64,000 nucleotides of DNA from Acholoe squamosa (lineage: Eukaryota; Annelida; Polychaeta; Phyllodocida; Polynoidae), in the NCBI GenBank assembly GCA_949317995.1, contig OX439040.1, forward strand, positions 75,365,972 through 75,429,971, in the 5' to 3' direction. Position numbers and translations under genes: made by a program. Positions 1 through 64,000 of the stretch are shown here, piece by piece (the first letter of the stretch is position 1; each line of letters begins with the position of its first letter). The notes under the pieces were generated by a model, which made no database searches, was not told where the DNA came from, and was given only the letters and a program-made list of their open reading frames with translations.

Positions 1-214
1 CTTGATAACCCGCAGAAATTCATATAGGAGATGTATGGCTCAATCCCGCGACAGATACCAAGTGGACTATGGGTCTTAGGTACCGTAATGCCACGTGTAT
101 AAGCCTCACCGGCATATTCCCTAGACCCTGGTTTTTTTTTGTGTATGAGCAGCAGTGGTTTGAAAATTGTCAGTTTAGTACCGTAAAAACCATGCATATA
201 AGCTGTTGCTTATA
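1..214. other. Spacer with decayed TACCGTAA-type ends
   Basis: No gene is seen. Short pieces such as taccgtaatgccacgtgtat (near 81) and taccgtaaaaaccatgcata (near 178) resemble terminal inverted repeats of the TACCGTAA element families found intact elsewhere in the window, so this is probably decayed transposon sequence. Confidence 0.4.
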
Positions 215-470
215 GACCATTTCAGGCATCTGGTGAGGCTTGTAGCATCTGCAGGAACTCAGGGCCCAGCTTATAGACGGGGTATTACTTGTATACACTA
301 AAGTGAGGAATGGGGACCATTTCAGGCATCTGGTGAGGCTTATAGCATCTGCAGGAACTCAGGGTGCAGCTTATAGACGGGGTATTACTTGTATACACTA
401 AAGTGAGGAATGGGGACCATTTCAGTCCTCTGGTGCAATTTCTAGCAAAGTCCTCAACCCAGGGTGTGGC
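215..470. repeat. 100-bp direct tandem repeat, about 2.5 copies
   Basis: The block starting gaccatttcaggcatctggt at 215 recurs at 315 and, more diverged, at 415, giving an exact 100-bp period. The unit contains GCTTATAGACGGGG-type motifs like those inside TACCGTAA elements, so it probably arose by local duplication in such an element. Open frames across it are a by-product of the repeat. Confidence 0.8.
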
Positions 471-917
471 TTATAATATATACACTGTGGTGGCTGTATA
501 CACAGGTAAAATCCCGTGTACAAGCCGCACCCCAATTTCAGCAAGTCTGTAATGCAGAAGTAAGTGACATAAGCTTTATGTTAGGTATATATGAGAGATT
601 GTAGGACCAGCTTACCTACCCTCTCTTCCTGCTGTCTGGAAACATAGTGTAGAAATCCCTAGTCTGCACGCTTTACGGTACGTGTATTTGGAGATTGAAG
701 GGCGGATCACCCCTCCCTTCCCCTGCTGCTGTGGCCCTGTCTGGTAATATAGCAATCAGAAGGGTTTTGAAAAGATTTGTTTGTAGCAATATTGGTGGTG
801 TTATGGGACCTTGGGAACATTCCCCTTACCAGACTACAATGGTCTATCGTAAAAGCTACTCCATATAAAATCCCTGTGCGCTATTTCATTAGTCTGGGTG
901 GCAGAGCTCTATAGTAG
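471..917. other. Spacer, nothing recognised
   Basis: No coding frame, RNA gene or clear repeat boundary is seen. Confidence 0.5.
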
Positions 918-1528
918 TACCGTAATCTCCCGCGTAGAAGGCGCGTCTTATACGCGAATCAGATCGTTCATGGGTCTTATACGCGGGAGGTAAATTGCCT
1001 TGAGTTTGGGGTGCGCCTTATACGCGGGTTTTTCCAACATCTCATTTGGGAAAATGCGCCGATGACAGCTTGAACTCATAGCGCCAGCACCACGGCAGAC
1101 CGGGAGGTGTCGACGCGCTCGCCGGGGATAAGGCCCACCGTACGCCGATGACAGCTTGAACTCATATAGCCAGCAGCCGGTCGGTGTAGATTTGCTCGGC
1201 GGGTTTGACGCCGACCGTCACACCGTGTGCCGATGACAGCTTGAACTCATATAGCCAGCAGCGCGGCAGACCGGGAGGTGTCGACGGGCGCTCGGCGGGT
1301 TTGACGCCGACCGTGTGCCGATGACAGCTTGAACTCATATAGGGGGGTGGGGGGGGGCGCCTTCTACGCGAAACAGCCCCCCTGTGAGTTGGGGGGGCGC
1401 CTTATACGCGGGTTTTTCCGGAAATTGATCCAGAAGAGGTACGTGCGCCTTCTACGTGAAAAGGCCTTCTCTGAGTTGGGGGGGCGCCTTCTACGCGAGC
1501 TGCGCCTTCTACGCGGGAGATTACGGTA
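918..1528. mobile_element. Non-autonomous TIR element, TACCGTAA family (CCCGCGTA subtype)
   Basis: The left end taccgtaatctcccgcgta (918) is the reverse complement of the right end tacgcgggagattacggta (ending 1528), apart from the arm beyond it. The terminal TA may be the duplicated target, with CCGTAATCTCCCGCG as the true inverted repeat. No transposase is present. The interior is CpG-rich, repeats the motif cgcctt(a/c)tacgcg many times, and holds a four-copy tandem repeat. Related copies lie at 9791-10027 and 37855-38149. The superfamily is not settled from the sequence alone. Confidence 0.8.
1057..1340. repeat. Four-copy ~86-bp CpG-rich tandem repeat inside TIR element
   Basis: The anchor gatgacagcttgaactcata starts at 1061, 1147, 1232 and 1320 (periods 86, 85, 88). 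Units carry GC-rich blocks such as gcagaccgggaggtgtcgac and gggtttgacgccgaccgt. The array is wholly inside the 918-1528 element, so the minisatellite expanded within a transposon. Confidence 0.85.
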
Positions 1529-1643
1529 TGTAATCTCCGGTGTATATGGCAAATCTTGTACACTAATCTGAGGCCTCCTGCAACGTATAGAATCATCGCA
1601 AACTCACTGTGTGTCTTATAGGTGGTGTACTTTAACTATAGGA

Positions 1644-1850
1644 CAGGGGCGTAGGAAAAGGGGGCAGAGGGGCTGCCACCTCCCCCCCCCCCCATCATAA
1701 AGGAGGTGGGATCTGAGTATGTCTGGGCCACCGCAAAAAAATTGCCAAGAGCTAAAACTTTGCATCTCAAATTAGATTGATATAGTAATGGGATAGGGAA
1801 AATGGGAGGCCTTGGCCTCAAATCAGATCTAAAATTCATCATCATCAAAA
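1644..1850 (-). mobile_element. Truncated CAGRGGCGTAGG-family element
   Basis: It starts caggggcgtaggaaaagggg. In inverse orientation it matches the right two-thirds of the elements at 11997-12286 and 14293-14638, sharing the aggaggtggg, catctcaaattaga and agatctaaaattcat blocks. The other terminus is missing and the match fades near 1850. Confidence 0.65.
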
Positions 1851-1880
1851 CCCCTTCAAGTGGAATTTTTAAACATTTTT

Positions 1881-2378
1881 AACTCGAAAAGCGAGTTATA
1901 AGGAGACACCCTAGGGCCCTGCAATTTCAGTCATTTTGGTGGTGCGTATAAGTTTAAAAAAAGATGGAAATTTTGTATATAAGAGGCAGAATTACTTAAT
2001 GAATTTGTAGTGCCATCAAAGGAGGAGATGTAGGGGTCTTACAGGAAAAGGTATTTCATTACAAAGTTTTGTAAATTTTTAGAAATTGTCAATATTGTAT
2101 AGACTCAGTTGGTTGGTAGCCATAAGACGCTTTTTGCCTCCAATGGTGAAGGTATGTGATGTTGATCCATGTATCAACTTTCCCGCCTTTTTTGGCAATG
2201 TGGTACAAATAGCACCGTTTTGGCGGGAGTTATGCGAATAGTGGTGGTGCTTGGTGGTGCGAATACACCTGGGTGAGGGAGTGCTGATGCAACAGGATGC
2301 GTGCACAACTCATAGGAGCCAATCACAGGCTTTTCACTTTTCGAGTTATCAGCAATTTACATTGCTGCATTATATTTT
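1881..2378. repeat. Dispersed repeat B, copy 1
   Basis: This roughly 500-bp segment recurs at 34005-34798. It begins with a small fold-back, aactcg-aaaag-cgagtt, and near its right side carries cttttcgagtta, the inverse of the left terminus, so it may be a TIR element. Copy 1 has about 35 bp near the left end that copy 2 lacks. No coding capacity is seen. Confidence 0.75.
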
Positions 2379-2394
2379 ATATAGGTATGTATAG

Positions 2395-2485
2395 GCGCTA
2401 TTGCGCTTGAGCCAGCAATTCGAGGTGGTCGGGGGTGGGGCCCCCACTGGGTCCCTCCAATGCAGATTTGCTTTCTACGCCTCTG
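2395..2485. mobile_element. Right-end fragment of a CAGRGGCG-type element
   Basis: It ends gctttctacgcctctg, close to the right terminus of the elements at 11997, 14293 and 53589. It is preceded by the usual gggg/cccc-rich block. No matching left end is seen. Confidence 0.4.
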
Positions 2486-3112
2486 TAGGACAGTACCAAA
2501 CCTTCAAGGTTCAAGCCTTAGGTGTGCCCATAGTGGTACATTGTCTTTAAACCACATCCTGACCTGACGCCTGCAATACATTTAAATTTACTTTATTACA
2601 GGCAAGGTTTATTTGGCATAACACATGTGGTATTTAGGTGTGTAAGGAAGCGTTTCCATGAAGAGGCTCATTTGGCTTAGACTCTTTGGGCATACCTGTG
2701 GTGTTTCAAAGAATTACTTCTACGTCTGCTCCTATTCTTACATAACACTTCCAGGGAACCTGTCAACCCAGTCTCTATGGTGATAAACGTGTTGTTTTGA
2801 TAGTATGGGATTTCTATTGATATTAGATCCACAAGACTGGCTGAACCCGCATTACCAGTCAGCGATATTTTGAGATACCATCTACATGAACAATATGCAT
2901 CCTGGCAGTAATTAAATATAAAACAGACAATACCCATGCAAACACATAAGGGTATCATCACAATTATATCTATCGATAGTATTTTTGATTCGATGCGTAC
3001 AACTGTGTACCGTAGTTGACTAGACCCCGATAGATACACTGATTTGACTGTGTGATGCTGTATTGTTAAGTAAATAATTAGCAATCTTTTTCCTCATCTC
3101 CCATAGTGGAGT
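2486..3112. other. Spacer, nothing recognised
   Basis: A 135-codon frame on the minus strand (2677-3084) shows no domain, has no coding-like context, and is best treated as chance. Confidence 0.5.
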
Positions 3113-3333
3113 ATTTAAGCCTTTAAGAGCTGCTAATGCATTAATGCATCGGTCCCATTGGTGGACATGATGTATGAATGCCGCCCTGGCGAGTTACTCG
3201 CCAGGGCTACATTCATACATCATGCCGAACAATGCACCCCTGTATGGTCAGCATGGTGCGCCAACACTTTATTGGTGCATCATGACGAAGAATGAGCATG
3301 ATGTACTCTTACAGCCCTTAAAGGGTTTAGTCT
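3113..3333. mobile_element. Cloverleaf hairpin repeat, well-preserved copy
   Basis: The outer arms begin cctttaagagctgctaatgc and end acagcccttaaaggg, and are partly complementary over about 50 bp. Inside is a 69-bp palindrome (3166-3234) running from catgatgtatgaatg to cattcatacatcatg, centred on ggcgagttactcgcc. A degenerate second hairpin and a third arm (caacactttattggtgc) follow. With the outer stem, the inner hairpins could fold into a four-way junction. There is no ORF. This is the best reference copy for hairpin 1 of the family. Confidence 0.8.
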
Positions 3334-3473
3334 GGTTTATGACATGATGGTGATTAAGTACAAAGCTAGAAAGGTATCTCGCACTATCCTCTCACTCGTC
3401 ACAGTATACCAGCATCATGTGGACGTGTGTACAGGGGCTATGATCTCTATGAATGTAATATATGATGAATAGA

Positions 3474-3563
3474 CTTGAAAGAATGCCTTTCAGGGGGATG
3501 ATAGAGGCACACCGAGAAACCTCTATCAAGCCGCTGAAAGGCATTCGTTCAAGTCTATTCATC
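3474..3563. repeat. 90-bp hairpin with 30-bp arms
   Basis: Arms 3474-3503 and 3534-3563 are complementary with few mismatches, and an inner gatagagg/cctctatc stem extends the helix to a small loop. The size and shape resemble a precursor-microRNA hairpin, but a fold-back transposon remnant is equally possible. Confidence 0.7.
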
Positions 3564-3937
3564 ACCCATTGCGTTTATATCATGGTCTAGGTCATTCACT
3601 ACATACCAGATGGCGCGACAGGTCTTACAATGCCTCTATCTCACTATAGAGGGGTCCATACTATCCCTATATATACTATAGATTATAATCTCTTCTACAT
3701 TGTCCAGTGGGAAGCGCCATTGCTTGATCTGGAACTAGCGAGTTCTAACTTGAAAAATGTTATCGCCTGGGTGATCTAATATCGATTCCATTATAAAACA
3801 CAAAAGGCACAGAATGCACACATTATTGGTTTATGAAATATGTCTGCTTTCCTTTTGTGTGTAACCTGTTAGATTTAAAACAACGTTCACTCCTGTATTG
3901 GCCACTAACTGGTCTGGAGCTGGTTCCGGCGACACAC

Positions 3938-4028
3938 ACTGATAAGAACTGATAAGATGGGACCAGCATGTCCCTGGAAGTGGGTGTTAACCAGGGACAA
4001 GGTACCCATCATGGTATGTCTTATCAGT
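3938..4028. repeat. 91-bp imperfect hairpin
   Basis: The left arm (actgataag ... tgtccctgg) pairs with the right arm (ccagggaca ... cttatcagt) over about 40 nt with several mismatches. The loop is aagtgggtgttaa. It is probably a fold-back or miniature transposon; no family is recognised. Confidence 0.6.
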
Positions 4029-4348
4029 GGATTTTAGCTCAACCAGCGAAATTCAAGATGGTGGCTCCACAAGGCCTCCATACTGAGTCCTATAGGCAGT
4101 GTTGAACATATCGCTGTAGAACCAATGGAGCGTGTCTGACGAAGCAAGGCGGGAGATCAATGGACCGTGACCGACTGTTAGACAACACAATACAGCGGGG
4201 GTAAAATACATACACCATTTGGTCTGTCAATACTATCGATCTCATAGGGAACTAACTAGGAGGTGGGAGTGGGGAATACTACCCTAAATCTCTACGTATA
4301 AGGCACACTCTGCATTTATGCTTCAGCCTTAAAGGTTCGCTAATGCAG

Positions 4349-4534
4349 CGGGCTTCCCTAGCCCACTTAAAAGGGTATATTTCTCCTCTTTCCTATCCCT
4401 TCAGGATGTGTGTGGTGCACATATGCGCGGGCACCAACATATTCCTCTGTGAATTGTGTAATGTAGCTCTCGCCATGAATATGACCTTAGCTGTCGGAAT
4501 GGCGTTAAACATCTATTACTCACTCACTCACTAA
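4349..4534 (+). mobile_element. SINE-like dispersed repeat, copy 1
   Basis: About 185 bp match 20566-20750 with modest divergence, from gggcttccctagcccactta to a tail reading ggcgttaaacatctattact followed by (CTCA)n. A 3' end of GTTAAAC plus a short simple repeat is typical of retroposons in many animals (family knowledge). No pol III boxes were identified. The 63-codon frame here is not thought to be a gene. Confidence 0.6.
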
Positions 4535-4695
4535 TTCAGGAGTGCATCATACCACTGAAGTGCCCCTCTGGGAGTGTATCGGTAGGGTCAGGGTGATGTA
4601 CGAATACAGCTGAGTTACTCACCAGGGCTACCTTCATGCATCATGGCGACTGATGGGCATGATGTATAATGCACTAGAGGCACTTACAAGTTAAA
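4535..4695. mobile_element. Broken cloverleaf hairpin repeat
   Basis: It contains aggagtgcatcat, gagttactcaccagggctac, ttcatgcatcatggcgac and tgggcatgatgtataatgca in family order, but the arms are decayed. Confidence 0.6.
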
Positions 4696-5228
4696 TGCAG
4701 GAGGAAGCCGCACAGGTCTGCAGCTTGAAAATTGCCTCTTTATAGGCCGCACCCTGATTTCAGCGCAATAATATAAGGCGCATTAGGTGTATGGGTTGGT
4801 GTACAATCCACGGCTAATGTGCAGGGCGAGGGGGGGGGGCTAAAGTTGGACATGCTATGATCCATGGGCCTGGGGATCGAGGAAAGTCTGAAAAAAAAAA
4901 ATGAAAAAAAAAGTAAAGGGGAAAATATTTATGTATCCAATGAAAAAAGGAGTGAAATAAAATGGTGCTATTATATGGTATAGTGAGTGGACAGAGGTGT
5001 ACTGTGCATGCCGTATCTATTATGGGGCTTGGGAGTCTTATGTTGGGCAGATGCAGTCATGCATGACAACTAGATAAGTGGGAAGAATGGATAGGGATGA
5101 GTGAAGGGGTGACATCCATCCTGGGGGTGACGTGGAACGATCCACGTTTTACTCCACGTCATTGGGGGGTAGTAAATAGGTTGAATGTGTATGTCAGTAG
5201 TTCATCTAAATAGGACAAGAAGGCGTTG
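4696..5228. other. Spacer, nothing recognised
   Basis: It is A-rich around 4890-4965 and carries a small palindromic cluster around 5126-5160 (tgacgtgga ... tccacgtca). No gene is seen. Confidence 0.4.
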
Positions 5229-5590
5229 ACCCTTTAGGGATGTTTATGTAGAAGTTTATGTAGGAGTGCATCATGCCCATTGGTTGGTATGATGCACCAA
5301 TAGAGTGCGGGTGCATCATGACCCTTCAGGACGGTATGATTCATGGATACCGCCCTGGTTACTACATTGGTTACTAGACTTGTATTCATTTAACCCTTTA
5401 AGGCCCGCAAATACAGGAGAGCATCACGTCAATCTGTCAGCAGGATACACCTATGATACGCTGGCAATTCTAAAATCTGCCCTTTTGGTATGGTATCAAG
5501 CCTGTAGGGTCGGCATGATACACAAAATTAATGTATTCCAGAGGATTCACTCACCAGAATTGTATCGATATCATGAACCCCATGTATAAT
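5229..5590. mobile_element. Two partial cloverleaf repeats in tandem
   Basis: The first copy shows gtaggagtgcatcatgccca and gatgcaccaatagagtgc. The second restarts at tttaaccctttaaggcccgc near 5390. The 94-codon frame 5305-5589 lies entirely in this repeat and is rejected as a gene. Confidence 0.6.
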
Positions 5591-6535
5591 ACACACCCGT
5601 GCAAAAGCCACGACTTGGGAGTTTAGTATTGTCAAAACCCTGCTTGGTGTACCCTGACAGTATATACCGCAGTAAGCCTCTGAGCCAGTGAGGCTAACAC
5701 CACTTTGAGTTCTATGATTTATTTACATAGGAGGAATTTCAGAAGGTGTACCCTAGCTTAGTTAGATACAAATAGGTATAAAGAGTCAATTTTGGTGGGT
5801 GCCAAGTATAACATACAGAAGCATTAGAGAAGATAGCAGGGTGTATTTATTTTACCCTCCCACACCAGGTGAACACACAGACACCCTCAGGTAAGATAAC
5901 AGACGCTCACCTAGCGTCTCATACACACGCTAACCCCAGCGTCTCATACCTACTGTTATCTTTTACTCTTATCTTTTACTGATAACATCAACACCCAAAC
6001 ACTGGGGCCAGGATAAAAAGGGTATAAAGAAACAAACCGGAAACACGAAGAAGGAACATCTGAGGGCCCTTTTCTTTGAAAGATCATGATTCTTCGATGT
6101 TAGTTTTTTTTCTACGCCCCTGTATTGCATTCTATCATTCATCACAGGGTGTGGTATACGACATAAATCATTCTAATGAGATTTTGGATATAAATACATT
6201 TTCCTTTCTATAATATGTCAGTCACCGAAAACCACAGATCAAGGCAAATCCCACTTTTACACATACCCATGTACATGCATACCCAATATATGGCATGTAC
6301 TTTGGTAGTTTTACTTAATCAGTTGTTTACAGTCTAGTCTTAAATATAAGGGAGTAGAAACATAACTTGGTGTTTCATGTTCATCCCCTATCAAATTGAC
6401 CTTACTGTATATCTAATTTAGCACGTTGATTGACCGGGTACCATTAATTGTTATTTTCAATTAGAATGTTGAATATTGCTGGTGGGTAAGGGGCTGAGGC
6501 AATCAGACTTCTCACTGCCGCCTAATTACCCCTAT
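5591..6535. other. Spacer with weak inverted repeat
   Basis: A short inverted repeat, agataacag ... ctgttatct (about 5892-5966), encloses three tagcgtctcata-like motifs. The right end of a CAGRGGCG-type element (ttctacgcccctg) sits near 6110-6123. Nothing else is recognised. Confidence 0.4.
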
Positions 6536-7005
6536 AACCCTTCAAGGGCCGCTGATGTAGCAGTGCACCATGCCCATTGAAGGGTTCCCACTAGTTAAAA
6601 GTCGGTTAAACCCATTAAAGATCAGTTAAAAGTCAGTTAAGAAGATATTTTGGGGAAAAGTCAATTAGTCAAAAATGGTATTTTGACTTATTTAAGGAGG
6701 TGATTTTCAAAATTTCATGCAATTTTGCCAAATTCCTCTAACATCCTCACTTGAGAGTGAATGAAATTTTTTCGCGAGTCCCGTAAATTATCCAAAATTT
6801 GGTAAGGTCAAAGCCGATAAATGTTAGGTAAACATCAGTTAAACATCAGTTAAAACCATGACCTGTAAATGGTGGGAACCCTGTCGGTGCATAATGCTGA
6901 CTTGCCAGCAATGCAATACCGCAGTTTCAGCATGATGGATAATGTAGTCCTGGCAATAATGCATAAGTGGTCCTTAAAGGGTGAACCATTAAAGTCTGAT
7001 TTAGC
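6536..7005. mobile_element. Cloverleaf repeat split by another element
   Basis: The left part is aacccttcaagggccgctga ... catgcccattga and the right part resumes at tgtcggtgcataatgctgac. About 299 bp with their own inverted ends lie between them (6582-6880). The interruption is clear because the family sequence continues on both sides. Confidence 0.65.
6582..6880. mobile_element. TIR element ending GGGTTCCCAC, inside a cloverleaf copy
   Basis: The left end gggttcccac (6582-6591) is inverted at the right end gtgggaaccc (6871-6880). Inside, the motif (a/c)(t/g)cagttaaa(a/c) recurs near both ends, forming a sub-terminal repeat cluster. No ORF or convincing target duplication is seen. No family name can be given. 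Confidence 0.65.
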
Positions 7006-7171
7006 CTTGATGCACCATGTCCATTGGTAATCTACAGACTCTACACATTTGAGTTTTTTTTTGCCTAACCAATAACATATAAAATTAGAGCGAATCATGT
7101 GGTCCTTCTGTAATTATGTGGGAACAGGACCTGGTTTGCTGCAGCCTAGACACCCATCATTCATATATCGG

Positions 7172-7453
7172 GTTAACTACTTCTACCTTGTATGGTTTAG
7201 GATCTAACTACTTCTACCTTGTATGGTTTAGGATCTAACTACTTCTACCTTGTATCGTTTAGGATCTAACTACTTCTACCTTGTATGGTTTAGGATCTAA
7301 CTACTTCTACCTTGTATCGTTTAGGATCTAACTACTTCTACCTTGTATGGTTTAGGATCTAACTACTTCTACCTTGTATCGTTTAGGATCTAACTACTTC
7401 TACCTTGTATGGTTTAGGATCTAACTACTTCTACCTTGTATCGTTTAGGATCT
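7172..7453. repeat. 31-bp tandem array, 9 copies, alternating variants
   Basis: The unit taactacttctaccttgtat plus (g/c)gtttaggatc repeats nine times with almost no other change. The variable base runs G,G,C,G,C,G,C,G,C, so the array is really a 62-bp dimer copied repeatedly. There are no unique spacers, so it is not a CRISPR array. Confidence 0.95.
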
Positions 7454-8462
7454 ACCAGTGCTATCTTCAGTCTAAGGTCAGGGAAAATAAAATGGGTATA
7501 GAAATCAGGGAAACGTGTGAAATTTCGTTAGGCGTAAGGGTAAACTACCAAAATGCACATTTGCCTTTGCTCTACTAGAATTTCCTGGAGGGAGGAGTGT
7601 GTGTACTAGATTTCATTTTTTAACTGGTTTGGCTTTACCATCTCCAGGGCCTTTAACTTTTGGTGAGGACCTGGCTGGACTTTTGGCATGCTGCAGGCAA
7701 TCAGAGACTGGGTGCTGAGTGTGGTACAAATTAAATAACTCCCATTAGTCTAAACCTATCTAAGTGTTAATCACTGGAACAGGTGGGATATATAGGTAAA
7801 CGTATTATGTATCCTGTTAATGTACTGTATAAGGCATATATAATGTATAAGACGCACACAGACTTTGTGAACCTGGTAGATTACCATTTCCCAATCAGTA
7901 ACCCCCCCCCCTCCTGAAAGAAATGAATAAATAGAGAAATGGCAAATAATTAAATAAATAAGAAAAGAAAAAAAAGAAACAATATCTTCCCTGTCCCGCC
8001 CTCTTCTCTTCCCTACTTTACCCCCTCCCCTTCCTTTAGATATTTACTATTACCTGCTATCTATCCCATCTATCCTTAGAACACAATAGATTGAACTGAC
8101 CAATGATTAGGAAGGATTTGAGGGCGTCTATATGATGTAGAGACCCCATAAACGTTTCTATCCCATACATATCTCTCCCTTCTCTCCCCCTGTCCCCTTT
8201 CCTCAGTTCCATGCTCCCTCTACAAACCCTGCTCCCCCGTTCCCCCTTTTCCACACGGCTCATGTCCCTTATTATCGCCTATTGGCATTTTGTCCATGTT
8301 TTAATTAGGTATGGGTAATTGCAAAATTACGCCATCAGTAAATGGTCACGTGCCCTGCACACTTCTGGTCATGTGACTTTGTGTATTTAATTTCTTAAAC
8401 TCAGCGACAAAACAGCATGTTTCCACACGCTTCAAATCTCAACTTCTGTGATCTGCCTTTAT
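7454..8462. other. Spacer, nothing recognised
   Basis: It contains low-complexity stretches (A-rich about 7920-7980, C/T-rich about 7990-8040 and 8165-8250). No gene or repeat boundary is identified. Confidence 0.5.
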
Positions 8463-9012
8463 TTAAGGTGGCTGGCGGGTATTGTTAGTTCATCATTTGG
8501 ACACCAAGGGTCTCTGTTGTACATTGACTTTATGTAAAGACGAAATGTGCAAAATACAGGGAGGCTTGGCATATATTTGAACCCAGGACCTTCTGTGAGT
8601 AAGGCAGAGACATTACACATGGGGGCTGTTGTGTGTGACCACTTAGAAAATAATGTCACTATTCTAACCATATCCTTACATTTATTATTTCAATCATCGA
8701 AAATATTAGAAAAATGCCTAGGACCATATGTCAATATTGCATCTACTGCAAAGATATGCTTAATATCTAAGTGCTGAAGAAGTTATAACAAAATTTGATT
8801 ACTTTTGGATATGAATCCAAGGATTTATGTGACAAATCACTATATGATCCTATATAGGGTTTAATCTTCTGTATCTAAAAAAAAAATGCATGGGACCCCC
8901 CCCCCCTCCCCATTATTTTTGCACATATGAAAAGTACAAACCATTTTTAGACTTTTGTGAGAATATGGCGAAGATTTAATTACTTTTACTCTATCCCCGC
9001 CAGCCACCTTAA
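8463..9012. mobile_element. TTAA-flanked TIR element, no transposase
   Basis: TTAA-GGTGGCTGGCGGG at 8463-8479 is exactly inverted at 8996-9012 (CCCGCCAGCCACC-TTAA). Insertion into TTAA is typical of piggyBac and Kolobok DNA transposons (family knowledge). The ~540-bp interior has only short chance frames, so it is a non-autonomous element or a deletion derivative. Confidence 0.8.
8571..8640 (-). other. tRNA-like segment (possible SINE piece)
   Basis: On the minus strand the run gtctctgccttactcacaga is followed by aggtcctgggttcaaat, which resembles the anticodon arm and T-arm/B-box part of a tRNA or tRNA-derived SINE. The A-box and acceptor stem are not convincing, so it is not called a tRNA gene. 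Confidence 0.3.
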
Positions 9013-9677
9013 CTTCGGTTTTCAATCATACAAATGTAAAAAGCATCCCTTGACTCTAGTTTTTGCATCCCTTTTTTGCCATAAGTTTTAATTTGATTTC
9101 CAAAGAAGCAGATATGTTGAATTAGATGTCTGGGAAAAAAGAGAAGGTGCGTGAATACACAGCACGGTCCTCGTTACATTGGGAACCCGGTTTTCTTAAA
9201 TTTTTTTAGTCAGCACGAACTCATTTCAGTCTAATTTGAAACGTTTTTAGGTTATTTTGTTAAGATTTGGCTCAACGCTGCAGAAAAAGGAGTGTAAAAA
9301 CAGCTGCAACCCTTCGTTAGTTGACTCCAGAATTCTACGTGATTTCTGTTGCAAGATTAAACTGCGGACAAAAGTGAAAAAAAGCCACGTGGCATGCCCA
9401 ATATCCATAATTTTGGGTGCTTACCTAAGGTATATTTCTTCCTTAGTGTTTAAGAGGAATTCTGCTAAATTCCTTAAAAAAGGTGTCCGAATTCACTTTT
9501 CCTGGGTTTTTTTGTCGGCCAGTGAGCGGCATCGCTGTTTCAAACCCAAGGTGCATATTCAAGATCAGTGTTTTGGTAGAGATAGAAATAAAATCATCAA
9601 ATAAGTTTAAAAATGAATTCTGCTAGATCTAGTGGTCAGTTAGATGCTTGTATCATGTTGTGTTGAGCAGGTAGAAG
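9013..9677. other. Spacer, nothing recognised
   Basis: A 115-codon frame (9257-9604, +) has no recognisable motif and lies in AT-rich sequence. It is treated as chance. Confidence 0.5.
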
Positions 9678-10102
9678 TACCATAAATTCTCTCGTATTAG
9701 CCACACCCTGATATAAGCCACATCCACAACTTTGGAAGAAGCTTAAAGTCATAGCCAAAGCTTCAAAATTGGTAGTTCAATACTGATATATACCGTAAAC
9801 TCCCGCGTATAAGACGCATCCTCTATGCCAAACAAATGCCTTGTGCGTCTTATAGGATGTACTGAAATTGGGGGTGCGTCTTATACGAGGGGTAATTTTA
9901 CTATAGAAATGTACTGAATTTACTAAATTGAGCATTAAAATGTGCATCTTATATGCGAAAATGCATGAGCTGAGTTTGGGGTGCGTCTTATACGCGCAGC
10001 GCGTCTTCTACGCGGGAGATTACGGGTAGTGTAAATACCCTTATACATTCTTTAAACCTCATTCTGGTACTAGCCGCAGCTTATACTAGAGAATTTACGG
10101 TA
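9678..10102. mobile_element. TACCGTAA-family element (CTCTCGTAT subtype), interrupted
   Basis: The left end taccataaattctctcgtat (9678) pairs with the right end actagagaatttacggta (ending 10102). A second element of the related CCCGCGTAT subtype (9791-10027) interrupts it. Without the insert the element would be roughly 190 bp, close to the intact copy at 20063-20289. Confidence 0.8.
9791..10027. mobile_element. TACCGTAA-family element (CCCGCGTAT subtype) nested in a relative
   Basis: The left end taccgtaaactcccgcgtat is inverted at the right end ctacgcgggagattacgggta. It lies inside the 9678-10102 element at a tata site, consistent with TA targeting. The interior repeats gtgcgtcttatacg motifs. 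No ORF is present. Confidence 0.8.
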
Positions 10103-11744
10103 CTGGACGGGTGGGTGAGCAGCCTTCACACAGTGTAATGATCAGTACACACTGAAATAATTATGGTCCTCAAAGAGAGCAGCATGAAATAAATAAACAA
10201 GGCAGAACCTGTCAAATTTAACAGCCTCATCATGTTGACAACTTCTATGCCTATTATATTCTTCTCATCCCTCAACCATTGTGAGAGCGGCGACTTTCCG
10301 CAAAAAATCTTTTAAGTCGAACCTGAGTATATATAAGTCCCAAAATTATTTTGGTAGGTAGCTATACGGTGCAGCTTTTTGAAGTTTATACTTTTCTATA
10401 AAAATATTACCCTCTCGTAAAGCATGCCCTGAGTCAGCATGTCAGACCTTCAGAGGTCCATCTATTTTCAGATTTTCAAACTTTCCTAAAAACCAGACAT
10501 CTCAGAGGCTTCTTCTAACTTGTGGTCATAATTTGGATAGTGAGAATTAAATTGGGATGCCATTACAACATTTCCTTTCTACTTCTAGGGAGCCTAAGGC
10601 AGGCTTCAGCAGATGGAATTAAGCATGCCTAGTGCTGCCCCCTAGCCTTTTCTAGGCAAACCACCTTTCAGAGATCAGATGATCTCTGAAATCTCATTTC
10701 AGAGGACATGAATCTAAGCTGGCTGCTGATTGGCTGAAATTCTGATGCAGTGTTTTTGATTGTCTTTCTATGGCCATCCATTCTAGAGACGGTTTTACTG
10801 ATTTTGAGTGAGGGGAACAGGTTGAAATGAAGACAAATGGGTGCTTTTAGCATAATATATTGAGGGGCATGTGAGCATTGCTAACAACCAAAAATATTCA
10901 GAGGTTGAGCCCATACCCAACTGACATCTCTGCCTGAGTGCAGGTATATCCTGTAAGCTGAACTAAGCATTAGTTTGTGTATGTGCCATGACCTGAGGCA
11001 ATACAGTAGTGTGACATCATTCAGAAACCATAGAAATAATAAAAACTTCAGAAGGAGTGTTGGCCTGAGAAGGTTCACAGGTCAGGGCCCTACAGGTCAG
11101 TGTCAAGGTTATTTCTCCATGTCAGGTACACTGGTCAAAACTCACCCCTGTGGAGCTTTCTCTGACACAGTCCCATGTAATGTCAGTATCTTGATATCAT
11201 TCAGATTAAAATCTTGGGTTTTATTTTGGTATTTTTTTGTTTTTGTTCAGTAAGGTATCTCAGTATTATGCTGGGCAGTATTTAAGTTTCATTCATTGTG
11301 GTTTTATATTTCAGTTTTGAATTGGCATTTGAGTTCCATGCACTGAGTCATTTCCCATTATATTGGGTGGCATCTGGTAAAGCAGTAAACTGAAACAACC
11401 TGTATCAAATACCAACAGCCTGTCATGTAGATCTGTCTATCTATATCTCCATTCTCCATCCCTGATAATAATCTATCACTACTGATAACTCAAACCCCAT
11501 CAGCAGCTAGCCTGCTATCCAAGCAACTCTATCTTATATATTCAGTATTTAAACGGTTAGATGATAATGCCGATAATGTTTGTGAGCCGTGTAAAGGCTG
11601 GTCCATACGGAGAGAGAGCTAATCAATGAACTTTTCAGCATATGGTGGTTTGAGAGACGATTCGACAATAGACTTTGAGTTGTGGCCTCCCCTTGAACAG
11701 CTTGCTGTGTATGAGTAATATTGTCAATGATATTGATCTAGCAG
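10103..11744. other. Spacer, nothing coding recognised
   Basis: The only local structure noted is a perfect small palindrome at 10666-10691 (tttcagagatc, loop agat, gatctctgaaa). Open frames of 61-92 codons have no motif. Confidence 0.5.
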
Positions 11745-11990
11745 TTTTAAGCCTTTAAGGCTGTCTAATGCTGGAGAGCATCATGTCGATTAGTCGGCAT
11801 GATGTATGAATACAGCCCTGGTGAGTCAGTCCCCATGCTTTATGATGACCGACAGGTATGATTTATCAACCTCTAAGTGTAAACCCGATACTATGAGAAA
11901 TGCTTTATGAATACATTGATGCACTAATGCAATGCTGGTGAGTGCTGGACTGCATTGATACATCCTGCTGACCTACTGCATCAAGTCACT
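11745..11990. mobile_element. Broken cloverleaf repeats
   Basis: It starts taagcctttaaggctgtcta, then carries gagcatcatgtcgattagtc and ggcatgatgtatgaatacag. Later pieces (about 11905-11985) repeat the tgcactaatgcaatgctggt motif. The arms are too decayed for a full fold. Confidence 0.6.
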
Positions 11991-11996
11991 GCATCA

Positions 11997-12286
11997 CAGA
12001 GGCATAGGAAGCAAATCTTCATACACCCAGCATGGGCCCACCACAACAACCTTAAACTGTCTGTGTGATGACGTCTATATATACCTTTGTATAGAAGAGT
12101 AATTTTTGATGAATTTTAGATCTGATTGAAGGCTCAGGCCCCCATTTTTCCTTTTCCATTACTACTTTGAGATGCAAAGTTTTAGCTTCTTGTCCAATTC
12201 ATTATGAATTCTTGGCAAATTTGGGGGCCCTCCTTTATGATTGAGGGGCTCGGGCCCCCCTGCCCCCACCTTTTCCTACACCCCTG
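11997..12286. mobile_element. CAGRGGCGTAGG-family element, 290 bp
   Basis: It runs from cagaggcataggaagc to ttttcctacacccctg, with imperfect inverted ends. Flanks are CATCA (11992-11996) and CATTA (12287-12291), a 4-of-5 match for a 5-bp target duplication. The interior matches the 14293 copy throughout. No transposase is present. The CAG-start termini with 5-bp duplications would fit a hAT subgroup, by inference. Confidence 0.75.
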
Positions 12287-12790
12287 CATTAAGCCCATGG
12301 GGCTGGCATGATGCTTCAATGTAGCGCTGGTGACTAGAATCGATAGTGCTGCATTTAACTAATCCGTGAAAATGCTTTAATGCACAACCTGCCCTTTAAA
12401 GAGTTCAGCGTTCGATAGACACAGCTCTATAACACGGCCTCAATCACTGTCATCGGGTGGTAAATTGGGGTAATTAAAGTTTAATACTAATGCACCAAGT
12501 TGATTAATGCATGATGTCATCTCCAATGTCCACAGTGCTGGAGGAGGCAGGGACTACAATAAAGTATGGATCAGTTTAACCATCTAAAGGGCTGCAGGGT
12601 GCCTCCAGGTTCATGGTGCTTGGTAGGTCTACTCACCAGCACTGCATTGGTGCATCATGCAGACTCTCCAGTGGTGCTTCAACCATGCATTGTTAACATT
12701 TTTCATGAATGCAGTCTTGGTGAGTAGATTCAACAAGACTGCATTCATGCATCATGACCACTGAGGCATGAAACATTATTAACACATTGT
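12287..12790. mobile_element. Broken cloverleaf repeats
   Basis: Family motifs (gcatgatgcttcaatg, tgcattggtgcatcatgc, tgcattcatgcatcatgacc) recur, with palindromic pieces around 12706-12765. No complete copy is seen. Confidence 0.55.
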
Positions 12791-13399
12791 GAGGCGCTCA
12801 AGGGGGAAAAGGATCTATAGGCTGATCTGCTGCTGCTGTTACTGTAGTATATAGGGGGGTTGTTAATGAGGTAGGAACAGGGTATAATGGTAGGGCAATA
12901 TCTGGTAGTTAGATTCAGTTTTATTGGCTCAGGGACCACCCTGAATCTATACCGCCGGGTAGGTGATGGCATTGGCAAAAAGTCAGTTATCCAATTTTCA
13001 ATCTCAATTTTCTACAAGAAACAAAGCATGTAAACAAATAAAATCACCATACATGAGTAGTTCATATATCAGTCTTTAGTTACGGTGAAGAAAAAAATTC
13101 AAAAATCCATGCATGAGTTCATACAAAATTAAACAAAGAAAAAAGTCGATAAAAATATTTTCTCCAATCCAGTCCTCCATTGGGTTTACCTCCGGGCTGG
13201 ACTTTTCTCTCTTTGTTTCTATTTGTTTCAAAAACAGCGTCTAAAAGTAAGATGGTTTGGACACCTTTCAAAAAACGCGGGAAAGGTCACCCTGAGCCCT
13301 CTGTGCCAATGCATGTCGTTGAATTTTTTTTTCACACTTTTACCCTTTAAGGTTGACAGAATAGTACAGGCGTAATTCTGCCCCAGTGCTCTTGTGGTG
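12791..13399. other. Spacer, nothing recognised
   Basis: AT-rich sequence with no supported gene or repeat boundary. Confidence 0.5.
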
Positions 13400-13540
13400 A
13401 AGTTACATGTAATTGTAAGTGCAGCATTCATGCATGATGACAACCCATCAAATTGCGGTATCATGCATCAATGCGCCATGGGTGAATTATTTGTCGGCGC
13501 CAAATAAATGCATCATGACAACCATTTAACATGATACCTT
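13400..13540. mobile_element. Cloverleaf repeat fragment
   Basis: It shows gcagcattcatgcatgatga and aatgcatcatgacaacc, with no outer arms. Confidence 0.5.
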
Positions 13541-13875
13541 GTGGATCAAGCATTCCGTCCTTGAATGGCTAATGCTACTGCAGCTAGCAATTGGGAGACG
13601 CCATTGACTGGATGGTCGTTATTGACCACATGAATGGTATTGATTAAATTGTAGAAATATCTGACAAGTACCCATCATAAAGTGACTAAATCAACTTTTC
13701 ACTTGATTATTTCATTTAAAGTTTTGCAATCCACAATCTACACATTGAATTGCCTTAGTTCCCCTCTTTTTTGTAAGAAATTGAAAAAGAGAACATCACC
13801 AAAAGAACAAAAGTTTGTCTTAAATTCCTCAGTGATGACAGCACTGGTTCCCTTCCTGCTTCCTTTGCTAGAATA
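13541..13875. other. Spacer, nothing recognised
   Basis: No gene or clear repeat is seen. Confidence 0.4.
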
Positions 13876-14045
13876 GCTTTCATGCATCATGCTGACCTCT
13901 GCCAGTGCATCAACCACTGCACTGCCCTGATGCATCATTCCAATCCTCCAGGGACGTATTGGCCTCATAGGGTCGCCATGATGCATGAATGCAGCCGCTG
14001 CATTCATGCATCATGGCGGTCAATGGGCATGATGAATAAATGTAC
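13876..14045. mobile_element. Cloverleaf repeat with 45-bp perfect palindrome
   Basis: Positions 13974-14018 form two exact 21-bp arms around ccg: cgccatgatgcatgaatgcag and its inverse. Further family motifs lie upstream (tttcatgcatcatgctgacc). The exact arms suggest this copy is young or was recently corrected by gene conversion. Confidence 0.75.
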
Positions 14046-14292
14046 AATCATACAGGCAAACTCCACCTTTGGGTCCGTATTTCAGCCTAAACATTTTTGT
14101 ACGACAGTGTGAGTATACTGGGGTCTGGGGGCCCAGGGGCCCAGGAAATTTTGCCAATTGCCAATTGTAGAGGTTTTTGGGGATGTCTAAAAGCATCTGC
14201 TTAAAATCTTACTAAGACGCACGTCCCCCCCCCCCCCCCACCCATATAAATGTAAAGTGAGATCTCATCGGATCTAGATGATTAACACGGTG

Positions 14293-14638
14293 CAGAGGCG
14301 TAGGAAGCAAATCTTTATTGGGAGGGCCCGGCGAGGGCACCATCGCGACCACCTTGAATTGTCAGCTGATGCGTGATGGTGTCTATATAATGCGTATATA
14401 GAATTCATAAAGAAAAGTAATTTTTGGTAGATTTTGGATCTGACTTTAGGCTCAGACCCCCATTTCCCTATGACATCACCAGAATAATCTAATTTGAGAT
14501 GTAATGTTTTAGCTTCCTTTCCATTGTGTTTAGGAGTTCTTGGAAAATATTGGGGGGGCCCAGACATACTCAGGCCCCACCTCCTTCATGATTGGGGGGG
14601 CCCAGGCCCCCCTGGCCCCCCCTTTTCCTACGCCCCTG
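14293..14638. mobile_element. CAGRGGCGTAGG-family element, 346 bp with 5-bp target duplication
   Basis: It runs from cagaggcgtaggaagc to ttttcctacgcccctg. CGGTG lies immediately outside both ends (14288-14292 and 14639-14643), an exact 5-bp target duplication. Long G/C runs near the right end (gggggggccca ... ggcccccc) form a second inner inverted repeat. It is non-autonomous. Confidence 0.85.
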
Positions 14639-14643
14639 CGGTG

Positions 14644-15539
14644 GGTCTATAAAAACCTGAGAAAATTTAGAAAACCTGAGGAGTTTGCAGGTATGACTGT
14701 TCAGCCCTAGCAGGGTACAGGTAGAGGGAGTTGAGTGGATGGAGTGACCTGTGATCAGGTTAATCCAGGATGTACGGCCTCATCAGGCGCCAAGGACAAA
14801 GCTGCACGGTCAATGAATGGTCATTACCCATCATCAAGGCTGCACACAAAAAACATAGGGCTGCTAGTGTCTTCTAATTGAAATAAATGAATTAAAACCT
14901 GTCGAATTTAACTTGTGAGGCCTCAGACAGACTCTTTGTCTTGACAACTTAATTTTGACAAAACTGATGGCCCTACCTGACGACCCTTGACAGCTAGGCT
15001 CTGAAGTTGTCAATTTCATCAAAACATATAATACAGGTTTGCATTATAAGCGAGGAAGTACAGTAATTTCATCTAGAAACTTTACATGAGAAGATTTTCA
15101 AGTTTTTGTTGACTAAAGAGTCTGGCGCTTTTGAGCCAATACCTGACTTAAATGTATTGGTTGTGTACCTCGCTACGGCTAACATTGAACCTGCGACAAA
15201 CTTAAGCTGATTGTACAAGTTTCACCGTGTGCACAGAGATGATGTATCCGCTAGCAGCGTCTTATGTCTACACTGTAAGTTGGTGTAAGAATGATGTATA
15301 ATAACACATCACTACACCATGCAGTGAACGCATCCCTGTACAAGTACTGTCTCTGAGACCGGCCGGCTGATGGAGTGATGAGACGACACCTTAATGCAGG
15401 GCTTTCACAGATTGGTGTCTTCCCTGTTGATGATAACTTGAGAGATGGTTTGGTAGGTGGTTTTAAGATGACTAGTGGCTTCGCCACTACGGGCAGGGCA
15501 AGCTCTAAAATCAGGTTGAACTGTGCATACTCTTAAGTG
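14644..15539. other. Spacer with faint dispersed-repeat similarity
   Basis: Segment 14828-15030 resembles 16480-16640 (aattgaa..., then ccctacctgacgaccc..., then agttgtcaa) and faintly 10150-10245, so a decayed dispersed repeat is likely. No gene is seen. Confidence 0.4.
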
Positions 15540-15690
15540 CAAACTGTGCCTACTTTTCACGGCAAACTGTGCCTACTTTTCACGGCAAACTGTGTCTACT
15601 TTTCACGGCAAACTGTGCCTACATTTCACAGAAAAATGTGCCTACCTTTGAGGGCCTATGTGCAACACTTTTCAGGGCAAACAGAGTCAA
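15540..15690. repeat. 23-bp tandem repeat, about 6 copies
   Basis: The unit caaactgtgcctacttttca plus cgg starts at 15540, 15563, 15586 and 15609, then decays. Confidence 0.9.
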
Positions 15691-15737
15691 TTCCTCATGG
15701 CAAAATCGGCCTAGGCCCTACTTGTTGTGGTTTCTGA

Positions 15738-15797
15738 CGCTGCTTAGTGACATGACATTGCTTAGTGATATGACATTGCTTAGTGACGTGATATTAC
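15738..15797. repeat. 20-bp tandem repeat, 3 copies
   Basis: The unit ttgcttagtgacatgacatt repeats three times with a few changes. Confidence 0.85.
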
Positions 15798-17106
15798 GCC
15801 AAAAACAAGCCAGCAACATACTCTCCAAGCAGATCTTCTCGGAAGACTCCACCTCAAAAGTTTAGGGAGGGATATCTCCGATAATTCAATGAATTCTAGC
15901 AAAATATTTCAGGGGATGATGGTATGGATATACAGGAACAATACTCTGTATTATTTGCGGGTGGTTTCTGTGGGAAATACTTATTTAAATTTAAATACTC
16001 AGTTTTATAAGAAAACAATGGCGGATTTCTGTTCAATTGTTCACTTCCTGTTGCTTAGTTCTGTCAAGAGTATATGTATTAAATAATACTTTTCCTCTAA
16101 AATACACATTCATTTTGAAGATGGGTGAGATTTTGAAGAAATTTCGAATATGTCAAACAATGAAAATATTAAATGTAGTATGATTAAAGAAAAAAATCGA
16201 GTTAACTCAGAGTTTCCTAACTGCTTCACAGCCTGAAAATTTTGCTTCATCTGGTACCCCAAGGTTACATAAGGCTGGAGAAGTCAAATATCCAGATTCC
16301 ATAACCAGCGATCCAAAAATGCCTTTTTTAATATAATGTAAATAGGAAAGCCGTATAAAGGCTTACCTGTATGTTATAAGCTCTACCCCAGCAAAGTGAC
16401 ATGCAGGTATAATTATGCCCGGTTTATGTCAAGTCAAATGCTTTGCCCCTCTCTAAGTTGCATTGTATGTCCTGCAGCTCTACACACACAAAATGTAGAG
16501 TCGCTAGGGTCTTATAATTGAACAGTAAAAGGTAATTGAGTCAAAACATGGCAAATTTAGGTTGTCAGCCCCTGCACTGGGCATATGACCCTACCTGACG
16601 ACCCAAGAGTGACAAACCATAAAGTTGTCAACCTAGCCGCACACGATGAAAATGGAGGAGTCTGTATCTGACAAGTTAAATCTGCCTCATTTGTTTTATG
16701 CTGCTCAATTTGAAGACCTCTATTATGCTTTCGGTTCTGTCCCTGTTCTGTTTTCAGTGTAGCTGATTGCTTCCGGTATTGTTTGCCCATCTAGGGCTTC
16801 GACACCACCAACCAATCAGTGTTCTTGATAGGTCAAACCAATCAGAACTATTGGCAGTTTGTGAGCCGTGACATGACTAAAGCAGATGACATTCAGGTCT
16901 ATGGCTTCTTGCGCTCAGCATTGGTAATAAATGTCATAATAAGCATCTGTTGCTCACCTGTAGTGACCAGGTACATTCACATTTATAACTTATTTTTCCT
17001 ACTCCCTGCCACAAAAAAAAAATTGAGCGAGAAACCAATAAAAGTCAGTTGCAGTCTATTGCTGTCAAAATCTACTTGATACCCTACCTATGAACGTGGC
17101 ACATGT
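15798..17106. other. Spacer, nothing coding recognised
   Basis: Contains the second member of the weak dispersed repeat noted at 14828 (about 16480-16640). Short open frames have no motif. Confidence 0.45.
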
Positions 17107-17311
17107 TTATAAAACCCCGGTCATAAGCCCGACTTTTTTTTGTATTTTTGGTTAAAAGTCTATACCCCCGGCTAATGGACAGGGTTTAATTTCAATAGAT
17201 TAAAGAAGAGAAATTATGGAAAATTATTCACCAAAATCGGGTTATGATATTTCCACAAACTCTACCTTCAGTCTTTGACTGAGGTCGCCTAATGAGCGGG
17301 GATTTACGGTA
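17107..17311. mobile_element. TACCGTAA-related TIR element (CCCCGGTCATAAG subtype)
   Basis: The left end ataaaaccccggtcataagc corresponds to the inverse of the right end ctaatgagcggggatttacg, with some mismatches. A similar pair of ends brackets 20806-21135. No ORF is present. Confidence 0.5.
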
Positions 17312-17339
17312 ACTTAGAAAACAGCAAGCTGTCTTGGGG

Positions 17340-17765
17340 GCATACATTAACTATGTACGCATCAAGTGTGTGTGTGGGGGGGGGGGGTCTAGCCAAATGC
17401 GTACAGATGCATACAGGGTGGGGAGGGGGTCATGGACTTGTACGCATAGGGCCTTATAATTTAGGAGAAATTGAGGCTTTTTTTTTTGGGGGGGGGGGGG
17501 TGATGGTAGGTCTCTTTGTAAGCCTACAAAATAATTATTCTGAATCCTGACCAGTGAACACCACCCCCCATTGAAAGATTCACCAAAGGTACAAGAATAA
17601 AGGGTATACATACATAGTATGCATACATATTTACATACCAAAGTGTAAAGGAATATTTCTTTGCATGCAGGAAAGGGGGGGGGGGTCATTGTGGTTTGAG
17701 TATGCAAGCATAGGGGGAGGGGGTGGTCCAAATGCGTACATGGTGCAACAGGGGGTTGGGGGGTC
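17340..17765. repeat. G-run-rich low-complexity region
   Basis: At least six runs of 5-12 G on the plus strand occur with partly repeated context (ccaaatgcgtaca..., tacgcata...). Such clusters could form G-quadruplexes. The 126-codon minus-strand frame is a proline-rich shadow of these runs, not a gene. Confidence 0.6.
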
Positions 17766-17829
17766 TATTTTTGGCAAAAAAATGTGCGTATATAATTAAT
17801 GGATGCCCCCCTATCTGTTTGCCCATGGA

Positions 17830-18190
17830 AAGGTGAGTGTCCATAGGCCCCATATAACATAACAAATAGGCTACCTGGTAATAGGCCCCACATAACATAG
17901 CTGACTACTTCCCAAGGTCAAACCCAATAGGATATTACATGCTACCTATATAAAAAGCCCCACACAACATAACAGGACAGTTGGGTAATCTACTCATACA
18001 TAGGCCTACATAGCATCAAAAAAAAGAATAAGCTGCCAAAATCCCGCCCCTATATAACATGACACTGAGAGCCAGACACATAGAAAATAGGACACTGCTA
18101 GCCATAACACATGCAACATAGAAAAGAGGGCACAGTTGGCCAGCCCCCCCATACAACACAGAAGACAGGACACAGTTAGCCAGGCTAGCC
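17830..18190. repeat. Degenerate repeat of CCCCACATAACATA motifs
   Basis: Motifs close to ggccccatataacata / gccccacataacatag recur about every 40-60 bp with much divergence. Confidence 0.5.
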
Positions 18191-19904
18191 AATTACAAGA
18201 TGGATTACTGAGCACCAGGCCTGGGTGGAGAGGTGAAGATACAGTAGATGGGTCTTTTACCGAAGGCTTCCCATACAGTGTATCTACTGTAGATATCAGT
18301 GTTCATATAACTAGGTTTTAATTCCCATCATATACCCTCTACTGCTATGGCTTCTTTCAATACCAGGAAACTATTTTAGTTCTCTGCATATATTTGCATG
18401 TATAGTTCTTATACGAAGTTGCTGTTTTGAAATAGTTTTAGTCTTTCCATGCAGAGCTTGAATATGGAAAATACTTGAAAGCCACCAGCCCTAGACCCCT
18501 TTGAATTCACCTTTAGTAAATAATCATGAACTCTAGGAATGAATATGAGAAAGAGCGAATTTGAACATTTGATTGCGGTAAAAGAACCTCCTTTTAGATA
18601 TAGTATATACCATAAATACCCTGCATATTTATAAGATGTGGCTCATACACAAGGATGAATCAATATACTTAGTCCAATAGTGCTAGGAATTACATTGAAG
18701 ACCTTGCTGTATTTAGATACTAATACTTTATAGTAGGCAAGTCTCAATTTCTGTTCAACCATCAGCATTTTGCAGGTTTCGCTTCCCATCTGATGGTGTG
18801 CCTTAATGTAACATAATTACTGTAGGAAGCTCTTTTAAGCTTTCAGTGCTCCCTTCTCCCACTGGGGCTTTTTTTGTGTTGAAAGGGATATTGGCACATT
18901 GTGATAGTAACTTTATACCATAGTGCCAGAATGACTGCTGCTTCCCCTCTCTTAATGATAAGTTAATCATATACCTAGTATACTTGGATAAAAATGGATA
19001 ACTAAAGTGCACTAAAAGTCTATGTATGCTGATGCTTTGTAATGTGTAAGCTCCACAGCATTATTTTGAATGTGGTTGGGTGGCCTTTTTGTGTTCAGGG
19101 CTTGCCTCATATGTGAAGATTAAGCCTGTCATCCCTTAAAATATGTGTCTTGTAGGCGATGGTCATATTACGATTGATTAGTATCAAATTGCTCAAAATC
19201 AAGCGTGACATGTGCTATATCCAATACATGAGGATTTACATTATATAATATATCAAGTCTGTGTCAGTCTAGCAGTGTCAATAATCTTATTCCTTCTGTC
19301 ATTACAGGTATGTACCCATGTTTTTACTCAAGTCTACTCCGGTAAGCTTTTAATTTTGAATTTAATCTTACAAGCGAAGGCATACGAGCAAATCAAAAGC
19401 TTACTCTAGCTTACCGGATGATCTGAAAGTTTTGTTATGGCTTATAGGTGTATTGGAATGATGTAGTAAAGTGCTAAGACGACAAATATAATGATTAAAA
19501 AAAAGCCAGATGACTCCTGTAGATTCCTTGCAGAAGCCTGCCGTGCTGCATATGTATTCTAGATGCAGCCTACATAATATTATGTGACATGTTGCAGTAC
19601 ATGCAATGGTGGACCCACTATGGTGAAAATAGAGGCATCAAACTTTAATTTCATCAAATTCCTTTAAAAGTAATTTTTGTTCAAAACAAAACGTTTAAGC
19701 AGTCTGCTCTCACATATTTTTGAGAGGGACCTGCTTTAAAGCAGTGGATGGGGTCCGATCAAACAAATGTGATGCTAAACCGGTCTGGAGACAAATATTA
19801 CAAAGAAATGAGTCAGGTCAAAATATCCAAATTGAAAATATGAAATGATAGCTTCCTACCTCATTTAACTTTATGGGAACAATGGAGTGCTTTGATACAC
19901 TATG
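18191..19904. other. Spacer, nothing recognised
   Basis: AT-rich sequence without supported genes, arrays or paired termini. Confidence 0.5.
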
Positions 19905-20010
19905 GTCCTTTGTTGGCATGATGCATGAATGCAGCCGTGGTAAGTGACGTACCCTTGCTGCATTTATGCATCATGCCGACCCTTATCTCAAAATTTGCAA
20001 AAGTCACAGG
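19905..20010. mobile_element. Cloverleaf repeat fragment with one hairpin
   Basis: The arm ggcatgatgcatgaatgcag is inverted as ctgcatttatgcatcatgcc around a 20-nt centre. Outer arms are not preserved. Confidence 0.65.
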
Positions 20011-20062
20011 CATGATGCCTGAAATCTTTATTCTACAAAAAAGGACATCCTAAAAAATGATA

Positions 20063-20289
20063 TACCGTAAATTCTCTCGTATAAGCCGCATCCCTAGTAT
20101 AAGCCACACCCTGACTTTGAGAGGAGTGTATGAGCCACTTCTGGGACTTGGAAATGGGGAGTTTAGTACTGTTCTATGGTGTCAAAACCCCTTGTATAAG
20201 CCACACCCTGACTTTGGCCTGGACCTATAAGCCTCATTTTGATCTGGGTTCTGGTATAATCCGCGGCTTATACGAGAGAATTTACGGTA
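20063..20289. mobile_element. Intact TACCGTAA-family element (CTCTCGTATAAGCCGC subtype)
   Basis: The left end taccgtaaattctctcgtat is the exact inverse of the right end atacgagagaatttacggta. Inside, (g)tataagcc(a/g)caccctgacttt recurs three times. It is 227 bp with no ORF and is the reference copy for the disrupted element at 9678-10102. Confidence 0.85.
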
Positions 20290-20565
20290 GCACATACAAA
20301 CTCTCCAGTGCTTATTAAATGTGACTGTAGTTGATAATTAGTATCAATTAGATATCTGAGACAATTTGTGTGCACACCCTTACGCCTTATCTCCACCCCC
20401 GATAAAGGGAATTAAGTGCAGCAAACAGGCAAACACACCTGTATGGTCAGTGTAATGCATCAACACAGTGCTAATAACTTATCCGCTGCCACCGCCTTAG
20501 GTCATGGCACTGCATTTATACATGTTGACAACAGATGAATATAAAGGCAATCAAGGACAGGGGCT

Positions 20566-20750
20566 TCCCTAGCCCACTTAAAAGGCTCAACTTCTCATCT
20601 TTCCTATCCCCTCAGGATGTGTGTGGTGCACATATGCGAGGCACTGACACATTCCTCTGTGAAATTGTGTAATGTCGTTCTCGCCATGAATATGACCTTA
20701 GCTGTCGAAATGGCGTTAAACATCTATTACTCACTCACTCAAGCTGACAT
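20566..20750 (+). mobile_element. SINE-like dispersed repeat, copy 2
   Basis: Same family and orientation as 4349-4534, ending ggcgttaaacatctattact plus (CTCA)n. Single-base differences from copy 1 are scattered along the whole length. Confidence 0.6.
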
Positions 20751-20805
20751 GTTATTCTTCATGGGCTAAGCTTTAGTGTGAGGAGAACTTAGTAAAACAT
20801 TATGC

Positions 20806-21135
20806 ACCATAAAATCCGGTCATAAGTCGGCCCCGGTCATAAGCTGGGGGTACAGTTTAAGAAAAAACTATATGCCGGATTTTGGGCACTTTTTTCAAGT
20901 TTTTCACTATAATCTAAGTAAAATAACACCTGGTCATAAGCTGCAGGTAGAGTTTGGGGAGAATTTAGAAGCCAGTTTTGGCCAAAAATCAGTGGCGTAT
21001 TAAGTTGAGGGGGGGGGGCGCGGGGGCCAGTAGTTTAGAGTTTAATTGCCTCTTTTTATCCCAATAATTTGCCAGAAATTATTATTAAATGAGGGGGGAA
21101 GTAGGGGCAAAATCTTATGACCAGGGTTTTAGGTA
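20806..21135. mobile_element. Decayed TIR element (CCGGTCATAAG subtype)
   Basis: The left end accataaaatccggtcataa and the right end ttatgaccagggttttaggt are imperfect inverses. Inner repeats of ggtcataagc(t/c)g occur. It is related to 17107-17311. Confidence 0.5.
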
Positions 21136-21489
21136 GATCGGTTGATACACTAGAGAGCTGCCATAGTGGCTGTAACTCATTGAGGGTAACTGCAGCTTCA
21201 TATCTGGTATAAATAACCACTGAGTGACTGCTGGTGTTTGCTGCAATTAAAGCTCCTTATCAGGAGATGATAAGACCTGAAGGGTCCCTACTCCATGCCT
21301 CAGATATCAGTTGCTGATAGATACTAATCATTAACGACGATCAAATCTTATTCTACACTCGGCACTTTGTATGTTGGAGGCATATTTTTTTTAGGAGATT
21401 CAAGTGTCATGCCTGTGACTTTTGTAGATGTGTTGAAAAAATGGTTTGACCTTAATAGGATAGGGAAGAGCAGCAATTTGTTGCCTGAT

Positions 21490-22440
21490 CAGATAGTTCT
21501 GTGTAGCCCGGGGCAGGTCCACTGACGATCAAAACTGTGTATCAGCCTGTGAGAGCCTGTGAGAGTGGTCGAGACATGGGGAGATCACCCTCACATCAGT
21601 GTCAGTGGTCATTCTGGTTGTACCCCTCTTCTGTGCCCTCACTACCTAGAACCCATCACCCCTGGGAAGGGGCCTGCCCGGCTGACTGGCCAGGGCAGGT
21701 TCCCTGGCGATCAGTATTGTGGACTGTCCAGCTAGAGTGGTTGAGTCAAGGTGTCAGAGACTGCCCTGTTGGGCATTCAATAGGCCGCACGCCCTGCAAT
21801 CGGCGCGCGCCCAGATCTGAACGTGCTCACACTCCAGCTAGAGAGGAGGTGCGCCTGTGGCGCGCGCCGCATGGCTGGCGTGCGGCTAATGAATACCCGA
21901 CAGGTTCTTTTCCCCTGTTCCTGTACTTCCAGCACCCAGAACCCATCACCTTGGGGCTGCTGCCTGCCTGCCCAGGACAGGTTCCCTGATGATCAATATT
22001 GTGGGTTGTCCAGCTAGAGTGATCAAGACAAGGTGTCAGTGACTGTTCTGGTTCTCTGCCCCTCTTCCTCGACCCTCACTCCCTAGAACCCATCACCTCG
22101 GGGCTGGGCAAACAAGCCTAGATAGTCAAGACATGTAGATCGCCCTAGCACTTGTGTCAGTGATTGTGCCCCTGTTCTTAATTCTGTACCTTCACCTAGA
22201 ACCTATCAACCCGCTCTCGGGCCTGCCCGCCTAGCTGGGGCAGGTCCCCTGGCAATTTATATTGTGGATTGTCCAGCTATAGTGATCGCGACAAGGTGTA
22301 ACCTACCGTTCTGGTTCTCGGCCCCTACCTCCAGCACCCAGAACCCATCACCTTGGGGCTGGGATCTGCCGCCCACCCGCCAGGGGCAGGTCCCTGGGGG
22401 ATCAATACTGTGGATGGACCATATTGGTCACCTGGGTCCT
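21490..22440. repeat. Degenerate ~110-150 bp tandem repeat, 5-6 units
   Basis: The phrase agaacccatcacc occurs near 21650, 21940, 22087, 22199 (variant) and 22340. Each is followed by a C/G-rich block, caggt(c/t)ccctgg, attgtgga-ttgtccag and a gtgtcag motif. The first interval is longer because an element sits at 21771-21898. The 150-codon frame 21537-21989 crosses both repeat and insert, which argues against a gene. Confidence 0.75.
21771..21898. mobile_element. 128-bp CpG-rich fold-back element
   Basis: The left arm gggcattcaataggccgcac ... cggcgcgcgcc is imperfectly inverted in ggcgcgcgccg ... gtgcggctaatgaataccc. It interrupts one unit of the 21490-22440 repeat, whose sequence resumes afterwards. 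It is far more CpG-rich than its surroundings. The target duplication is unclear. Confidence 0.7.
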
Positions 22441-22780
22441 GGTGTGTGCACCGTTCGGCGGACAGCCCAAACCACTTACCTTATACACCATACCTAGCAC
22501 CTTTTTGTACATCTATCTCACCACTCTCCACTGTGTACCCTCTCCTCAATACTCACTCGGTAATTTCCCTCTCAAGCCATGCATTGGTGAGGCCTGCCTA
22601 GTTATAGAATAGATGCCCAGCTGTCTGTTTCCAATTGAAAGGGGTCAGTGAGACTGAGATGTAGAATAGAAATTGCTGGAAGGCTTCCCAAGGGAAGATT
22701 ACAGTGAGGCTCCTCTAGTTTGGATAATGCAACCTGTTAGCGTGGAAGCAATCTAGTACACCTTTCAGGGTTCAGGTTGT
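22441..22780. other. Spacer, nothing recognised
   Basis: No gene, element end or tandem repeat is seen. Confidence 0.4.
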
Positions 22781-22784
22781 GCTT

Positions 22785-23010
22785 TGATGCATCACGCCCT
22801 TCGTTGGTGCATCATGACGACCATTTGGTATGATGCACCCCTGCAGTAATGGCTTTTAAGGGCATTCATTGGAGCATCATGCAGACCCACAGGGGTGATA
22901 CAATGAAGTGCTGGCGAGACTGCTCGCCAGCACTTCATTGGTGCATCATGACGACCAATGGACATGATGCACTCCTGCATTAGCGGCCTTTAAAGGGTTA
23001 AAGGGTTAAC
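22785..23010. mobile_element. Cloverleaf repeat, well-preserved third hairpin and right arm
   Basis: An exact hairpin has arms caatgaagtgctggcgag (22901-22918) and its inverse (22923-22940) with a 4-nt loop. The canonical right outer arm follows: gaccaatggacatgatgcac, tcctgcattagcggccttta, aagggtt. Confidence 0.8.
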
Positions 23011-23222
23011 ACCTGTATGAGGTATGAGGCCAGATTCTGGCTGAGGCTAAGGAGCAGCTCCAGATACCAGAACCAGAGGTATGCATGAGCAGCTCACCAC
23101 GTGGTGCTCCACACCCCGTGGTGCTCATCGCTTTCCTCCCCCACCCAAAAATGTACTATGGTCTACCATTCCTGGGTAAAGGGTCATCGTTATTCATGTG
23201 GGGCAAGCACTAGTCTATCATA

Positions 23223-23381
23223 TATGGTAAATATCTCGTATAAGCCGTCGCGGCCTTTACCAGAATCCTAATCAAAATTAGTTATAGGATTGACCCAAAG
23301 TCTGGGTGCGGCGTATAGCATTCTCCTAAAGTCTGGATGCAGCTTAGGAGGGTGCGGCTTATACAAGGAAATTTACTGTAT
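23223..23381. mobile_element. TACCGTAA-family element (CTCGTATAAGCCG subtype)
   Basis: The left end tatggtaaatatctcgtata is the near inverse of the right end tatacaaggaaatttactgta. It is 159 bp and decayed, and lies about 120 bp upstream of the DIRS element. Confidence 0.65.
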
Positions 23382-23498
23382 ATCCCTGTCTTGAGACCTA
23401 GCACTGAATATAATGATCTTTCAGGACTGGATCTTAAATAAGGATCCCAGTGGCCACAGAGTTGACCTATTCTCAGTCATGAGAGGTATTTAACACCT

Positions 23499-23573
23499 AA
23501 TTTTACCTCGGGAATACCTCGGGTATTTCCGGAAACCGATGAGATACGAACGAGGGCGGTCACGTGATGACAG
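23499..23573 (+). repeat. Left terminal inverted repeat of DIRS element
   Basis: It begins aattttacctcgggaatacc. The inner 36 bp (23538-23573) are the exact inverse of 29239-29274. The outer 47 bp (23499-23545) are the exact inverse of 28969-29015 in the internal complementary region. The outer part resembles the right terminus only loosely and is about 60 bp shorter. It contains the palindromic E-box CACGTG (23561-23566) in gtcacgtgatgac, present in both terminal repeats. DIRS terminal repeats often act as promoters, so it is a candidate promoter element by inference. Confidence 0.9.
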
Positions 23574-23618
23574 TTTGGATCGAGCGTCCGTTTTTGGCAG
23601 ACGGTTTGAAACTTCCAG

Positions 23619-24407
23619 GTGAGTTTTTTGTTGTTTTCACCCGTTTTACTGCCCTTTTCTGGGCAGTTTTTGCCCTATTTTAAGGGTTTTTGTTCTTGTT
23701 TTCCTTCTGGCCAAGGTTACGCCGCTGGGGTACCTTTTTAGCGCTAGAAAATAAAGTTTTTCTCTCAAAGACGGTCGTCGTGTCGGCGGGCCGTAGAGAG
23801 ATCTTACATTTTACGTATTCCTGGAGGAATTCCGCTGGAATTCTCTCGATACAGGGATCTAACAGGGTTTTTTGAGCATTCCCTGATGTTTGGCACACTA
23901 TTTGCCTTCAGTTTGCACGTTTTTCGTGCAGTTTTGGTCGATAGCGATCGAAAAATTCTTCGTTGGGGCTCGGCGAGTTTCGCCGTTACCGCTAAGCGGG
24001 TCTGCTCCAGGTACATGTTTTTTCTAGTCCTGCTCTAAGTACATAGCGCTCGGCGAGTTTCGCCGTTGCCGCTAAGCGGGTCTGCTCCAGGTACAGGTTT
24101 TTTCTAGTCCTGCTCTAAGTACATAGCGCTCGGCGAGTTTCGCCGTTACCGCTAAGCGGGTCTGCTCCAGGTACACGCTTTTCTAGTCCTGCTCTAAGTA
24201 CATAGCGCTCGGCGAGTTTCGCCATTACCGCTAAGCGGGTCTGCTCCAGGTACACGGTTCTAGTCCTCCTCTAAGTACATAGCGCTCGGCGAGTTTCGCC
24301 GTTGACGCTAAGCGGGTCTGCTCCAGGTACATGTATCTTGTCCTGCTCTAAGTACATATTGTTTGGCAGCTAGTATTTAATCTTTTTATTTCTGCTCTTT
24401 TTTCCAG
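23619..24407 (+). other. Putative leader intron of the DIRS element
   Basis: The donor CAG|GTGAGT (junction 23618/23619) matches the animal consensus exactly. The acceptor is a pyrimidine-rich run ending ttttttccag (AG at 24406-24407), one base before the Gag ATG. Removing these 789 bp deletes the whole 80-bp tandem array. An upstream ATG in the terminal repeat (23539) opens a 26-codon frame that would then join in frame to the Gag ATG; unspliced, it hits TGA at the donor. Sites and frames are seen; splicing itself is inferred. Confidence 0.45.
23968..24358 (+). repeat. Five-copy 77-80 bp tandem repeat in DIRS leader
   Basis: Units start at 23968, 24048, 24128, 24207 and 24284 (periods 80, 80, 79, 77) with the phrase gctcggcgagtttcgcc. 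Each unit holds two mini-hairpins (ggcga-gtt-tcgcc and ccgct-a-agcgg), a donor-like ccaggtaca and a pyrimidine-rich ctagtcctgctctaag. The high similarity implies recent amplification. Possible roles are RNA structure, splicing control or promoter function; none is shown. Confidence 0.95.
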
Positions 24408-24408
24408 G

Positions 24409-25818
24409 ATGGCAAGTACATCTCAGTCCAGTCCCACTGCTGTGGAGAAGGGGAAGAAATCACATAAGAACTCAAGTTCCAGCTCTGCTAGATCTTCATC
24501 TAGGCATTCTAAGGATAAGGGTGCTGAGAAAGACACTGTGAGTTCAGTAAACTCTGAGAAGGAGCCTGAAGTTCAAACTACTGAGACTCCCAGTGCTCCT
24601 GTGCTGTTGGTCCAGCAGCCACCTCAAAGATGGGCTCCTCCTATGCCCTACTACCAGCAGGGTTATGATTACTATCAGGACCCTTATCAGCCGATGGATT
24701 ATGCCTATGGTATGGATCACATGGCCTACCAGTGTGAACCAGTAGAGGAGGAAGGTCAGGGTTATGTGGTACTAGGCCCACATGGACAGGCACATGCTAT
24801 GTCAGTAGTGGATGATGAGGAGGAAGTGGTTTCTGTGCAAGGTGATTTTGAGGCACAGTCGTCAAAGGCTAAGCCACCTCCAATAGACCATCTCAAGGGG
24901 CTAACTGGAAGCCTAGCTGAGAGTATCCAGTCATACAGACGGGAAAAAGCGGAACTAACCAAGGAAGGCCCCACCGTACATGAAGCCCTCTCCGATGCCA
25001 TCAATTCCTATTTTGAAGAGACTTATATTGCCCAGGACTTGGAGAAAGCGGCTAAAGATTTTCCTAGGCCTTCAAATGTGCAGAGACTGGTAGCACCTAA
25101 GTTAGAGGAAGCAATTTTCAACTCTGAGGCACTTTCCAAGAATGCGGCAGTCCGTATGCTGGATGTATCTCTTCAGACCCTGCAGAAAGGGGTGGTCTCG
25201 GCCATTGCAGCTATGGCACCGTTAGGTTCGATGATGTTGGAGAAAGGGCCCGAGGACCAACAACTGGATGCCTTTGGAAGGGATTTTAATAAGGCAACCA
25301 GACTACTGGTCAATGTATGCAATGGGCTATCGGTGAAGAGGAGGGACTTGCTAAAACCTTTCCTTGCTAAGCCCTATGCTAAGGCGCTCACTAAGACCAA
25401 CATTGATGGGGACCCACAATGGCTTTTTGGGGGCAACCTGGAGGCTCGTATTAAACAAGCTGAGGAGGACAAGAAGATCTCAGACAAGGTTCTAGCGTCC
25501 AAACGCCCGGGGCCGCAGGATTCTCATTCCCAGTCTAAGAGGCAGAAGGTCATGGGCACAGCACCTGCTCAAGCCTGGGGGCCTAGACACCCTTATGGAC
25601 AGAACCACTACTATGGCCAGGGCCCTAGGGGCCGCTACCCTGTTCCGCGCCATCAATACGCTCAGCCGAGATTTCAAGTGGCTCATGGCTACAGGCAGAC
25701 TTACTCTCAGAATTACCAGACACAAGGCCAGGGTTACCGCTTCAAAGCACCTCGTCCGCAGGGCCAAGGTCAGCAGCAGCAAGCCCAACAGGGTTTTTCC
25801 AAGAAGGGGCCCAAGTAG
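24409..25818 (+). CDS. gag: Gag-like protein of DIRS element (469 aa)
   Basis: This is the first ORF of the DIRS element and the presumed structural, RNA-binding protein. The N-terminus (about 1-60) is Ser/Lys-rich and likely disordered. Residues about 75-115 are Tyr/Gln/Pro-rich. Residues about 165-370 form a predicted helical core with motifs of the type seen in DIRS Gag proteins (LAESIQSYRREK, LEEAIFNSEALSKNAAVRML). The C-terminus (about 385-469) is rich in Gly, Gln, Tyr and Arg, basic and prion-like, and ends in a Gln run. No CCHC zinc knuckle is present, so RNA binding probably rests on the basic tail. The start is the ATG directly after a putative acceptor. The stop (25816-25818) lies 18 nt past a slippery heptamer leading into the RT frame. 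Confidence 0.85.
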   Translation: MASTSQSSPTAVEKGKKSHKNSSSSSARSSSRHSKDKGAEKDTVSSVNSEKEPEVQTTETPSAPVLLVQQPPQRWAPPMPYYQQGYDYYQDPYQPMDYAYGMDHMAYQCEPVEEEGQGYVVLGPHGQAHAMSVVDDEEEVVSVQGDFEAQSSKAKPPPIDHLKGLTGSLAESIQSYRREKAELTKEGPTVHEALSDAINSYFEETYIAQDLEKAAKDFPRPSNVQRLVAPKLEEAIFNSEALSKNAAVRMLDVSLQTLQKGVVSAIAAMAPLGSMMLEKGPEDQQLDAFGRDFNKATRLLVNVCNGLSVKRRDLLKPFLAKPYAKALTKTNIDGDPQWLFGGNLEARIKQAEEDKKISDKVLASKRPGPQDSHSQSKRQKVMGTAPAQAWGPRHPYGQNHYYGQGPRGRYPVPRHQYAQPRFQVAHGYRQTYSQNYQTQGQGYRFKAPRPQGQGQQQQAQQGFSKKGPK

Positions 25819-25835
25819 GGCAGGTGAGTCCCTTC
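25791..25835 (+). promoter_or_regulatory. Putative -1 ribosomal frameshift signal (Gag to RT)
   Basis: The heptamer G GGT TTT (25791-25797) is in the correct phase in the Gag frame. Slipping back one base enters the RT frame, which is open here. After a 5-nt spacer, 25803-25810 (gaaggggc) pairs with 25828-25835 (gtcccttc): 8 bp including one G-U, with a 17-nt loop holding the Gag stop. Heptamer, spacer and stem follow the known layout of -1 signals. Activity is inferred. Confidence 0.45.
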
Positions 25836-27496
25836 CCACTACATAACACTGTCCAATCCTTTCAAGGGGGTAACATTCTGAAGTGTGCTGATGCTTGGTT
25901 TAAACTCACCAAGGACCCTTGGATCTTAGCCATGTCTCAGGGTGTCACCATTGACTTTAATGCCTTACCATCCCAGGACTGGGTGCCTCCTCCATATAAA
26001 CTTGATCCGGTAGAGGTGGCCTTTATGGATAAGGAAGTAGATAAAATGGTAGCTAGGGGTATTATTGAGTTTACAGTACATGAACAAGGCGAATTCATCT
26101 CCAATGTTTTCCTGCGTCCCAAGCCCAATGGGGATTACAGGCTTATTTTGGATTTGACAGATATGAACAAGCAGGTCATGTATGAGCATTTTAAGATGGC
26201 CTCCCTACAAACTGCTGTGGACCTTGTCACCCCTAATTGTTTTATGGGGAGTGTGGATTTAAAAGATGCCTATTACTCTATTCCTGTACGAGAAGATTAT
26301 CGTAAATTTCTGAAGTTCAGGTGGAATGGGGTCCTCTACCAGTTTGTAGGGATGCCAAACGGTCTTTCATGTGCACCAAGAGTATTCACTAAGTTGCTCA
26401 TTCCCCCCTTCGCAAAGCTAAGGGAGGAGGGACACATCTGTTTCCCCTACATTGACGATTCTTTTATTATGCATGAGTCAAAAGAAGGTTGTGAGCAATC
26501 TATCAGAAGAGTGTGTGAAACCCTGGATGGGTTAGGCTTTGTAATTCACCCAGATAAGTCAGCCTTTGTAGCCTCGCAAAGGGTGATCTTCTTGGGTTTT
26601 TGGATTGACTCTGTGGATATGTCTATATATCCAACTCAGGAGAAGGTAGACAAATTCATGTCAGATTCCTACTTGCTGCTGGGGAAAGTCAAGCCAAAAA
26701 TCAGGGAGGTTGCATCTCTCATAGGTCTTATGATAGCTTACTCGGCAGGAGTTCAATATGGGCCTGCACATATTAAAGGACTTGAGAAATGCAAGAATGA
26801 ATGGTTAGCCTACCGAAAAGGGAATTTTGATGCAAAAATGGTACTTTCCAAGGATGCTATACAGGACATACTATGGTGGCGAGCCAGCATACCAACTGCT
26901 AAGAAGGCACTGGATGTAGGTCCACCAGAGTTTGAATTGTATACGGATGCATCGGATGACGGCTGGGGTGCACACAGGGGGAACGTCAGAACTAATGGCA
27001 GATGGCTTCCCTCTGAGGTGGACTTCCACACCAACATCCACGAGACCATGGCAATAGAATATGGGCTAAAATCGTTGTGTAAAGTGAGAGGGGCTCATAT
27101 TAGGGTCATGACAGATAATACCACGGCACTTGCATATGTGAGACATATGGGAGGGCTGCAGTCTCCAATGTGTAATCTGGTATCAAGAAACATCTGGAAC
27201 TGGTGTGAGTCTAGAGGGATCTGGTTGACAGCGGCTCATGTGCCGGGAGTGGATAATGTCATCGCTGATCATGAGTCACGCCATTTCCAAGATGAGACTG
27301 AGTGGGAGATAAATGAATCAATTTTTGAAATCATTTGTGAAAGGTTTGGGAGGCCTCAGGTGGACATGTTCGCTTCTAGAACAAATTGTAAAGTTCAATG
27401 TTTTGTGTCACGTAGGCCAGAACCAGAAGCATGGAAAGTTGACTCTTTCTCATTCACATGGCCTAATAAGCTCTTATATTGTTTTCCTCCGTTCAG
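25824..27496 (+). other. Putative second intron removing the RT ORF
   Basis: The donor CAG|GTGAGT (25823/25824) is the same 9-mer as the leader donor. The acceptor is ttgttttcctccgttcag ending at 27496. Joining them links the RT-frame codon CAG (25821-25823) to CAT (27497) in the recombinase frame without a shift; the 1673-bp length gives the required phase change. It would yield a transcript carrying Gag then recombinase. The stem of the putative frameshift signal straddles this donor, so splicing would destroy it. Inferred only. Confidence 0.35.
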
Positions 27497-27713
27497 CATT
27501 GCAGGCCGGGTGCTTCAACGCATATTGAGGGCAGGAGCAAGGGCAATACTCGTGATGCCGGATTGGGAGAGTCAACCCTGGAAGGCAAAAGCCCACAAGT
27601 ATGCGGTGGACTACGTACGGTTCCGCAAGAGAAAGAACAACCTACTACCTCATGGGGCCCCTACAAGCCTACAGTTCATAGGAAGTCTACCAATTATAGC
27701 TTTCCTTTTCTGA
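25824..27713 (+). CDS. pol: Reverse transcriptase / RNase H / methyltransferase-like polyprotein (629 codons shown)
   Basis: The frame is in -1 phase to Gag, is open upstream to at least 25680, and has no early ATG (the first Met is at codon 37). It is therefore probably made as a Gag fusion. RT: FLRPKPNGDYRLILDL (96-111), catalytic Asp in GSVDLKDAYYS (about 145), FVGMPNGLSCAPRVF (174-188) and YIDD (209-212), so the active-site Asp residues are present. RNase H: YTDAS (Asp 375), HETMA (Glu 407), TDNTT (Asp 431) and GVDNVIADHESR (Asp 482), apparently complete. The C-terminal part (about 505-600) has DMFASR, LLYCFPPF and MPDWESQPW, the domain often called Dam-like methyltransferase in DIRS1 elements. 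Its catalytic status is uncertain. It overlaps the recombinase ORF by about 235 nt. Confidence 0.9.
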   Translation: MSPFPLHNTVQSFQGGNILKCADAWFKLTKDPWILAMSQGVTIDFNALPSQDWVPPPYKLDPVEVAFMDKEVDKMVARGIIEFTVHEQGEFISNVFLRPKPNGDYRLILDLTDMNKQVMYEHFKMASLQTAVDLVTPNCFMGSVDLKDAYYSIPVREDYRKFLKFRWNGVLYQFVGMPNGLSCAPRVFTKLLIPPFAKLREEGHICFPYIDDSFIMHESKEGCEQSIRRVCETLDGLGFVIHPDKSAFVASQRVIFLGFWIDSVDMSIYPTQEKVDKFMSDSYLLLGKVKPKIREVASLIGLMIAYSAGVQYGPAHIKGLEKCKNEWLAYRKGNFDAKMVLSKDAIQDILWWRASIPTAKKALDVGPPEFELYTDASDDGWGAHRGNVRTNGRWLPSEVDFHTNIHETMAIEYGLKSLCKVRGAHIRVMTDNTTALAYVRHMGGLQSPMCNLVSRNIWNWCESRGIWLTAAHVPGVDNVIADHESRHFQDETEWEINESIFEIICERFGRPQVDMFASRTNCKVQCFVSRRPEPEAWKVDSFSFTWPNKLLYCFPPFSIAGRVLQRILRAGARAILVMPDWESQPWKAKAHKYAVDYVRFRKRKNNLLPHGAPTSLQFIGSLPIIAFLF

Positions 27714-28726
27714 GGCGACGCCTCCAAAAGGAAGGGTATGACAAGGCTTCCATTGACCTTATGATAAAAGCTTGGAGACCATCTACAAGAAAACTTTATA
27801 CGACTTACATAAACAAATGGATAGTTTTCTGTGTTGAACGGGGTTATAACTGGATGAAGGGCACTATGCCACAAGTGTGTAAATTTATGAGAACTTTGTA
27901 TGACTCGGGAGTAGGTCACGGAGTTATGAATGTGGCACGATGTGCTTTGGGAACCCTGTTACCACAGGTAGATGGGGAGCCTATTGGGCAACATCCAAAC
28001 ATTTGCCATATGGTGAAGGGTACGTACGAAGATAGACCTAGTGGACCAAGGTATGACACGTTTTGGGACGTTACAAAGGTATTCAAGTTGTTCAAAAGTT
28101 GGGGGGATAACAGTTCTTTGTCACTTAAGAAGTTATCGTTGAAACTAGCGGTCTTAATTTTGCTTGTCACATCTCAAAGAGGGCAGACAATCTTAGCGTT
28201 AAGGACAGATGAACTGTCTTGGGAAGACAGAAATGCTGTCTTCAGACTCAGTACTCTGTTAAAGTCTAACAGAGTCGGTGACCCTTTAAACACTGTGGTC
28301 TTGCGACCCTACATCCTGAATGAAAAACTCTGTGTGGTCAGCACCCTTAAGGCATATCTCACTAGGAGGCAAAAGGTCCGTGAAAAGTCTGAACGACTTA
28401 GGAGGAAGCTGAACCTCCCACCTCTTGAAAATCCACTGCAGCTCCTTATGAGTTACATTTCGCCTCATGACGGAATCAGTAGGGATACCCTGGCCAGGTG
28501 GACCATTGCCACTCTAGACATGGCCGAGATTGACACTTCACGTTGGAAGGCCCACTCTACTCGTGGGGCTTCAGCTTCAGCTTCCACCAAGGTAGGATCC
28601 TGCTTGAATGCCGTAATGCGCCTGGCAGGGTGGAAGTCAGCTGACTCATATCGGAAATTCTACAACAAGCCCATCGAGGTGGATACAGAGCATGTAGCTA
28701 CAAACTTGCTGAGACTAGCAGATTAG
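27479..28726 (+). CDS. yr: DIRS tyrosine recombinase (about 415 codons in the open frame)
   Basis: This site-specific recombinase integrates circular DIRS DNA. Numbered from 27479, the catalytic set is visible: Arg 234 (TSQRGQT), Lys about 262 (LLKSNR), His 359 and Arg 362 (HSTR), Trp 385 (AGWKS) in the second-His position, and the Tyr nucleophile most likely 395 (YRKFYNKP). The N-terminal core-binding part starts around 75 (FPFLRRRLQKEGYDKA). The frame is open from 27470. The first ATG (27761) falls inside the core-binding domain, so translation probably does not start there. Fusion by splicing or another recoding event is likely. It is in -1 phase to the RT ORF; no clear slippery heptamer was found in the overlap. 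No disabling change is seen. Confidence 0.9.
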   Translation: MFSSVQHCRPGASTHIEGRSKGNTRDAGLGESTLEGKSPQVCGGLRTVPQEKEQPTTSWGPYKPTVHRKSTNYSFPFLRRRLQKEGYDKASIDLMIKAWRPSTRKLYTTYINKWIVFCVERGYNWMKGTMPQVCKFMRTLYDSGVGHGVMNVARCALGTLLPQVDGEPIGQHPNICHMVKGTYEDRPSGPRYDTFWDVTKVFKLFKSWGDNSSLSLKKLSLKLAVLILLVTSQRGQTILALRTDELSWEDRNAVFRLSTLLKSNRVGDPLNTVVLRPYILNEKLCVVSTLKAYLTRRQKVREKSERLRRKLNLPPLENPLQLLMSYISPHDGISRDTLARWTIATLDMAEIDTSRWKAHSTRGASASASTKVGSCLNAVMRLAGWKSADSYRKFYNKPIEVDTEHVATNLLRLAD

Positions 28727-28968
28727 TTTCCTTGAACGTTCAAATGTATGGGTTATCTGGTGTATGAATTGCATTGGTTGGTTATTTGACTACTCCAGAT
28801 TACTAGTGTATTGTGCTTTAACCAAGTTGGTTATGATAAAGGTCAGAAAATTAAAGCTGTTGAATTGATTCGGTTTTGGTCTTGGTCAATTATTAAATTG
28901 ATAATAATTGAGAATTATTGATAATAGCCAAAAATCTTTATGACTAGAAAAACACATTGGCTTTCAAC
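28727..28968 (+). other. 3' untranslated region of DIRS element
   Basis: AT-rich sequence between the recombinase stop and the internal complementary region. ATTAAA motifs at 28850-28855 and 28892-28897 are possible polyadenylation signals. If used, the transcript would end before the complementary region, which would conflict with the DIRS replication model, so readthrough must occur at least sometimes. Confidence 0.4.
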
Positions 28969-29112
28969 ATCTCATCGGTTTCCGGAAATACCCGAGGTAT
29001 TCCCGAGGTAAAATTTTGGAATTTTGGGAAACTTACCGTAGGGTACCGGAGGGAAGTTGAAGTAAAACTTCTTATTTTACCGAGGGAATACGGGGTATTG
29101 GAGGAACAGATG
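28969..29112 (+). repeat. Internal complementary region (ICR) of DIRS element
   Basis: Positions 28969-29015 are the exact complement of the left terminus (23499-23545). Positions 29011-29112 are the exact complement of the right terminus (29271-29372). The two parts share five bases (29011-29015, aaatt). The ICR is thus a copy of the joined ends of a circle. In the DIRS model it templates end completion and circle closure (family knowledge). Confidence 0.95.
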
Positions 29113-29238
29113 CCCTTCCCACCCTACCCGTATTCTTTCGAGGTAATTATTATTATATAAAAAATTTAAATGTCTAATCTGGTTTGTTTCCAGAAAATTG
29201 TGTGTGTTTTTCTACTCATAGATTTTAGGTTTTCAAGT

Positions 29239-29372
29239 CTGTCATCACGTGACCGCCCTCGTTCGTATCTCATCTGTTCCTCCAATACCCCGTATTCCCT
29301 CGGTAAAATAAGAAGTTTTACTTCAACTTCCCTCCGGTACCCTACGGTAAGTTTCCCAAAATTCCAAAATTT
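29239..29372 (+). repeat. Right terminal inverted repeat of DIRS element
   Basis: The inner 36 bp (29239-29274) mirror the left repeat and carry the same CACGTG (29246-29251). The outer 98 bp run to ...attccaaaattt and are the exact complement of 29011-29112. The outer end is about 60 bp longer than the left one and only loosely similar, as in DIRS elements with unequal terminal repeats. The 126 bp between ICR and this repeat are unique. Confidence 0.9.
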
Positions 29373-29705
29373 CCAGCAGTTGTACAGGAATAGTGATTAA
29401 ATGCAGCAATATAGTTTGTGAACCTTTGGCAGAGATTGTTCTCCATAGTCACCCTACACCTCCAGCACTTAGATCTGCTGTCTAGGCAGTGTTCGCCCTC
29501 TGGCCCCTCCCTCCCCCGCCGCCCTCGCGCCTGCTGCAGGCCCTTATAACGCAGGTCATGCCTGCTACCACTGTATACCAACGGGAAAGAGGCAGCTCTC
29601 AGCAGTTTTCCCCCTCACCCCTCCTCATAGATTCGGTCATTCATATCATAGATTTGGTCATCCATAGATGCGGTCACTGCTGTTTCGGGCAAGCAGCGTA
29701 TAAAT
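29373..29705. other. Spacer, nothing recognised
   Basis: Contains a C-rich block (about 29495-29530). No gene is seen. Confidence 0.4.
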
Positions 29706-29880
29706 TCAGGGATGTAAGTCTTCAGGTTTTATCAGGATTTCCTGATTTCTGAGAATATTGAATGACATTTTTTTTCCTTATACGAGTGGTAAGGGGGGCT
29801 GTTTGGGAAAACAGAAGGCTTTTATATCAAGGAAACATATGGCTTCCTGATTTTTGCCCATGTCTGACTTACATCCCTGA
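29706..29880. mobile_element. CAGGGATG-family TIR element, 175 bp
   Basis: The left end tcagggatgtaagtc is inverted at the right end gacttacatccctga. TAAAT lies directly outside both ends, a probable 5-bp target duplication. There is an inner partial inverse (aggatttcctga / tcctgattttt). No ORF is seen. Related ends occur at 39756-40089 and 58043-58828. Confidence 0.75.
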
Positions 29881-30569
29881 TAAATACCTGTCCGAAGAGA
29901 AAAGAAAGGACTTCATGTCCGAAATCGAATGTCTGAGTTCCTCGATGGCCCCCGGACGTAAAACTAAACAAACAAACAAACAGCCATCGAGCCCGTCTAA
30001 GTCTTACAGTGCAAGGGTATCTAGTATGGTGTATACCAAGAGATTTTAGTCACCAAGCGGTCTGAGTGGAGGGTATCTAGTGTGGCAGTTACCAGTGAGC
30101 TGTATGTGAGGGTATCTAGTATTGTGTATAGCCAAATCTCAGCCATTTAGCCATCTAAGCCTTGCAGTGCAAGGGTATCTGGTGTATACCAAGAGGTCCC
30201 AGCCACCGAGGCTAAGTCTAAGTCTTACATTCAGAGGGTATCTAGTATGGTGTATACCAGGAGATCTTTGCCACTGTGCATGCTGACTCAGTCTTAGAGT
30301 TTATACCAACAGATCTCAGCCACCAAGCCATCTAAGTCTTTCAGTGCAAGGGTATATAGTATGCCAGTTACCAGGAGATTTTAGCCACTGTGAATGCTGT
30401 CTTTGTCTTAGAGTGTCTAGTTTGTTGCGTACCAGGGGAATTCAACCACCGAGCTGTTTCAAGTCTTGCAGTGAAAGGATGTCTACCAATTCAGTGTAAA
30501 TCAACAGCTCACAGCTACAAAACCCATTCAGTCTTACAGTTCAAGGATATCAAGTATGGTGTAACCTGG

Positions 30570-31143
30570 GAGATCTTAGCCACCAAGTGGAAGTGCAGTG
30601 GAAGATCTTAGCCACCAAGTGGAAGCGCAGTGGAAGATCTTAGCCACCAAGTGGAAGTGCAGTGGAAGATCTTAGCCACCAAGTGGAAGTGCAGTGGAAG
30701 ATCTTAGCCACCAAGTGGGAGCGCAGTGGAAGATCTTAGCCACCAAGTGGAAGTGCAGTGGAAGATCTGAGCCACCAAGTGGGAGCGCAGTGGAAGGTCT
30801 TAGCCACCAAGTGGAAGCGCAGTGGAAGATCTTAGCCACCAAGTGGGAGCGCAGTGGAAGATCTTAGCCACCAAGTGGAAGTGCAGTGGAAGATCTTAGC
30901 CACCAAGTGGGAGCGCAGTAGAAGATCTTAGCCACCAAGTGGAAGCGCAGTGGAAGATCTTAGCCACCAAGTTGGAGCACAGTGGAAGATCTTAGCCACC
31001 AAGTGGAAGCGCAGTGGAAGATCTTAGCCACCAAGTGGGAGCGCAGTGGAAGATCTTAGCCACCAAGTGGAAGCGCAGTGGAAGATCTTAGCCACCAAGT
31101 GGAAGCACAGTGGAAGATCTTAGCCACCAAGTGGAAGCGCAGT
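30570..31143. repeat. 32-bp tandem array, about 18 copies
   Basis: The unit gaagatcttagccaccaagt plus gg(a/g)ag(t/c)gcagtg repeats with few changes. It equals the gagatctcagccaccaag part of the surrounding degenerate field, so it seems to be a secondary local amplification. AGATCT occurs in nearly every unit. Confidence 0.95.
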
Positions 31144-31334
31144 ACCTAATAAGGTGTATACAAGCCACTGAGTCATACCGTGCAGGATATCTAGTATCGT
31201 TCATACCTAAGTAAGGTTTGTAGCCACTGAGCTCTCTACAACCCTGTTCTATATACACCAAAACATAATAGTGTATGCTGGATCTCTCAGCCACCGTGCA
31301 TGCCATCTCGGTCCTAGAGTGCTAGAGTATCTAG

Positions 31335-31754
31335 TTGGCCCAGGGTATCCCCTGGGCTATTGGAGCCGGGTTTTCAGTCAGATCCACAAATTTGTAATCA
31401 CCAACTTTAGGGTGTAATCATTCAGTGATATACTGTTAGTTTACACATTTTTCAAAAGCCAAAGGAAAGTTTCAAATCTCATCTATCAGACAACATTTTG
31501 TCCTTTATGGTGAGTGATGTCTTTCTCTACGAAAAAAGCTGCTGTACTTACGTCATGTTTTTGGGAGCTATACTGACTACAAGTTCTTTAACCATTGGGT
31601 CTATGGGTCAGATAGATTTTGGCGATGAAATTAGCACATGGAGTCCTATGGGACACTTTTTTTCAGCAGGCAATGTTTACAGTGTCCAAGCTATACACAT
31701 AACACATTGGGGACTGAGCAATAAACTAAGCATGCTAAGGATAAAGTTTTCTGT
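31335..31754 (+). repeat. Dispersed repeat D, copy 1 (~420 bp)
   Basis: It matches 63541-63977 almost base for base, from ttggcccagggtatcccctg to aggataaagttttctgt. This copy lacks a 16-bp stretch present in the other (around 63855). The frame starting at 31498 (151 codons) covers part of the repeat and runs into a minisatellite; its relative at 63704 ends differently, so coding is unlikely. The superfamily is unknown. Confidence 0.85.
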
Positions 31755-31762
31755 GGGGGCTA

Positions 31763-31905
31763 GGTGTCCAGGGGGCCAGGTTTCCAGGGGGCCAGGTGTC
31801 CAGGGGCTAGGTGTCCAGGGGCCAGGTGTCCGGGGGCCAAGTGGCCAGGTGTCCAGGGGCCAGGTGTCCGGGGGACCAGCACACCAGGGGGCCAGCGGTC
31901 CAAGG
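31763..31905. repeat. G/C-rich minisatellite (CCAGGTGTCCAGGGG units)
   Basis: Eight to nine irregular units of ccaggtgtccagggg with one- or two-base changes directly follow dispersed repeat D. Confidence 0.85.
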
Positions 31906-32560
31906 GGTTTAGTAAGAGAAGATTATGCTAGACTGGTGTCAGTACATGTATAGATAATAGTCTCTATTTGCAAGTAATTAGTCAATATTTCGCAAGTGCT
32001 GATTCCTGTGACCCTACAGGTCTTCTGTGCTTCAATGCACAACGCCCAATTTTTATATTGGGGGGGGGGTAGTAGACCCTGGGCCATATGTGATATAAAT
32101 CACATGTTAAATCTTTTATACCAAGAGATCTCAGCCACGACGACATCTAAGTCTTACAATGTAAGGGTGTCTTGTATGGTGTATACCAAGAGATCTCAGC
32201 CACTGATGCACGAGTCTTACAGAGAGGGTCTCTAGTATAGTGTATGCTAGCCACTAAATCACCAGATCTCACAGACCAATGGTGTCTAGGATGGCGGATA
32301 CCAATAGCTCTCAGCCACCGAGCTTAGTCTTAGCTACCATACCATCTCAGTCTTACAGTTCAGGGATTCTGTAATGGTTCACACCTAAGTATTCAAGTCT
32401 CTTAGCCATTGTGCTGTCTACAGCCTTACAGTGTGAGCGTATGTAGTATGGCATATTCCTGGAGATCACAGTCATCAAGCGGCGTATCTGATAGCAACAA
32501 ATGTCAGCCACTAAACCTTCTTGTCTCACAGTATAAGGATATCTAGTATGGCTTTTCAGC

Positions 32561-33135
32561 ATTGTCGAATAGGCGAACCCATTCCTGAAGCGGTTTTTCG
32601 CAAGATAACGGCTTACAATTTAATGTTATGGTGTATGCCAACAGTTCTCAGCCAATGATCTATTTAATTCTTACAGTATACTATCTACTATGGCATAGAA
32701 AAATGCTTTTGGCAGTCACGCTCCACGGTGGCCTTTTGTGGTTAGACACGCCTATAGCATTCATTGCCATGTCAATTCTAAGATGTGGATAAGCTCCCAA
32801 AGGCCAGCCATGATGTAAAGGTAATGCCCTAGCGACTAGACCGTCCTGGGATGTATTGATGGAACATAAGGAATTCAAATTTGTACACACAGCTATCACT
32901 ATCTTCAATTTCTTCTCTCACTTTAGGCTCTAGTCCCTTTTCCTTCAAACCACCCATGTTGCCTGCTCTATGGTGTAAATACAACAAGGCTGCATGTAGA
33001 ATCTGCGTCATAATGTTCTTTAAATACAATTAGTCCATTATGGCATTAGGTTTTTAAAGCAAACATCAGCAGTGTCTAGGCACTATTGGCATTAGGGAAA
33101 ATATAAAATCTCTCATGCAATAAACTAGGTCTCAC
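32561..33135. other. Spacer, nothing recognised
   Basis: A vague tRNA-like phrase (aaaggtaatgccctagcgac, about 32817) lacks a full fold. No gene is called. Confidence 0.4.
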
Positions 33136-33299
33136 TTAAAGGGGGGCTAGCACCGCAAATTAACAACATGGGTACTGATTCAAAGAGTGATCATAAAATC
33201 GCGGGTACCAGCGGAAAAGTCATGGCACCCTGATTGGTCAAGGGGTGATCACGTGACATTTTAATGCGGGCATGCATTATGATGCCAGGGCCCCTTTAA
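33136..33299. mobile_element. TTAAAGGGG-ended TIR element, 164 bp
   Basis: The left end ttaaaggggggctagcacc pairs imperfectly with the right end gatgccagggcccctttaa. TTAA at both borders suggests TTAA targeting. It carries gtgatcacgtgacat internally. A relative of its right half, inverted, lies at 52267-52350. Confidence 0.65.
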
Positions 33300-33324
33300 C
33301 ACTGCGCAGACTGCTTTAAGCTAT

Positions 33325-33532
33325 TACTGTATTCATTGTGATAAGCGCACATGTACGGAAATTGAATTGTTAGATGCTCAAAACATCAATACAAAATTAA
33401 TTCTAATAAGCGCACCCCCTAAAGCCTAAAAATAGTTGTTTTTGCCCTCAAAATCTCTGTTATTGCACTGCATTTGCAGGATATGAGGTCCCAAAAAGTA
33501 GGGTGTGCACTTATTAGAGCATGAATACGGTA
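33325..33532. mobile_element. TIR element ending TAC(T/C)GTATTCAT
   Basis: The left end tactgtattcattgtgataa pairs with the right end ttattagagcatgaatacggta. Inner repeats of ataagcgcac occur. The terminal plan is like the TACCGTAA group, with a different subterminal sequence. Confidence 0.6.
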
Positions 33533-33579
33533 TGTGCTTTTGGTGTAATAATACACAAGTGCAGCTCTTCCCAGTCTTC

Positions 33580-33900
33580 TCAATCATGCATCATTACCGT
33601 GCAGTTGGGATGACACCCGCTACATCCTTGCATCATGTCAACCCTTTGCAGTTGATACTGTCCAACAATGGGTTGGCATGATGCATGGCTGCTCACCAGA
33701 ACTGGATTGGTTGATTATGATGACAGCTGTATGGCCATCATGTGCCCACCCATGAAGTTTTAAGCCTTAACACATGACACCTCAAGGTTCTTGTTCCTTT
33801 GTCATCATGATGCTCCAATATTGTGCTAGCAGGTGGACCACCAGCACATAGAATGTGACCTTGGAGGCAACATGCACCCTTGAAAGGGTTGATAAGATTT
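33580..33900. mobile_element. Broken cloverleaf repeats
   Basis: It carries caatcatgcatcattacc, gttggcatgatgcatggctg, atgatgctccaatattgtgc and a terminal acccttgaaagggttgat. Order is partly preserved; arms are decayed. Confidence 0.6.
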
Positions 33901-34004
33901 CTACTTTTTAGTATTGTACATTAAGGACAAGGGCTCCAGGTGACCCAAAAATTAATTGACAAAGGATTTTCTTGTAACTTGAAATATTTGTTCCTTACAT
34001 GTTT

Positions 34005-34798
34005 AACTCGAAAGGCGAGTCATTTTGGTGGTGCGAATAAGTTTAAAAAAAAGATAGAAATTTTGTATATAAGAGGCAGAATAACTTAATGAATTTGTAG
34101 TGCAATTAAAGGAGGAGATGTAGGGGTCTTGCAGGAAAAGGTATTTCATTACAAAGTTTTGAGAAATTGTCAATATTGTACAGACTCAGTTGGTTGGCAG
34201 CCATAAGACGCTTTTTGCCTCCAATGGTGAAGGTATATGATCCATGTATCAACTTTCCCGCCTTTTTGGGAAATGTGGTGCAAATAGTGCAGTTTTGGCA
34301 GGAGTTATGCGAATAGTGGCTTGGTGGTGCAAATAACCTGTGTAAGGGAGGCAAAAGGATGCATACTTTAAGAATTGACCTGGCCCTCTGTGGAGACGAA
34401 TGTTGATGCCGGCACAGTTCCCGGGGTGCCTGGCGAAAGGGGGGTTTGGGGGCAGAGCCCTGATCAAGGATTTCTGCTAGATCTCATCTGAATTTGAATT
34501 AGATTCAGATGACATCATCTGAAACTTATGGAAACTTAAATGGAAGATTATTATTCAGATGAGATCTCATCTGAAAACAGTCGGAAGTGTGTGACAGCAT
34601 GGTCCCACCACATCCCTGAGGAATTGAGGCGGCGTGAATGTTTGTCCCCAGTGTGACGTCATTCTACTTCGGGCCAGGTCGAAATCCCCAGAAGACACCC
34701 AGATGCCTAAAGGAGTGCTGATGCAACAGGATGAGGGCCAATCACAGGCTTTTCACTTTTCAAGTTATCAGCAATTTACATTGCTGCATTATATTTTG
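34005..34798. repeat. Dispersed repeat B, copy 2, with ~350-bp insert
   Basis: It matches 1881-2378 from aactcgaaaggcgagt to gctgcattatatttt. The match breaks at about 34350 and resumes at aggagtgctgatgcaacagg (about 34711). The insert contains the repeated phrase agat(c/t)tcatctga in direct and inverted forms (about 34480-34575). No target duplication was established. Confidence 0.75.
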
Positions 34799-35371
34799 TA
34801 ATTGAAATATGAAATGTGGCAATGCTACTTTCTTCGGTACTAGCCATCGTTTGTAGGATGATTTAGCATTGAGTCCAATGGGCTGGCAGCTAGACTTTTG
34901 GGCTTTTGCAGAAACTTTGGTGAATAATTCCCAAACTGGACAAACAATTTGTTTCAAAAACTACAAATATGTCCATTGACATGTGTTAATATGTTACTTT
35001 TTGCGCAAGATGAGTGTGTACGCAAGGGTGTGTGAACCATAATGCATAAGCCTTGAACCTCAGTCAGAGGGGGGTAGAGGGGGGTTTCTAGTCTTTTGGC
35101 AAAGTTTCTTCACACTTAATAAAAATGCACATTTATATTATTAGACATAACTTTTGAACTATTAATAATGATAGAAACTTGCTTCAAAAACTGGCAGATT
35201 CCTCTTATTGCATGCATCCATGCGTGATCAAAAAATGCTGAATTGCATCTTTATGCAAGCGCGTGCCAGGAGGCTGTTGGTTTTGCAGACATTAAGCGAT
35301 GAATCATTACATGTTGTAACACTGCAAAAATGCTATGGTATATCAGGGATATGTATCCTTATGATAATGGC
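34799..35371. other. Spacer, nothing recognised
   Basis: No gene or clear repeat is seen. Confidence 0.5.
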
Positions 35372-36208
35372 TCTTTAAAAGCTGATAATGAACCAATGCA
35401 TCATGTCCATTGGTGGTGGTCATGCAGGAATGCATGGTGCATTACACACTATCTATGACTATGATCATGCATTATGCCAACCATATGATGCTTTGATTTT
35501 CAATGATTCAGCCCTGGGTATTTGTGTTGAAAACACGCATTCAATTTTCTATTGACTTAGATTAGAGAATTATATTAATGATGTAAGTATGGTCAGTTCA
35601 ACTCAGATTTTGAATCCTAGATTTTTGCTCAGATATTATGCCCATGAGAAAGATGACAACTCCCATTTAATTTTCAGGGACATGTGAATTGTAATGTTTT
35701 CTGTATCAATATCGCACTGGGTGACCTGTGTTCAGAAACTCACATCAGCTAGTTCAAATCCCAGTATACAGTACATGTTCGCACTATATGATTTCCCCTT
35801 AGTAGGCCATATTACAATTGGGAACAGCCTTGGCCTTATCCCAGTCCCCCCAGTGTTGGCACATGCTTGCAGTATGATGTCACGTCTTAATCTGACAGGG
35901 AATTCATCACGTGCCGTGCGGCTGTCACACACCTATGACGCCCCGTCCGCTGTCACCACTATCTGACTGAGTGCCCCGCTATTGGATTAAACACCCACTA
36001 CTGTGTAGACACAGACATGGCCAGAATCCATGTAGGAAATCAGCCGGAACCGGCTACCTCCGAGACATTATGCCAACCATATGATGCTGATACACTCCAG
36101 AAGGGTCAGCATGATGCTTTAATCAAGTGCCGATGGATGGACATTGGTACATCATGCTGAACAATGGGCATGATGCATTCATGTAATAGCTCCCCTTGAA
36201 GGGCTAAG
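35372..36208. mobile_element. Cloverleaf repeat split by a 574-bp insertion
   Basis: The left piece starts ttaaaagctgataatgaacc and runs to 35492. The right piece resumes at 36067 and ends gatgcattcatgtaatagct ccccttgaagggct. The join is marked by a long direct repeat on both sides of the insert. Confidence 0.75.
35493..36066. mobile_element. Retroposon-like dispersed repeat C, copy 1, with 22-23 bp target duplication
   Basis: The bases at 35470-35492 are repeated exactly at 36066-36088, directly outside both ends. Duplications this long are typical of LINE-mediated (target-primed) insertion and rare for DNA transposons or LTR elements (family knowledge). The insert matches 41521-42095 with a few percent difference. 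No poly-A tail or ORF is present. A B-box-like gttcaaatccc at about 35754 is too far inside for a standard tRNA-SINE head, so the class is unsettled. Confidence 0.75.
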
Positions 36209-37854
36209 GTTACAATACTGCTCTCACACACTATGTCCCATTTAGCACCAAAGGTGAGTACTTCGCCTTTTAAGTGTTGAAGATCTACACACAGACATGG
36301 AGTGGTTGTACTTTCACCAATACTGAAATCCATTAAGGCCCTGTATTGGTACATCCTGACTGCTTATACAGAGTGTTTCTGGCAGCAGGACCATGTTCCT
36401 GCAACCATAGGCATCCCCTCACCCCCCTTGTCAGTAAAAGGCCATTTGGCTGGTCAGAATTCCTACCCTCCTCACTAAGAACTTTGGTCAGGGGTGTGCA
36501 TGCAAGCATGTTACATGTCCATCTACCTAAATACCCCTTCCAGGGCCCCCCAACAGGTGGACGCAGATATTTAGGTGGGTGCCCTGAGGGTAGCCTGACC
36601 AGGAGAACCAGTGGTGGCCCCCTATAGCATGAATAATAGAAGAGCTGTATTTTGATGGGTGTATGGCCCAATACCCAATGCCGATAGAGGATTGAGGTTG
36701 TGTGGTGGCTACCCCGCATGTTAATGGTATACTCACGGGGTACACTGGGCTTCTGTGGTGTACATTATAATCTAAAACTGCAAAACTGCTGATGTACATA
36801 TACACTGGCCTCCCATGATGTATACTGTAATCTCTCCTGTGTAAACGGTGAATCCCATGTATGAGGCATATGCTGAGTCTAAGAGAAAGCTATAAGGCGC
36901 ACTAGGCCTCAGAATCGCATATAAGACGTGGCTTGTATGCACTAGTATTAGAACCCAGTTTAAGTTTTCCTCGTTACATTTTGTGTTCCCGAATTGGCAG
37001 TTACTTAAAGCAATAAATTGTTAGCGTACAAAGAAAACTACCTGGTGGTAACCCCCTAGTCTTCCCACTGGTCTCCAGCACTGCTCTCTTTCTGCACCAG
37101 CACAGTACCACTGTGCCTCCGAGGCAGAGGTAGATCATGGATTTGCTGAGAGCACGTTGCGGGAGTGGGCGATAACAAAGGCAACATGGGCCTATAGGGA
37201 ATAGTTCACAGAAGATTTAGTAGTCTGAACCTATCTGGAACACTACCCCTGGGCCAATCGTGGATGATCAGAGGGGGTGGGTGTAGAGTTTGAGCAGTGG
37301 TCCCTTTTCACATTCAATACAGACCATGTTGTAGCATTGTCCCAGGACAATGTCTTATTGTGTGTGCTTGTCCCATCACAGCATGTAGAAACAGTACAGT
37401 TCTACATGCTAGCCACACCCAATCCACCAGACCATATCAGCGCCGTAGTGCAAGAAGGGTGTAACTGCATTTTCCAAGAGGCGAGGCGAAAAAAGTGGTC
37501 AAATTACTATAGCACCAAGTTGATACAGTACACTGGGGGCAGTAGGCAAACATATGACAGAGAGAGATCCAGTACTCTAGTAGGTAGATAAGCATGTGTG
37601 GATGTTGAAACAGAAGAAATTAAAATTTTGACAAAATGTCAGCTACAACCTTCTTGCATTGAGGCGAGGATATTGCCTGATCGAGCCAACTGATCAGGTA
37701 GTACAGAGGCTGCGCGTTATCTGCATACCAATTTACTGAAGAGGTTTACCATTTCTTAGTTTTCATTGTTAATAAATGCCATGATCTCTACTACTCTAAC
37801 TACCAGTGTTATCGGACGAACCAAATATCTATAGGAACATATCCTGTGAGAGCC
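36209..37854. other. Spacer, nothing coding recognised
   Basis: Decayed pieces with TATAAG motifs occur about 36810-36960. Frames of 82-128 codons (for example 37277-37591) have no motif and no coding-like context. Confidence 0.45.
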
Positions 37855-38149
37855 TACCGTAATCTCCCGCGTACAAGGCGCGTCTTGTACGAGAGGTTTT
37901 AGTTCTTACTGGATCCAGAAGGGGGACACCAAGACCGTTCATTTGATATCTTACACTCCCCCCTAAGTCATAATAGGATCTAGGGGGGTCTGGGGGGTCC
38001 TGGGGGCTCTAGCAACACATAGCTTTTTGAATTTTGAAAATTCATTAAGTAGAACAAAAGTTATGACTTTTTCATTTTTTTGACTATTTTCTAAAACTTT
38101 AGGTGCGCCTTTTACGCGAGGTGCGCCTTATACGCGGGAGATTACGGTA
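37855..38149. mobile_element. TACCGTAA-family element (CCCGCGTA subtype), 295 bp
   Basis: The left end taccgtaatctcccgcgtac is inverted at the right end atacgcgggagattacggta. The interior has ggcgcgtcttgtacgag and repeated gtgcgcctt(a/t)tacgcg. Same subtype as 918-1528 but without the 86-bp array. Confidence 0.85.
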
Positions 38150-38854
38150 GTACCTAAACTATTCTGGACAGATTTGCATTGCTGAGAGAACAGACTAAAA
38201 CTATGGCTGGGACAAGATTGCAAGATCCATTACTAATCTGTTGCCAAGTGGCAACATTTGGCTTGTCAGAGTGTCGGTTTTTTTTTGCACCTTGGGTGGG
38301 GAGAGGGGAGGGCCTTTCATGATGTTACCAGGGCTGCATTCCTACATCATACCAGCTGTGTAGGGCTATAGGGGCCAAATTCCTGGTATACCAGGCATTC
38401 CTGGTTTTGTCTTTCTGTACTAAATATTGTTAATTTCCTGGGCAAAGGGTGTCGAAAGTCCTGTTTTCCTGTTTTTTTCGTCTGCTGGCGCGTGGCATCT
38501 CTGGGCCCAAAGCTACAGAAGAATTCCTCACTAGGATTGCATGGTATCAACAGATGATAATGGACATGCCAACCTGTGGAGGCATTGTGTTGCCCTTAAT
38601 GGGTTTAAAAGTCACAACTACAGACAGAATACATCATCAAAAACCACCTACTATCACAAAGTGGAAGCCAATCCCAAAATGGTGGTGTGACTCTCTTTTT
38701 GAACCAACATCTACTTATTTTAATTGGCTGCCTCTATGCTGGAGTGTAGGCAGTGCCATGATCAGCCCTGGTGGCTTGTGGCGGTGTTAGACCGGGCACA
38801 CAGGGATTTTTACCCTTTATGGTTTACACAGGGTTCTAATCATGAAGGATAAGT
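38150..38854. other. Spacer, nothing recognised
   Basis: The 113-codon frame 38449-38790 has no motif and is treated as chance. Confidence 0.45.
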
Positions 38855-39240
38855 GCAATGGAGGCAATCGACTCGCTAGGGCCACATTCATGCTTCATGC
38901 ACCTCGAGGATTGATGCACTCACGATAAATCAGCATGGTGCATGGCTGAAGATTTTCCAGTGCTGCATTGGTGCATCGTGACAATGAAGGTATAAAACCT
39001 ATAGAGGCATTATGGAACCCTTGAAAGCTCAACTATATTGGCCGCAAATGGTGGAGGGCATCATGCCCATATGCCCTGTCATCATAATAAACCAATGAGT
39101 GAGCAGGCATGCATCATGCCAACCCTCATCACCATAGGGTCGGCATGATGCTTGAATGCAGCCCTGGTGAGTAACTCGCCAGGGCTGCATTCACGACCAA
39201 TGGCCATGATACACTCCTGCATCATGTGTCTGCTTAAGAG
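38855..39240. mobile_element. Two rearranged cloverleaf repeats
   Basis: The first part (38855-39010) has cattcatgcttcatgc and gcattggtgcatcgtgac. The second (39040-39240) has an intact hairpin from gcagccctggtgagtaactc to gccagggctgc, plus ggtcggcatgatgc. The arm order differs from the full copies, so deletion or template switching has occurred. Confidence 0.65.
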
Positions 39241-39755
39241 TTAAGGCCCTAGGGGCAGACAGTGGCAGGGTACATCAAAGTGCTGATGGAGTGGTGGGAT
39301 AATTTACTATGGGAACCAATGTTAGAGGGATGTGGTGGTGGTAGTCTCAGCTATCTAGATAGGGTCTGGTAACTGCCATTGTGATGTACCAGTACAATCC
39401 TGTTGCAAAACTCTTTTCAAGCTCCAGTTGGGGTGTATATGGATGACCTGAACTCAAGGTCTGGCTTACGCATGAGTACTTCATATGCACAGGGGTTTAC
39501 GTTAGCGGATAGAACTACTCTAAATCGGTGTATCTAGGACGCAACCTTACCCTCATATGAGCACCTTAGTTCATGTTGTATAGGGTGCGCCCTGACTTCA
39601 ACACGATCATATAGGCCGGCACAGCTGAGAGTCATTCTCATGCATAGGGCACAGCTTATAAACACTTACAAGATTTACAATAGTTTCTAAAATTGATTTC
39701 CTTACTGTAATGAGTATATGCTAAATAGGCACCATATCAAAGATTCAGTTCATTA
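39241..39755. other. Spacer with decayed TIR pieces
   Basis: Fragments like tatagggtgcgccctgactt (39577) resemble TACCGTAA-family interiors. No gene is seen. Confidence 0.4.
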
Positions 39756-40089
39756 CAGGGATGAAAATTACCAGGCTTTAGCCTGATTCCCAGGCCTTTT
39801 GAAGAATTCAGAAAATCAAAAATTATAATCTCCATGAATCATAATTACTATGCCCTAACCATGCCACACCCTCTCTCCTCACCTTATTGCCACCTTGCAA
39901 TAAGGTGGCAAAAGTGTCAAGAAACAAGGTCTTCCCGCAAAAACATTATGGGTGTGTGTCCTTACTATAGATTCTAGGCAGTAGTATAAGAACATGTAAC
40001 CATGATATGACCTTTTTCCAGATATATATTCAGTAAAATAATGATTTCACATCTTTAGGCTTTTTCGACATCCCCAGCTTTCATCCCTG
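39756..40089. mobile_element. CAGGGATG-family element, 334 bp
   Basis: It runs from cagggatgaaaa to agctttcatccctga. CATTA lies outside each end if the final A is counted as part of the element. A local inner inverse (caccttattg / caataaggtg, about 39880-39908) is present. No ORF is seen. Confidence 0.65.
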
Positions 40090-41520
40090 ACATTACCACT
40101 AACACGCACACATATAGGGTACTGCGGTTGACAAAAGAAAGGCTTACACTACAACACTTGGCTGCTGTCCACCACAACATGTATAGAACTCTCTGTCATA
40201 TGGTTGGCAGCCAATCCTGTGGTCCTTTGATTGAAAAGCTTTTTCATAAATTCAAGTAGGACTTGACAGAAACCAGGCCCTATACTTTCTGCTATGCCAA
40301 AAACTATAAATTGTAAATGGATGTGGCATGTGGTTTATCAATTTATCAATAAATGATGGAATCAAAGCATACTGCACATCCGTTAAAATTGATATCAAAT
40401 AGCAAGTATCCTGCAAATAATAATTTTTGTCATGTATCGGTCTTTGGTTCAGATTCAGCAAGCTGGATACCTGACATTGTACAAAATCCGAAAGGTTTGA
40501 TGTGCATGCCTATGTGTCCTCGGATCTTGGAATATCACATACGCACGTAGCCAGACAACATAGGCCTTAGGGGAGATTAATCTCTTGACTTGTGTTTCCT
40601 CAGCGTCAGTTAATAGTAGTTTCAGTCCTTTCGATATATTTCATACCTCCTGAACTCAGTAGAATTTTGAAATGGACATGGTGTGTCCTTTATTTAGCCT
40701 CTATTTTTGGCTCAATTTGAGGGTTACAAGATGCAAATATACTCTTTCCTACAGGCAAAAGGTAGGGGGTGTGCGCCCCATGTAAATCCACCATTGCTGT
40801 ACCTCGGGTGCATGTTTGAGACCGGCACTTATTGACCCAGTGCACTCATGCACTGTGGTCTTAGGTGCTACTTTCCCACAAAATCAAGACGCTATTTGTC
40901 AAATTCCAGCAGCTTTTTTAAAGGATTTTTATCTCTTACTTGCTGAGAAAAGGAATGACATCCAATCCCTCAAACACTTAAGTTTAATTACCTGGTGGAA
41001 AGAAATTTTTTCAATCATGTTAAAAGAAGTTATTAGCTTTTTTCTGGAATAGGTTTTTGGCTCAGGAAGCCATGAATCAGTTATACATTGCACCCTATGT
41101 GAGGACAGTCAAATACACAGCCCTTCTTCTTTTTGACTTTCACTCTAACACATAGACTTCAATGGGGAACCTGAGGTGAGATACCTTTGGTTTGTGTGGT
41201 ATGCAATAGACTTAATGTTAAACAAACAAAGGAATGTAAAGAGGGAAAGGGCCCCATGCATACATGATATGGCCCGAGCTTACAGACTGAAACTCACTGT
41301 CCAGAGCTGAAGCAGAATTTTTTTTAACATGGCAATCCTTGAAGGTCATGGTATCTTGGGCTGCAAGGAAAATTCGTCTCCTCAGGCCACAGGTGGTCCA
41401 CCCCGCCCACCGTGCTCTGTCTACAGTCTGTACTATGGACTATGGCCTCCAGAGACAAATCCAGAAATAGTTCCAGAGACAACTCTAGATTATACTTTGC
41501 CTTTTATATGTCACACCACC
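40090..41520. other. Spacer, nothing recognised
   Basis: Frames of 65-78 codons have no motif. Confidence 0.5.
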
Positions 41521-42095
41521 TTTGATTTCCAATGATTCAGCCCTGGGTATTTGTGTTGAAAACACGCATTCAATTTTGTATTGACTTAGATTAGAGAATT
41601 ATATTAATGATGTAAGTATGGTCAGTTCAACTCAGATTTTGAATCCCAGATTTTTGCTCAGATATTATGCCCATGAAAAAGATGACTCCCATTTAATGTT
41701 CAGGGACATGTGAATTGTAAAGTTTTCTGTATCAATATCGCACTGGGTCACCTGTGTTCAGAAACACACATCAGCTAGTTCAAATCCCAGTATACAGTAC
41801 ATGTTCGCACTATATGATTTCCCCTTAGTAGGCCATATTACAATGGGGAACAGCCTTGGCCTTATCCCAGTCCCCCCAGTGTTGGCACATGCGTGCAGTA
41901 TGATGTCACGTTTTAATCTGACAGGGAATTCATCATGTGCCGTGTGGCTGTCACACACACCTATGACGCCCCGTCTGCTGTCACCACTATCTGACTGAGT
42001 GCCCCGCTATTGGATTAAACACCCACTACTGTGTAGACACAGACATGGCCAGAATCCATGTAGGAAATCAGCCGGAACCGGCTACCTCCGAGACA
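41521..42095. mobile_element. Dispersed repeat C, copy 2 (~575 bp)
   Basis: It matches 35493-36066 over its whole length, from tttgatttccaatgattcag to ggctacctccgagac, with scattered changes and a 3-bp gap. Unlike copy 1, no long flanking direct repeat is visible, so it may be older or rearranged at a border. Confidence 0.8.
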
Positions 42096-42284
42096 CTGAC
42101 ATACTGACAGCTGGGACTAAGAGTAAGTGATTGTAGAAACAGACAGGACAGGAAGCAGTTGTAGGACCCAAGATGTGAAGGCAGGAACAGGTATTAAAAA
42201 AAAAAGAGGAAATAAGGAAAGGCGTATAAGGGAAAGTGAGGAGAGCTCCATTTACAGCGGTGATCTCCAACAAACAACCAATAC

Positions 42285-42670
42285 GATGCAGACAGTGTGG
42301 TCTCTAATTGCAATAGAAGGCAATGGGGCTTCTAATATTAGTAGCTGAAAAATTGGCTCAGATTCTGAGATGCGTCTTAAGACTCTGTAAGAAAATTTTG
42401 CTTCTAAATTCAATACCAAGCAATATGGCTTCTTCTAGTAGTAGCAATTTGGCCTCCGATTTGAATTTCAGACAATGTGGCTTTTAGGACTAATAATATA
42501 CAGTGTGTCCTCTAATGCCAAGAGCAAGCATTGTGGCTTCTAATTCTAGTAGCGGGAACTGTGGGTTCTAGTCCCAATAGCATTAAGGCTCGCTTGGAAT
42601 TTCAGAAGCAGCTAATTTGGCTCTTAAAAACCAAAAGCTGTTTAACTTGGCTCATAAGCCGCTAGTTGAT
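42285..42670. repeat. Degenerate ~50-60 bp repeat (TGTGGCTTCTAAT motifs)
   Basis: Phrases near atgtggcttctaattctagtagc recur six or more times with strong divergence. Confidence 0.5.
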
Positions 42671-44507
42671 TGCTGTATCAGAACACAGTAGCACCAGTCA
42701 CCTTTATGATCCTGTGCATACAGACTTTGCTGCTCACACCAGTATATAGGCAATTAGAATGATTTGTCATGTGGCTTGTAGCATTGCAAGGGGTTGTTAG
42801 CCTGTGTGATATTTCAGGGATGTCTAGCTTCTACTGTTGCTGTAGTGATGAATCCTGTTATAACCAAAGAGCAGCCAAACTTCTGTATTCAAATCCTGAA
42901 TGAAATTTAGAGGTGCCATTTTTTTCTATTTTTATTTCATGTATAGATTTCCTGCATTCCCTCAATCACTAGGTCATATCTCAGAGTAATTGTATTGAAA
43001 AAGGAGAGCACTGTACTTGTGCATACAAGAATTTGGGCTTTTTGGAGCATGACATGTCCAATACCAGTAATACCATCAGATATGGTGAAGCCATAGTTTT
43101 GCTCAGTGAAGGACCCTACAAAAGCACCCCACACCCACTACAGAGGGGTTCAGAATTTAGTAGGTCAGCAGTCGCTCGTGAGCAGCTCCTGGACACCAAA
43201 GCCTCGTCACCACTTTGAAGAATGACTCGCGAGTCTCGCCCGGACCGCTCCCTCTCATAAACGAAGCTTATTTTATTATACATGTTTCCAACCCGATTTC
43301 ACCGTGAGCCTAACCGGACCTCATGTCCCAGGGCTAGACAATTCCAGCCGGGGAGCCTGTATCTCCCCTCTAGTCTCCTGGTCAATATATTTTGCCTGCA
43401 GGCAAATACATTGCCTCAGATGGGAACATGGATGGAGACTTAAAGGGAGGTGCTCAGTGAGCAGCCGTGAGCTGCTTGAAGCTGCTCGGATGATGGTCTC
43501 CTACAGCCTCCAACCAATGAGCTTAGTTAGCCAGCGGCTGGGTTCTACAGCACATAGATGGGGTGGGTAAGGGGGTCAAGGGGTTGAGATGCGACAGGGG
43601 AGTAGTAGGGATAGGGTTTTAGAAGCCATAGTTAAGGGTAGTAAAGTCATACTTGTGTGGGGGTAATTGCCGCATGGATATAGTGGAGAGGGGCTACCCA
43701 CCCCCACCCACTGTCCCACAAAGAGAAAAAAATATTGCAGCCTCTATTCTTATATATAGGCTTATATTAGCCTATATCAGATAGCTTTTAATGCCCCCTA
43801 CACCACACTTTCTTGCCCTTCTGTATTGGATGGAGGGGACAGTATGAAATAGAGGTATGCGGCAATATAGTATCCTTAGTAAATGCTCTAATAATACCTT
43901 ACTGCTGTAGGCCTCATTCCCCTGCACTGAACACTATTAGCTTTTAAAATATCCCTTTGTGCATTTCATATGTAGGCTCTGGTGTATTTTGGTGTATTCC
44001 CTTTTTGCATGACCTCCAGTGGGCTCAGCCATTGCTTGATCTGGTTCTGGCGTGATATGCACTGATAACAGCTGTTATCATGATGAGTACCAGATGTATC
44101 CTAAGAATGCCACAATGAATGAAACCAATTATTTCATTGGTCTAAAATACCTCCCACTGGTTACCTATAGATGTATCTCCACTCCCTCTCTCCATACATA
44201 AAGCATTATCCGTGCTCCACACCATCAGCATCGCACTCTGCCTCTATATAGAGGTAAGCCAAAGAAGGCAACAAGGAAAAAGTATCACGCTCAAAGACGG
44301 CAACATACAAATGCACATATCAGGGTACAGAGTGGTATAAATCTATATTCCTAAATAGCCAGGTACATAAGCAACCATTAAGCAGAGCGAGTAATGGAAT
44401 CCCAATAAGATCATACATAGACAGTGTGGCAGAAGTATCATGTACTAATATCACATATATTTACTACATTAGATCGTGATCAGCAGTAAATCTATCTAGT
44501 GACAGAT
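42671..44507. other. Spacer, nothing coding recognised
   Basis: Only a perfect 16-bp palindrome at 43391-43406 (tttgcctgcaggcaaa) and agc/gct-rich sequence about 43165-43480 were noted. The right part may include the 3' tail of the minus-strand LINE fragment, but no boundary is visible. Confidence 0.45.
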
Positions 44508-45190
44508 TTAAATCTTGCTCATGAATTCATCTCTATCATCTAAGTGCTGTATATTGGCATCAAGTTTGTCCCAAACAAGGGAGCCTCGATAAAGAGGAAA
44601 CTTATCATATGTATGACATGATGACATGCTTACCCATAATTTTTCCTTTATATTGCCTCTAAGCTCATGGGCAGGAACTTGTACATTTTCAGCTTCACAA
44701 GATAAATCATACATAATGGATAACAGGCTACTCAGACACCTCACCTTAATAATTTACAATTTGTTCTAACATGTAAGTCTTGTATTGATATGTCCCGGAT
44801 ACTGAAGATGCGTAAACATAGGCACAAACAATGGTTCTGCATTAGTTGCAGTCTCCCAGTCAACGCTGTGGGGCCGCTTTCATGTAAAAAGCTGGCATGT
44901 TCCAAAACTGGTAATACCATTTGTTTATACAGTTTAATGCATAAATTGTCTACAAATTTCCGAATTTTCCTAAGTTGATACATTTTGTGTTGGAAACTGG
45001 ATATTACCTTATCAATATTCTTTTTGAAGGTCAGACCACGGTCAATGATCACACCTAGATAATTAAAATTTTCTACAACCTGCAGACATTTACCATCCAG
45101 ACTTGCACTCAAGACAGAGATTTTCCCTCGAATAAATTCTGTCAGTAGCACACCAAAATGACTCAGATTCCATCCCCAAGTCAGGAGAAG
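44508..45190 (-). pseudogene. LINE (non-LTR) reverse transcriptase C-terminal remnant
   Basis: On the minus strand the first frame (45151 down to 44741, open a little further upstream) encodes VENFNYLGVIIDRGLTFKKN, then KMYQLRKIRKFVDNLCIKLY and KQMVLPVLEHASFL. This matches the C-terminal RT/thumb region of LINE proteins, where FNYLGV...LTF..HI and LYK..VLPVLEY motifs recur. At about 44741 a one-base shift moves to a second frame with KFPLYRGSLVWDKLDANIQ, the usual end block (YRGP..WN.LP..I). The catalytic FADD region and endonuclease are absent. It is a 5'-truncated, frameshifted fragment. The clade is not assigned. Confidence 0.8.
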
Positions 45191-45955
45191 GAGTTATAGT
45201 ATTATACCCGAATACACAGAAAAATAAAGAACAGTGGAAAAAGACATATTTTCATACAGCCATATACATACAAAGAAAAGGGCTACTCAAGCCATTTGGG
45301 TGAAAAAAATAAACGAAAGTCTTATTGTGGTTGACTGCTTTTTGCAAGGACAGAAAATAAGAGAATAACATGGTAAAAAACACCCTGGCACAAGACGGTG
45401 GTAATGTAAGCAGTTGTAAAGGGCACAGACTAGACCGCTTGATGGGAGATAATTAGGAATCATATATGGGGCTAGGGCTGGTACAGGATGCAGTGCAAAT
45501 TATACAGAGGAGGGTAGGTGAATGATGTAGTTAGAGATGTGAAGATCAAGGATTGGTGGAGGTGTGGAACGAAGCAGCAAAGGAAGATGGTAATCAGCGT
45601 GTTTGAGAGGCGTTGCTGGTGGAAGGATGGTATAGAGAAAGGCATAGCAGGGCACGCATAGAAAGAGTACAGATCCATGCATGTGTAAGGAGTCTAATGG
45701 AAGGAAGTGTGTGTAGAATAGACGGACTGCTGAGATGTGATAAAATGCTGAAGGTGTGGATGTTGAATGGTACCAGGAGACAATGGTTAGACCTATGGCA
45801 TCCCATAATGCAAGGCAACACCACCCACTAGCACACATGGTATGTTGAAGTATCTACTTCTGCTTGTACTGGCATCCTATAAGATTACTTACCTGTCTAC
45901 AAGTCTGTTGATTATTTGCCTGCTTCTCTGTCTGCCTACTTTTCAGAATTTTTGT
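45191..45955. other. Spacer, nothing recognised
   Basis: The 112-codon minus-strand frame (45500-45838) has no motif; overlapping frames in several phases suggest chance. Confidence 0.45.
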
Positions 45956-48900
45956 ATACTACTCATCAACTCTCAGTATACAACTCACCCCTCCACTCCC
46001 TGACACAGTGCCCACTCTCAGTATACTACTCACCCCTCCCCTCCCTGACACAGTGCCCACTCTCAGTATACTACTCACCCCTCCCCTCCCTGACACAGTG
46101 CCCACTCTCAGTATACTACTCACCCCTCCCCTGACACAGTGCCCACTCTCAGTATACTACTCACCCCTCCCCTCCCCTGACACAGTGCCCACTCTCAGTA
46201 TACTACTCACTCACCTACCACTCACACAGTGCCCACTCTCAGTATACTACTCACCCCTCCCCTCCCTGACACAGTGCCCACTCTCAGTATACTACTCCCT
46301 CACCTCCCCTCCCTGACACAGTGCCCACTCTCAGTATACTACTCACCCTCCCCTCCCCTGACACAGTGCCCACTCTCAGTATACTACTCCCTCACCTACC
46401 ACTGACACAGTGCCTACTCTCAGTATACTATTCACCCTCCATTCCCTGACACAGTGCCCACTCTCAGTATACTACTCACCCCTCCCTGACACAGTGCCCA
46501 CTCTCAGTATACTACTCACCCCTCCACTCCCTGACACAGTGTCCACTCTCAGTATACTACTCACCCCTCCCCTGACACAGTGCCCACTCTTGGTATACTA
46601 TTCATCCACCCCTCCCTGACACAGTGCCCACCCTCAGTATACTACTCACCCTCCATTCCCTGACACAGTGCCTACTCTCAGTATACTACTCACCCCTCCC
46701 CTCCCCTGACACAGTGCCCACTCTCAGTATACTACTCACCCCTCCACTCCCTGACACAGTGTCCACTCTCAGTATACTACTCACCCATCCCTTCCCGAGG
46801 TAGGGAGGGTTGAGTAATATGGTGGGCCTAAAAAAAAGAAAAAGGTGCATTCAGGTAACCAGGTTGAAATGAGATAGGGGTAGGTAGGAATTTGTTTTTA
46901 TTTGACCTAAGAAAACTCAAATTCCAGCAAATTCAGATGCCAATTTGACACAAAAGATAAAGTGCCCACTCTCAGTATACTACTCACTCACCTACCACTC
47001 ACACAGTGCCCACTCTCAGTATACTACTCACCCCTCCCCTCCCTGACACAGTGCCCACTCTCAGTATACTACTCCCTCACCTCCCCTCCCTGACACAGTG
47101 CCCACTCTCAGTATACTACTCACCCCTCCCCTCCCTGACACAGTGTCCACTCTCAGTATACTACTCACCCCTCCCCTCCCCTGACACAGTGTCCACTCTC
47201 AGTATACTACTCACCCCTCCCCTCCCCTGACACAGTGCCCACTCTCAGTATACTACTCACCCTCCCCTCCCCTGACACAGTGCCCACTCTCAGTATACTA
47301 CTCACCCTCCCCTCCCCTGACACAGTGCCCACTCTCAGTATACTACTCCCTCACCTACCACTGACACAGTGCCTACTCTCAGTATACTATTCACCCTCCA
47401 TTCCCTGACACAGTGCCCACTTTCAGTATACTACTCACCCCTCCCTGACACAGTGCCCACTCTTGGTATACTATTCATCCACCCCTCCCTGACACAGTGC
47501 CCACCCTCAGTATACTACTCACCCTCCATTCCCTGACACAGTGCCTACCCTCAGTATACTACTCACCCCTCCCCTCCCCTGACACAGTGCCCACTCTCAG
47601 TATACTACTCACCCCTCCCCTCCCCTGACACAGTGCCCACTCTCAGTATACTACTCACCCCTCCACTCCCTGACACAGTGTCCACTCTCAGTATACTACT
47701 CACCCATCCCTTCCCGAGGTAGGGAGGGTTGAGTAATATGGTGGGCCTAAAAAAAAGAAAAAGGTGCATTCAGGTAACCAGGTTGAAATGAGATAGGGGT
47801 AGGTAGGAATTTGTTTTTTTTTGACCTAAGAAAACTCAAATTCCAGCAAATTCAGATGCCAATTTGACACAAAAGATAAAGTGCCCACTCTCAGTATACT
47901 ACTCACTCACCTACCACTCACACAGTGCCCACTCTCAGTATACTACTCACCCCTCCCCTCCCTGACACAGTGCCCACTCTCAGTATACTACTCCCTCACC
48001 TCCCCTCCCTGACACAGTGCCCACTCTCAGTATACTACTCACCCCTCCCCTCCCTGACACAGTGTCCACTCTCAGTATACTACTCACCCCTCCCCTCCCC
48101 TGACACAGTGTCCACTCTCAGTATACTACTCACCCCTCCCCTCCCCTGACACAGTGCCCACTCTCAGTATACTACTCACCCTCCCCTCCCCTGACACAGT
48201 GCCCACTCTCAGTATACTACTCACCCTCCCCTCCCCTGACACAGTGCCCACTCTCAGTATACTACTCCCTCACCTACCACTGACACAGTGCCTACTCTCA
48301 GTATACTATTCACCCTCCATTCCCTGACACAGTGCCCACTCTCAGTATACTACTCACCCCTCCCTGACACAGTGCCCACTCTTGGTATACTATTCATCCA
48401 CCCCTCCCTGACACAGTGCCCACCCTCAGTATACTACTCACCCTCCATTCCCTGACACAGTGCCTACCCTCAGTATACTACTCACCCCTCCCCTCCCCTG
48501 ACACAGTGCCCACTCTCAGTATACTACTCACCCCTCCACTCCCTGACACAGTGTCCACTCTCAGTATACTACTCACCCATCCCTTCCCGAGGTAGGGAGG
48601 GGTGAGTAATATGGTGGGCCTAAAAAAAAGAAAAAAGGTGCATTCAGGTAACCAGGTTGAAATGAGATAGGGGTAGGTAGGAATTTGTTTTTATTTGACC
48701 TAAGAAAACTCAAATTCCAGCAAATTCAGATGCCAATTTGACACAAAAGATAAAGTGCCCACTCTCAGTATACTACTCACTCACCTACCACTCACACAGT
48801 GCCCACTCTCAGTATACTACTCACCCCTCCCCTCCCTGACACAGTGTCCACTCTCAGTATACTACTCCCTCACCTCCCCTCCCTGACACAGTGCCCACTC

Positions 48901-49704
48901 TCAGTATACTACTCACCCCTCCCCTCCCTGACACAGTGCCCACTCTCAGTATACTACTCACCCCTCCCTGACACAGTGCCCACTCTCAGTATACTACTCA
49001 CCCCTCCACTCCCTGACACAGTGTCCACTCTCAGTATACTACTCCCTCACCTACCACTGACACAGTGCCTACTCTCAGTATACTACTCACCCCTCCCCTG
49101 ACACAGTGCCCACTCTTGGTATACTACTCACCCCTCCCCTCCCCTGACACAGTGCCCACTCTCAGTATACTACTCACCCCTCCCTGACACAGTGCCCACT
49201 CTCAGTATACTACTCACCCCTCCACTCCCTGACACAGTGTCCACTCTCAGTATACTACTCCCTCACCTACCACTGACACAGTGTCCACTCTCAGTATACT
49301 ACTCACCCCTCCCCTGACACAGTGCCCACTCTTGGTATACTATTCATCCACCCCTCCCTGACACAGTGCCCACCCTCAGTATACTACTCACCCTCCATTC
49401 CCTGACACAGTGCCTACTCTCAGTATACTACTCACCCCTCCCCTCCCCTGACACAGTGCCCACTCTCAGTATACTACTCACCCCTCCACTCCCTGACACA
49501 GTGTCCACTCTCAGTATACTACTCACCCATCCCTTCCCGAGGTAGGGAGGGGTGAGTAATATGGTGGGCCTAAAAAAAAGAAAAAGGTGCATTCAGGTAA
49601 CCAGGTTGAAATGAGATAGGGGTAGGTAGGAATTTGTTTTTATTTGACCTAAGAAAACTCAAATTCCAGCAAATTCAGATGCCAATTTGACACAAAAGAT
49701 AAAG
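45956..49704. repeat. Higher-order minisatellite array (45-bp unit, ~920-bp super-unit)
   Basis: The base unit cccactctcagtatactact cacccctcccctccctgaca cagtg is 45 bp, with 40-50 bp variants. Blocks of units are separated by a ~175-bp spacer starting ttcccgaggtagggaggg at 46792, 47711, 48584 and 49534 (super-periods 919, 873, 950). Blocks two and three are almost identical, variant by variant. Since 45 is divisible by 3, long open frames arise in two phases (PTLSILLTPPLPDTV, CPLSVYYSPLPSLTQ). These are repeat artefacts, not genes. Confidence 0.97.
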
Positions 49705-49826
49705 AAATGAAGTCTTGAGATATCCCTTCGGTGCCTGTATAGCATTAAAACGGTCACCATGGTAGAAGTAATGTCTAGAGTTGGCAACTTTTAGTGTTGA
49801 TGAACAGTCGTGTATTGATTTTGTAT

Positions 49827-50083
49827 TACCGTAGTACCCCGTGTTTAAGACGCATCATGCTTACAAGACGCATCCCGCGTTCAGGAACAGTATATCAGCA
49901 GGCACACCCTGAGTAATAAATTGGTCACTTTATCAAGTATAGTCTATTGAAGCTTCTTGACATTTGTACAGTTCTATAATTTGATATCCTTGGCCATGAG
50001 AACCTATGCTAAATCTACAAAGCGCAGCAGGGGTATATCCTCGCTTTTATGCCACGACTTATACATACACAGGGATTACGGTA
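49827..50083. mobile_element. TACCGTAA-family element (CCCCGTGTTTAAGACGC subtype)
   Basis: The left end taccgtagtaccccgtgttt pairs with the right end acacagggattacggta. Interior gacgcatc motifs occur. 257 bp, no ORF. Confidence 0.7.
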
Positions 50084-51720
50084 GTAGTTTTAGCTGGTGG
50101 TTGTCCGGGGAGTAATTCATGCTGTAGATGGAGTATTTGTCATGCACAGAGAGAGGCCCCGACAGGGGTAGTAGACACCTTCATAGACAGCCTCCTACAC
50201 TCCTCTTGGACTGATTGTGAGGAATAGATAACACTGGTGGTTTTGTGTTATGGGAATATATGACATTGTCACAGTCTCCCTAACACTCTCCTGAGATCAT
50301 GTAAATCAAATACTGTCTCAGCATTCTACGCAACTACATAGATGACATATATCTGCGGCGATCTTTTTGTTAAACTTTGAAATGCCAATGGACCTTCGAT
50401 GCATCATACCCATGACTCATTTCTTTCTTTCTTTTTTTTTCTTTTTTTTTTTTTACATTTGTATAGGAATAATAGGGCACATATCAATGGGTGTTTCAGG
50501 TTCTTTGATTTCATCGCAAAATAATGATGGAAAGATTTGACAACTGTGAAAGAGGGGAAGAATAAGAAAGGTGAATGGATGAAAAAATATGAAAATCCTC
50601 AAAAAAGTATGAATACTGTCTAGAAATTAAGGAAAATTCCTAAAAGAAATTACTAGATTCCAAAAAAAAATTGTTGGCCCTGTTTTGCTTGGTCGGTCAC
50701 TTACTGGAAACACTACTTTTCTTTTTGGCCTTAGACCACTACTGTAACTACACCTGGTGCCATTTTGTTTCTACCATGAGTGCAGGACGATCATATAAGC
50801 CTCACCTAGGTTTTTGACTTTGCACATTTTCAGTATTCTATAGTGTTACATACCCACGTATAAATCACGACCTATCAGCCATTGAAGAGTTTTTGCATAC
50901 AACCTAAGATGTATGTGCCAGAGTCTATTGTATATTTAGATAGTAATGGAGAGAAATATATACGTTTGAAGCTGTATCTAATACTGTCTTTTCTATCGAT
51001 TTCCAGGTATGTAGCTGTGTTAAGGCCAGTGTGAGGGTAAGAGAACTGTTTCTCATATTCCCAGGTATCAATGATATCTGTGATTGCAGCATCCAATCTG
51101 AGGTTGATAACCTTTCTAACTACATACATGCAGACTCCTGTTGTTTTGTTTTCTTAGTTTTCTCAGTTTTCCAGAGATCTTTCAGGGTCAGCCCTTCGTT
51201 CGTCCAGATCCAATGAAATATCATTAAGGTGGTAGGGAGAGTCTCAGTTAATTTTTAAAAAGGAAAATCTTGAAAAAACACCAGAAGGCATTCTACTTTT
51301 GCAGGGGTATATATTCACCACGCATGAATCCTTGACAGTGGACAAGATGGCTACCTTCACAATATATCCCGGAAACATCCCTATACCATTCTGTATAGTT
51401 TTGCTGGTTACTGTTAGTTGACATTGTACCTAGTGTACGTAGCTGATACCAGCAGGGTACCAGCGGGACCCCCCATATGTACCCCTAGGGTGCCGCTCTT
51501 TGTTATTTCACTTGTTCCCTTCTGTACAACCACAATATGCATGCGGTCATGCAGGCTACCAGCAATACCAGCCATCCAGGCACCCACCCCAGTAACACAT
51601 CTCTGTATACCTCCCAAAAAGAAACACAAAATGCTCTCTACTGGGACTGGAAAATGGTAGTCAACTTCAAATTCCATAAAATGCATCTATTGCTCAGTGC
51701 GTGGTTGGCAGTTGATTTGC
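50084..51720. other. Spacer with polypyrimidine run and weak dispersed repeat
   Basis: A CTTT/T-rich run spans 50421-50454. Segment about 50500-50735 resembles 56225-56550 (ggccctgttttgct-ggtcggt, then actggaaac). Nothing coding is recognised. Confidence 0.4.
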
Positions 51721-51836
51721 CAGCACAGCACAAGTGCATCATGCAGCACAGCACAAGTGCATCATGCAGCACAGCACAAGTGCATCATGCAGCACAGCAC
51801 AAGTGCATCATGCAGCACAGCACAAGTGCATCATGC
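51721..51836. repeat. 23-bp tandem repeat, 5 copies
   Basis: cagcacagcacaagtgcatc plus atg repeats five times without change, then continues as ctgattc. The gtgcatcatg core is that of the cloverleaf family, so it probably amplified from one arm of such an element. Confidence 0.95.
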
Positions 51837-52086
51837 TGATTCTTTGGGAATGCATCAATTATCCAGTATGATACATATATTTTATGTTGGAAACAGTGAT
51901 ATACAGCAGCCCCATAGGCTTAACCTTGGAGCTCCGTATTTCACACACCCCATGTAATAACCTGGTGCCGTATTCCACGGCCAGTAAAAGCACCCTAATC
52001 TGTCCTAAAACAGATAGAAAGTCATCTTTTTATTTGATTTGAAATAAGTTTTGGTCATTTCTGACTAAGATAACATGAAATAAATA

Positions 52087-52188
52087 CAAAGGTTCACTTG
52101 TGTTGGGTCTGACTGAGGGTTATCTCACGAGGCGAAGCGAAGCCTCGTGAGATAACCCTCAGTCAGACCAAACACTCGTAAACCTTTG
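52087..52188. repeat. 102-bp near-perfect palindrome
   Basis: Arms of 47 bp (52087-52133 and 52142-52188) flank the loop gaagcgaa. The inner 28 bp, from ggtctgactgagggttatct to cacgaggc, are exact; the outer part has a few mismatches. No coding function is seen. It is probably a fold-back transposon. Confidence 0.9.
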
Positions 52189-52266
52189 TCTATATATGCA
52201 CGATTCATTGCTGTGAATGCATCATCTTACAGCAGAGCCTATAGTACTTTTGGTGTTATAGCCCCT

Positions 52267-52350
52267 CTTAAAGGGGGGGGGGGAGCAGCATGCAAAAGCA
52301 TGCCCGCTTTAGATAGTCACGTGACCACCCTTTGACCAAGCAGGGCGTCA
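52267..52350. mobile_element. Fragment of TTAAAGGGG-ended element
   Basis: ttaaagggggggggggagca, then gcatgcccgctttagatagt and cacgtgaccaccctttgacc match the inverted right half of 33136-33299. Confidence 0.55.
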
Positions 52351-52735
52351 CACTTTTGTGACAGCTATGTGGTGACAGCTCACTGTCTGCTTTCAACATT
52401 GTGACAGCTAATTGGTAGCACTCGGTGACAGCTTACTTTCGGGTGTCAACATTGATACAGCTATGTGGTAGCACTGAGTGAAGCTTACTGTTCATTGTCA
52501 ACATTGTAACAGCTATGTGCTAGAATATAATGAAGCATACTCTCAGCTGTCAACATTGTGACAGCTAAGTGGTAGCACGTAATGAAGCGTGCTCCCAGCT
52601 GTCAACATTGTGACCGCTATGTGGTAGCACGTAAGGAAGCATACTCTCAGCTGTCAACATTGTGACCGCTATGTGGTAGCACGTAATGAAGCGTACTCCC
52701 AGATGTCAACATTGTGACAGCTATGTGGTAGAACT
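52351..52735. repeat. 52-bp tandem repeat, about 7-8 copies
   Basis: caacattg recurs at about 52394, 52447, 52498, 52551, 52603, 52654 and 52707. The unit is approximately caacattgtgacagctatgt ggtagcacgtaatgaagcgt actcccagctgt. Later units are more alike than early ones. Confidence 0.9.
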
Positions 52736-52850
52736 CAGGAGATTTCTCTGTTAGCAGTCAACAATGTTCCCATCAAAGCTGTCAAAATTGTGACAGCTAT
52801 TTGAAAGCAATGTGTTACTTCGTACTGACATTATGTACCATTGTAACAGC

Positions 52851-53588
52851 TATATTTGTGCCAGCTGTTTTTAGCAATGATGTTTAGCTGACACGAATTT
52901 ATGTTAAATCGAAATGCTGTGCAGGATATACTTGATACTAGCCTTGTAACATCCTTAGATATTGGATGTTGTTATTGTATTTACGATCTGTGGCATTTAG
53001 TAGAATGAACAATTACGTCAGCCAAATATTCATGGTCAGAGTGTGACCTTATCAAACAGAGCCATTGACCGGTGGACATATTTGTAAAGGTTTGTATGTG
53101 CTGGGCACATAGGTGACTGATTGAACGTGGGGAGAGTAAAATAGCATGCTCATATCTAACATCTCTGCTCCAAGATTGATCTACACAGTTATGGAGAGAG
53201 TGTGAATTACAATGGAAAATTCCTTTTGTTTCTGGATCATATGAAAATGTATGGGTTTTTGATGGGGAAAAATGTGAATAAGAACATTTTGATCACTTTC
53301 TGAAACATGTGGCTAAAATTGAGGGGTCGAGCAATATTCCCAAAACCCCTCTCGGTGTTAAGTGTAAGGCATTTTACTAACAGGTCTAACTACAACAATA
53401 ACTCCTGTAAGGTGACCTTTATGTAATTCTGTTTCATAGTATAATATATAAGTAGCTCCTCTGCATTTTGCAGCTTAAAGGAAGACAAATCCCATTGGAA
53501 AATACCAGTGCATTAATGCAACCTAAAGTATGTCTTTATTTTTTGAATGAAAAAGAAATACCTTTTGAGATCTACACTGACCACATCA
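52851..53588. other. Spacer, nothing recognised
   Basis: AT-rich; no supported gene or repeat. Confidence 0.5.
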
Positions 53589-53739
53589 CAGGGGCGTGGG
53601 AAGCAGTTTCAGAGTGGGTGGGACCAGGGGGGTTTTCTGCAATTCTTGACCTCCCTTTGCTTGACCTTTTAGTTTTGACCTTTTGAGGAGTTGGCCAAAA
53701 GTGGGGGGGAACATGTCCCCCCTGCTTTCCACGCCCATG
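53589..53739. mobile_element. CAGGGGCGTGGG-ended element, 151 bp, with 5-bp target duplication
   Basis: It runs from caggggcgtgggaagc to gctttccacgcccatg. CATCA lies directly outside both ends (53584-53588, 53740-53744). The subterminal G and C runs pair as a second inner inverse. It is a shorter relative of 11997-12286 and 14293-14638. Confidence 0.8.
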
Positions 53740-56700
53740 CATCATGTCAAATTGTCTTAGACTGCAGCAAGGGTACCCATGTTAAATATCATTTGAGGAA
53801 TGATACATCTAGGTATGATATATCATAGTGAGTGTATAGGTATTGGATAAATATCTTAAATGAACACACTGAATTTGATCAAGTTTACATAAAGAAAAGC
53901 CCAGAAAAATAATTGCAAAAGACATCTACAAGGCTCTATATGGCCTACAAACTATCCTACCTGTATGTTTCTGTGTTATGTCTGTGTGCCCTGTAGAGTT
54001 TTATTGATCTGTGAATATTCACATCAGACTAGCCTGCCCTCCTGATTGATTAACATAGAAATATTTGCCGACCACCTCCGAAGAATCGAAGTGGTCAAGG
54101 CTGTGCTCGGCAGACCCATTGTATGGGCCCTGCACATACTCAGGGAACCTGAATGGGAGTCACTGATCCATGTTGACCCTGGCAGACGGCCGTTTCGATT
54201 TGACCGGCATCCTTCGGGGTTAGATCTGGTTCCAGCCAAGGCCTGGATCATTTTGTATGAGGAAATGGGGGAAGGAAAGAGAGGAGGGAAAGAGGTGAAA
54301 GGGGAAAGATGGTGGTGAGAGAATTAGGTGATGGTGCAGGGTTATCTCTTCAATAGACACGGGTCAGAAAGGGTGCGGTGGTGCTACTCCTCTCGCCTTT
54401 TATTTGTTGCTTGTGGAGAAAGAAAGCGGGATACTACTGTAATACCCCGCATATATAGGCAGAACTGAATGACCATCAGATACATTTTCATTGATTCACC
54501 GAGGGAGGGCTAGAATACTGAAAATGTATCCCAATAAGAAAATGTTACTGGATTGAGGATATCAACCTCATAGGGTGGCCACTTCACATAGATTCAGCCC
54601 AGGCTAGTAAATTCAGGACTGTATGTATGGGCCATGAAAATATAATAGGCGTATTAATCAGTCCACCGTGTGGACACAAAGGCCAGAAAATAGGTGAAGG
54701 CTGATTTGGGTGAAACATGTTTTAGGTGTGGCATTGCTGCAATGTCCTAAATGTAAAGGCTTGAAGTTCAATGGTACTGCTGTTAGAACTTGTAGCAGCT
54801 CAGTCAGTTAGACACCCCTCTCACAGCAGAGGTAACATGCAGACTCTAATTTTCTCAATTGCCTGTTGAGCAATGACCAAGCAATGTGTGCTATCCTTAA
54901 TGGTCATCAACATGCGCATATCAAAGGTCAAGTTAGGCGACTCTTTCTAGAAATACTGTAGCTCCTCACATATAAGGTGCCAGCTGTGTTTGGCTAAATC
55001 CAAGACCAAATTTGGTTATTTCAGTACTTTTTCATAGTGTAAAATGCTAATGTATAAAATTAACCCTGAGTTTGGCAAAATCCTTTAGGATGCTGGTGTT
55101 ATAAATCCTCGCATATAAACCAACTTTTCTATGTGACGATTGACTTGTATGGGCAGAATCACACTATATCATTTAAGTACTTCTTAGAAAAGACAACAGC
55201 ATGGATATAGGGTCTGAAAGCAATTACAATTATCAAATGCATGTGATAATCTTAGATCCTTCAGGGATGGAATGATGCCTAAATGCATTCATGCATCATA
55301 CCAGCAAAAGGGGATAGTGCCCCCTCTGTCATGCAATACCCCAATCACCTTCCAGCACCACATACTGGCCTCATGCCAAATTCTAACAGTCAGCAGTTTT
55401 ACAAAAACCCTTCCTACTGGGTCATCCCAGGGGTGCGGTGCAGCATAGCGTTAGCGCCTAAATATAGATTACAGTAAAGGCCGTGTCATGAGCTAAATCT
55501 TTTAGTGGATTTGGACCACTTTTTGCAAAAGTTACCTTCTGGCTTAGGAGGAGGGCCTTAATGCTGTTGAAGCCCCCCTATGTAGGGTTAGCATAGCCAC
55601 CAGTGTAACCACCAGCCCCTGATATAACCTATTTATGAGACAAAACCGACCCGCAGGCATCACTGCGTACTGAATTTGATTTGCAAACTACCTGCATACA
55701 TGATGTTTGAAGGTATTGAATAATTCTGGGACTACTGAATATGGACTGTCATGGCTTGGGCCTCAAGGGAAGCCATGAGTCTATGATACAGTTCATGTGA
55801 CGGAATGAAAGTTTTACCATAAAACCCGACATTTCAGCCATATCTAGGAATTCTGGCTTTTCTATAATCTGCACCTAGGGTCTGAGAATTTGCCATTCTT
55901 CAGTATAATCTATATAAATGTAAACCCAGGATAAAGGCTGCACCCTGAGTTCCTAGGGAGGCTTTAAGGAACAGTAACCCTGCTAAATTGCCTATAAACC
56001 ATAGCTTATGCATTTGTTTTACAGTGATGTAAGCTATGATGAATTATAAAACGGCTGGCAGTGCTCTGCTGCACGATAGAAGTGACCTTGAGTGCATTAT
56101 ACGAGTGCATGGCTGAGCAAGGTCACCATAGCTGTCATACAGTCAGGTGCCCTTAATTCTAGGTCTAGATATACCTTGATTGGGCAAAAAAAAATATTGT
56201 GTGTTTCCAATTACATTGCTAAAATCTCTAGGGTTGGTAGGTCGGATTTTTTTTAAATTGTATATTGTAATGTATATGCAGACACATTCGATTCAATGAT
56301 TCATCAGTAGAAATATGAAAACATAAGAAATGTGAAGCACATGTAAAATTTATGAATGACTGTTATGCACACTATACCAATAGATCAGGATAAGCTTCAT
56401 GAAAAATTATGAATATTATGGGAGAAATGCCTAAAAATTCCCCAAAAATATAAAAAATTACCAAAATAAAAATAAAAGAATTCTAGGGTCAGCCCTGTTT
56501 TGCTAGGGTCGGTCGGGTAACTGGAAACAAACCTTTTTATTTAGGCCTTGGGTACTTGATTGATTGGAATGAAATGTAGTATAATTCATAAAGACAATAG
56601 ACAACTCCTTCTTGGCGTCTTGACTATCTGTTGTGCTATAATGCACTCAGATGCATATCGTTGTCTATTCTCTAAATATAAGTAAGATAAGCTCTGTGAG

Positions 56701-57149
56701 CCCCTCAATATGAATAGCTATTTAGCATAATTGTGATCCTCATGTCAGGTATCTAAGGGAATCACTTATTGAGCATAGATCACAGCTAATGGTCTCATTT
56801 GCTCCCACTGACTTTGAATTGTGTTTCTGATTCAGCGAACTGGCCATTTCAGATTCTAGGAAATTTCCAGTACACATACAACAGACAAGGCCGGTATATC
56901 AAGACATGATTTCAGTGTACCGCTAAGTGATATACCTGGTAACATGTATACACTGTCTGGCTCCGAGTGACACTCCATCGCTCTCCGTCCTAACTTCCAC
57001 TAATGAGATAAATTATATATGTCTACAGGGAGCGGTAATAGCTGAATACGATCCAAGTGGATGCAGCGGACACCAGTATCAGTGACACCTCAGACCAGTC
57101 TTAGTAATTGGATTCACACCTATCTCCATGTCTTAAACCATGCAGGTCT
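53740..57149. other. Long spacer with decayed repeat pieces
   Basis: A 90-codon frame (54046-54318) is the least AT-biased frame here but shows no domain. Decayed TACCGTAA-like pieces (ataaggtgcc, catataaacc) occur about 54430, 54955 and 55100. Segment 56225-56550 repeats part of 50500-50735 (gggtcagccctgttttgct). No gene is supported. Confidence 0.45.
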
Positions 57150-57370
57150 GCAAAGTGCATTAATGCTTCATCACATTTGCTTGTCATGATGCATGAATGT
57201 AGCTCTGGGGAGTAACTCGCCAGGGCTGCATGGCGACCTTACACACACACTGCTGAAGGGTCAGCATGATGCACCAATGCAGTGCAGGTAATTCTTGGTG
57301 AATTATGCTGAAAGAAAGAACATGAGCCTGGAGGCACCACCAGGCTCTTGAAGGGTCAAAGTCATTAATC
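57150..57370. mobile_element. Cloverleaf repeat, partial
   Basis: It contains tgtcatgatgcatgaatgta, gagtaactcgccagggctgc, gggtcagcatgatgcaccaa and a closing ctcttgaagggt. Confidence 0.6.
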
Positions 57371-57944
57371 ATAGGCAAGCAGAAAGGATATCCCATTAAA
57401 TGTGCCACAGGCAATCCCTTCTGCTTGCCTGTACATAGATGCAGACACAGAACTTGCTCTCAACTTATAGGTTTCACTAGAGATATAGCCTACCATATTG
57501 ACCATTGTTTCTGAGAATTAGAGTGATTACAGGTTGGACGGGTAACTACTACTAAAATGAATCAAGGAAATCAAACGACATTTGAATCCAGAAAGTACAA
57601 CGCTAACCTAACCCAATTTTATCTGAATTAAACTTTAAAAGTTGAAAATGATCCGTTGTCAAGTCAAGTTCTCCTTTTTAAAAGCAAAGTGAATTTGAAA
57701 AAGTGATAAGATGCAAGATAGTGATTCTCAAAGAAGAAATGGGAGCAGTAAATTCACCAAAATTAGGCACTTCTCCAAGCCCATCCTTGAAATGTAGTGA
57801 CTATTAAAATGTAGGCTAGGTATTGAGCTGCCCGTGATGTGTCGGGGGCGGCACGGTCCATACAGGGTGTGGGTGAGTGCATGCACGGGATATGCATATT
57901 GACGCATTGACCTGCGGATCTATAGTGGGGTGAGCCTTAAACCA
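57371..57944. other. Spacer, nothing recognised
   Basis: No gene or repeat boundary is seen. Confidence 0.45.
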
Positions 57945-58935
57945 TTAGATATGGATATGGCATTAATGCCTCATGCCCACCGGCTGTCATTATGCATTAA
58001 TGCCACTATGACGAATAACTCACCACAGCTGCATTCATAAACCAGGGATGAAAGAGTTCAAGGTTTTCCTTGATTTCAAGGTTTTTTTCACTCACTTAAG
58101 AAAAATAAGTTTTCTTGAAAATCCTCAGAAAACAGGATAAATGAGTCACAAATTACCTCCAGAGGTTGCATACATGCACACAGTCAGGTCCCACAACACT
58201 GCATACAGTGGCAGCATGCCAGTTTTTAGTTCAAGGTTTTCAAGGATTCTCAAGTTTTTCCTTGAAAACTTTCCCCTCTTTATTGGTGTTTGTTCCACTC
58301 TTCAGTGTAGTCTTAGCAGCAAGCTATAGTTCCTATGCTAGAAGAGTGTCGGATAGTATACCCCTTTTCTGCGTGTTATGATTTCACCATGTAACTGTAT
58401 TGGTCATTTATTCCCTGCACCCTTTGATCTATCTCTATACATAACATTGTAATTGGTCCCTAGGTCATGTTGCGCAAAGGCACCACTACCAGTAGATCAG
58501 GTGGTGCATATTTTGGGTATGCTATCCGAACAAGACCTTGGAAAACAGCTATACAGTAACATTCTGAAGGGATCCTAGGACATACTCTGCAAAAGGGCCA
58601 TAATGTGCACCTGGGTATAGTATCCGAACAACATCTAATCTTGAAAAACAGCTTTTCCTGTTATTTGAGGACAAACTACACCCTTATACAACACCTACTG
58701 CCTCCTCCCCCCCCCCAACCACACAAACCCTGTAACACACTTATGGATGGGACTGGAGGGAATATACAGTGCATTTGAAGTTGTTTCCTTTTTCAAGGTT
58801 TTTTGTCATCGTCGACTTTCATCCCTGCATACATCATGCTGACCATGCACAACTGAATTCTGGGTGAAGGTCTTATGAAACTCTAATATAGTGCTGGTGA
58901 GTTGACTCCTCTAAGTGATTCTTTGGCAATTGCAT
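57945..58935. mobile_element. Cloverleaf repeat split by a CAGGGATG element
   Basis: The left part runs gatatggcattaatgcctca to agctgcattcataaac (58042). The right part resumes at catacatcatgctgaccatg (58829). Removing 58043-58828 restores the family order (ctgcattcatacatcatgctgacc in two pieces). Confidence 0.7.
58043..58828. mobile_element. CAGGGATG-family element, 786 bp
   Basis: It runs from cagggatgaaag to ctttcatccctg (exact 12-bp inverse). tcaaggtttt(c)ccttga motifs cluster near both ends and near 58228-58265. Flanks cataaac and catacat could be a diverged 7-bp target duplication. Frames of 62-71 codons inside have no motif. It is the longest copy of this family here and still has no transposase. 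Confidence 0.75.
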
Positions 58936-59775
58936 GCACTGGGTAGGCCTATGTATATTGCCGCATTGACCTGTGAATATAGAAGGGTGAAGCTAAACCC
59001 TGTAAATGCAGATAGTGCATTAATGAGTAAGGTCCATTAGTTGTCATGATGCATGGAAGTAGCAATGGTGAGTTACTCGCCAGGGCTACAGTCCTGGTGA
59101 TTAACTTACCTGGGTTACATTATTGATGTATACAACATGCTGACCCTGCATGGCTGGATACTCTCTGAAGGTCGCATAATGCTCTAATCAAGTGCTGGTG
59201 AGTAGACCTTGCAAGCGCTCCATTGATGAATGCATGCACAGTGTACGTGCATATTGACGCTTAGATGTGCGAATCTATAGTAGGGCGAGGCTTAAACCTT
59301 TAAATGCAGATACTGCATTAATGCCCATTAGTCATCATGATGCATGAATGCAGCCATGGCGAGTTACTCACCAGGGCTACATTCATACATCGTGTTGGCA
59401 GTGCATGGCTGGATACTCCCTGAAGGTCGCATGCTGCTCTGATATAGTGCTGGTCAGCAGTAGACCCCCCCCCCCCAAGCGGTTCATTGGCAACTGCATG
59501 CACCGGGTATGTTTATTGATGCATTGAACTGAGAATCTATAATGGGGTTTGGCTTAACCCAATAAATACAGATAATGCATAATGCCTATTGGTGGTCATG
59601 GTGAGTGAATGCAGCCCTTGCGAGTTACTCACCATGGCTACATCCCTGCATAATTCCTGCATAGCGGCGGGATGATGCGCCAATGAAGTAGTGTGCGAGT
59701 CTACACTTCATTACTGCATCATGCTGACTTGCGGGCATGATGCATTTCTGCATCAGCTGCCCTTAAAGGGTTGAT
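58936..59775. mobile_element. Run of three cloverleaf repeats
   Basis: Copies lie at about 59010-59240, 59285-59480 and 59565-59775. Each has gtcatgatgcatg(g/a)a, gcgagttactc(g/a)cca and a third-arm piece. The last ends canonically (tgcatttctgcatcagctgc, ccttaaaggg). Between them the phrase gcatgcac..ggtatg..tattgacgcattga.ct recurs about 57885, 58935, 59225 and 59495, so a larger unit of roughly 280-300 bp has been duplicated in tandem. Confidence 0.7.
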
Positions 59776-60639
59776 GTGTTTGAGGCTGGTACATATATGG
59801 GTCAGGTGCAGGGTGAAAGTTGTGGGTTATTTATTAGGGTTACTGTGCAGCTATATTCACACTGTACCCAGTGCATGTAGGGTACAGACGGTAACAAGCG
59901 GGCTGTAATAATAACAGATCTGTCTGCGGATGCTCTTCTCTGTTTGTGAGAGGTCATAGAAGCTCTCTTCCATTGGGAAAAAAATCATTTACCTATAGAT
60001 ACAGTGTCACATTATATTGGATGAGTCCAAAACTATCCATTTTTTGGCAGTTTTCTTTTTTCTTTTCTTTTCTTTTTATAGACTTTCTTTTTTGTTCAAG
60101 TTTGAGACAATTTCACTCTATTCAAATAATTGCACTCAGATTGAAAAATTCACATCCCTTCCACTCAATGTTTTACATTGACGTCCATATCCTGTCCGGA
60201 GATAGGAAAAGGACGCCAGGAAGGATACCAAATATCTGGGCAAGAGTGGTGATCCAAAGAGGAAGTCAAAATGAGTCCTAAAATCATGAGCATCCTGGCA
60301 AAGAATCCATTAAGAGTTACTTCACACCTTTTGATGGTTTTATAAAGAGCGTTTGATGAAGAAATTGTGACTTTACACACTGGATGACCTCTGCACTATT
60401 CCTACTTACTGCTTTGCATTAAGGAATTTATGAAAGAGGATGTCAATCTTGTGTTTGAAATTTCATCCAAGGCGAGTCTCCCTGGAATGGACAAACCTCC
60501 TGTTCATAGCAGTGCAGGGTTGAAACTTGAATCAACTTCTCAGTGCAATCAAAACCAAGCTTGGAAGGTTTTGTGTGCCTCCTTACTGGACACATAGGAC
60601 AAATAGAAGCTTTGTGCCCAATAAATGCAGCAATGGCAA
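59776..60639. other. Spacer, nothing recognised
   Basis: A CTTTT-rich run at 60050-60092. The 111-codon frame at 59946-60281 crosses it and has no motif. Confidence 0.45.
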
Positions 60640-60850
60640 GAAGCTTGCTGCATTCATGTATCATGCTGACCCTACAGGATTAATTGAAAAACCGTTTAGG
60701 AATTTCTTCCTCCAGGTTTGAAAAATACCAATCGCGCTGTTCAGCTCTTGGAGGGCCAACATGATGCACAAATGCTGTGTGGGTGGGTTACTCACCAGCA
60801 CCATATTGTGCTGCACGATGTATAAGCCCTCACCTTGAGAGACGACTAGA
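60640..60850. mobile_element. Cloverleaf repeat, partial
   Basis: It carries tgcattcatgtatcatgctg, gagggccaacatgatgcaca and gttactcaccagcaccatat, but no outer arms. Confidence 0.55.
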
Positions 60851-61309
60851 AGGTGCACCTGAGGCCTGAAATGGGGTTGCTATTCCTTACTCCGCACCAG
60901 GGGTCTAAATGGTCTATAAGCCAGGGCTTATTCGCAGGGTTTTAGGGTACATAAGGAGTTTTTCAGCCTTGTAAATCCCACATATAAGGTACACTCTAAG
61001 CTTATCGAGACGCTATAAGCCGCAGGAGGCCTCTGGAATGGTCTATAAGCGGTGATTTTTTTACAGGGGTTTTACGATGGATACCATAAAGGTTAAGTGT
61101 GCTTACACCTTTAGATATGAGGCAGTGGTGCCTACAGATAACACTACTAAGACTGTTCATGTGGAGTGGTAGCAGATTGAGTGGGGCTACAGCCGGTGTG
61201 TTCCCACCATCCCGCTAACCAATACCCAGTGTGTGGACGTCTGGTACGGCGACATGCTCCATTGACCCTTGTCTACCACAGCTGTACACACCCAGCAGTT
61301 CAGTGCTGA
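60851..61309. other. Spacer with decayed TACCGTAA-like pieces
   Basis: Pieces such as ggtctataagccagggctta and cacatataaggtacactcta recall TACCGTAA-family interiors. No clear ends are seen. Confidence 0.4.
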
Positions 61310-61505
61310 TTAACCCTTTAAAGGCCGCTATAAATGTATCAATGCATCATACCCACTGATGCATGCAGCAGTGGTGAGCTACATTCATGCATCATGCCGA
61401 CCATACAGGCTTGATACACCTGAGGGTCGGCATGATATGCTTTCCACACATCATTGGTGCATCATGACGACCATTGGGCATGATGCGCTCCTGCATCAGA
61501 GGCTC
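61310..61505. mobile_element. Cloverleaf repeat, nearly full length
   Basis: It starts taaccctttaaaggccgcta, then aatgcatcatacccactgat, cattcatgcatcatgccgac, gagggtcggcatgatatgct and cattggtgcatcatgacgac, and ends cattgggcatgatgcgctcc tgcatcag. All arms are recognisable; hairpin 1 is shortened. Confidence 0.75.
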
Positions 61506-62137
61506 TGTATAAGCCGCTTCCTCAGTTCAGGGCAATGCTATAAGCCATAGGAGGACTCTAAAGTTGTATACTATATGCCATATCATATAAGCAGGATTTC
61601 AGAGTAGTCAACTTCTATTTTTAAATAGAATGAATTTTCCCCATAATGGCTTACATTTCTCTTTTCATTTGGGGGTTAGCTCATAGGTGCAATTTCAGTT
61701 TATGGAGAAACTTATTTTTAAACCTGTCTCACTTAGGCCAAATAAGGGTTAACTCATAGGCAATTTTGACCCATTATGTTGCCTGTTTGGGTATCAGTCC
61801 TACAAAAGAATCACTGCCTGACTTTATATCTATTGTATAATCTCTTTTGTTTTTAGGTGATATTAATGATACATATAACTTGGCATGTGCGCCCCTGCTG
61901 CCCACCTCCATGCCCCCAACCTCCTACCCCCCTCCGCCTACCAGTAGGTTGATCTAAGAGAATTGAATAGTACTAAGCCTATTATCATACATCAGGGCTG
62001 GAGCAATGCCAGAAAATCTTTGATACGAATAAGATATATTCGCCTAGCAGCCATTTGGTTGCCCTGCTGCAGTGTCCTTAGCATGCTGCAATCGATAGGG
62101 TTAGAGCGGTCCATTCCCTGCCGCATAGGGCTGTGAT
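61506..62137. other. Spacer, nothing recognised
   Basis: No gene or repeat boundary is seen. Confidence 0.45.
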
Positions 62138-62370
62138 CCTTTAAGGGCCTCTGATGCAGGAAAGCATCATGCCCACTGGTCGTCATGATGCATGAATGCA
62201 TCCCTGTTGTGTGACTTGTCATTAATGCATCATGCTGACCCTACGGGGTTGACATATCACCTGGAGGGCTGTAATGATGCTCCAATGAAGTTCTGGTGAG
62301 CAGTCCTGCCAGCACTTCATTGGTGCATCATGAGGATCAATTGGCATGATGCACTCCTGCATTAGCAGCC
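62138..62370. mobile_element. Cloverleaf repeat, full-length reference copy
   Basis: The outer arms 62138-62192 and 62324-62370 are about 80% complementary over 47 bp (gggcctctgatgcagg ... against cctgcattagcagcc). Between them lie hairpin 1 (decayed), hairpin 2 (ctgaccctacggggttga) and hairpin 3 (ccaatgaagttctggtgag ... ctgccagcacttcattgg). This order defines the family. No ORF is present. Confidence 0.8.
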
Positions 62371-62530
62371 ATTTTGCCTATTGGTAGAAAGATGCACCAA
62401 TGAAGTGCTTGCAAGCAGTCATGACAGCACTCGGAGCATCATGCTAGCCCTCCGGGAGTCAGCAGGATGCATGAATGCAAGTTACTCACAAGGGCTGTGC
62501 ATTCATGCTCAACGCGTGTACGGCCTGAGA
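62371..62530. mobile_element. Second cloverleaf repeat in tandem, partial
   Basis: It continues with gatgcaccaatgaagtgctt, ggagcatcatgctagccctc, caggatgcatgaatgcaagt and gtgcattcatgctcaacgcg, ending cctgagagggtta. Confidence 0.6.
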
Positions 62531-63540
62531 GGGTTAAAGGATTGAGGGATGCCCCTACCGATCCGCCCACCACCAATAGTACAGGAGGATTGATTGCCGC
62601 AGAGACCCTTTGAGAGGGTCATCTCTGTAAATAACAGTCTCACACCAATGATTAGCGCCTTCTATACGCAGCATCTCACACCTCCGCAGCCTCATCTGCC
62701 ACACCCGAGACTTACCCAGTAAATAATGTCCTACCCAACAGCCAACACCGCTCTCACCAGCTCTGTAGAGGGAAGGTTAACCCAAAGACGTCAACATACT
62801 TGAGAAGTCCACCTCAGAAATTGGCCGTAGAAATGGGTTTACCCCTGAATCAACATCGCATGATTGTTGTTGGGCATTCAATCAACCAGTTGGCAATGCT
62901 GATCCAATAGCAGGCCCACTTTTATGGCCAGTTTTGGAGTGGACATCTCAAAGTGGACGTCTTAGATTATCCTACCCTACTACTGTAGAATTCTATTGAA
63001 GCATATCTCCAGCAATTATGGATGTAGGTTTTATTCCCCAGATGTCCAGCTGCTATGTAGTTAATCTACCATGTGCTTGTCTATATGTCTACTTATGTAA
63101 GCCCAGGGTATTAGGGATTAGCATGGTGGGTATAGGGTTAACCTTATACTGCTTATCAACCTGCAGTTTGCTGTTATCACGGCCAGGGTCCCTCCCTAAT
63201 GCACAGGGAAAACATGCAAAATTACAGAAATATGGAAAATGCAGGGAATCTTTCAGAAAGTTGTCAAAACTGTTGCTCCAAGTGTCTGACAGGATCCAGA
63301 TTTATACAGATTTTATTAAGTAGTCATATCAGAGTTGCTAAAGCTATCTCCTATCAGGTTCACGTTCATGAAGTGGTGACTTTTGTTACTGGTATACTGT
63401 GTGGCAATATGATAAATATACAGGTTGTAGAGAGGGGGGTTACTATGTATGCAGAGTAGCAGATGTTGCAAATTGAGGCAGGAAGTGCTTGATGAGGCCA
63501 TGGGTAGTGCCCCCCCACACCTTCACCCTCTACTCAATTA
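62531..63540. other. Spacer, nothing recognised
   Basis: Frames of 86-101 codons (about 63018-63459) have no motif. Confidence 0.45.
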
Positions 63541-63977
63541 TTGGCCCAGGGTATCCCCTGGGCTATTGGAGCCGGGCTTTCAGCCAGATCCACAAATTTG
63601 TAATCACTAACTTTAGAGTGTAATCATTCAGTGATATACTGTTAGTTTACACATATTTCAAAAGCCAAAGGAAAGTTTCAAATCTCATCTATCAGACAAC
63701 ATTTTGTCCTTTATGGTGAGTGATGTCTTTCTCTACGAAAAAAGCTGCTGTACTTACGTCATGTTTTTGGGAGCTATACTGACTACAAGTCCTTTAACCA
63801 TTGGGTCTATAGGTCAGATAGATTTTGGCGATGAAATTAGCACATGGAGTCTTATGGGTAATCACCAAGTGAGACACTTTTTTTTTCAGCAGGCAATGTT
63901 TACAGTGTCCAAGCTATACACATAACACATTGGGGACTGAGCGATAAACTAAGCATGCTAAGGATAAAGTTTTCTGT
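63541..63977 (+). repeat. Dispersed repeat D, copy 2
   Basis: Near-identical to 31335-31754 and in the same orientation. It has an extra 16 bp (aatcaccaagtgag region, about 63860). Both matches end at aagttttctgt, so the right border is real. The left border ttggcccagggtatcccctg is also shared. Confidence 0.85.
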
Positions 63978-64000
63978 ACAACGCCTAACTCCCGGTGAAT

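Follow-up and report, generated by a model that had tools for sequence, protein, structure and literature searches.

What kind of element is a short repeat that recurs more than 20 times along one stretch of an annelid chromosome, with arms that could pair into several hairpins around a junction, and how would such a layout arise? The question is raised by a 64,000-nt window of the Acholoe squamosa genome (contig OX439040.1), the whole of which was analysed here. A profile made from 39 family copies located elsewhere in the genome, outside the window, recovers 29 merged stretches of the family in the window (4,674 bp, E ≤ 1e-5; 34 stretches at the looser threshold of E ≤ 1e-2), bearing out the claim of a first-pass annotation that more than 20 copies share one plan. 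The same profile search finds 18 stretches in 200 kb made up of randomly placed stretches of the same 1.48-Gb genome and none in the reversed window or the reversed random sample. The core word GGCGAGTTACTCGCC, with up to two mismatches, occurs at 6 window places (11 strand-matches against 0.01 expected). Two genome queries with the family each returned 40 scored places on many chromosomes, every place a match; the two lists have four or more loci in common and cannot be treated as independent. These searches confirm that the cloverleaf repeat family is real and abundant. Pattern scans of viral contigs found no relatives, the five open-access papers listed for its terminal sequences were unrelated by title, and a literature search by title and abstract opening, covering mostly papers outside subscription, returned no miniature transposon (MITE) with a four-way junction.

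A cloverleaf unit bounded by TTAA

The consensus of 39 genome copies is a TTAA-flanked unit of 250 bp that runs CCCTTTAAGGGCCGCT...AGCGGCCCTTAAAGGG and is probably inserted at TTAA. Its fold is a four-way junction (z = -25) in which an outer stem of 24 + 30 pairs, four of them formed by TTAA, encloses three inner hairpins of 18, 22 and 19 pairs, so that about 88% of the consensus is base-paired and the junction itself has hardly any unpaired bases. The common plan proposed in the first-pass annotation, an outer stem with three hairpins (H1 to H3), is nearly perfect in the genome consensus, and the multi-hairpin, four-way-junction layout of a miniature transposon-like family holds once that consensus is built and folded, in place of the single simple inverted repeat named there as the contrary outcome. 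The inner hairpins are integral to the unit, rather than unrelated secondary insertions, since 37 of the 40 best genome matches cover all of it.

The terminal inverted repeats (TIRs) are about 56 bp long with a few mismatches. Genome-wide, the border of the unit is TTAA-CCCTTTAAGGGC, and CCCTTTAAGGGC... at both consensus ends supplies a CC[C/T]T-type terminal motif in matching TIRs, so that the unit ends read TTAA-CCCTTT...AAAGGG-TTAA. In 20 full-length copies the border TTAA columns are kept at 0.70-0.95 on both sides and columns just outside at no more than 0.55. An exact TTAA is present on the left in 22/44 near-full-length copies, on the right in 21/44 and on both sides in 11/44, and in 39/76 and 35/72 of a wider copy set. 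The exact 26-bp termini give 1,725 matches and the reversed pattern none. When the joined flanks of the 44 copies were compared with sampled sequence, no contiguous empty site appeared among the matches listed, and the TTAA may in principle belong to the unit.

So much pairing could also mark a structured non-coding RNA, or retrocopies of one, and the RNA fold of one window copy is indeed much better than its shuffles. We regard this origin as highly improbable: the window has no Rfam match at the gathering threshold, 35 near-full-length copies give no covariation, and the 20-copy alignment has long TIRs and TTAA at both borders with no 3′ tail visible.

Probable affiliation with piggyBac-type transposons

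The family is probably a non-autonomous piggyBac-type DNA transposon, a MITE inserted at TTAA. TTAA together with CC[C/T]T ends is given as the piggyBac hallmark in work on the CMITEs of Acropora corals (PMC2872659), which the present family resembles in its TTAA flanks, CCCTTT ends and MITE length class. The TIR of coral family II is CCCTTTAAGCCCTA, and that account also reports tandem arrays of CMITEs and piggyBac transposases in the same coral genome. CMITEs are about 100 bp long with TIRs of 13-14 bp, whereas the unit here has 250 bp and TIRs of about 56 bp; it also differs in its three inner hairpins and in a strong bias towards distal chromosome zones, and no cloverleaf figures in the CMITEs as that account describes them (PMC2872659).

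At 250 bp the unit would be too short to encode a transposase. Matches to PF13843 transposases in the same genome comprise 90 pieces, which we grouped by hand into 37 groups. Three of eight transposase loci (L089, L090 and L093) have inverted ends reading TTAA-CCCATT or TTAA-CCCTCT on either side of the transposase, at a distance of 2.7-3.3 kb from each other. Because the loose criterion used for TTAA-ended inverted repeats is also satisfied 9 times by random sequence (20 x 5.5 kb), only CCC-starting pairs around a transposase match were taken as real. These three elements resemble the MITE in having TTAA and CCC-starting inverted ends around their PF13843 match, but their inner TIR differs and they are therefore not its direct parent; the MITE's own inner TIR is in none of the eight loci examined out of the 37 groups.

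TTAA is common to more than one superfamily and is also the target of Sola3-like elements, so membership of another such superfamily, Kolobok/T2-like or Sola3-like, has to be weighed for this MITE. The right end of the unit contains TTAAAGGG, which resembles the T2 terminal motif AGGRR with its TTAA target (PMC6004289). However, this inner TTAA does not end the conserved unit, which runs on through CCC/GGG to another TTAA, so that AGGRR is not terminal in the MITE; the conserved unit starts TTAA-CCC, without RR/AGGRR next to the TTAA. The T2-MITEs/Xmix of Xenopus, of the Kolobok superfamily, are described with the same TTAA target but with terminal AGGRR where the MITE has CCCTTT, and Kolobok transposase is described with THAP domains (PMC6004289). 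With piggyBac transposases flanked by CCCATT/CCCTCT ends in the same genome, we consider membership of another superfamily unlikely.

Under the piggyBac-type assignment, a piggyBac transposase acting in trans would excise the element at its TTAA/CCC ends and reinsert it at other TTAA sites. Each unit has six GCATCATG/CATGATGC words, which may be binding sites for the transposase.

Hairpin modules and the fate of the arms

The arms of H1 and H3 are alike at 22-23 of 28 positions, as good a match being reached in 0/1000 shuffles, and by this likeness the two look paralogous. Copies gain or lose hairpin modules: locus L033 has extra hairpins, and at locus L041 the H3 module is amplified to at least three copies at 72-bp spacing. 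Duplication of a hairpin module is the most likely origin of the cloverleaf, which would have been assembled step by step as a module of the form CATGATGC-arm-loop-arm-GCATCATG underwent inverted duplication and slippage inside the long terminal inverted repeat. The tandem module arrays can be compared with Xmix, in which an amplified internal segment is described as forming the simple-repeat family Xstir (PMC6004289).

Four window copies had been offered as references for the plan. Folded singly, each does better than all 200 of its shuffles, but they are unequal, and by a lenient global alignment that serves as a rough guide only to arm presence, just 62138-62370 has all arms. This most complete window copy (62134-62373, + strand) has the outer stem, H1, H2 and H3, is 16% from the consensus and folds as RNA with z -8.7. 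The copy at 3113-3333 (+; z -10.2 as DNA) has both TIRs, a nearly perfect H1, a degraded H2 and a partly deleted H3, most of whose 5′ arm is missing, between flanks TTTAA and GGGTTTA. Two right-hand pieces make up the composite stretch at 22789-23000 (+), which has an exact H3 hairpin at 22901-22940 and the right end GCGGCCTTTAAAGGG-TTAA (z -9.0 as DNA for 22785-23010), and the copy at 61310-61508 (+) has an intact TTAACCCTTTAAAGGCCGC left end and H2 with reduced H1 and H3 (z -3.4 as DNA for 61310-61505).

On the + strand there are also an old copy with left end TTAACCCTTTAAGGCC (5391-5611), a terminal fragment (6535-6579), old copies with the left TIR and H1 (11748-11997) and of uncertain orientation (13343-13570), a copy with part of H1 (19870-20022), an old copy with a fragment (33546-33888), an old partial copy (35373-35495), a copy at 57134-57358, a copy with right end GCCCTTAAAGGGTT (59555-59772) and two small fragments (60620-60820). 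Owing to the near-symmetry of the unit, the best profile match at 5391-5611 falls on the opposite (-) strand. The - strand carries a diverged copy, 21% from the consensus (4529-4693), a partial copy best preserved in its right part (5228-5370), an old partial copy (12278-12401), an old copy or copies (12486-12804), a copy with an exact shortened H1 hairpin at 13974-14018 (13865-14049), a partial copy of uncertain orientation (36061-36203), an old copy, also of uncertain orientation (38799-39034), abutting a better preserved one that is 14% from the consensus and without H3 (39034-39242), and a partial inverted copy adjoining the most complete copy (62370-62530). A head-to-head pair of fragments occupies 6876-7029, and a family fragment at 51695-51860 (+) contains a minisatellite of five exact 23-bp units ending ...GTGCATCATG.

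At 58826-59651 (+) lies an old tandem array of flank-plus-element units (period about 260-300 bp, about 70% identical), with one copy at 59293-59524 (+) inside it; the left flank of the copy at 57938-58039 (+) is common to this array. The window copies at 58826-59651 are old tandem duplicates of a copy plus flank, not separate insertions, and tandem duplication supplies part of the local copy number. Segmental and tandem duplication, rather than transposition, is nevertheless very unlikely to have been the main route of spread. The flank common to the array units speaks for such a route, as do copy clusters in loci L040 and L041 and the matches at 71.27, 71.34, 71.44 and 71.57 Mb on C12 and on C57, which look like duplicates; yet the flanks of 20 full-length copies have no common sequence, and the MITE-masked flanks of only 4/44 copies matched other sampled sequence, none of them across the junction.

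Exact hairpins in the window had suggested ongoing correction or recent movement to the first-pass annotation. Correction is not borne out by 35 near-full-length copies (the 44 minus those outside 225-275 bp), in which compensated changes do not exceed the block-permutation expectation for any of the five helices and hairpin arms are matched no better within a copy than between copies. An earlier permutation test, with 106 copies mapped and 30 to 56 per helix past the alignment filter, had given an excess of compensated pairs in H1 (n = 56; 0/1000 permutations reached the paired fraction) and a weak one in H3 (35/1000), with none in the outer stem or H2. More than half of the copies in that set came from loci chosen by likeness to one window copy, and a single base pair accounted for much of the H1 signal, 9/19 cases being the same change there and a second change raising the number to 11; the H1 excess is absent from the 35-copy set. 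We trust the 35-copy test more because it uses a full-length alignment and copies found partly with the consensus.

The same data bear on whether the folded strand is itself active, an extruded cruciform or single-stranded hairpin being copied or repaired so as to amplify the element and correct its arms. Folding-based arm correction has reportedly been proposed for some fish hairpin elements, and Angel-type fish elements are short, palindromic and fully foldable into a single hairpin. The unit here is likewise a short palindrome able to fold fully, but into a four-way junction, and arm correction is not seen in the 35 copies. A junction almost without unpaired bases would suit an active folded strand, as would the one copy set with its H1 and weak H3 excess and the lower divergence of paired columns (0.078, against 0.165 for the 30 unpaired columns, which include the least alignable loops). 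Against the null result in all five helices and the single pair behind much of the H1 signal, we think this route quite improbable. Within the piggyBac-type reading, the arms would simply decay after insertion. Recent movement fits the 35 copies, which lie 6-15% from the consensus (median 8.5%), but not the window and random copies, which are far more diverged (medians about 23%, n = 23, and about 24%, n = 15, over at least 200 aligned positions).

Distribution along the chromosomes

Judged by the positions of search matches, well-preserved copies lie mostly in the distal zones of the chromosomes. Of the exact termini listed on C1, 73 fall within 0-16 Mb and 19 within 112-116.4 Mb, against 8 in the interior from 16 to 112 Mb; for well-preserved copies this is a drop of about 55-fold from distal to interior among the termini listed, with zone edges near 15.7 and 112.3 Mb. 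C1 is 127.10 Mb long, and GC is about 42%. Of the best 40 genome matches, 37/39 are distal with the C3 matches included, a count that leaves out one match on the small contig C57. Positions in the random sample were drawn using stand-in lengths for C3, C8 and C13, and the 16-Mb cut was set on that sample after the C1 pattern was seen. Unlike the well-preserved MITEs, 27/37 transposase groups are interior, over 16 Mb away from any chromosome end.

The distal bias would stem from the last burst, whose copies preferentially inserted or survived in a distal compartment. A further reading, to which we give some but rather little credence, is that the four-way-junction fold has a role in mobility and that the family is a compartment-targeted element, recent insertions falling almost only in the outer ~15 Mb of each arm, with sharp inner edges; in this reading the fold would act as an extruded Holliday-like cruciform or as an array of paired transposase sites.

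As a probable TTAA/piggyBac-type MITE with a four-way-junction consensus that is about 88% paired, and with hairpin modules gained or lost among its copies, the family offers a clean case in which to study how MITEs acquire internal structure and seed minisatellites. The contrast between distal and interior C1 allows a direct test of whether insertion or retention is specific to a compartment.

Anatomy and abundance of the cloverleaf unit

The window (G000:C6:75365972–75429971) lies on a eukaryotic chromosome, C6, of a 1.48-Gb genome assembly of 63 contigs, in which the large chromosomes C1–C18 span 54–127 Mb. The repeated motifs on which the first-pass annotation had built a cloverleaf-forming family are present, with GGCGAGTTACTCGCC (≤2 mismatches) giving 11 strand-matches at 6 places where 0.01 were expected. 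A profile from 39 genome copies (E ≤ 1e-5, neighbouring matches merged into stretches) detects 29 stretches of this MITE in the window, totaling 4,674 bp, and 18 stretches (2,683 bp, ~1.3%) in a random sample, where 8 of 20 sampled 10-kb stretches carry a match; the reversed window and reversed random sample gave 0 profile matches. Extrapolated linearly from 18 in 200 kb, copies and fragments genome-wide would be on the order of 10^5, with a wide error because the copies cluster.

A first consensus was built from the 39 best matches of one window copy. As a genome query it returned 3,393 first-look candidates, and the best 40, which were scored, all match at 87–92%. The inner hairpins are integral to the unit, since 37 of these 40 best-scored matches run from position ≤5 to ≥250. 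Alignment of 20 of those copies with their flanks shows that the conserved block begins and ends at TTAA on both sides, with 250 bp between. Folded with DNA parameters, the consensus (258 nt) reaches −132 kcal/mol (z −25) with 113 base pairs and adopts the four-way-junction plan that had been proposed: an outer stem of 24 + 30 pairs, the first 4 pairs of the 24-pair part being TTAA, encloses hairpins H1 (18 pairs), H2 (22) and H3 (19). The same arms appear in the consensus of the 20 copies aligned with their flanks, themselves found with the first consensus. The words GCATCATG/CATGATGC occur six times per unit in alternating orientation, within the outer stem and at the bases of the arms.

Several other repeat features were observed. 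At window 58826–59651, flank and MITE together form tandem units with a period of about 260–300 bp and about 70% identity. MITE matches at G000:C12:71268952, 71338283, 71440847 and 71571863 and on the small contig C57 (43911) have equal span (3–258) and 89–90% identity, suggesting a segmental duplication at C12 about 71.3–71.6 Mb. Open reading frames at window 24409–28726 match reverse transcriptase (PF00078), with a phage-integrase-type recombinase (PF00589) only below the cut-off, and would by layout be a DIRS-type retroelement; directly upstream lies an 80-bp tandem repeat (23968–24358, 5 copies). A 45-bp C-rich minisatellite forms a 3.5-kb array with strong strand skew (45969–49526), and two tight minisatellites of 32 bp (30567–31143, 18 copies) and 31 bp (7174–7454, 9 copies) jointly show 94–97% matches. 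A SINE-like repeat (about 4340–4540 and 20560–20740) has a tail of ...ATGGCGTTAAACATC plus ACTC repeats, and exact copies of this tail number 8,277 genome-wide.

Termini and probable piggyBac relatives

Among 44 near-full-length copies, TTAA is found at the left border in 22, at the right in 21 and at both in 11; joining their flanks and comparing them with the sampled genome stretches yielded no empty site. The terminus TTAACCCTTTAAGGGCYGCTRATGCA has 1,725 exact genome occurrences and its reverse 0. TTAA flanks with CC[C/T]T ends are described as the piggyBac hallmark in PMC2872659, and the coral CMITE family II reported there, with the end CCCTTTAAGCCCTA, has TTAA and CC[C/T]T-type ends in common with this MITE. 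T2/Kolobok MITEs also target TTAA, but have AGGRR ends according to PMC6004289; this MITE carries CC[C/T]T and lacks terminal AGGRR, and a T2/Kolobok assignment is unlikely.

The genome contains 90 matched pieces of the piggyBac transposase domain PF13843. At three of eight transposase loci read, inverted ends, either TTAA-CCCATT or TTAA-CCCTCT, enclose the match. It sits in a 486-aa open frame at L089:372–3442 and in a 443-aa open frame at L090:75–3345, whereas at L093:1114–3854 the matched pieces contain stops. The inner TIR of the MITE was found at 0 of the 8 loci, and therefore none of them is named as its partner. A 38-bp minisatellite of family-like words, TTAACCCTTTATGAATGGCATGATGCATTGATGCA, resembling the MITE terminus (L091:1–790 and L092:3700–4440), adjoins two piggyBac transposase loci, and at L092 it also adjoins tandem hairpin modules.

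Distribution along the chromosomes

The outer chromosome quarters, half of the sequence, hold 38 of the 39 best matches in the first list; in the second, which overlaps it, they hold 35 of 37 with three of the best 40 dropped, or 37 of 39 with the C3 length added. Exact 26-bp termini were placed for the first 100 of 1,725, all on C1, and among these 73 fall at 0–16 Mb (4.6/Mb), 8 at 16–112 Mb (0.08/Mb) and 19 at 112–116.4 Mb (4.3/Mb). The MITE-rich zones have sharp inner edges near 15.7 and 112.3 Mb among these 100. Genome-wide, a 47-base terminus has 14 exact matches, and every one lies ≤15 Mb from a chromosome end, in zones comprising about a third of the genome (distances calculated by hand). 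The SINE tail served as a control over the first 12.45 Mb of C1; its density there is 1.4x its genome mean, versus about 4.2x for the MITE terminus (61 sites).

In the random sample, 9 MITE stretches in 5 sampled stretches ≤16 Mb from an end have a median score of 87, versus 32 for 9 in 15 interior stretches (Mann–Whitney p 0.010, with the 16-Mb cut picked after C1 was seen and stretches sharing one locus not independent). From these scores and the distal termini, the interior holds older remnants and well-preserved copies are distal. The piggyBac matches lie mostly inside (27 of 37 hand-made groups >16 Mb from an end), and TTAA-targeting as such therefore fails to explain the distal bias.

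Decay and probable duplication of the hairpin arms

Exact hairpins had been taken to suggest ongoing correction or recent movement. A first compensation test started from 106 copies aligned to the consensus, 58 of which lay in loci selected for resembling a single copy in the window; after filtering, each helix retained 30 to 56 copies. Against block permutations, H1 (56 copies) has 19 compensated pairs versus 7.8, with its paired fraction matched in 0/1000, and one change at one pair accounts for 9 of the 19; H3 has a weak excess (35/1000), and the outer stem and H2 have none. In 35 near-full-length copies there is no excess in any of the five helices (counts 6, 4, 0, 8 and 6; permutation means 6.6, 3.4, 1.0, 6.5 and 4.1), and one-sided changes dominate double ones (512 versus 38), which argues against ongoing correction. 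Divergence is 0.078 in paired columns versus 0.165 in the 30 unpaired columns, a difference that could stem either from constraint on active copies or from loops that align poorly. We conclude that the copies mostly decay without correction. Hairpins such as 22901–22940 are indeed exact, and are probably chance survivors or younger arms.

The H1 and H3 arms agree at 22–23 of 28 positions, beating all 1000 shuffles; without the shared CATGATGC they again beat all 1000, narrowly (19 versus a maximum of 18). Given this agreement, H1 and H3 look like duplicated modules. Extra modules also occur: in the MITE-bearing locus L041 the H3 module is repeated tandemly every 72 bp, and another such locus, L033, has additional hairpins. 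A minisatellite of family-like words lies at window 51721–51836. Duplication of modules within a long TIR is the best reading of how the cloverleaf arose, and the structure may still have a role in mobility. The MITE is real, abundant, oddly structured and piggyBac-like; its distal concentration is a more surprising part of the result than the cloverleaf.
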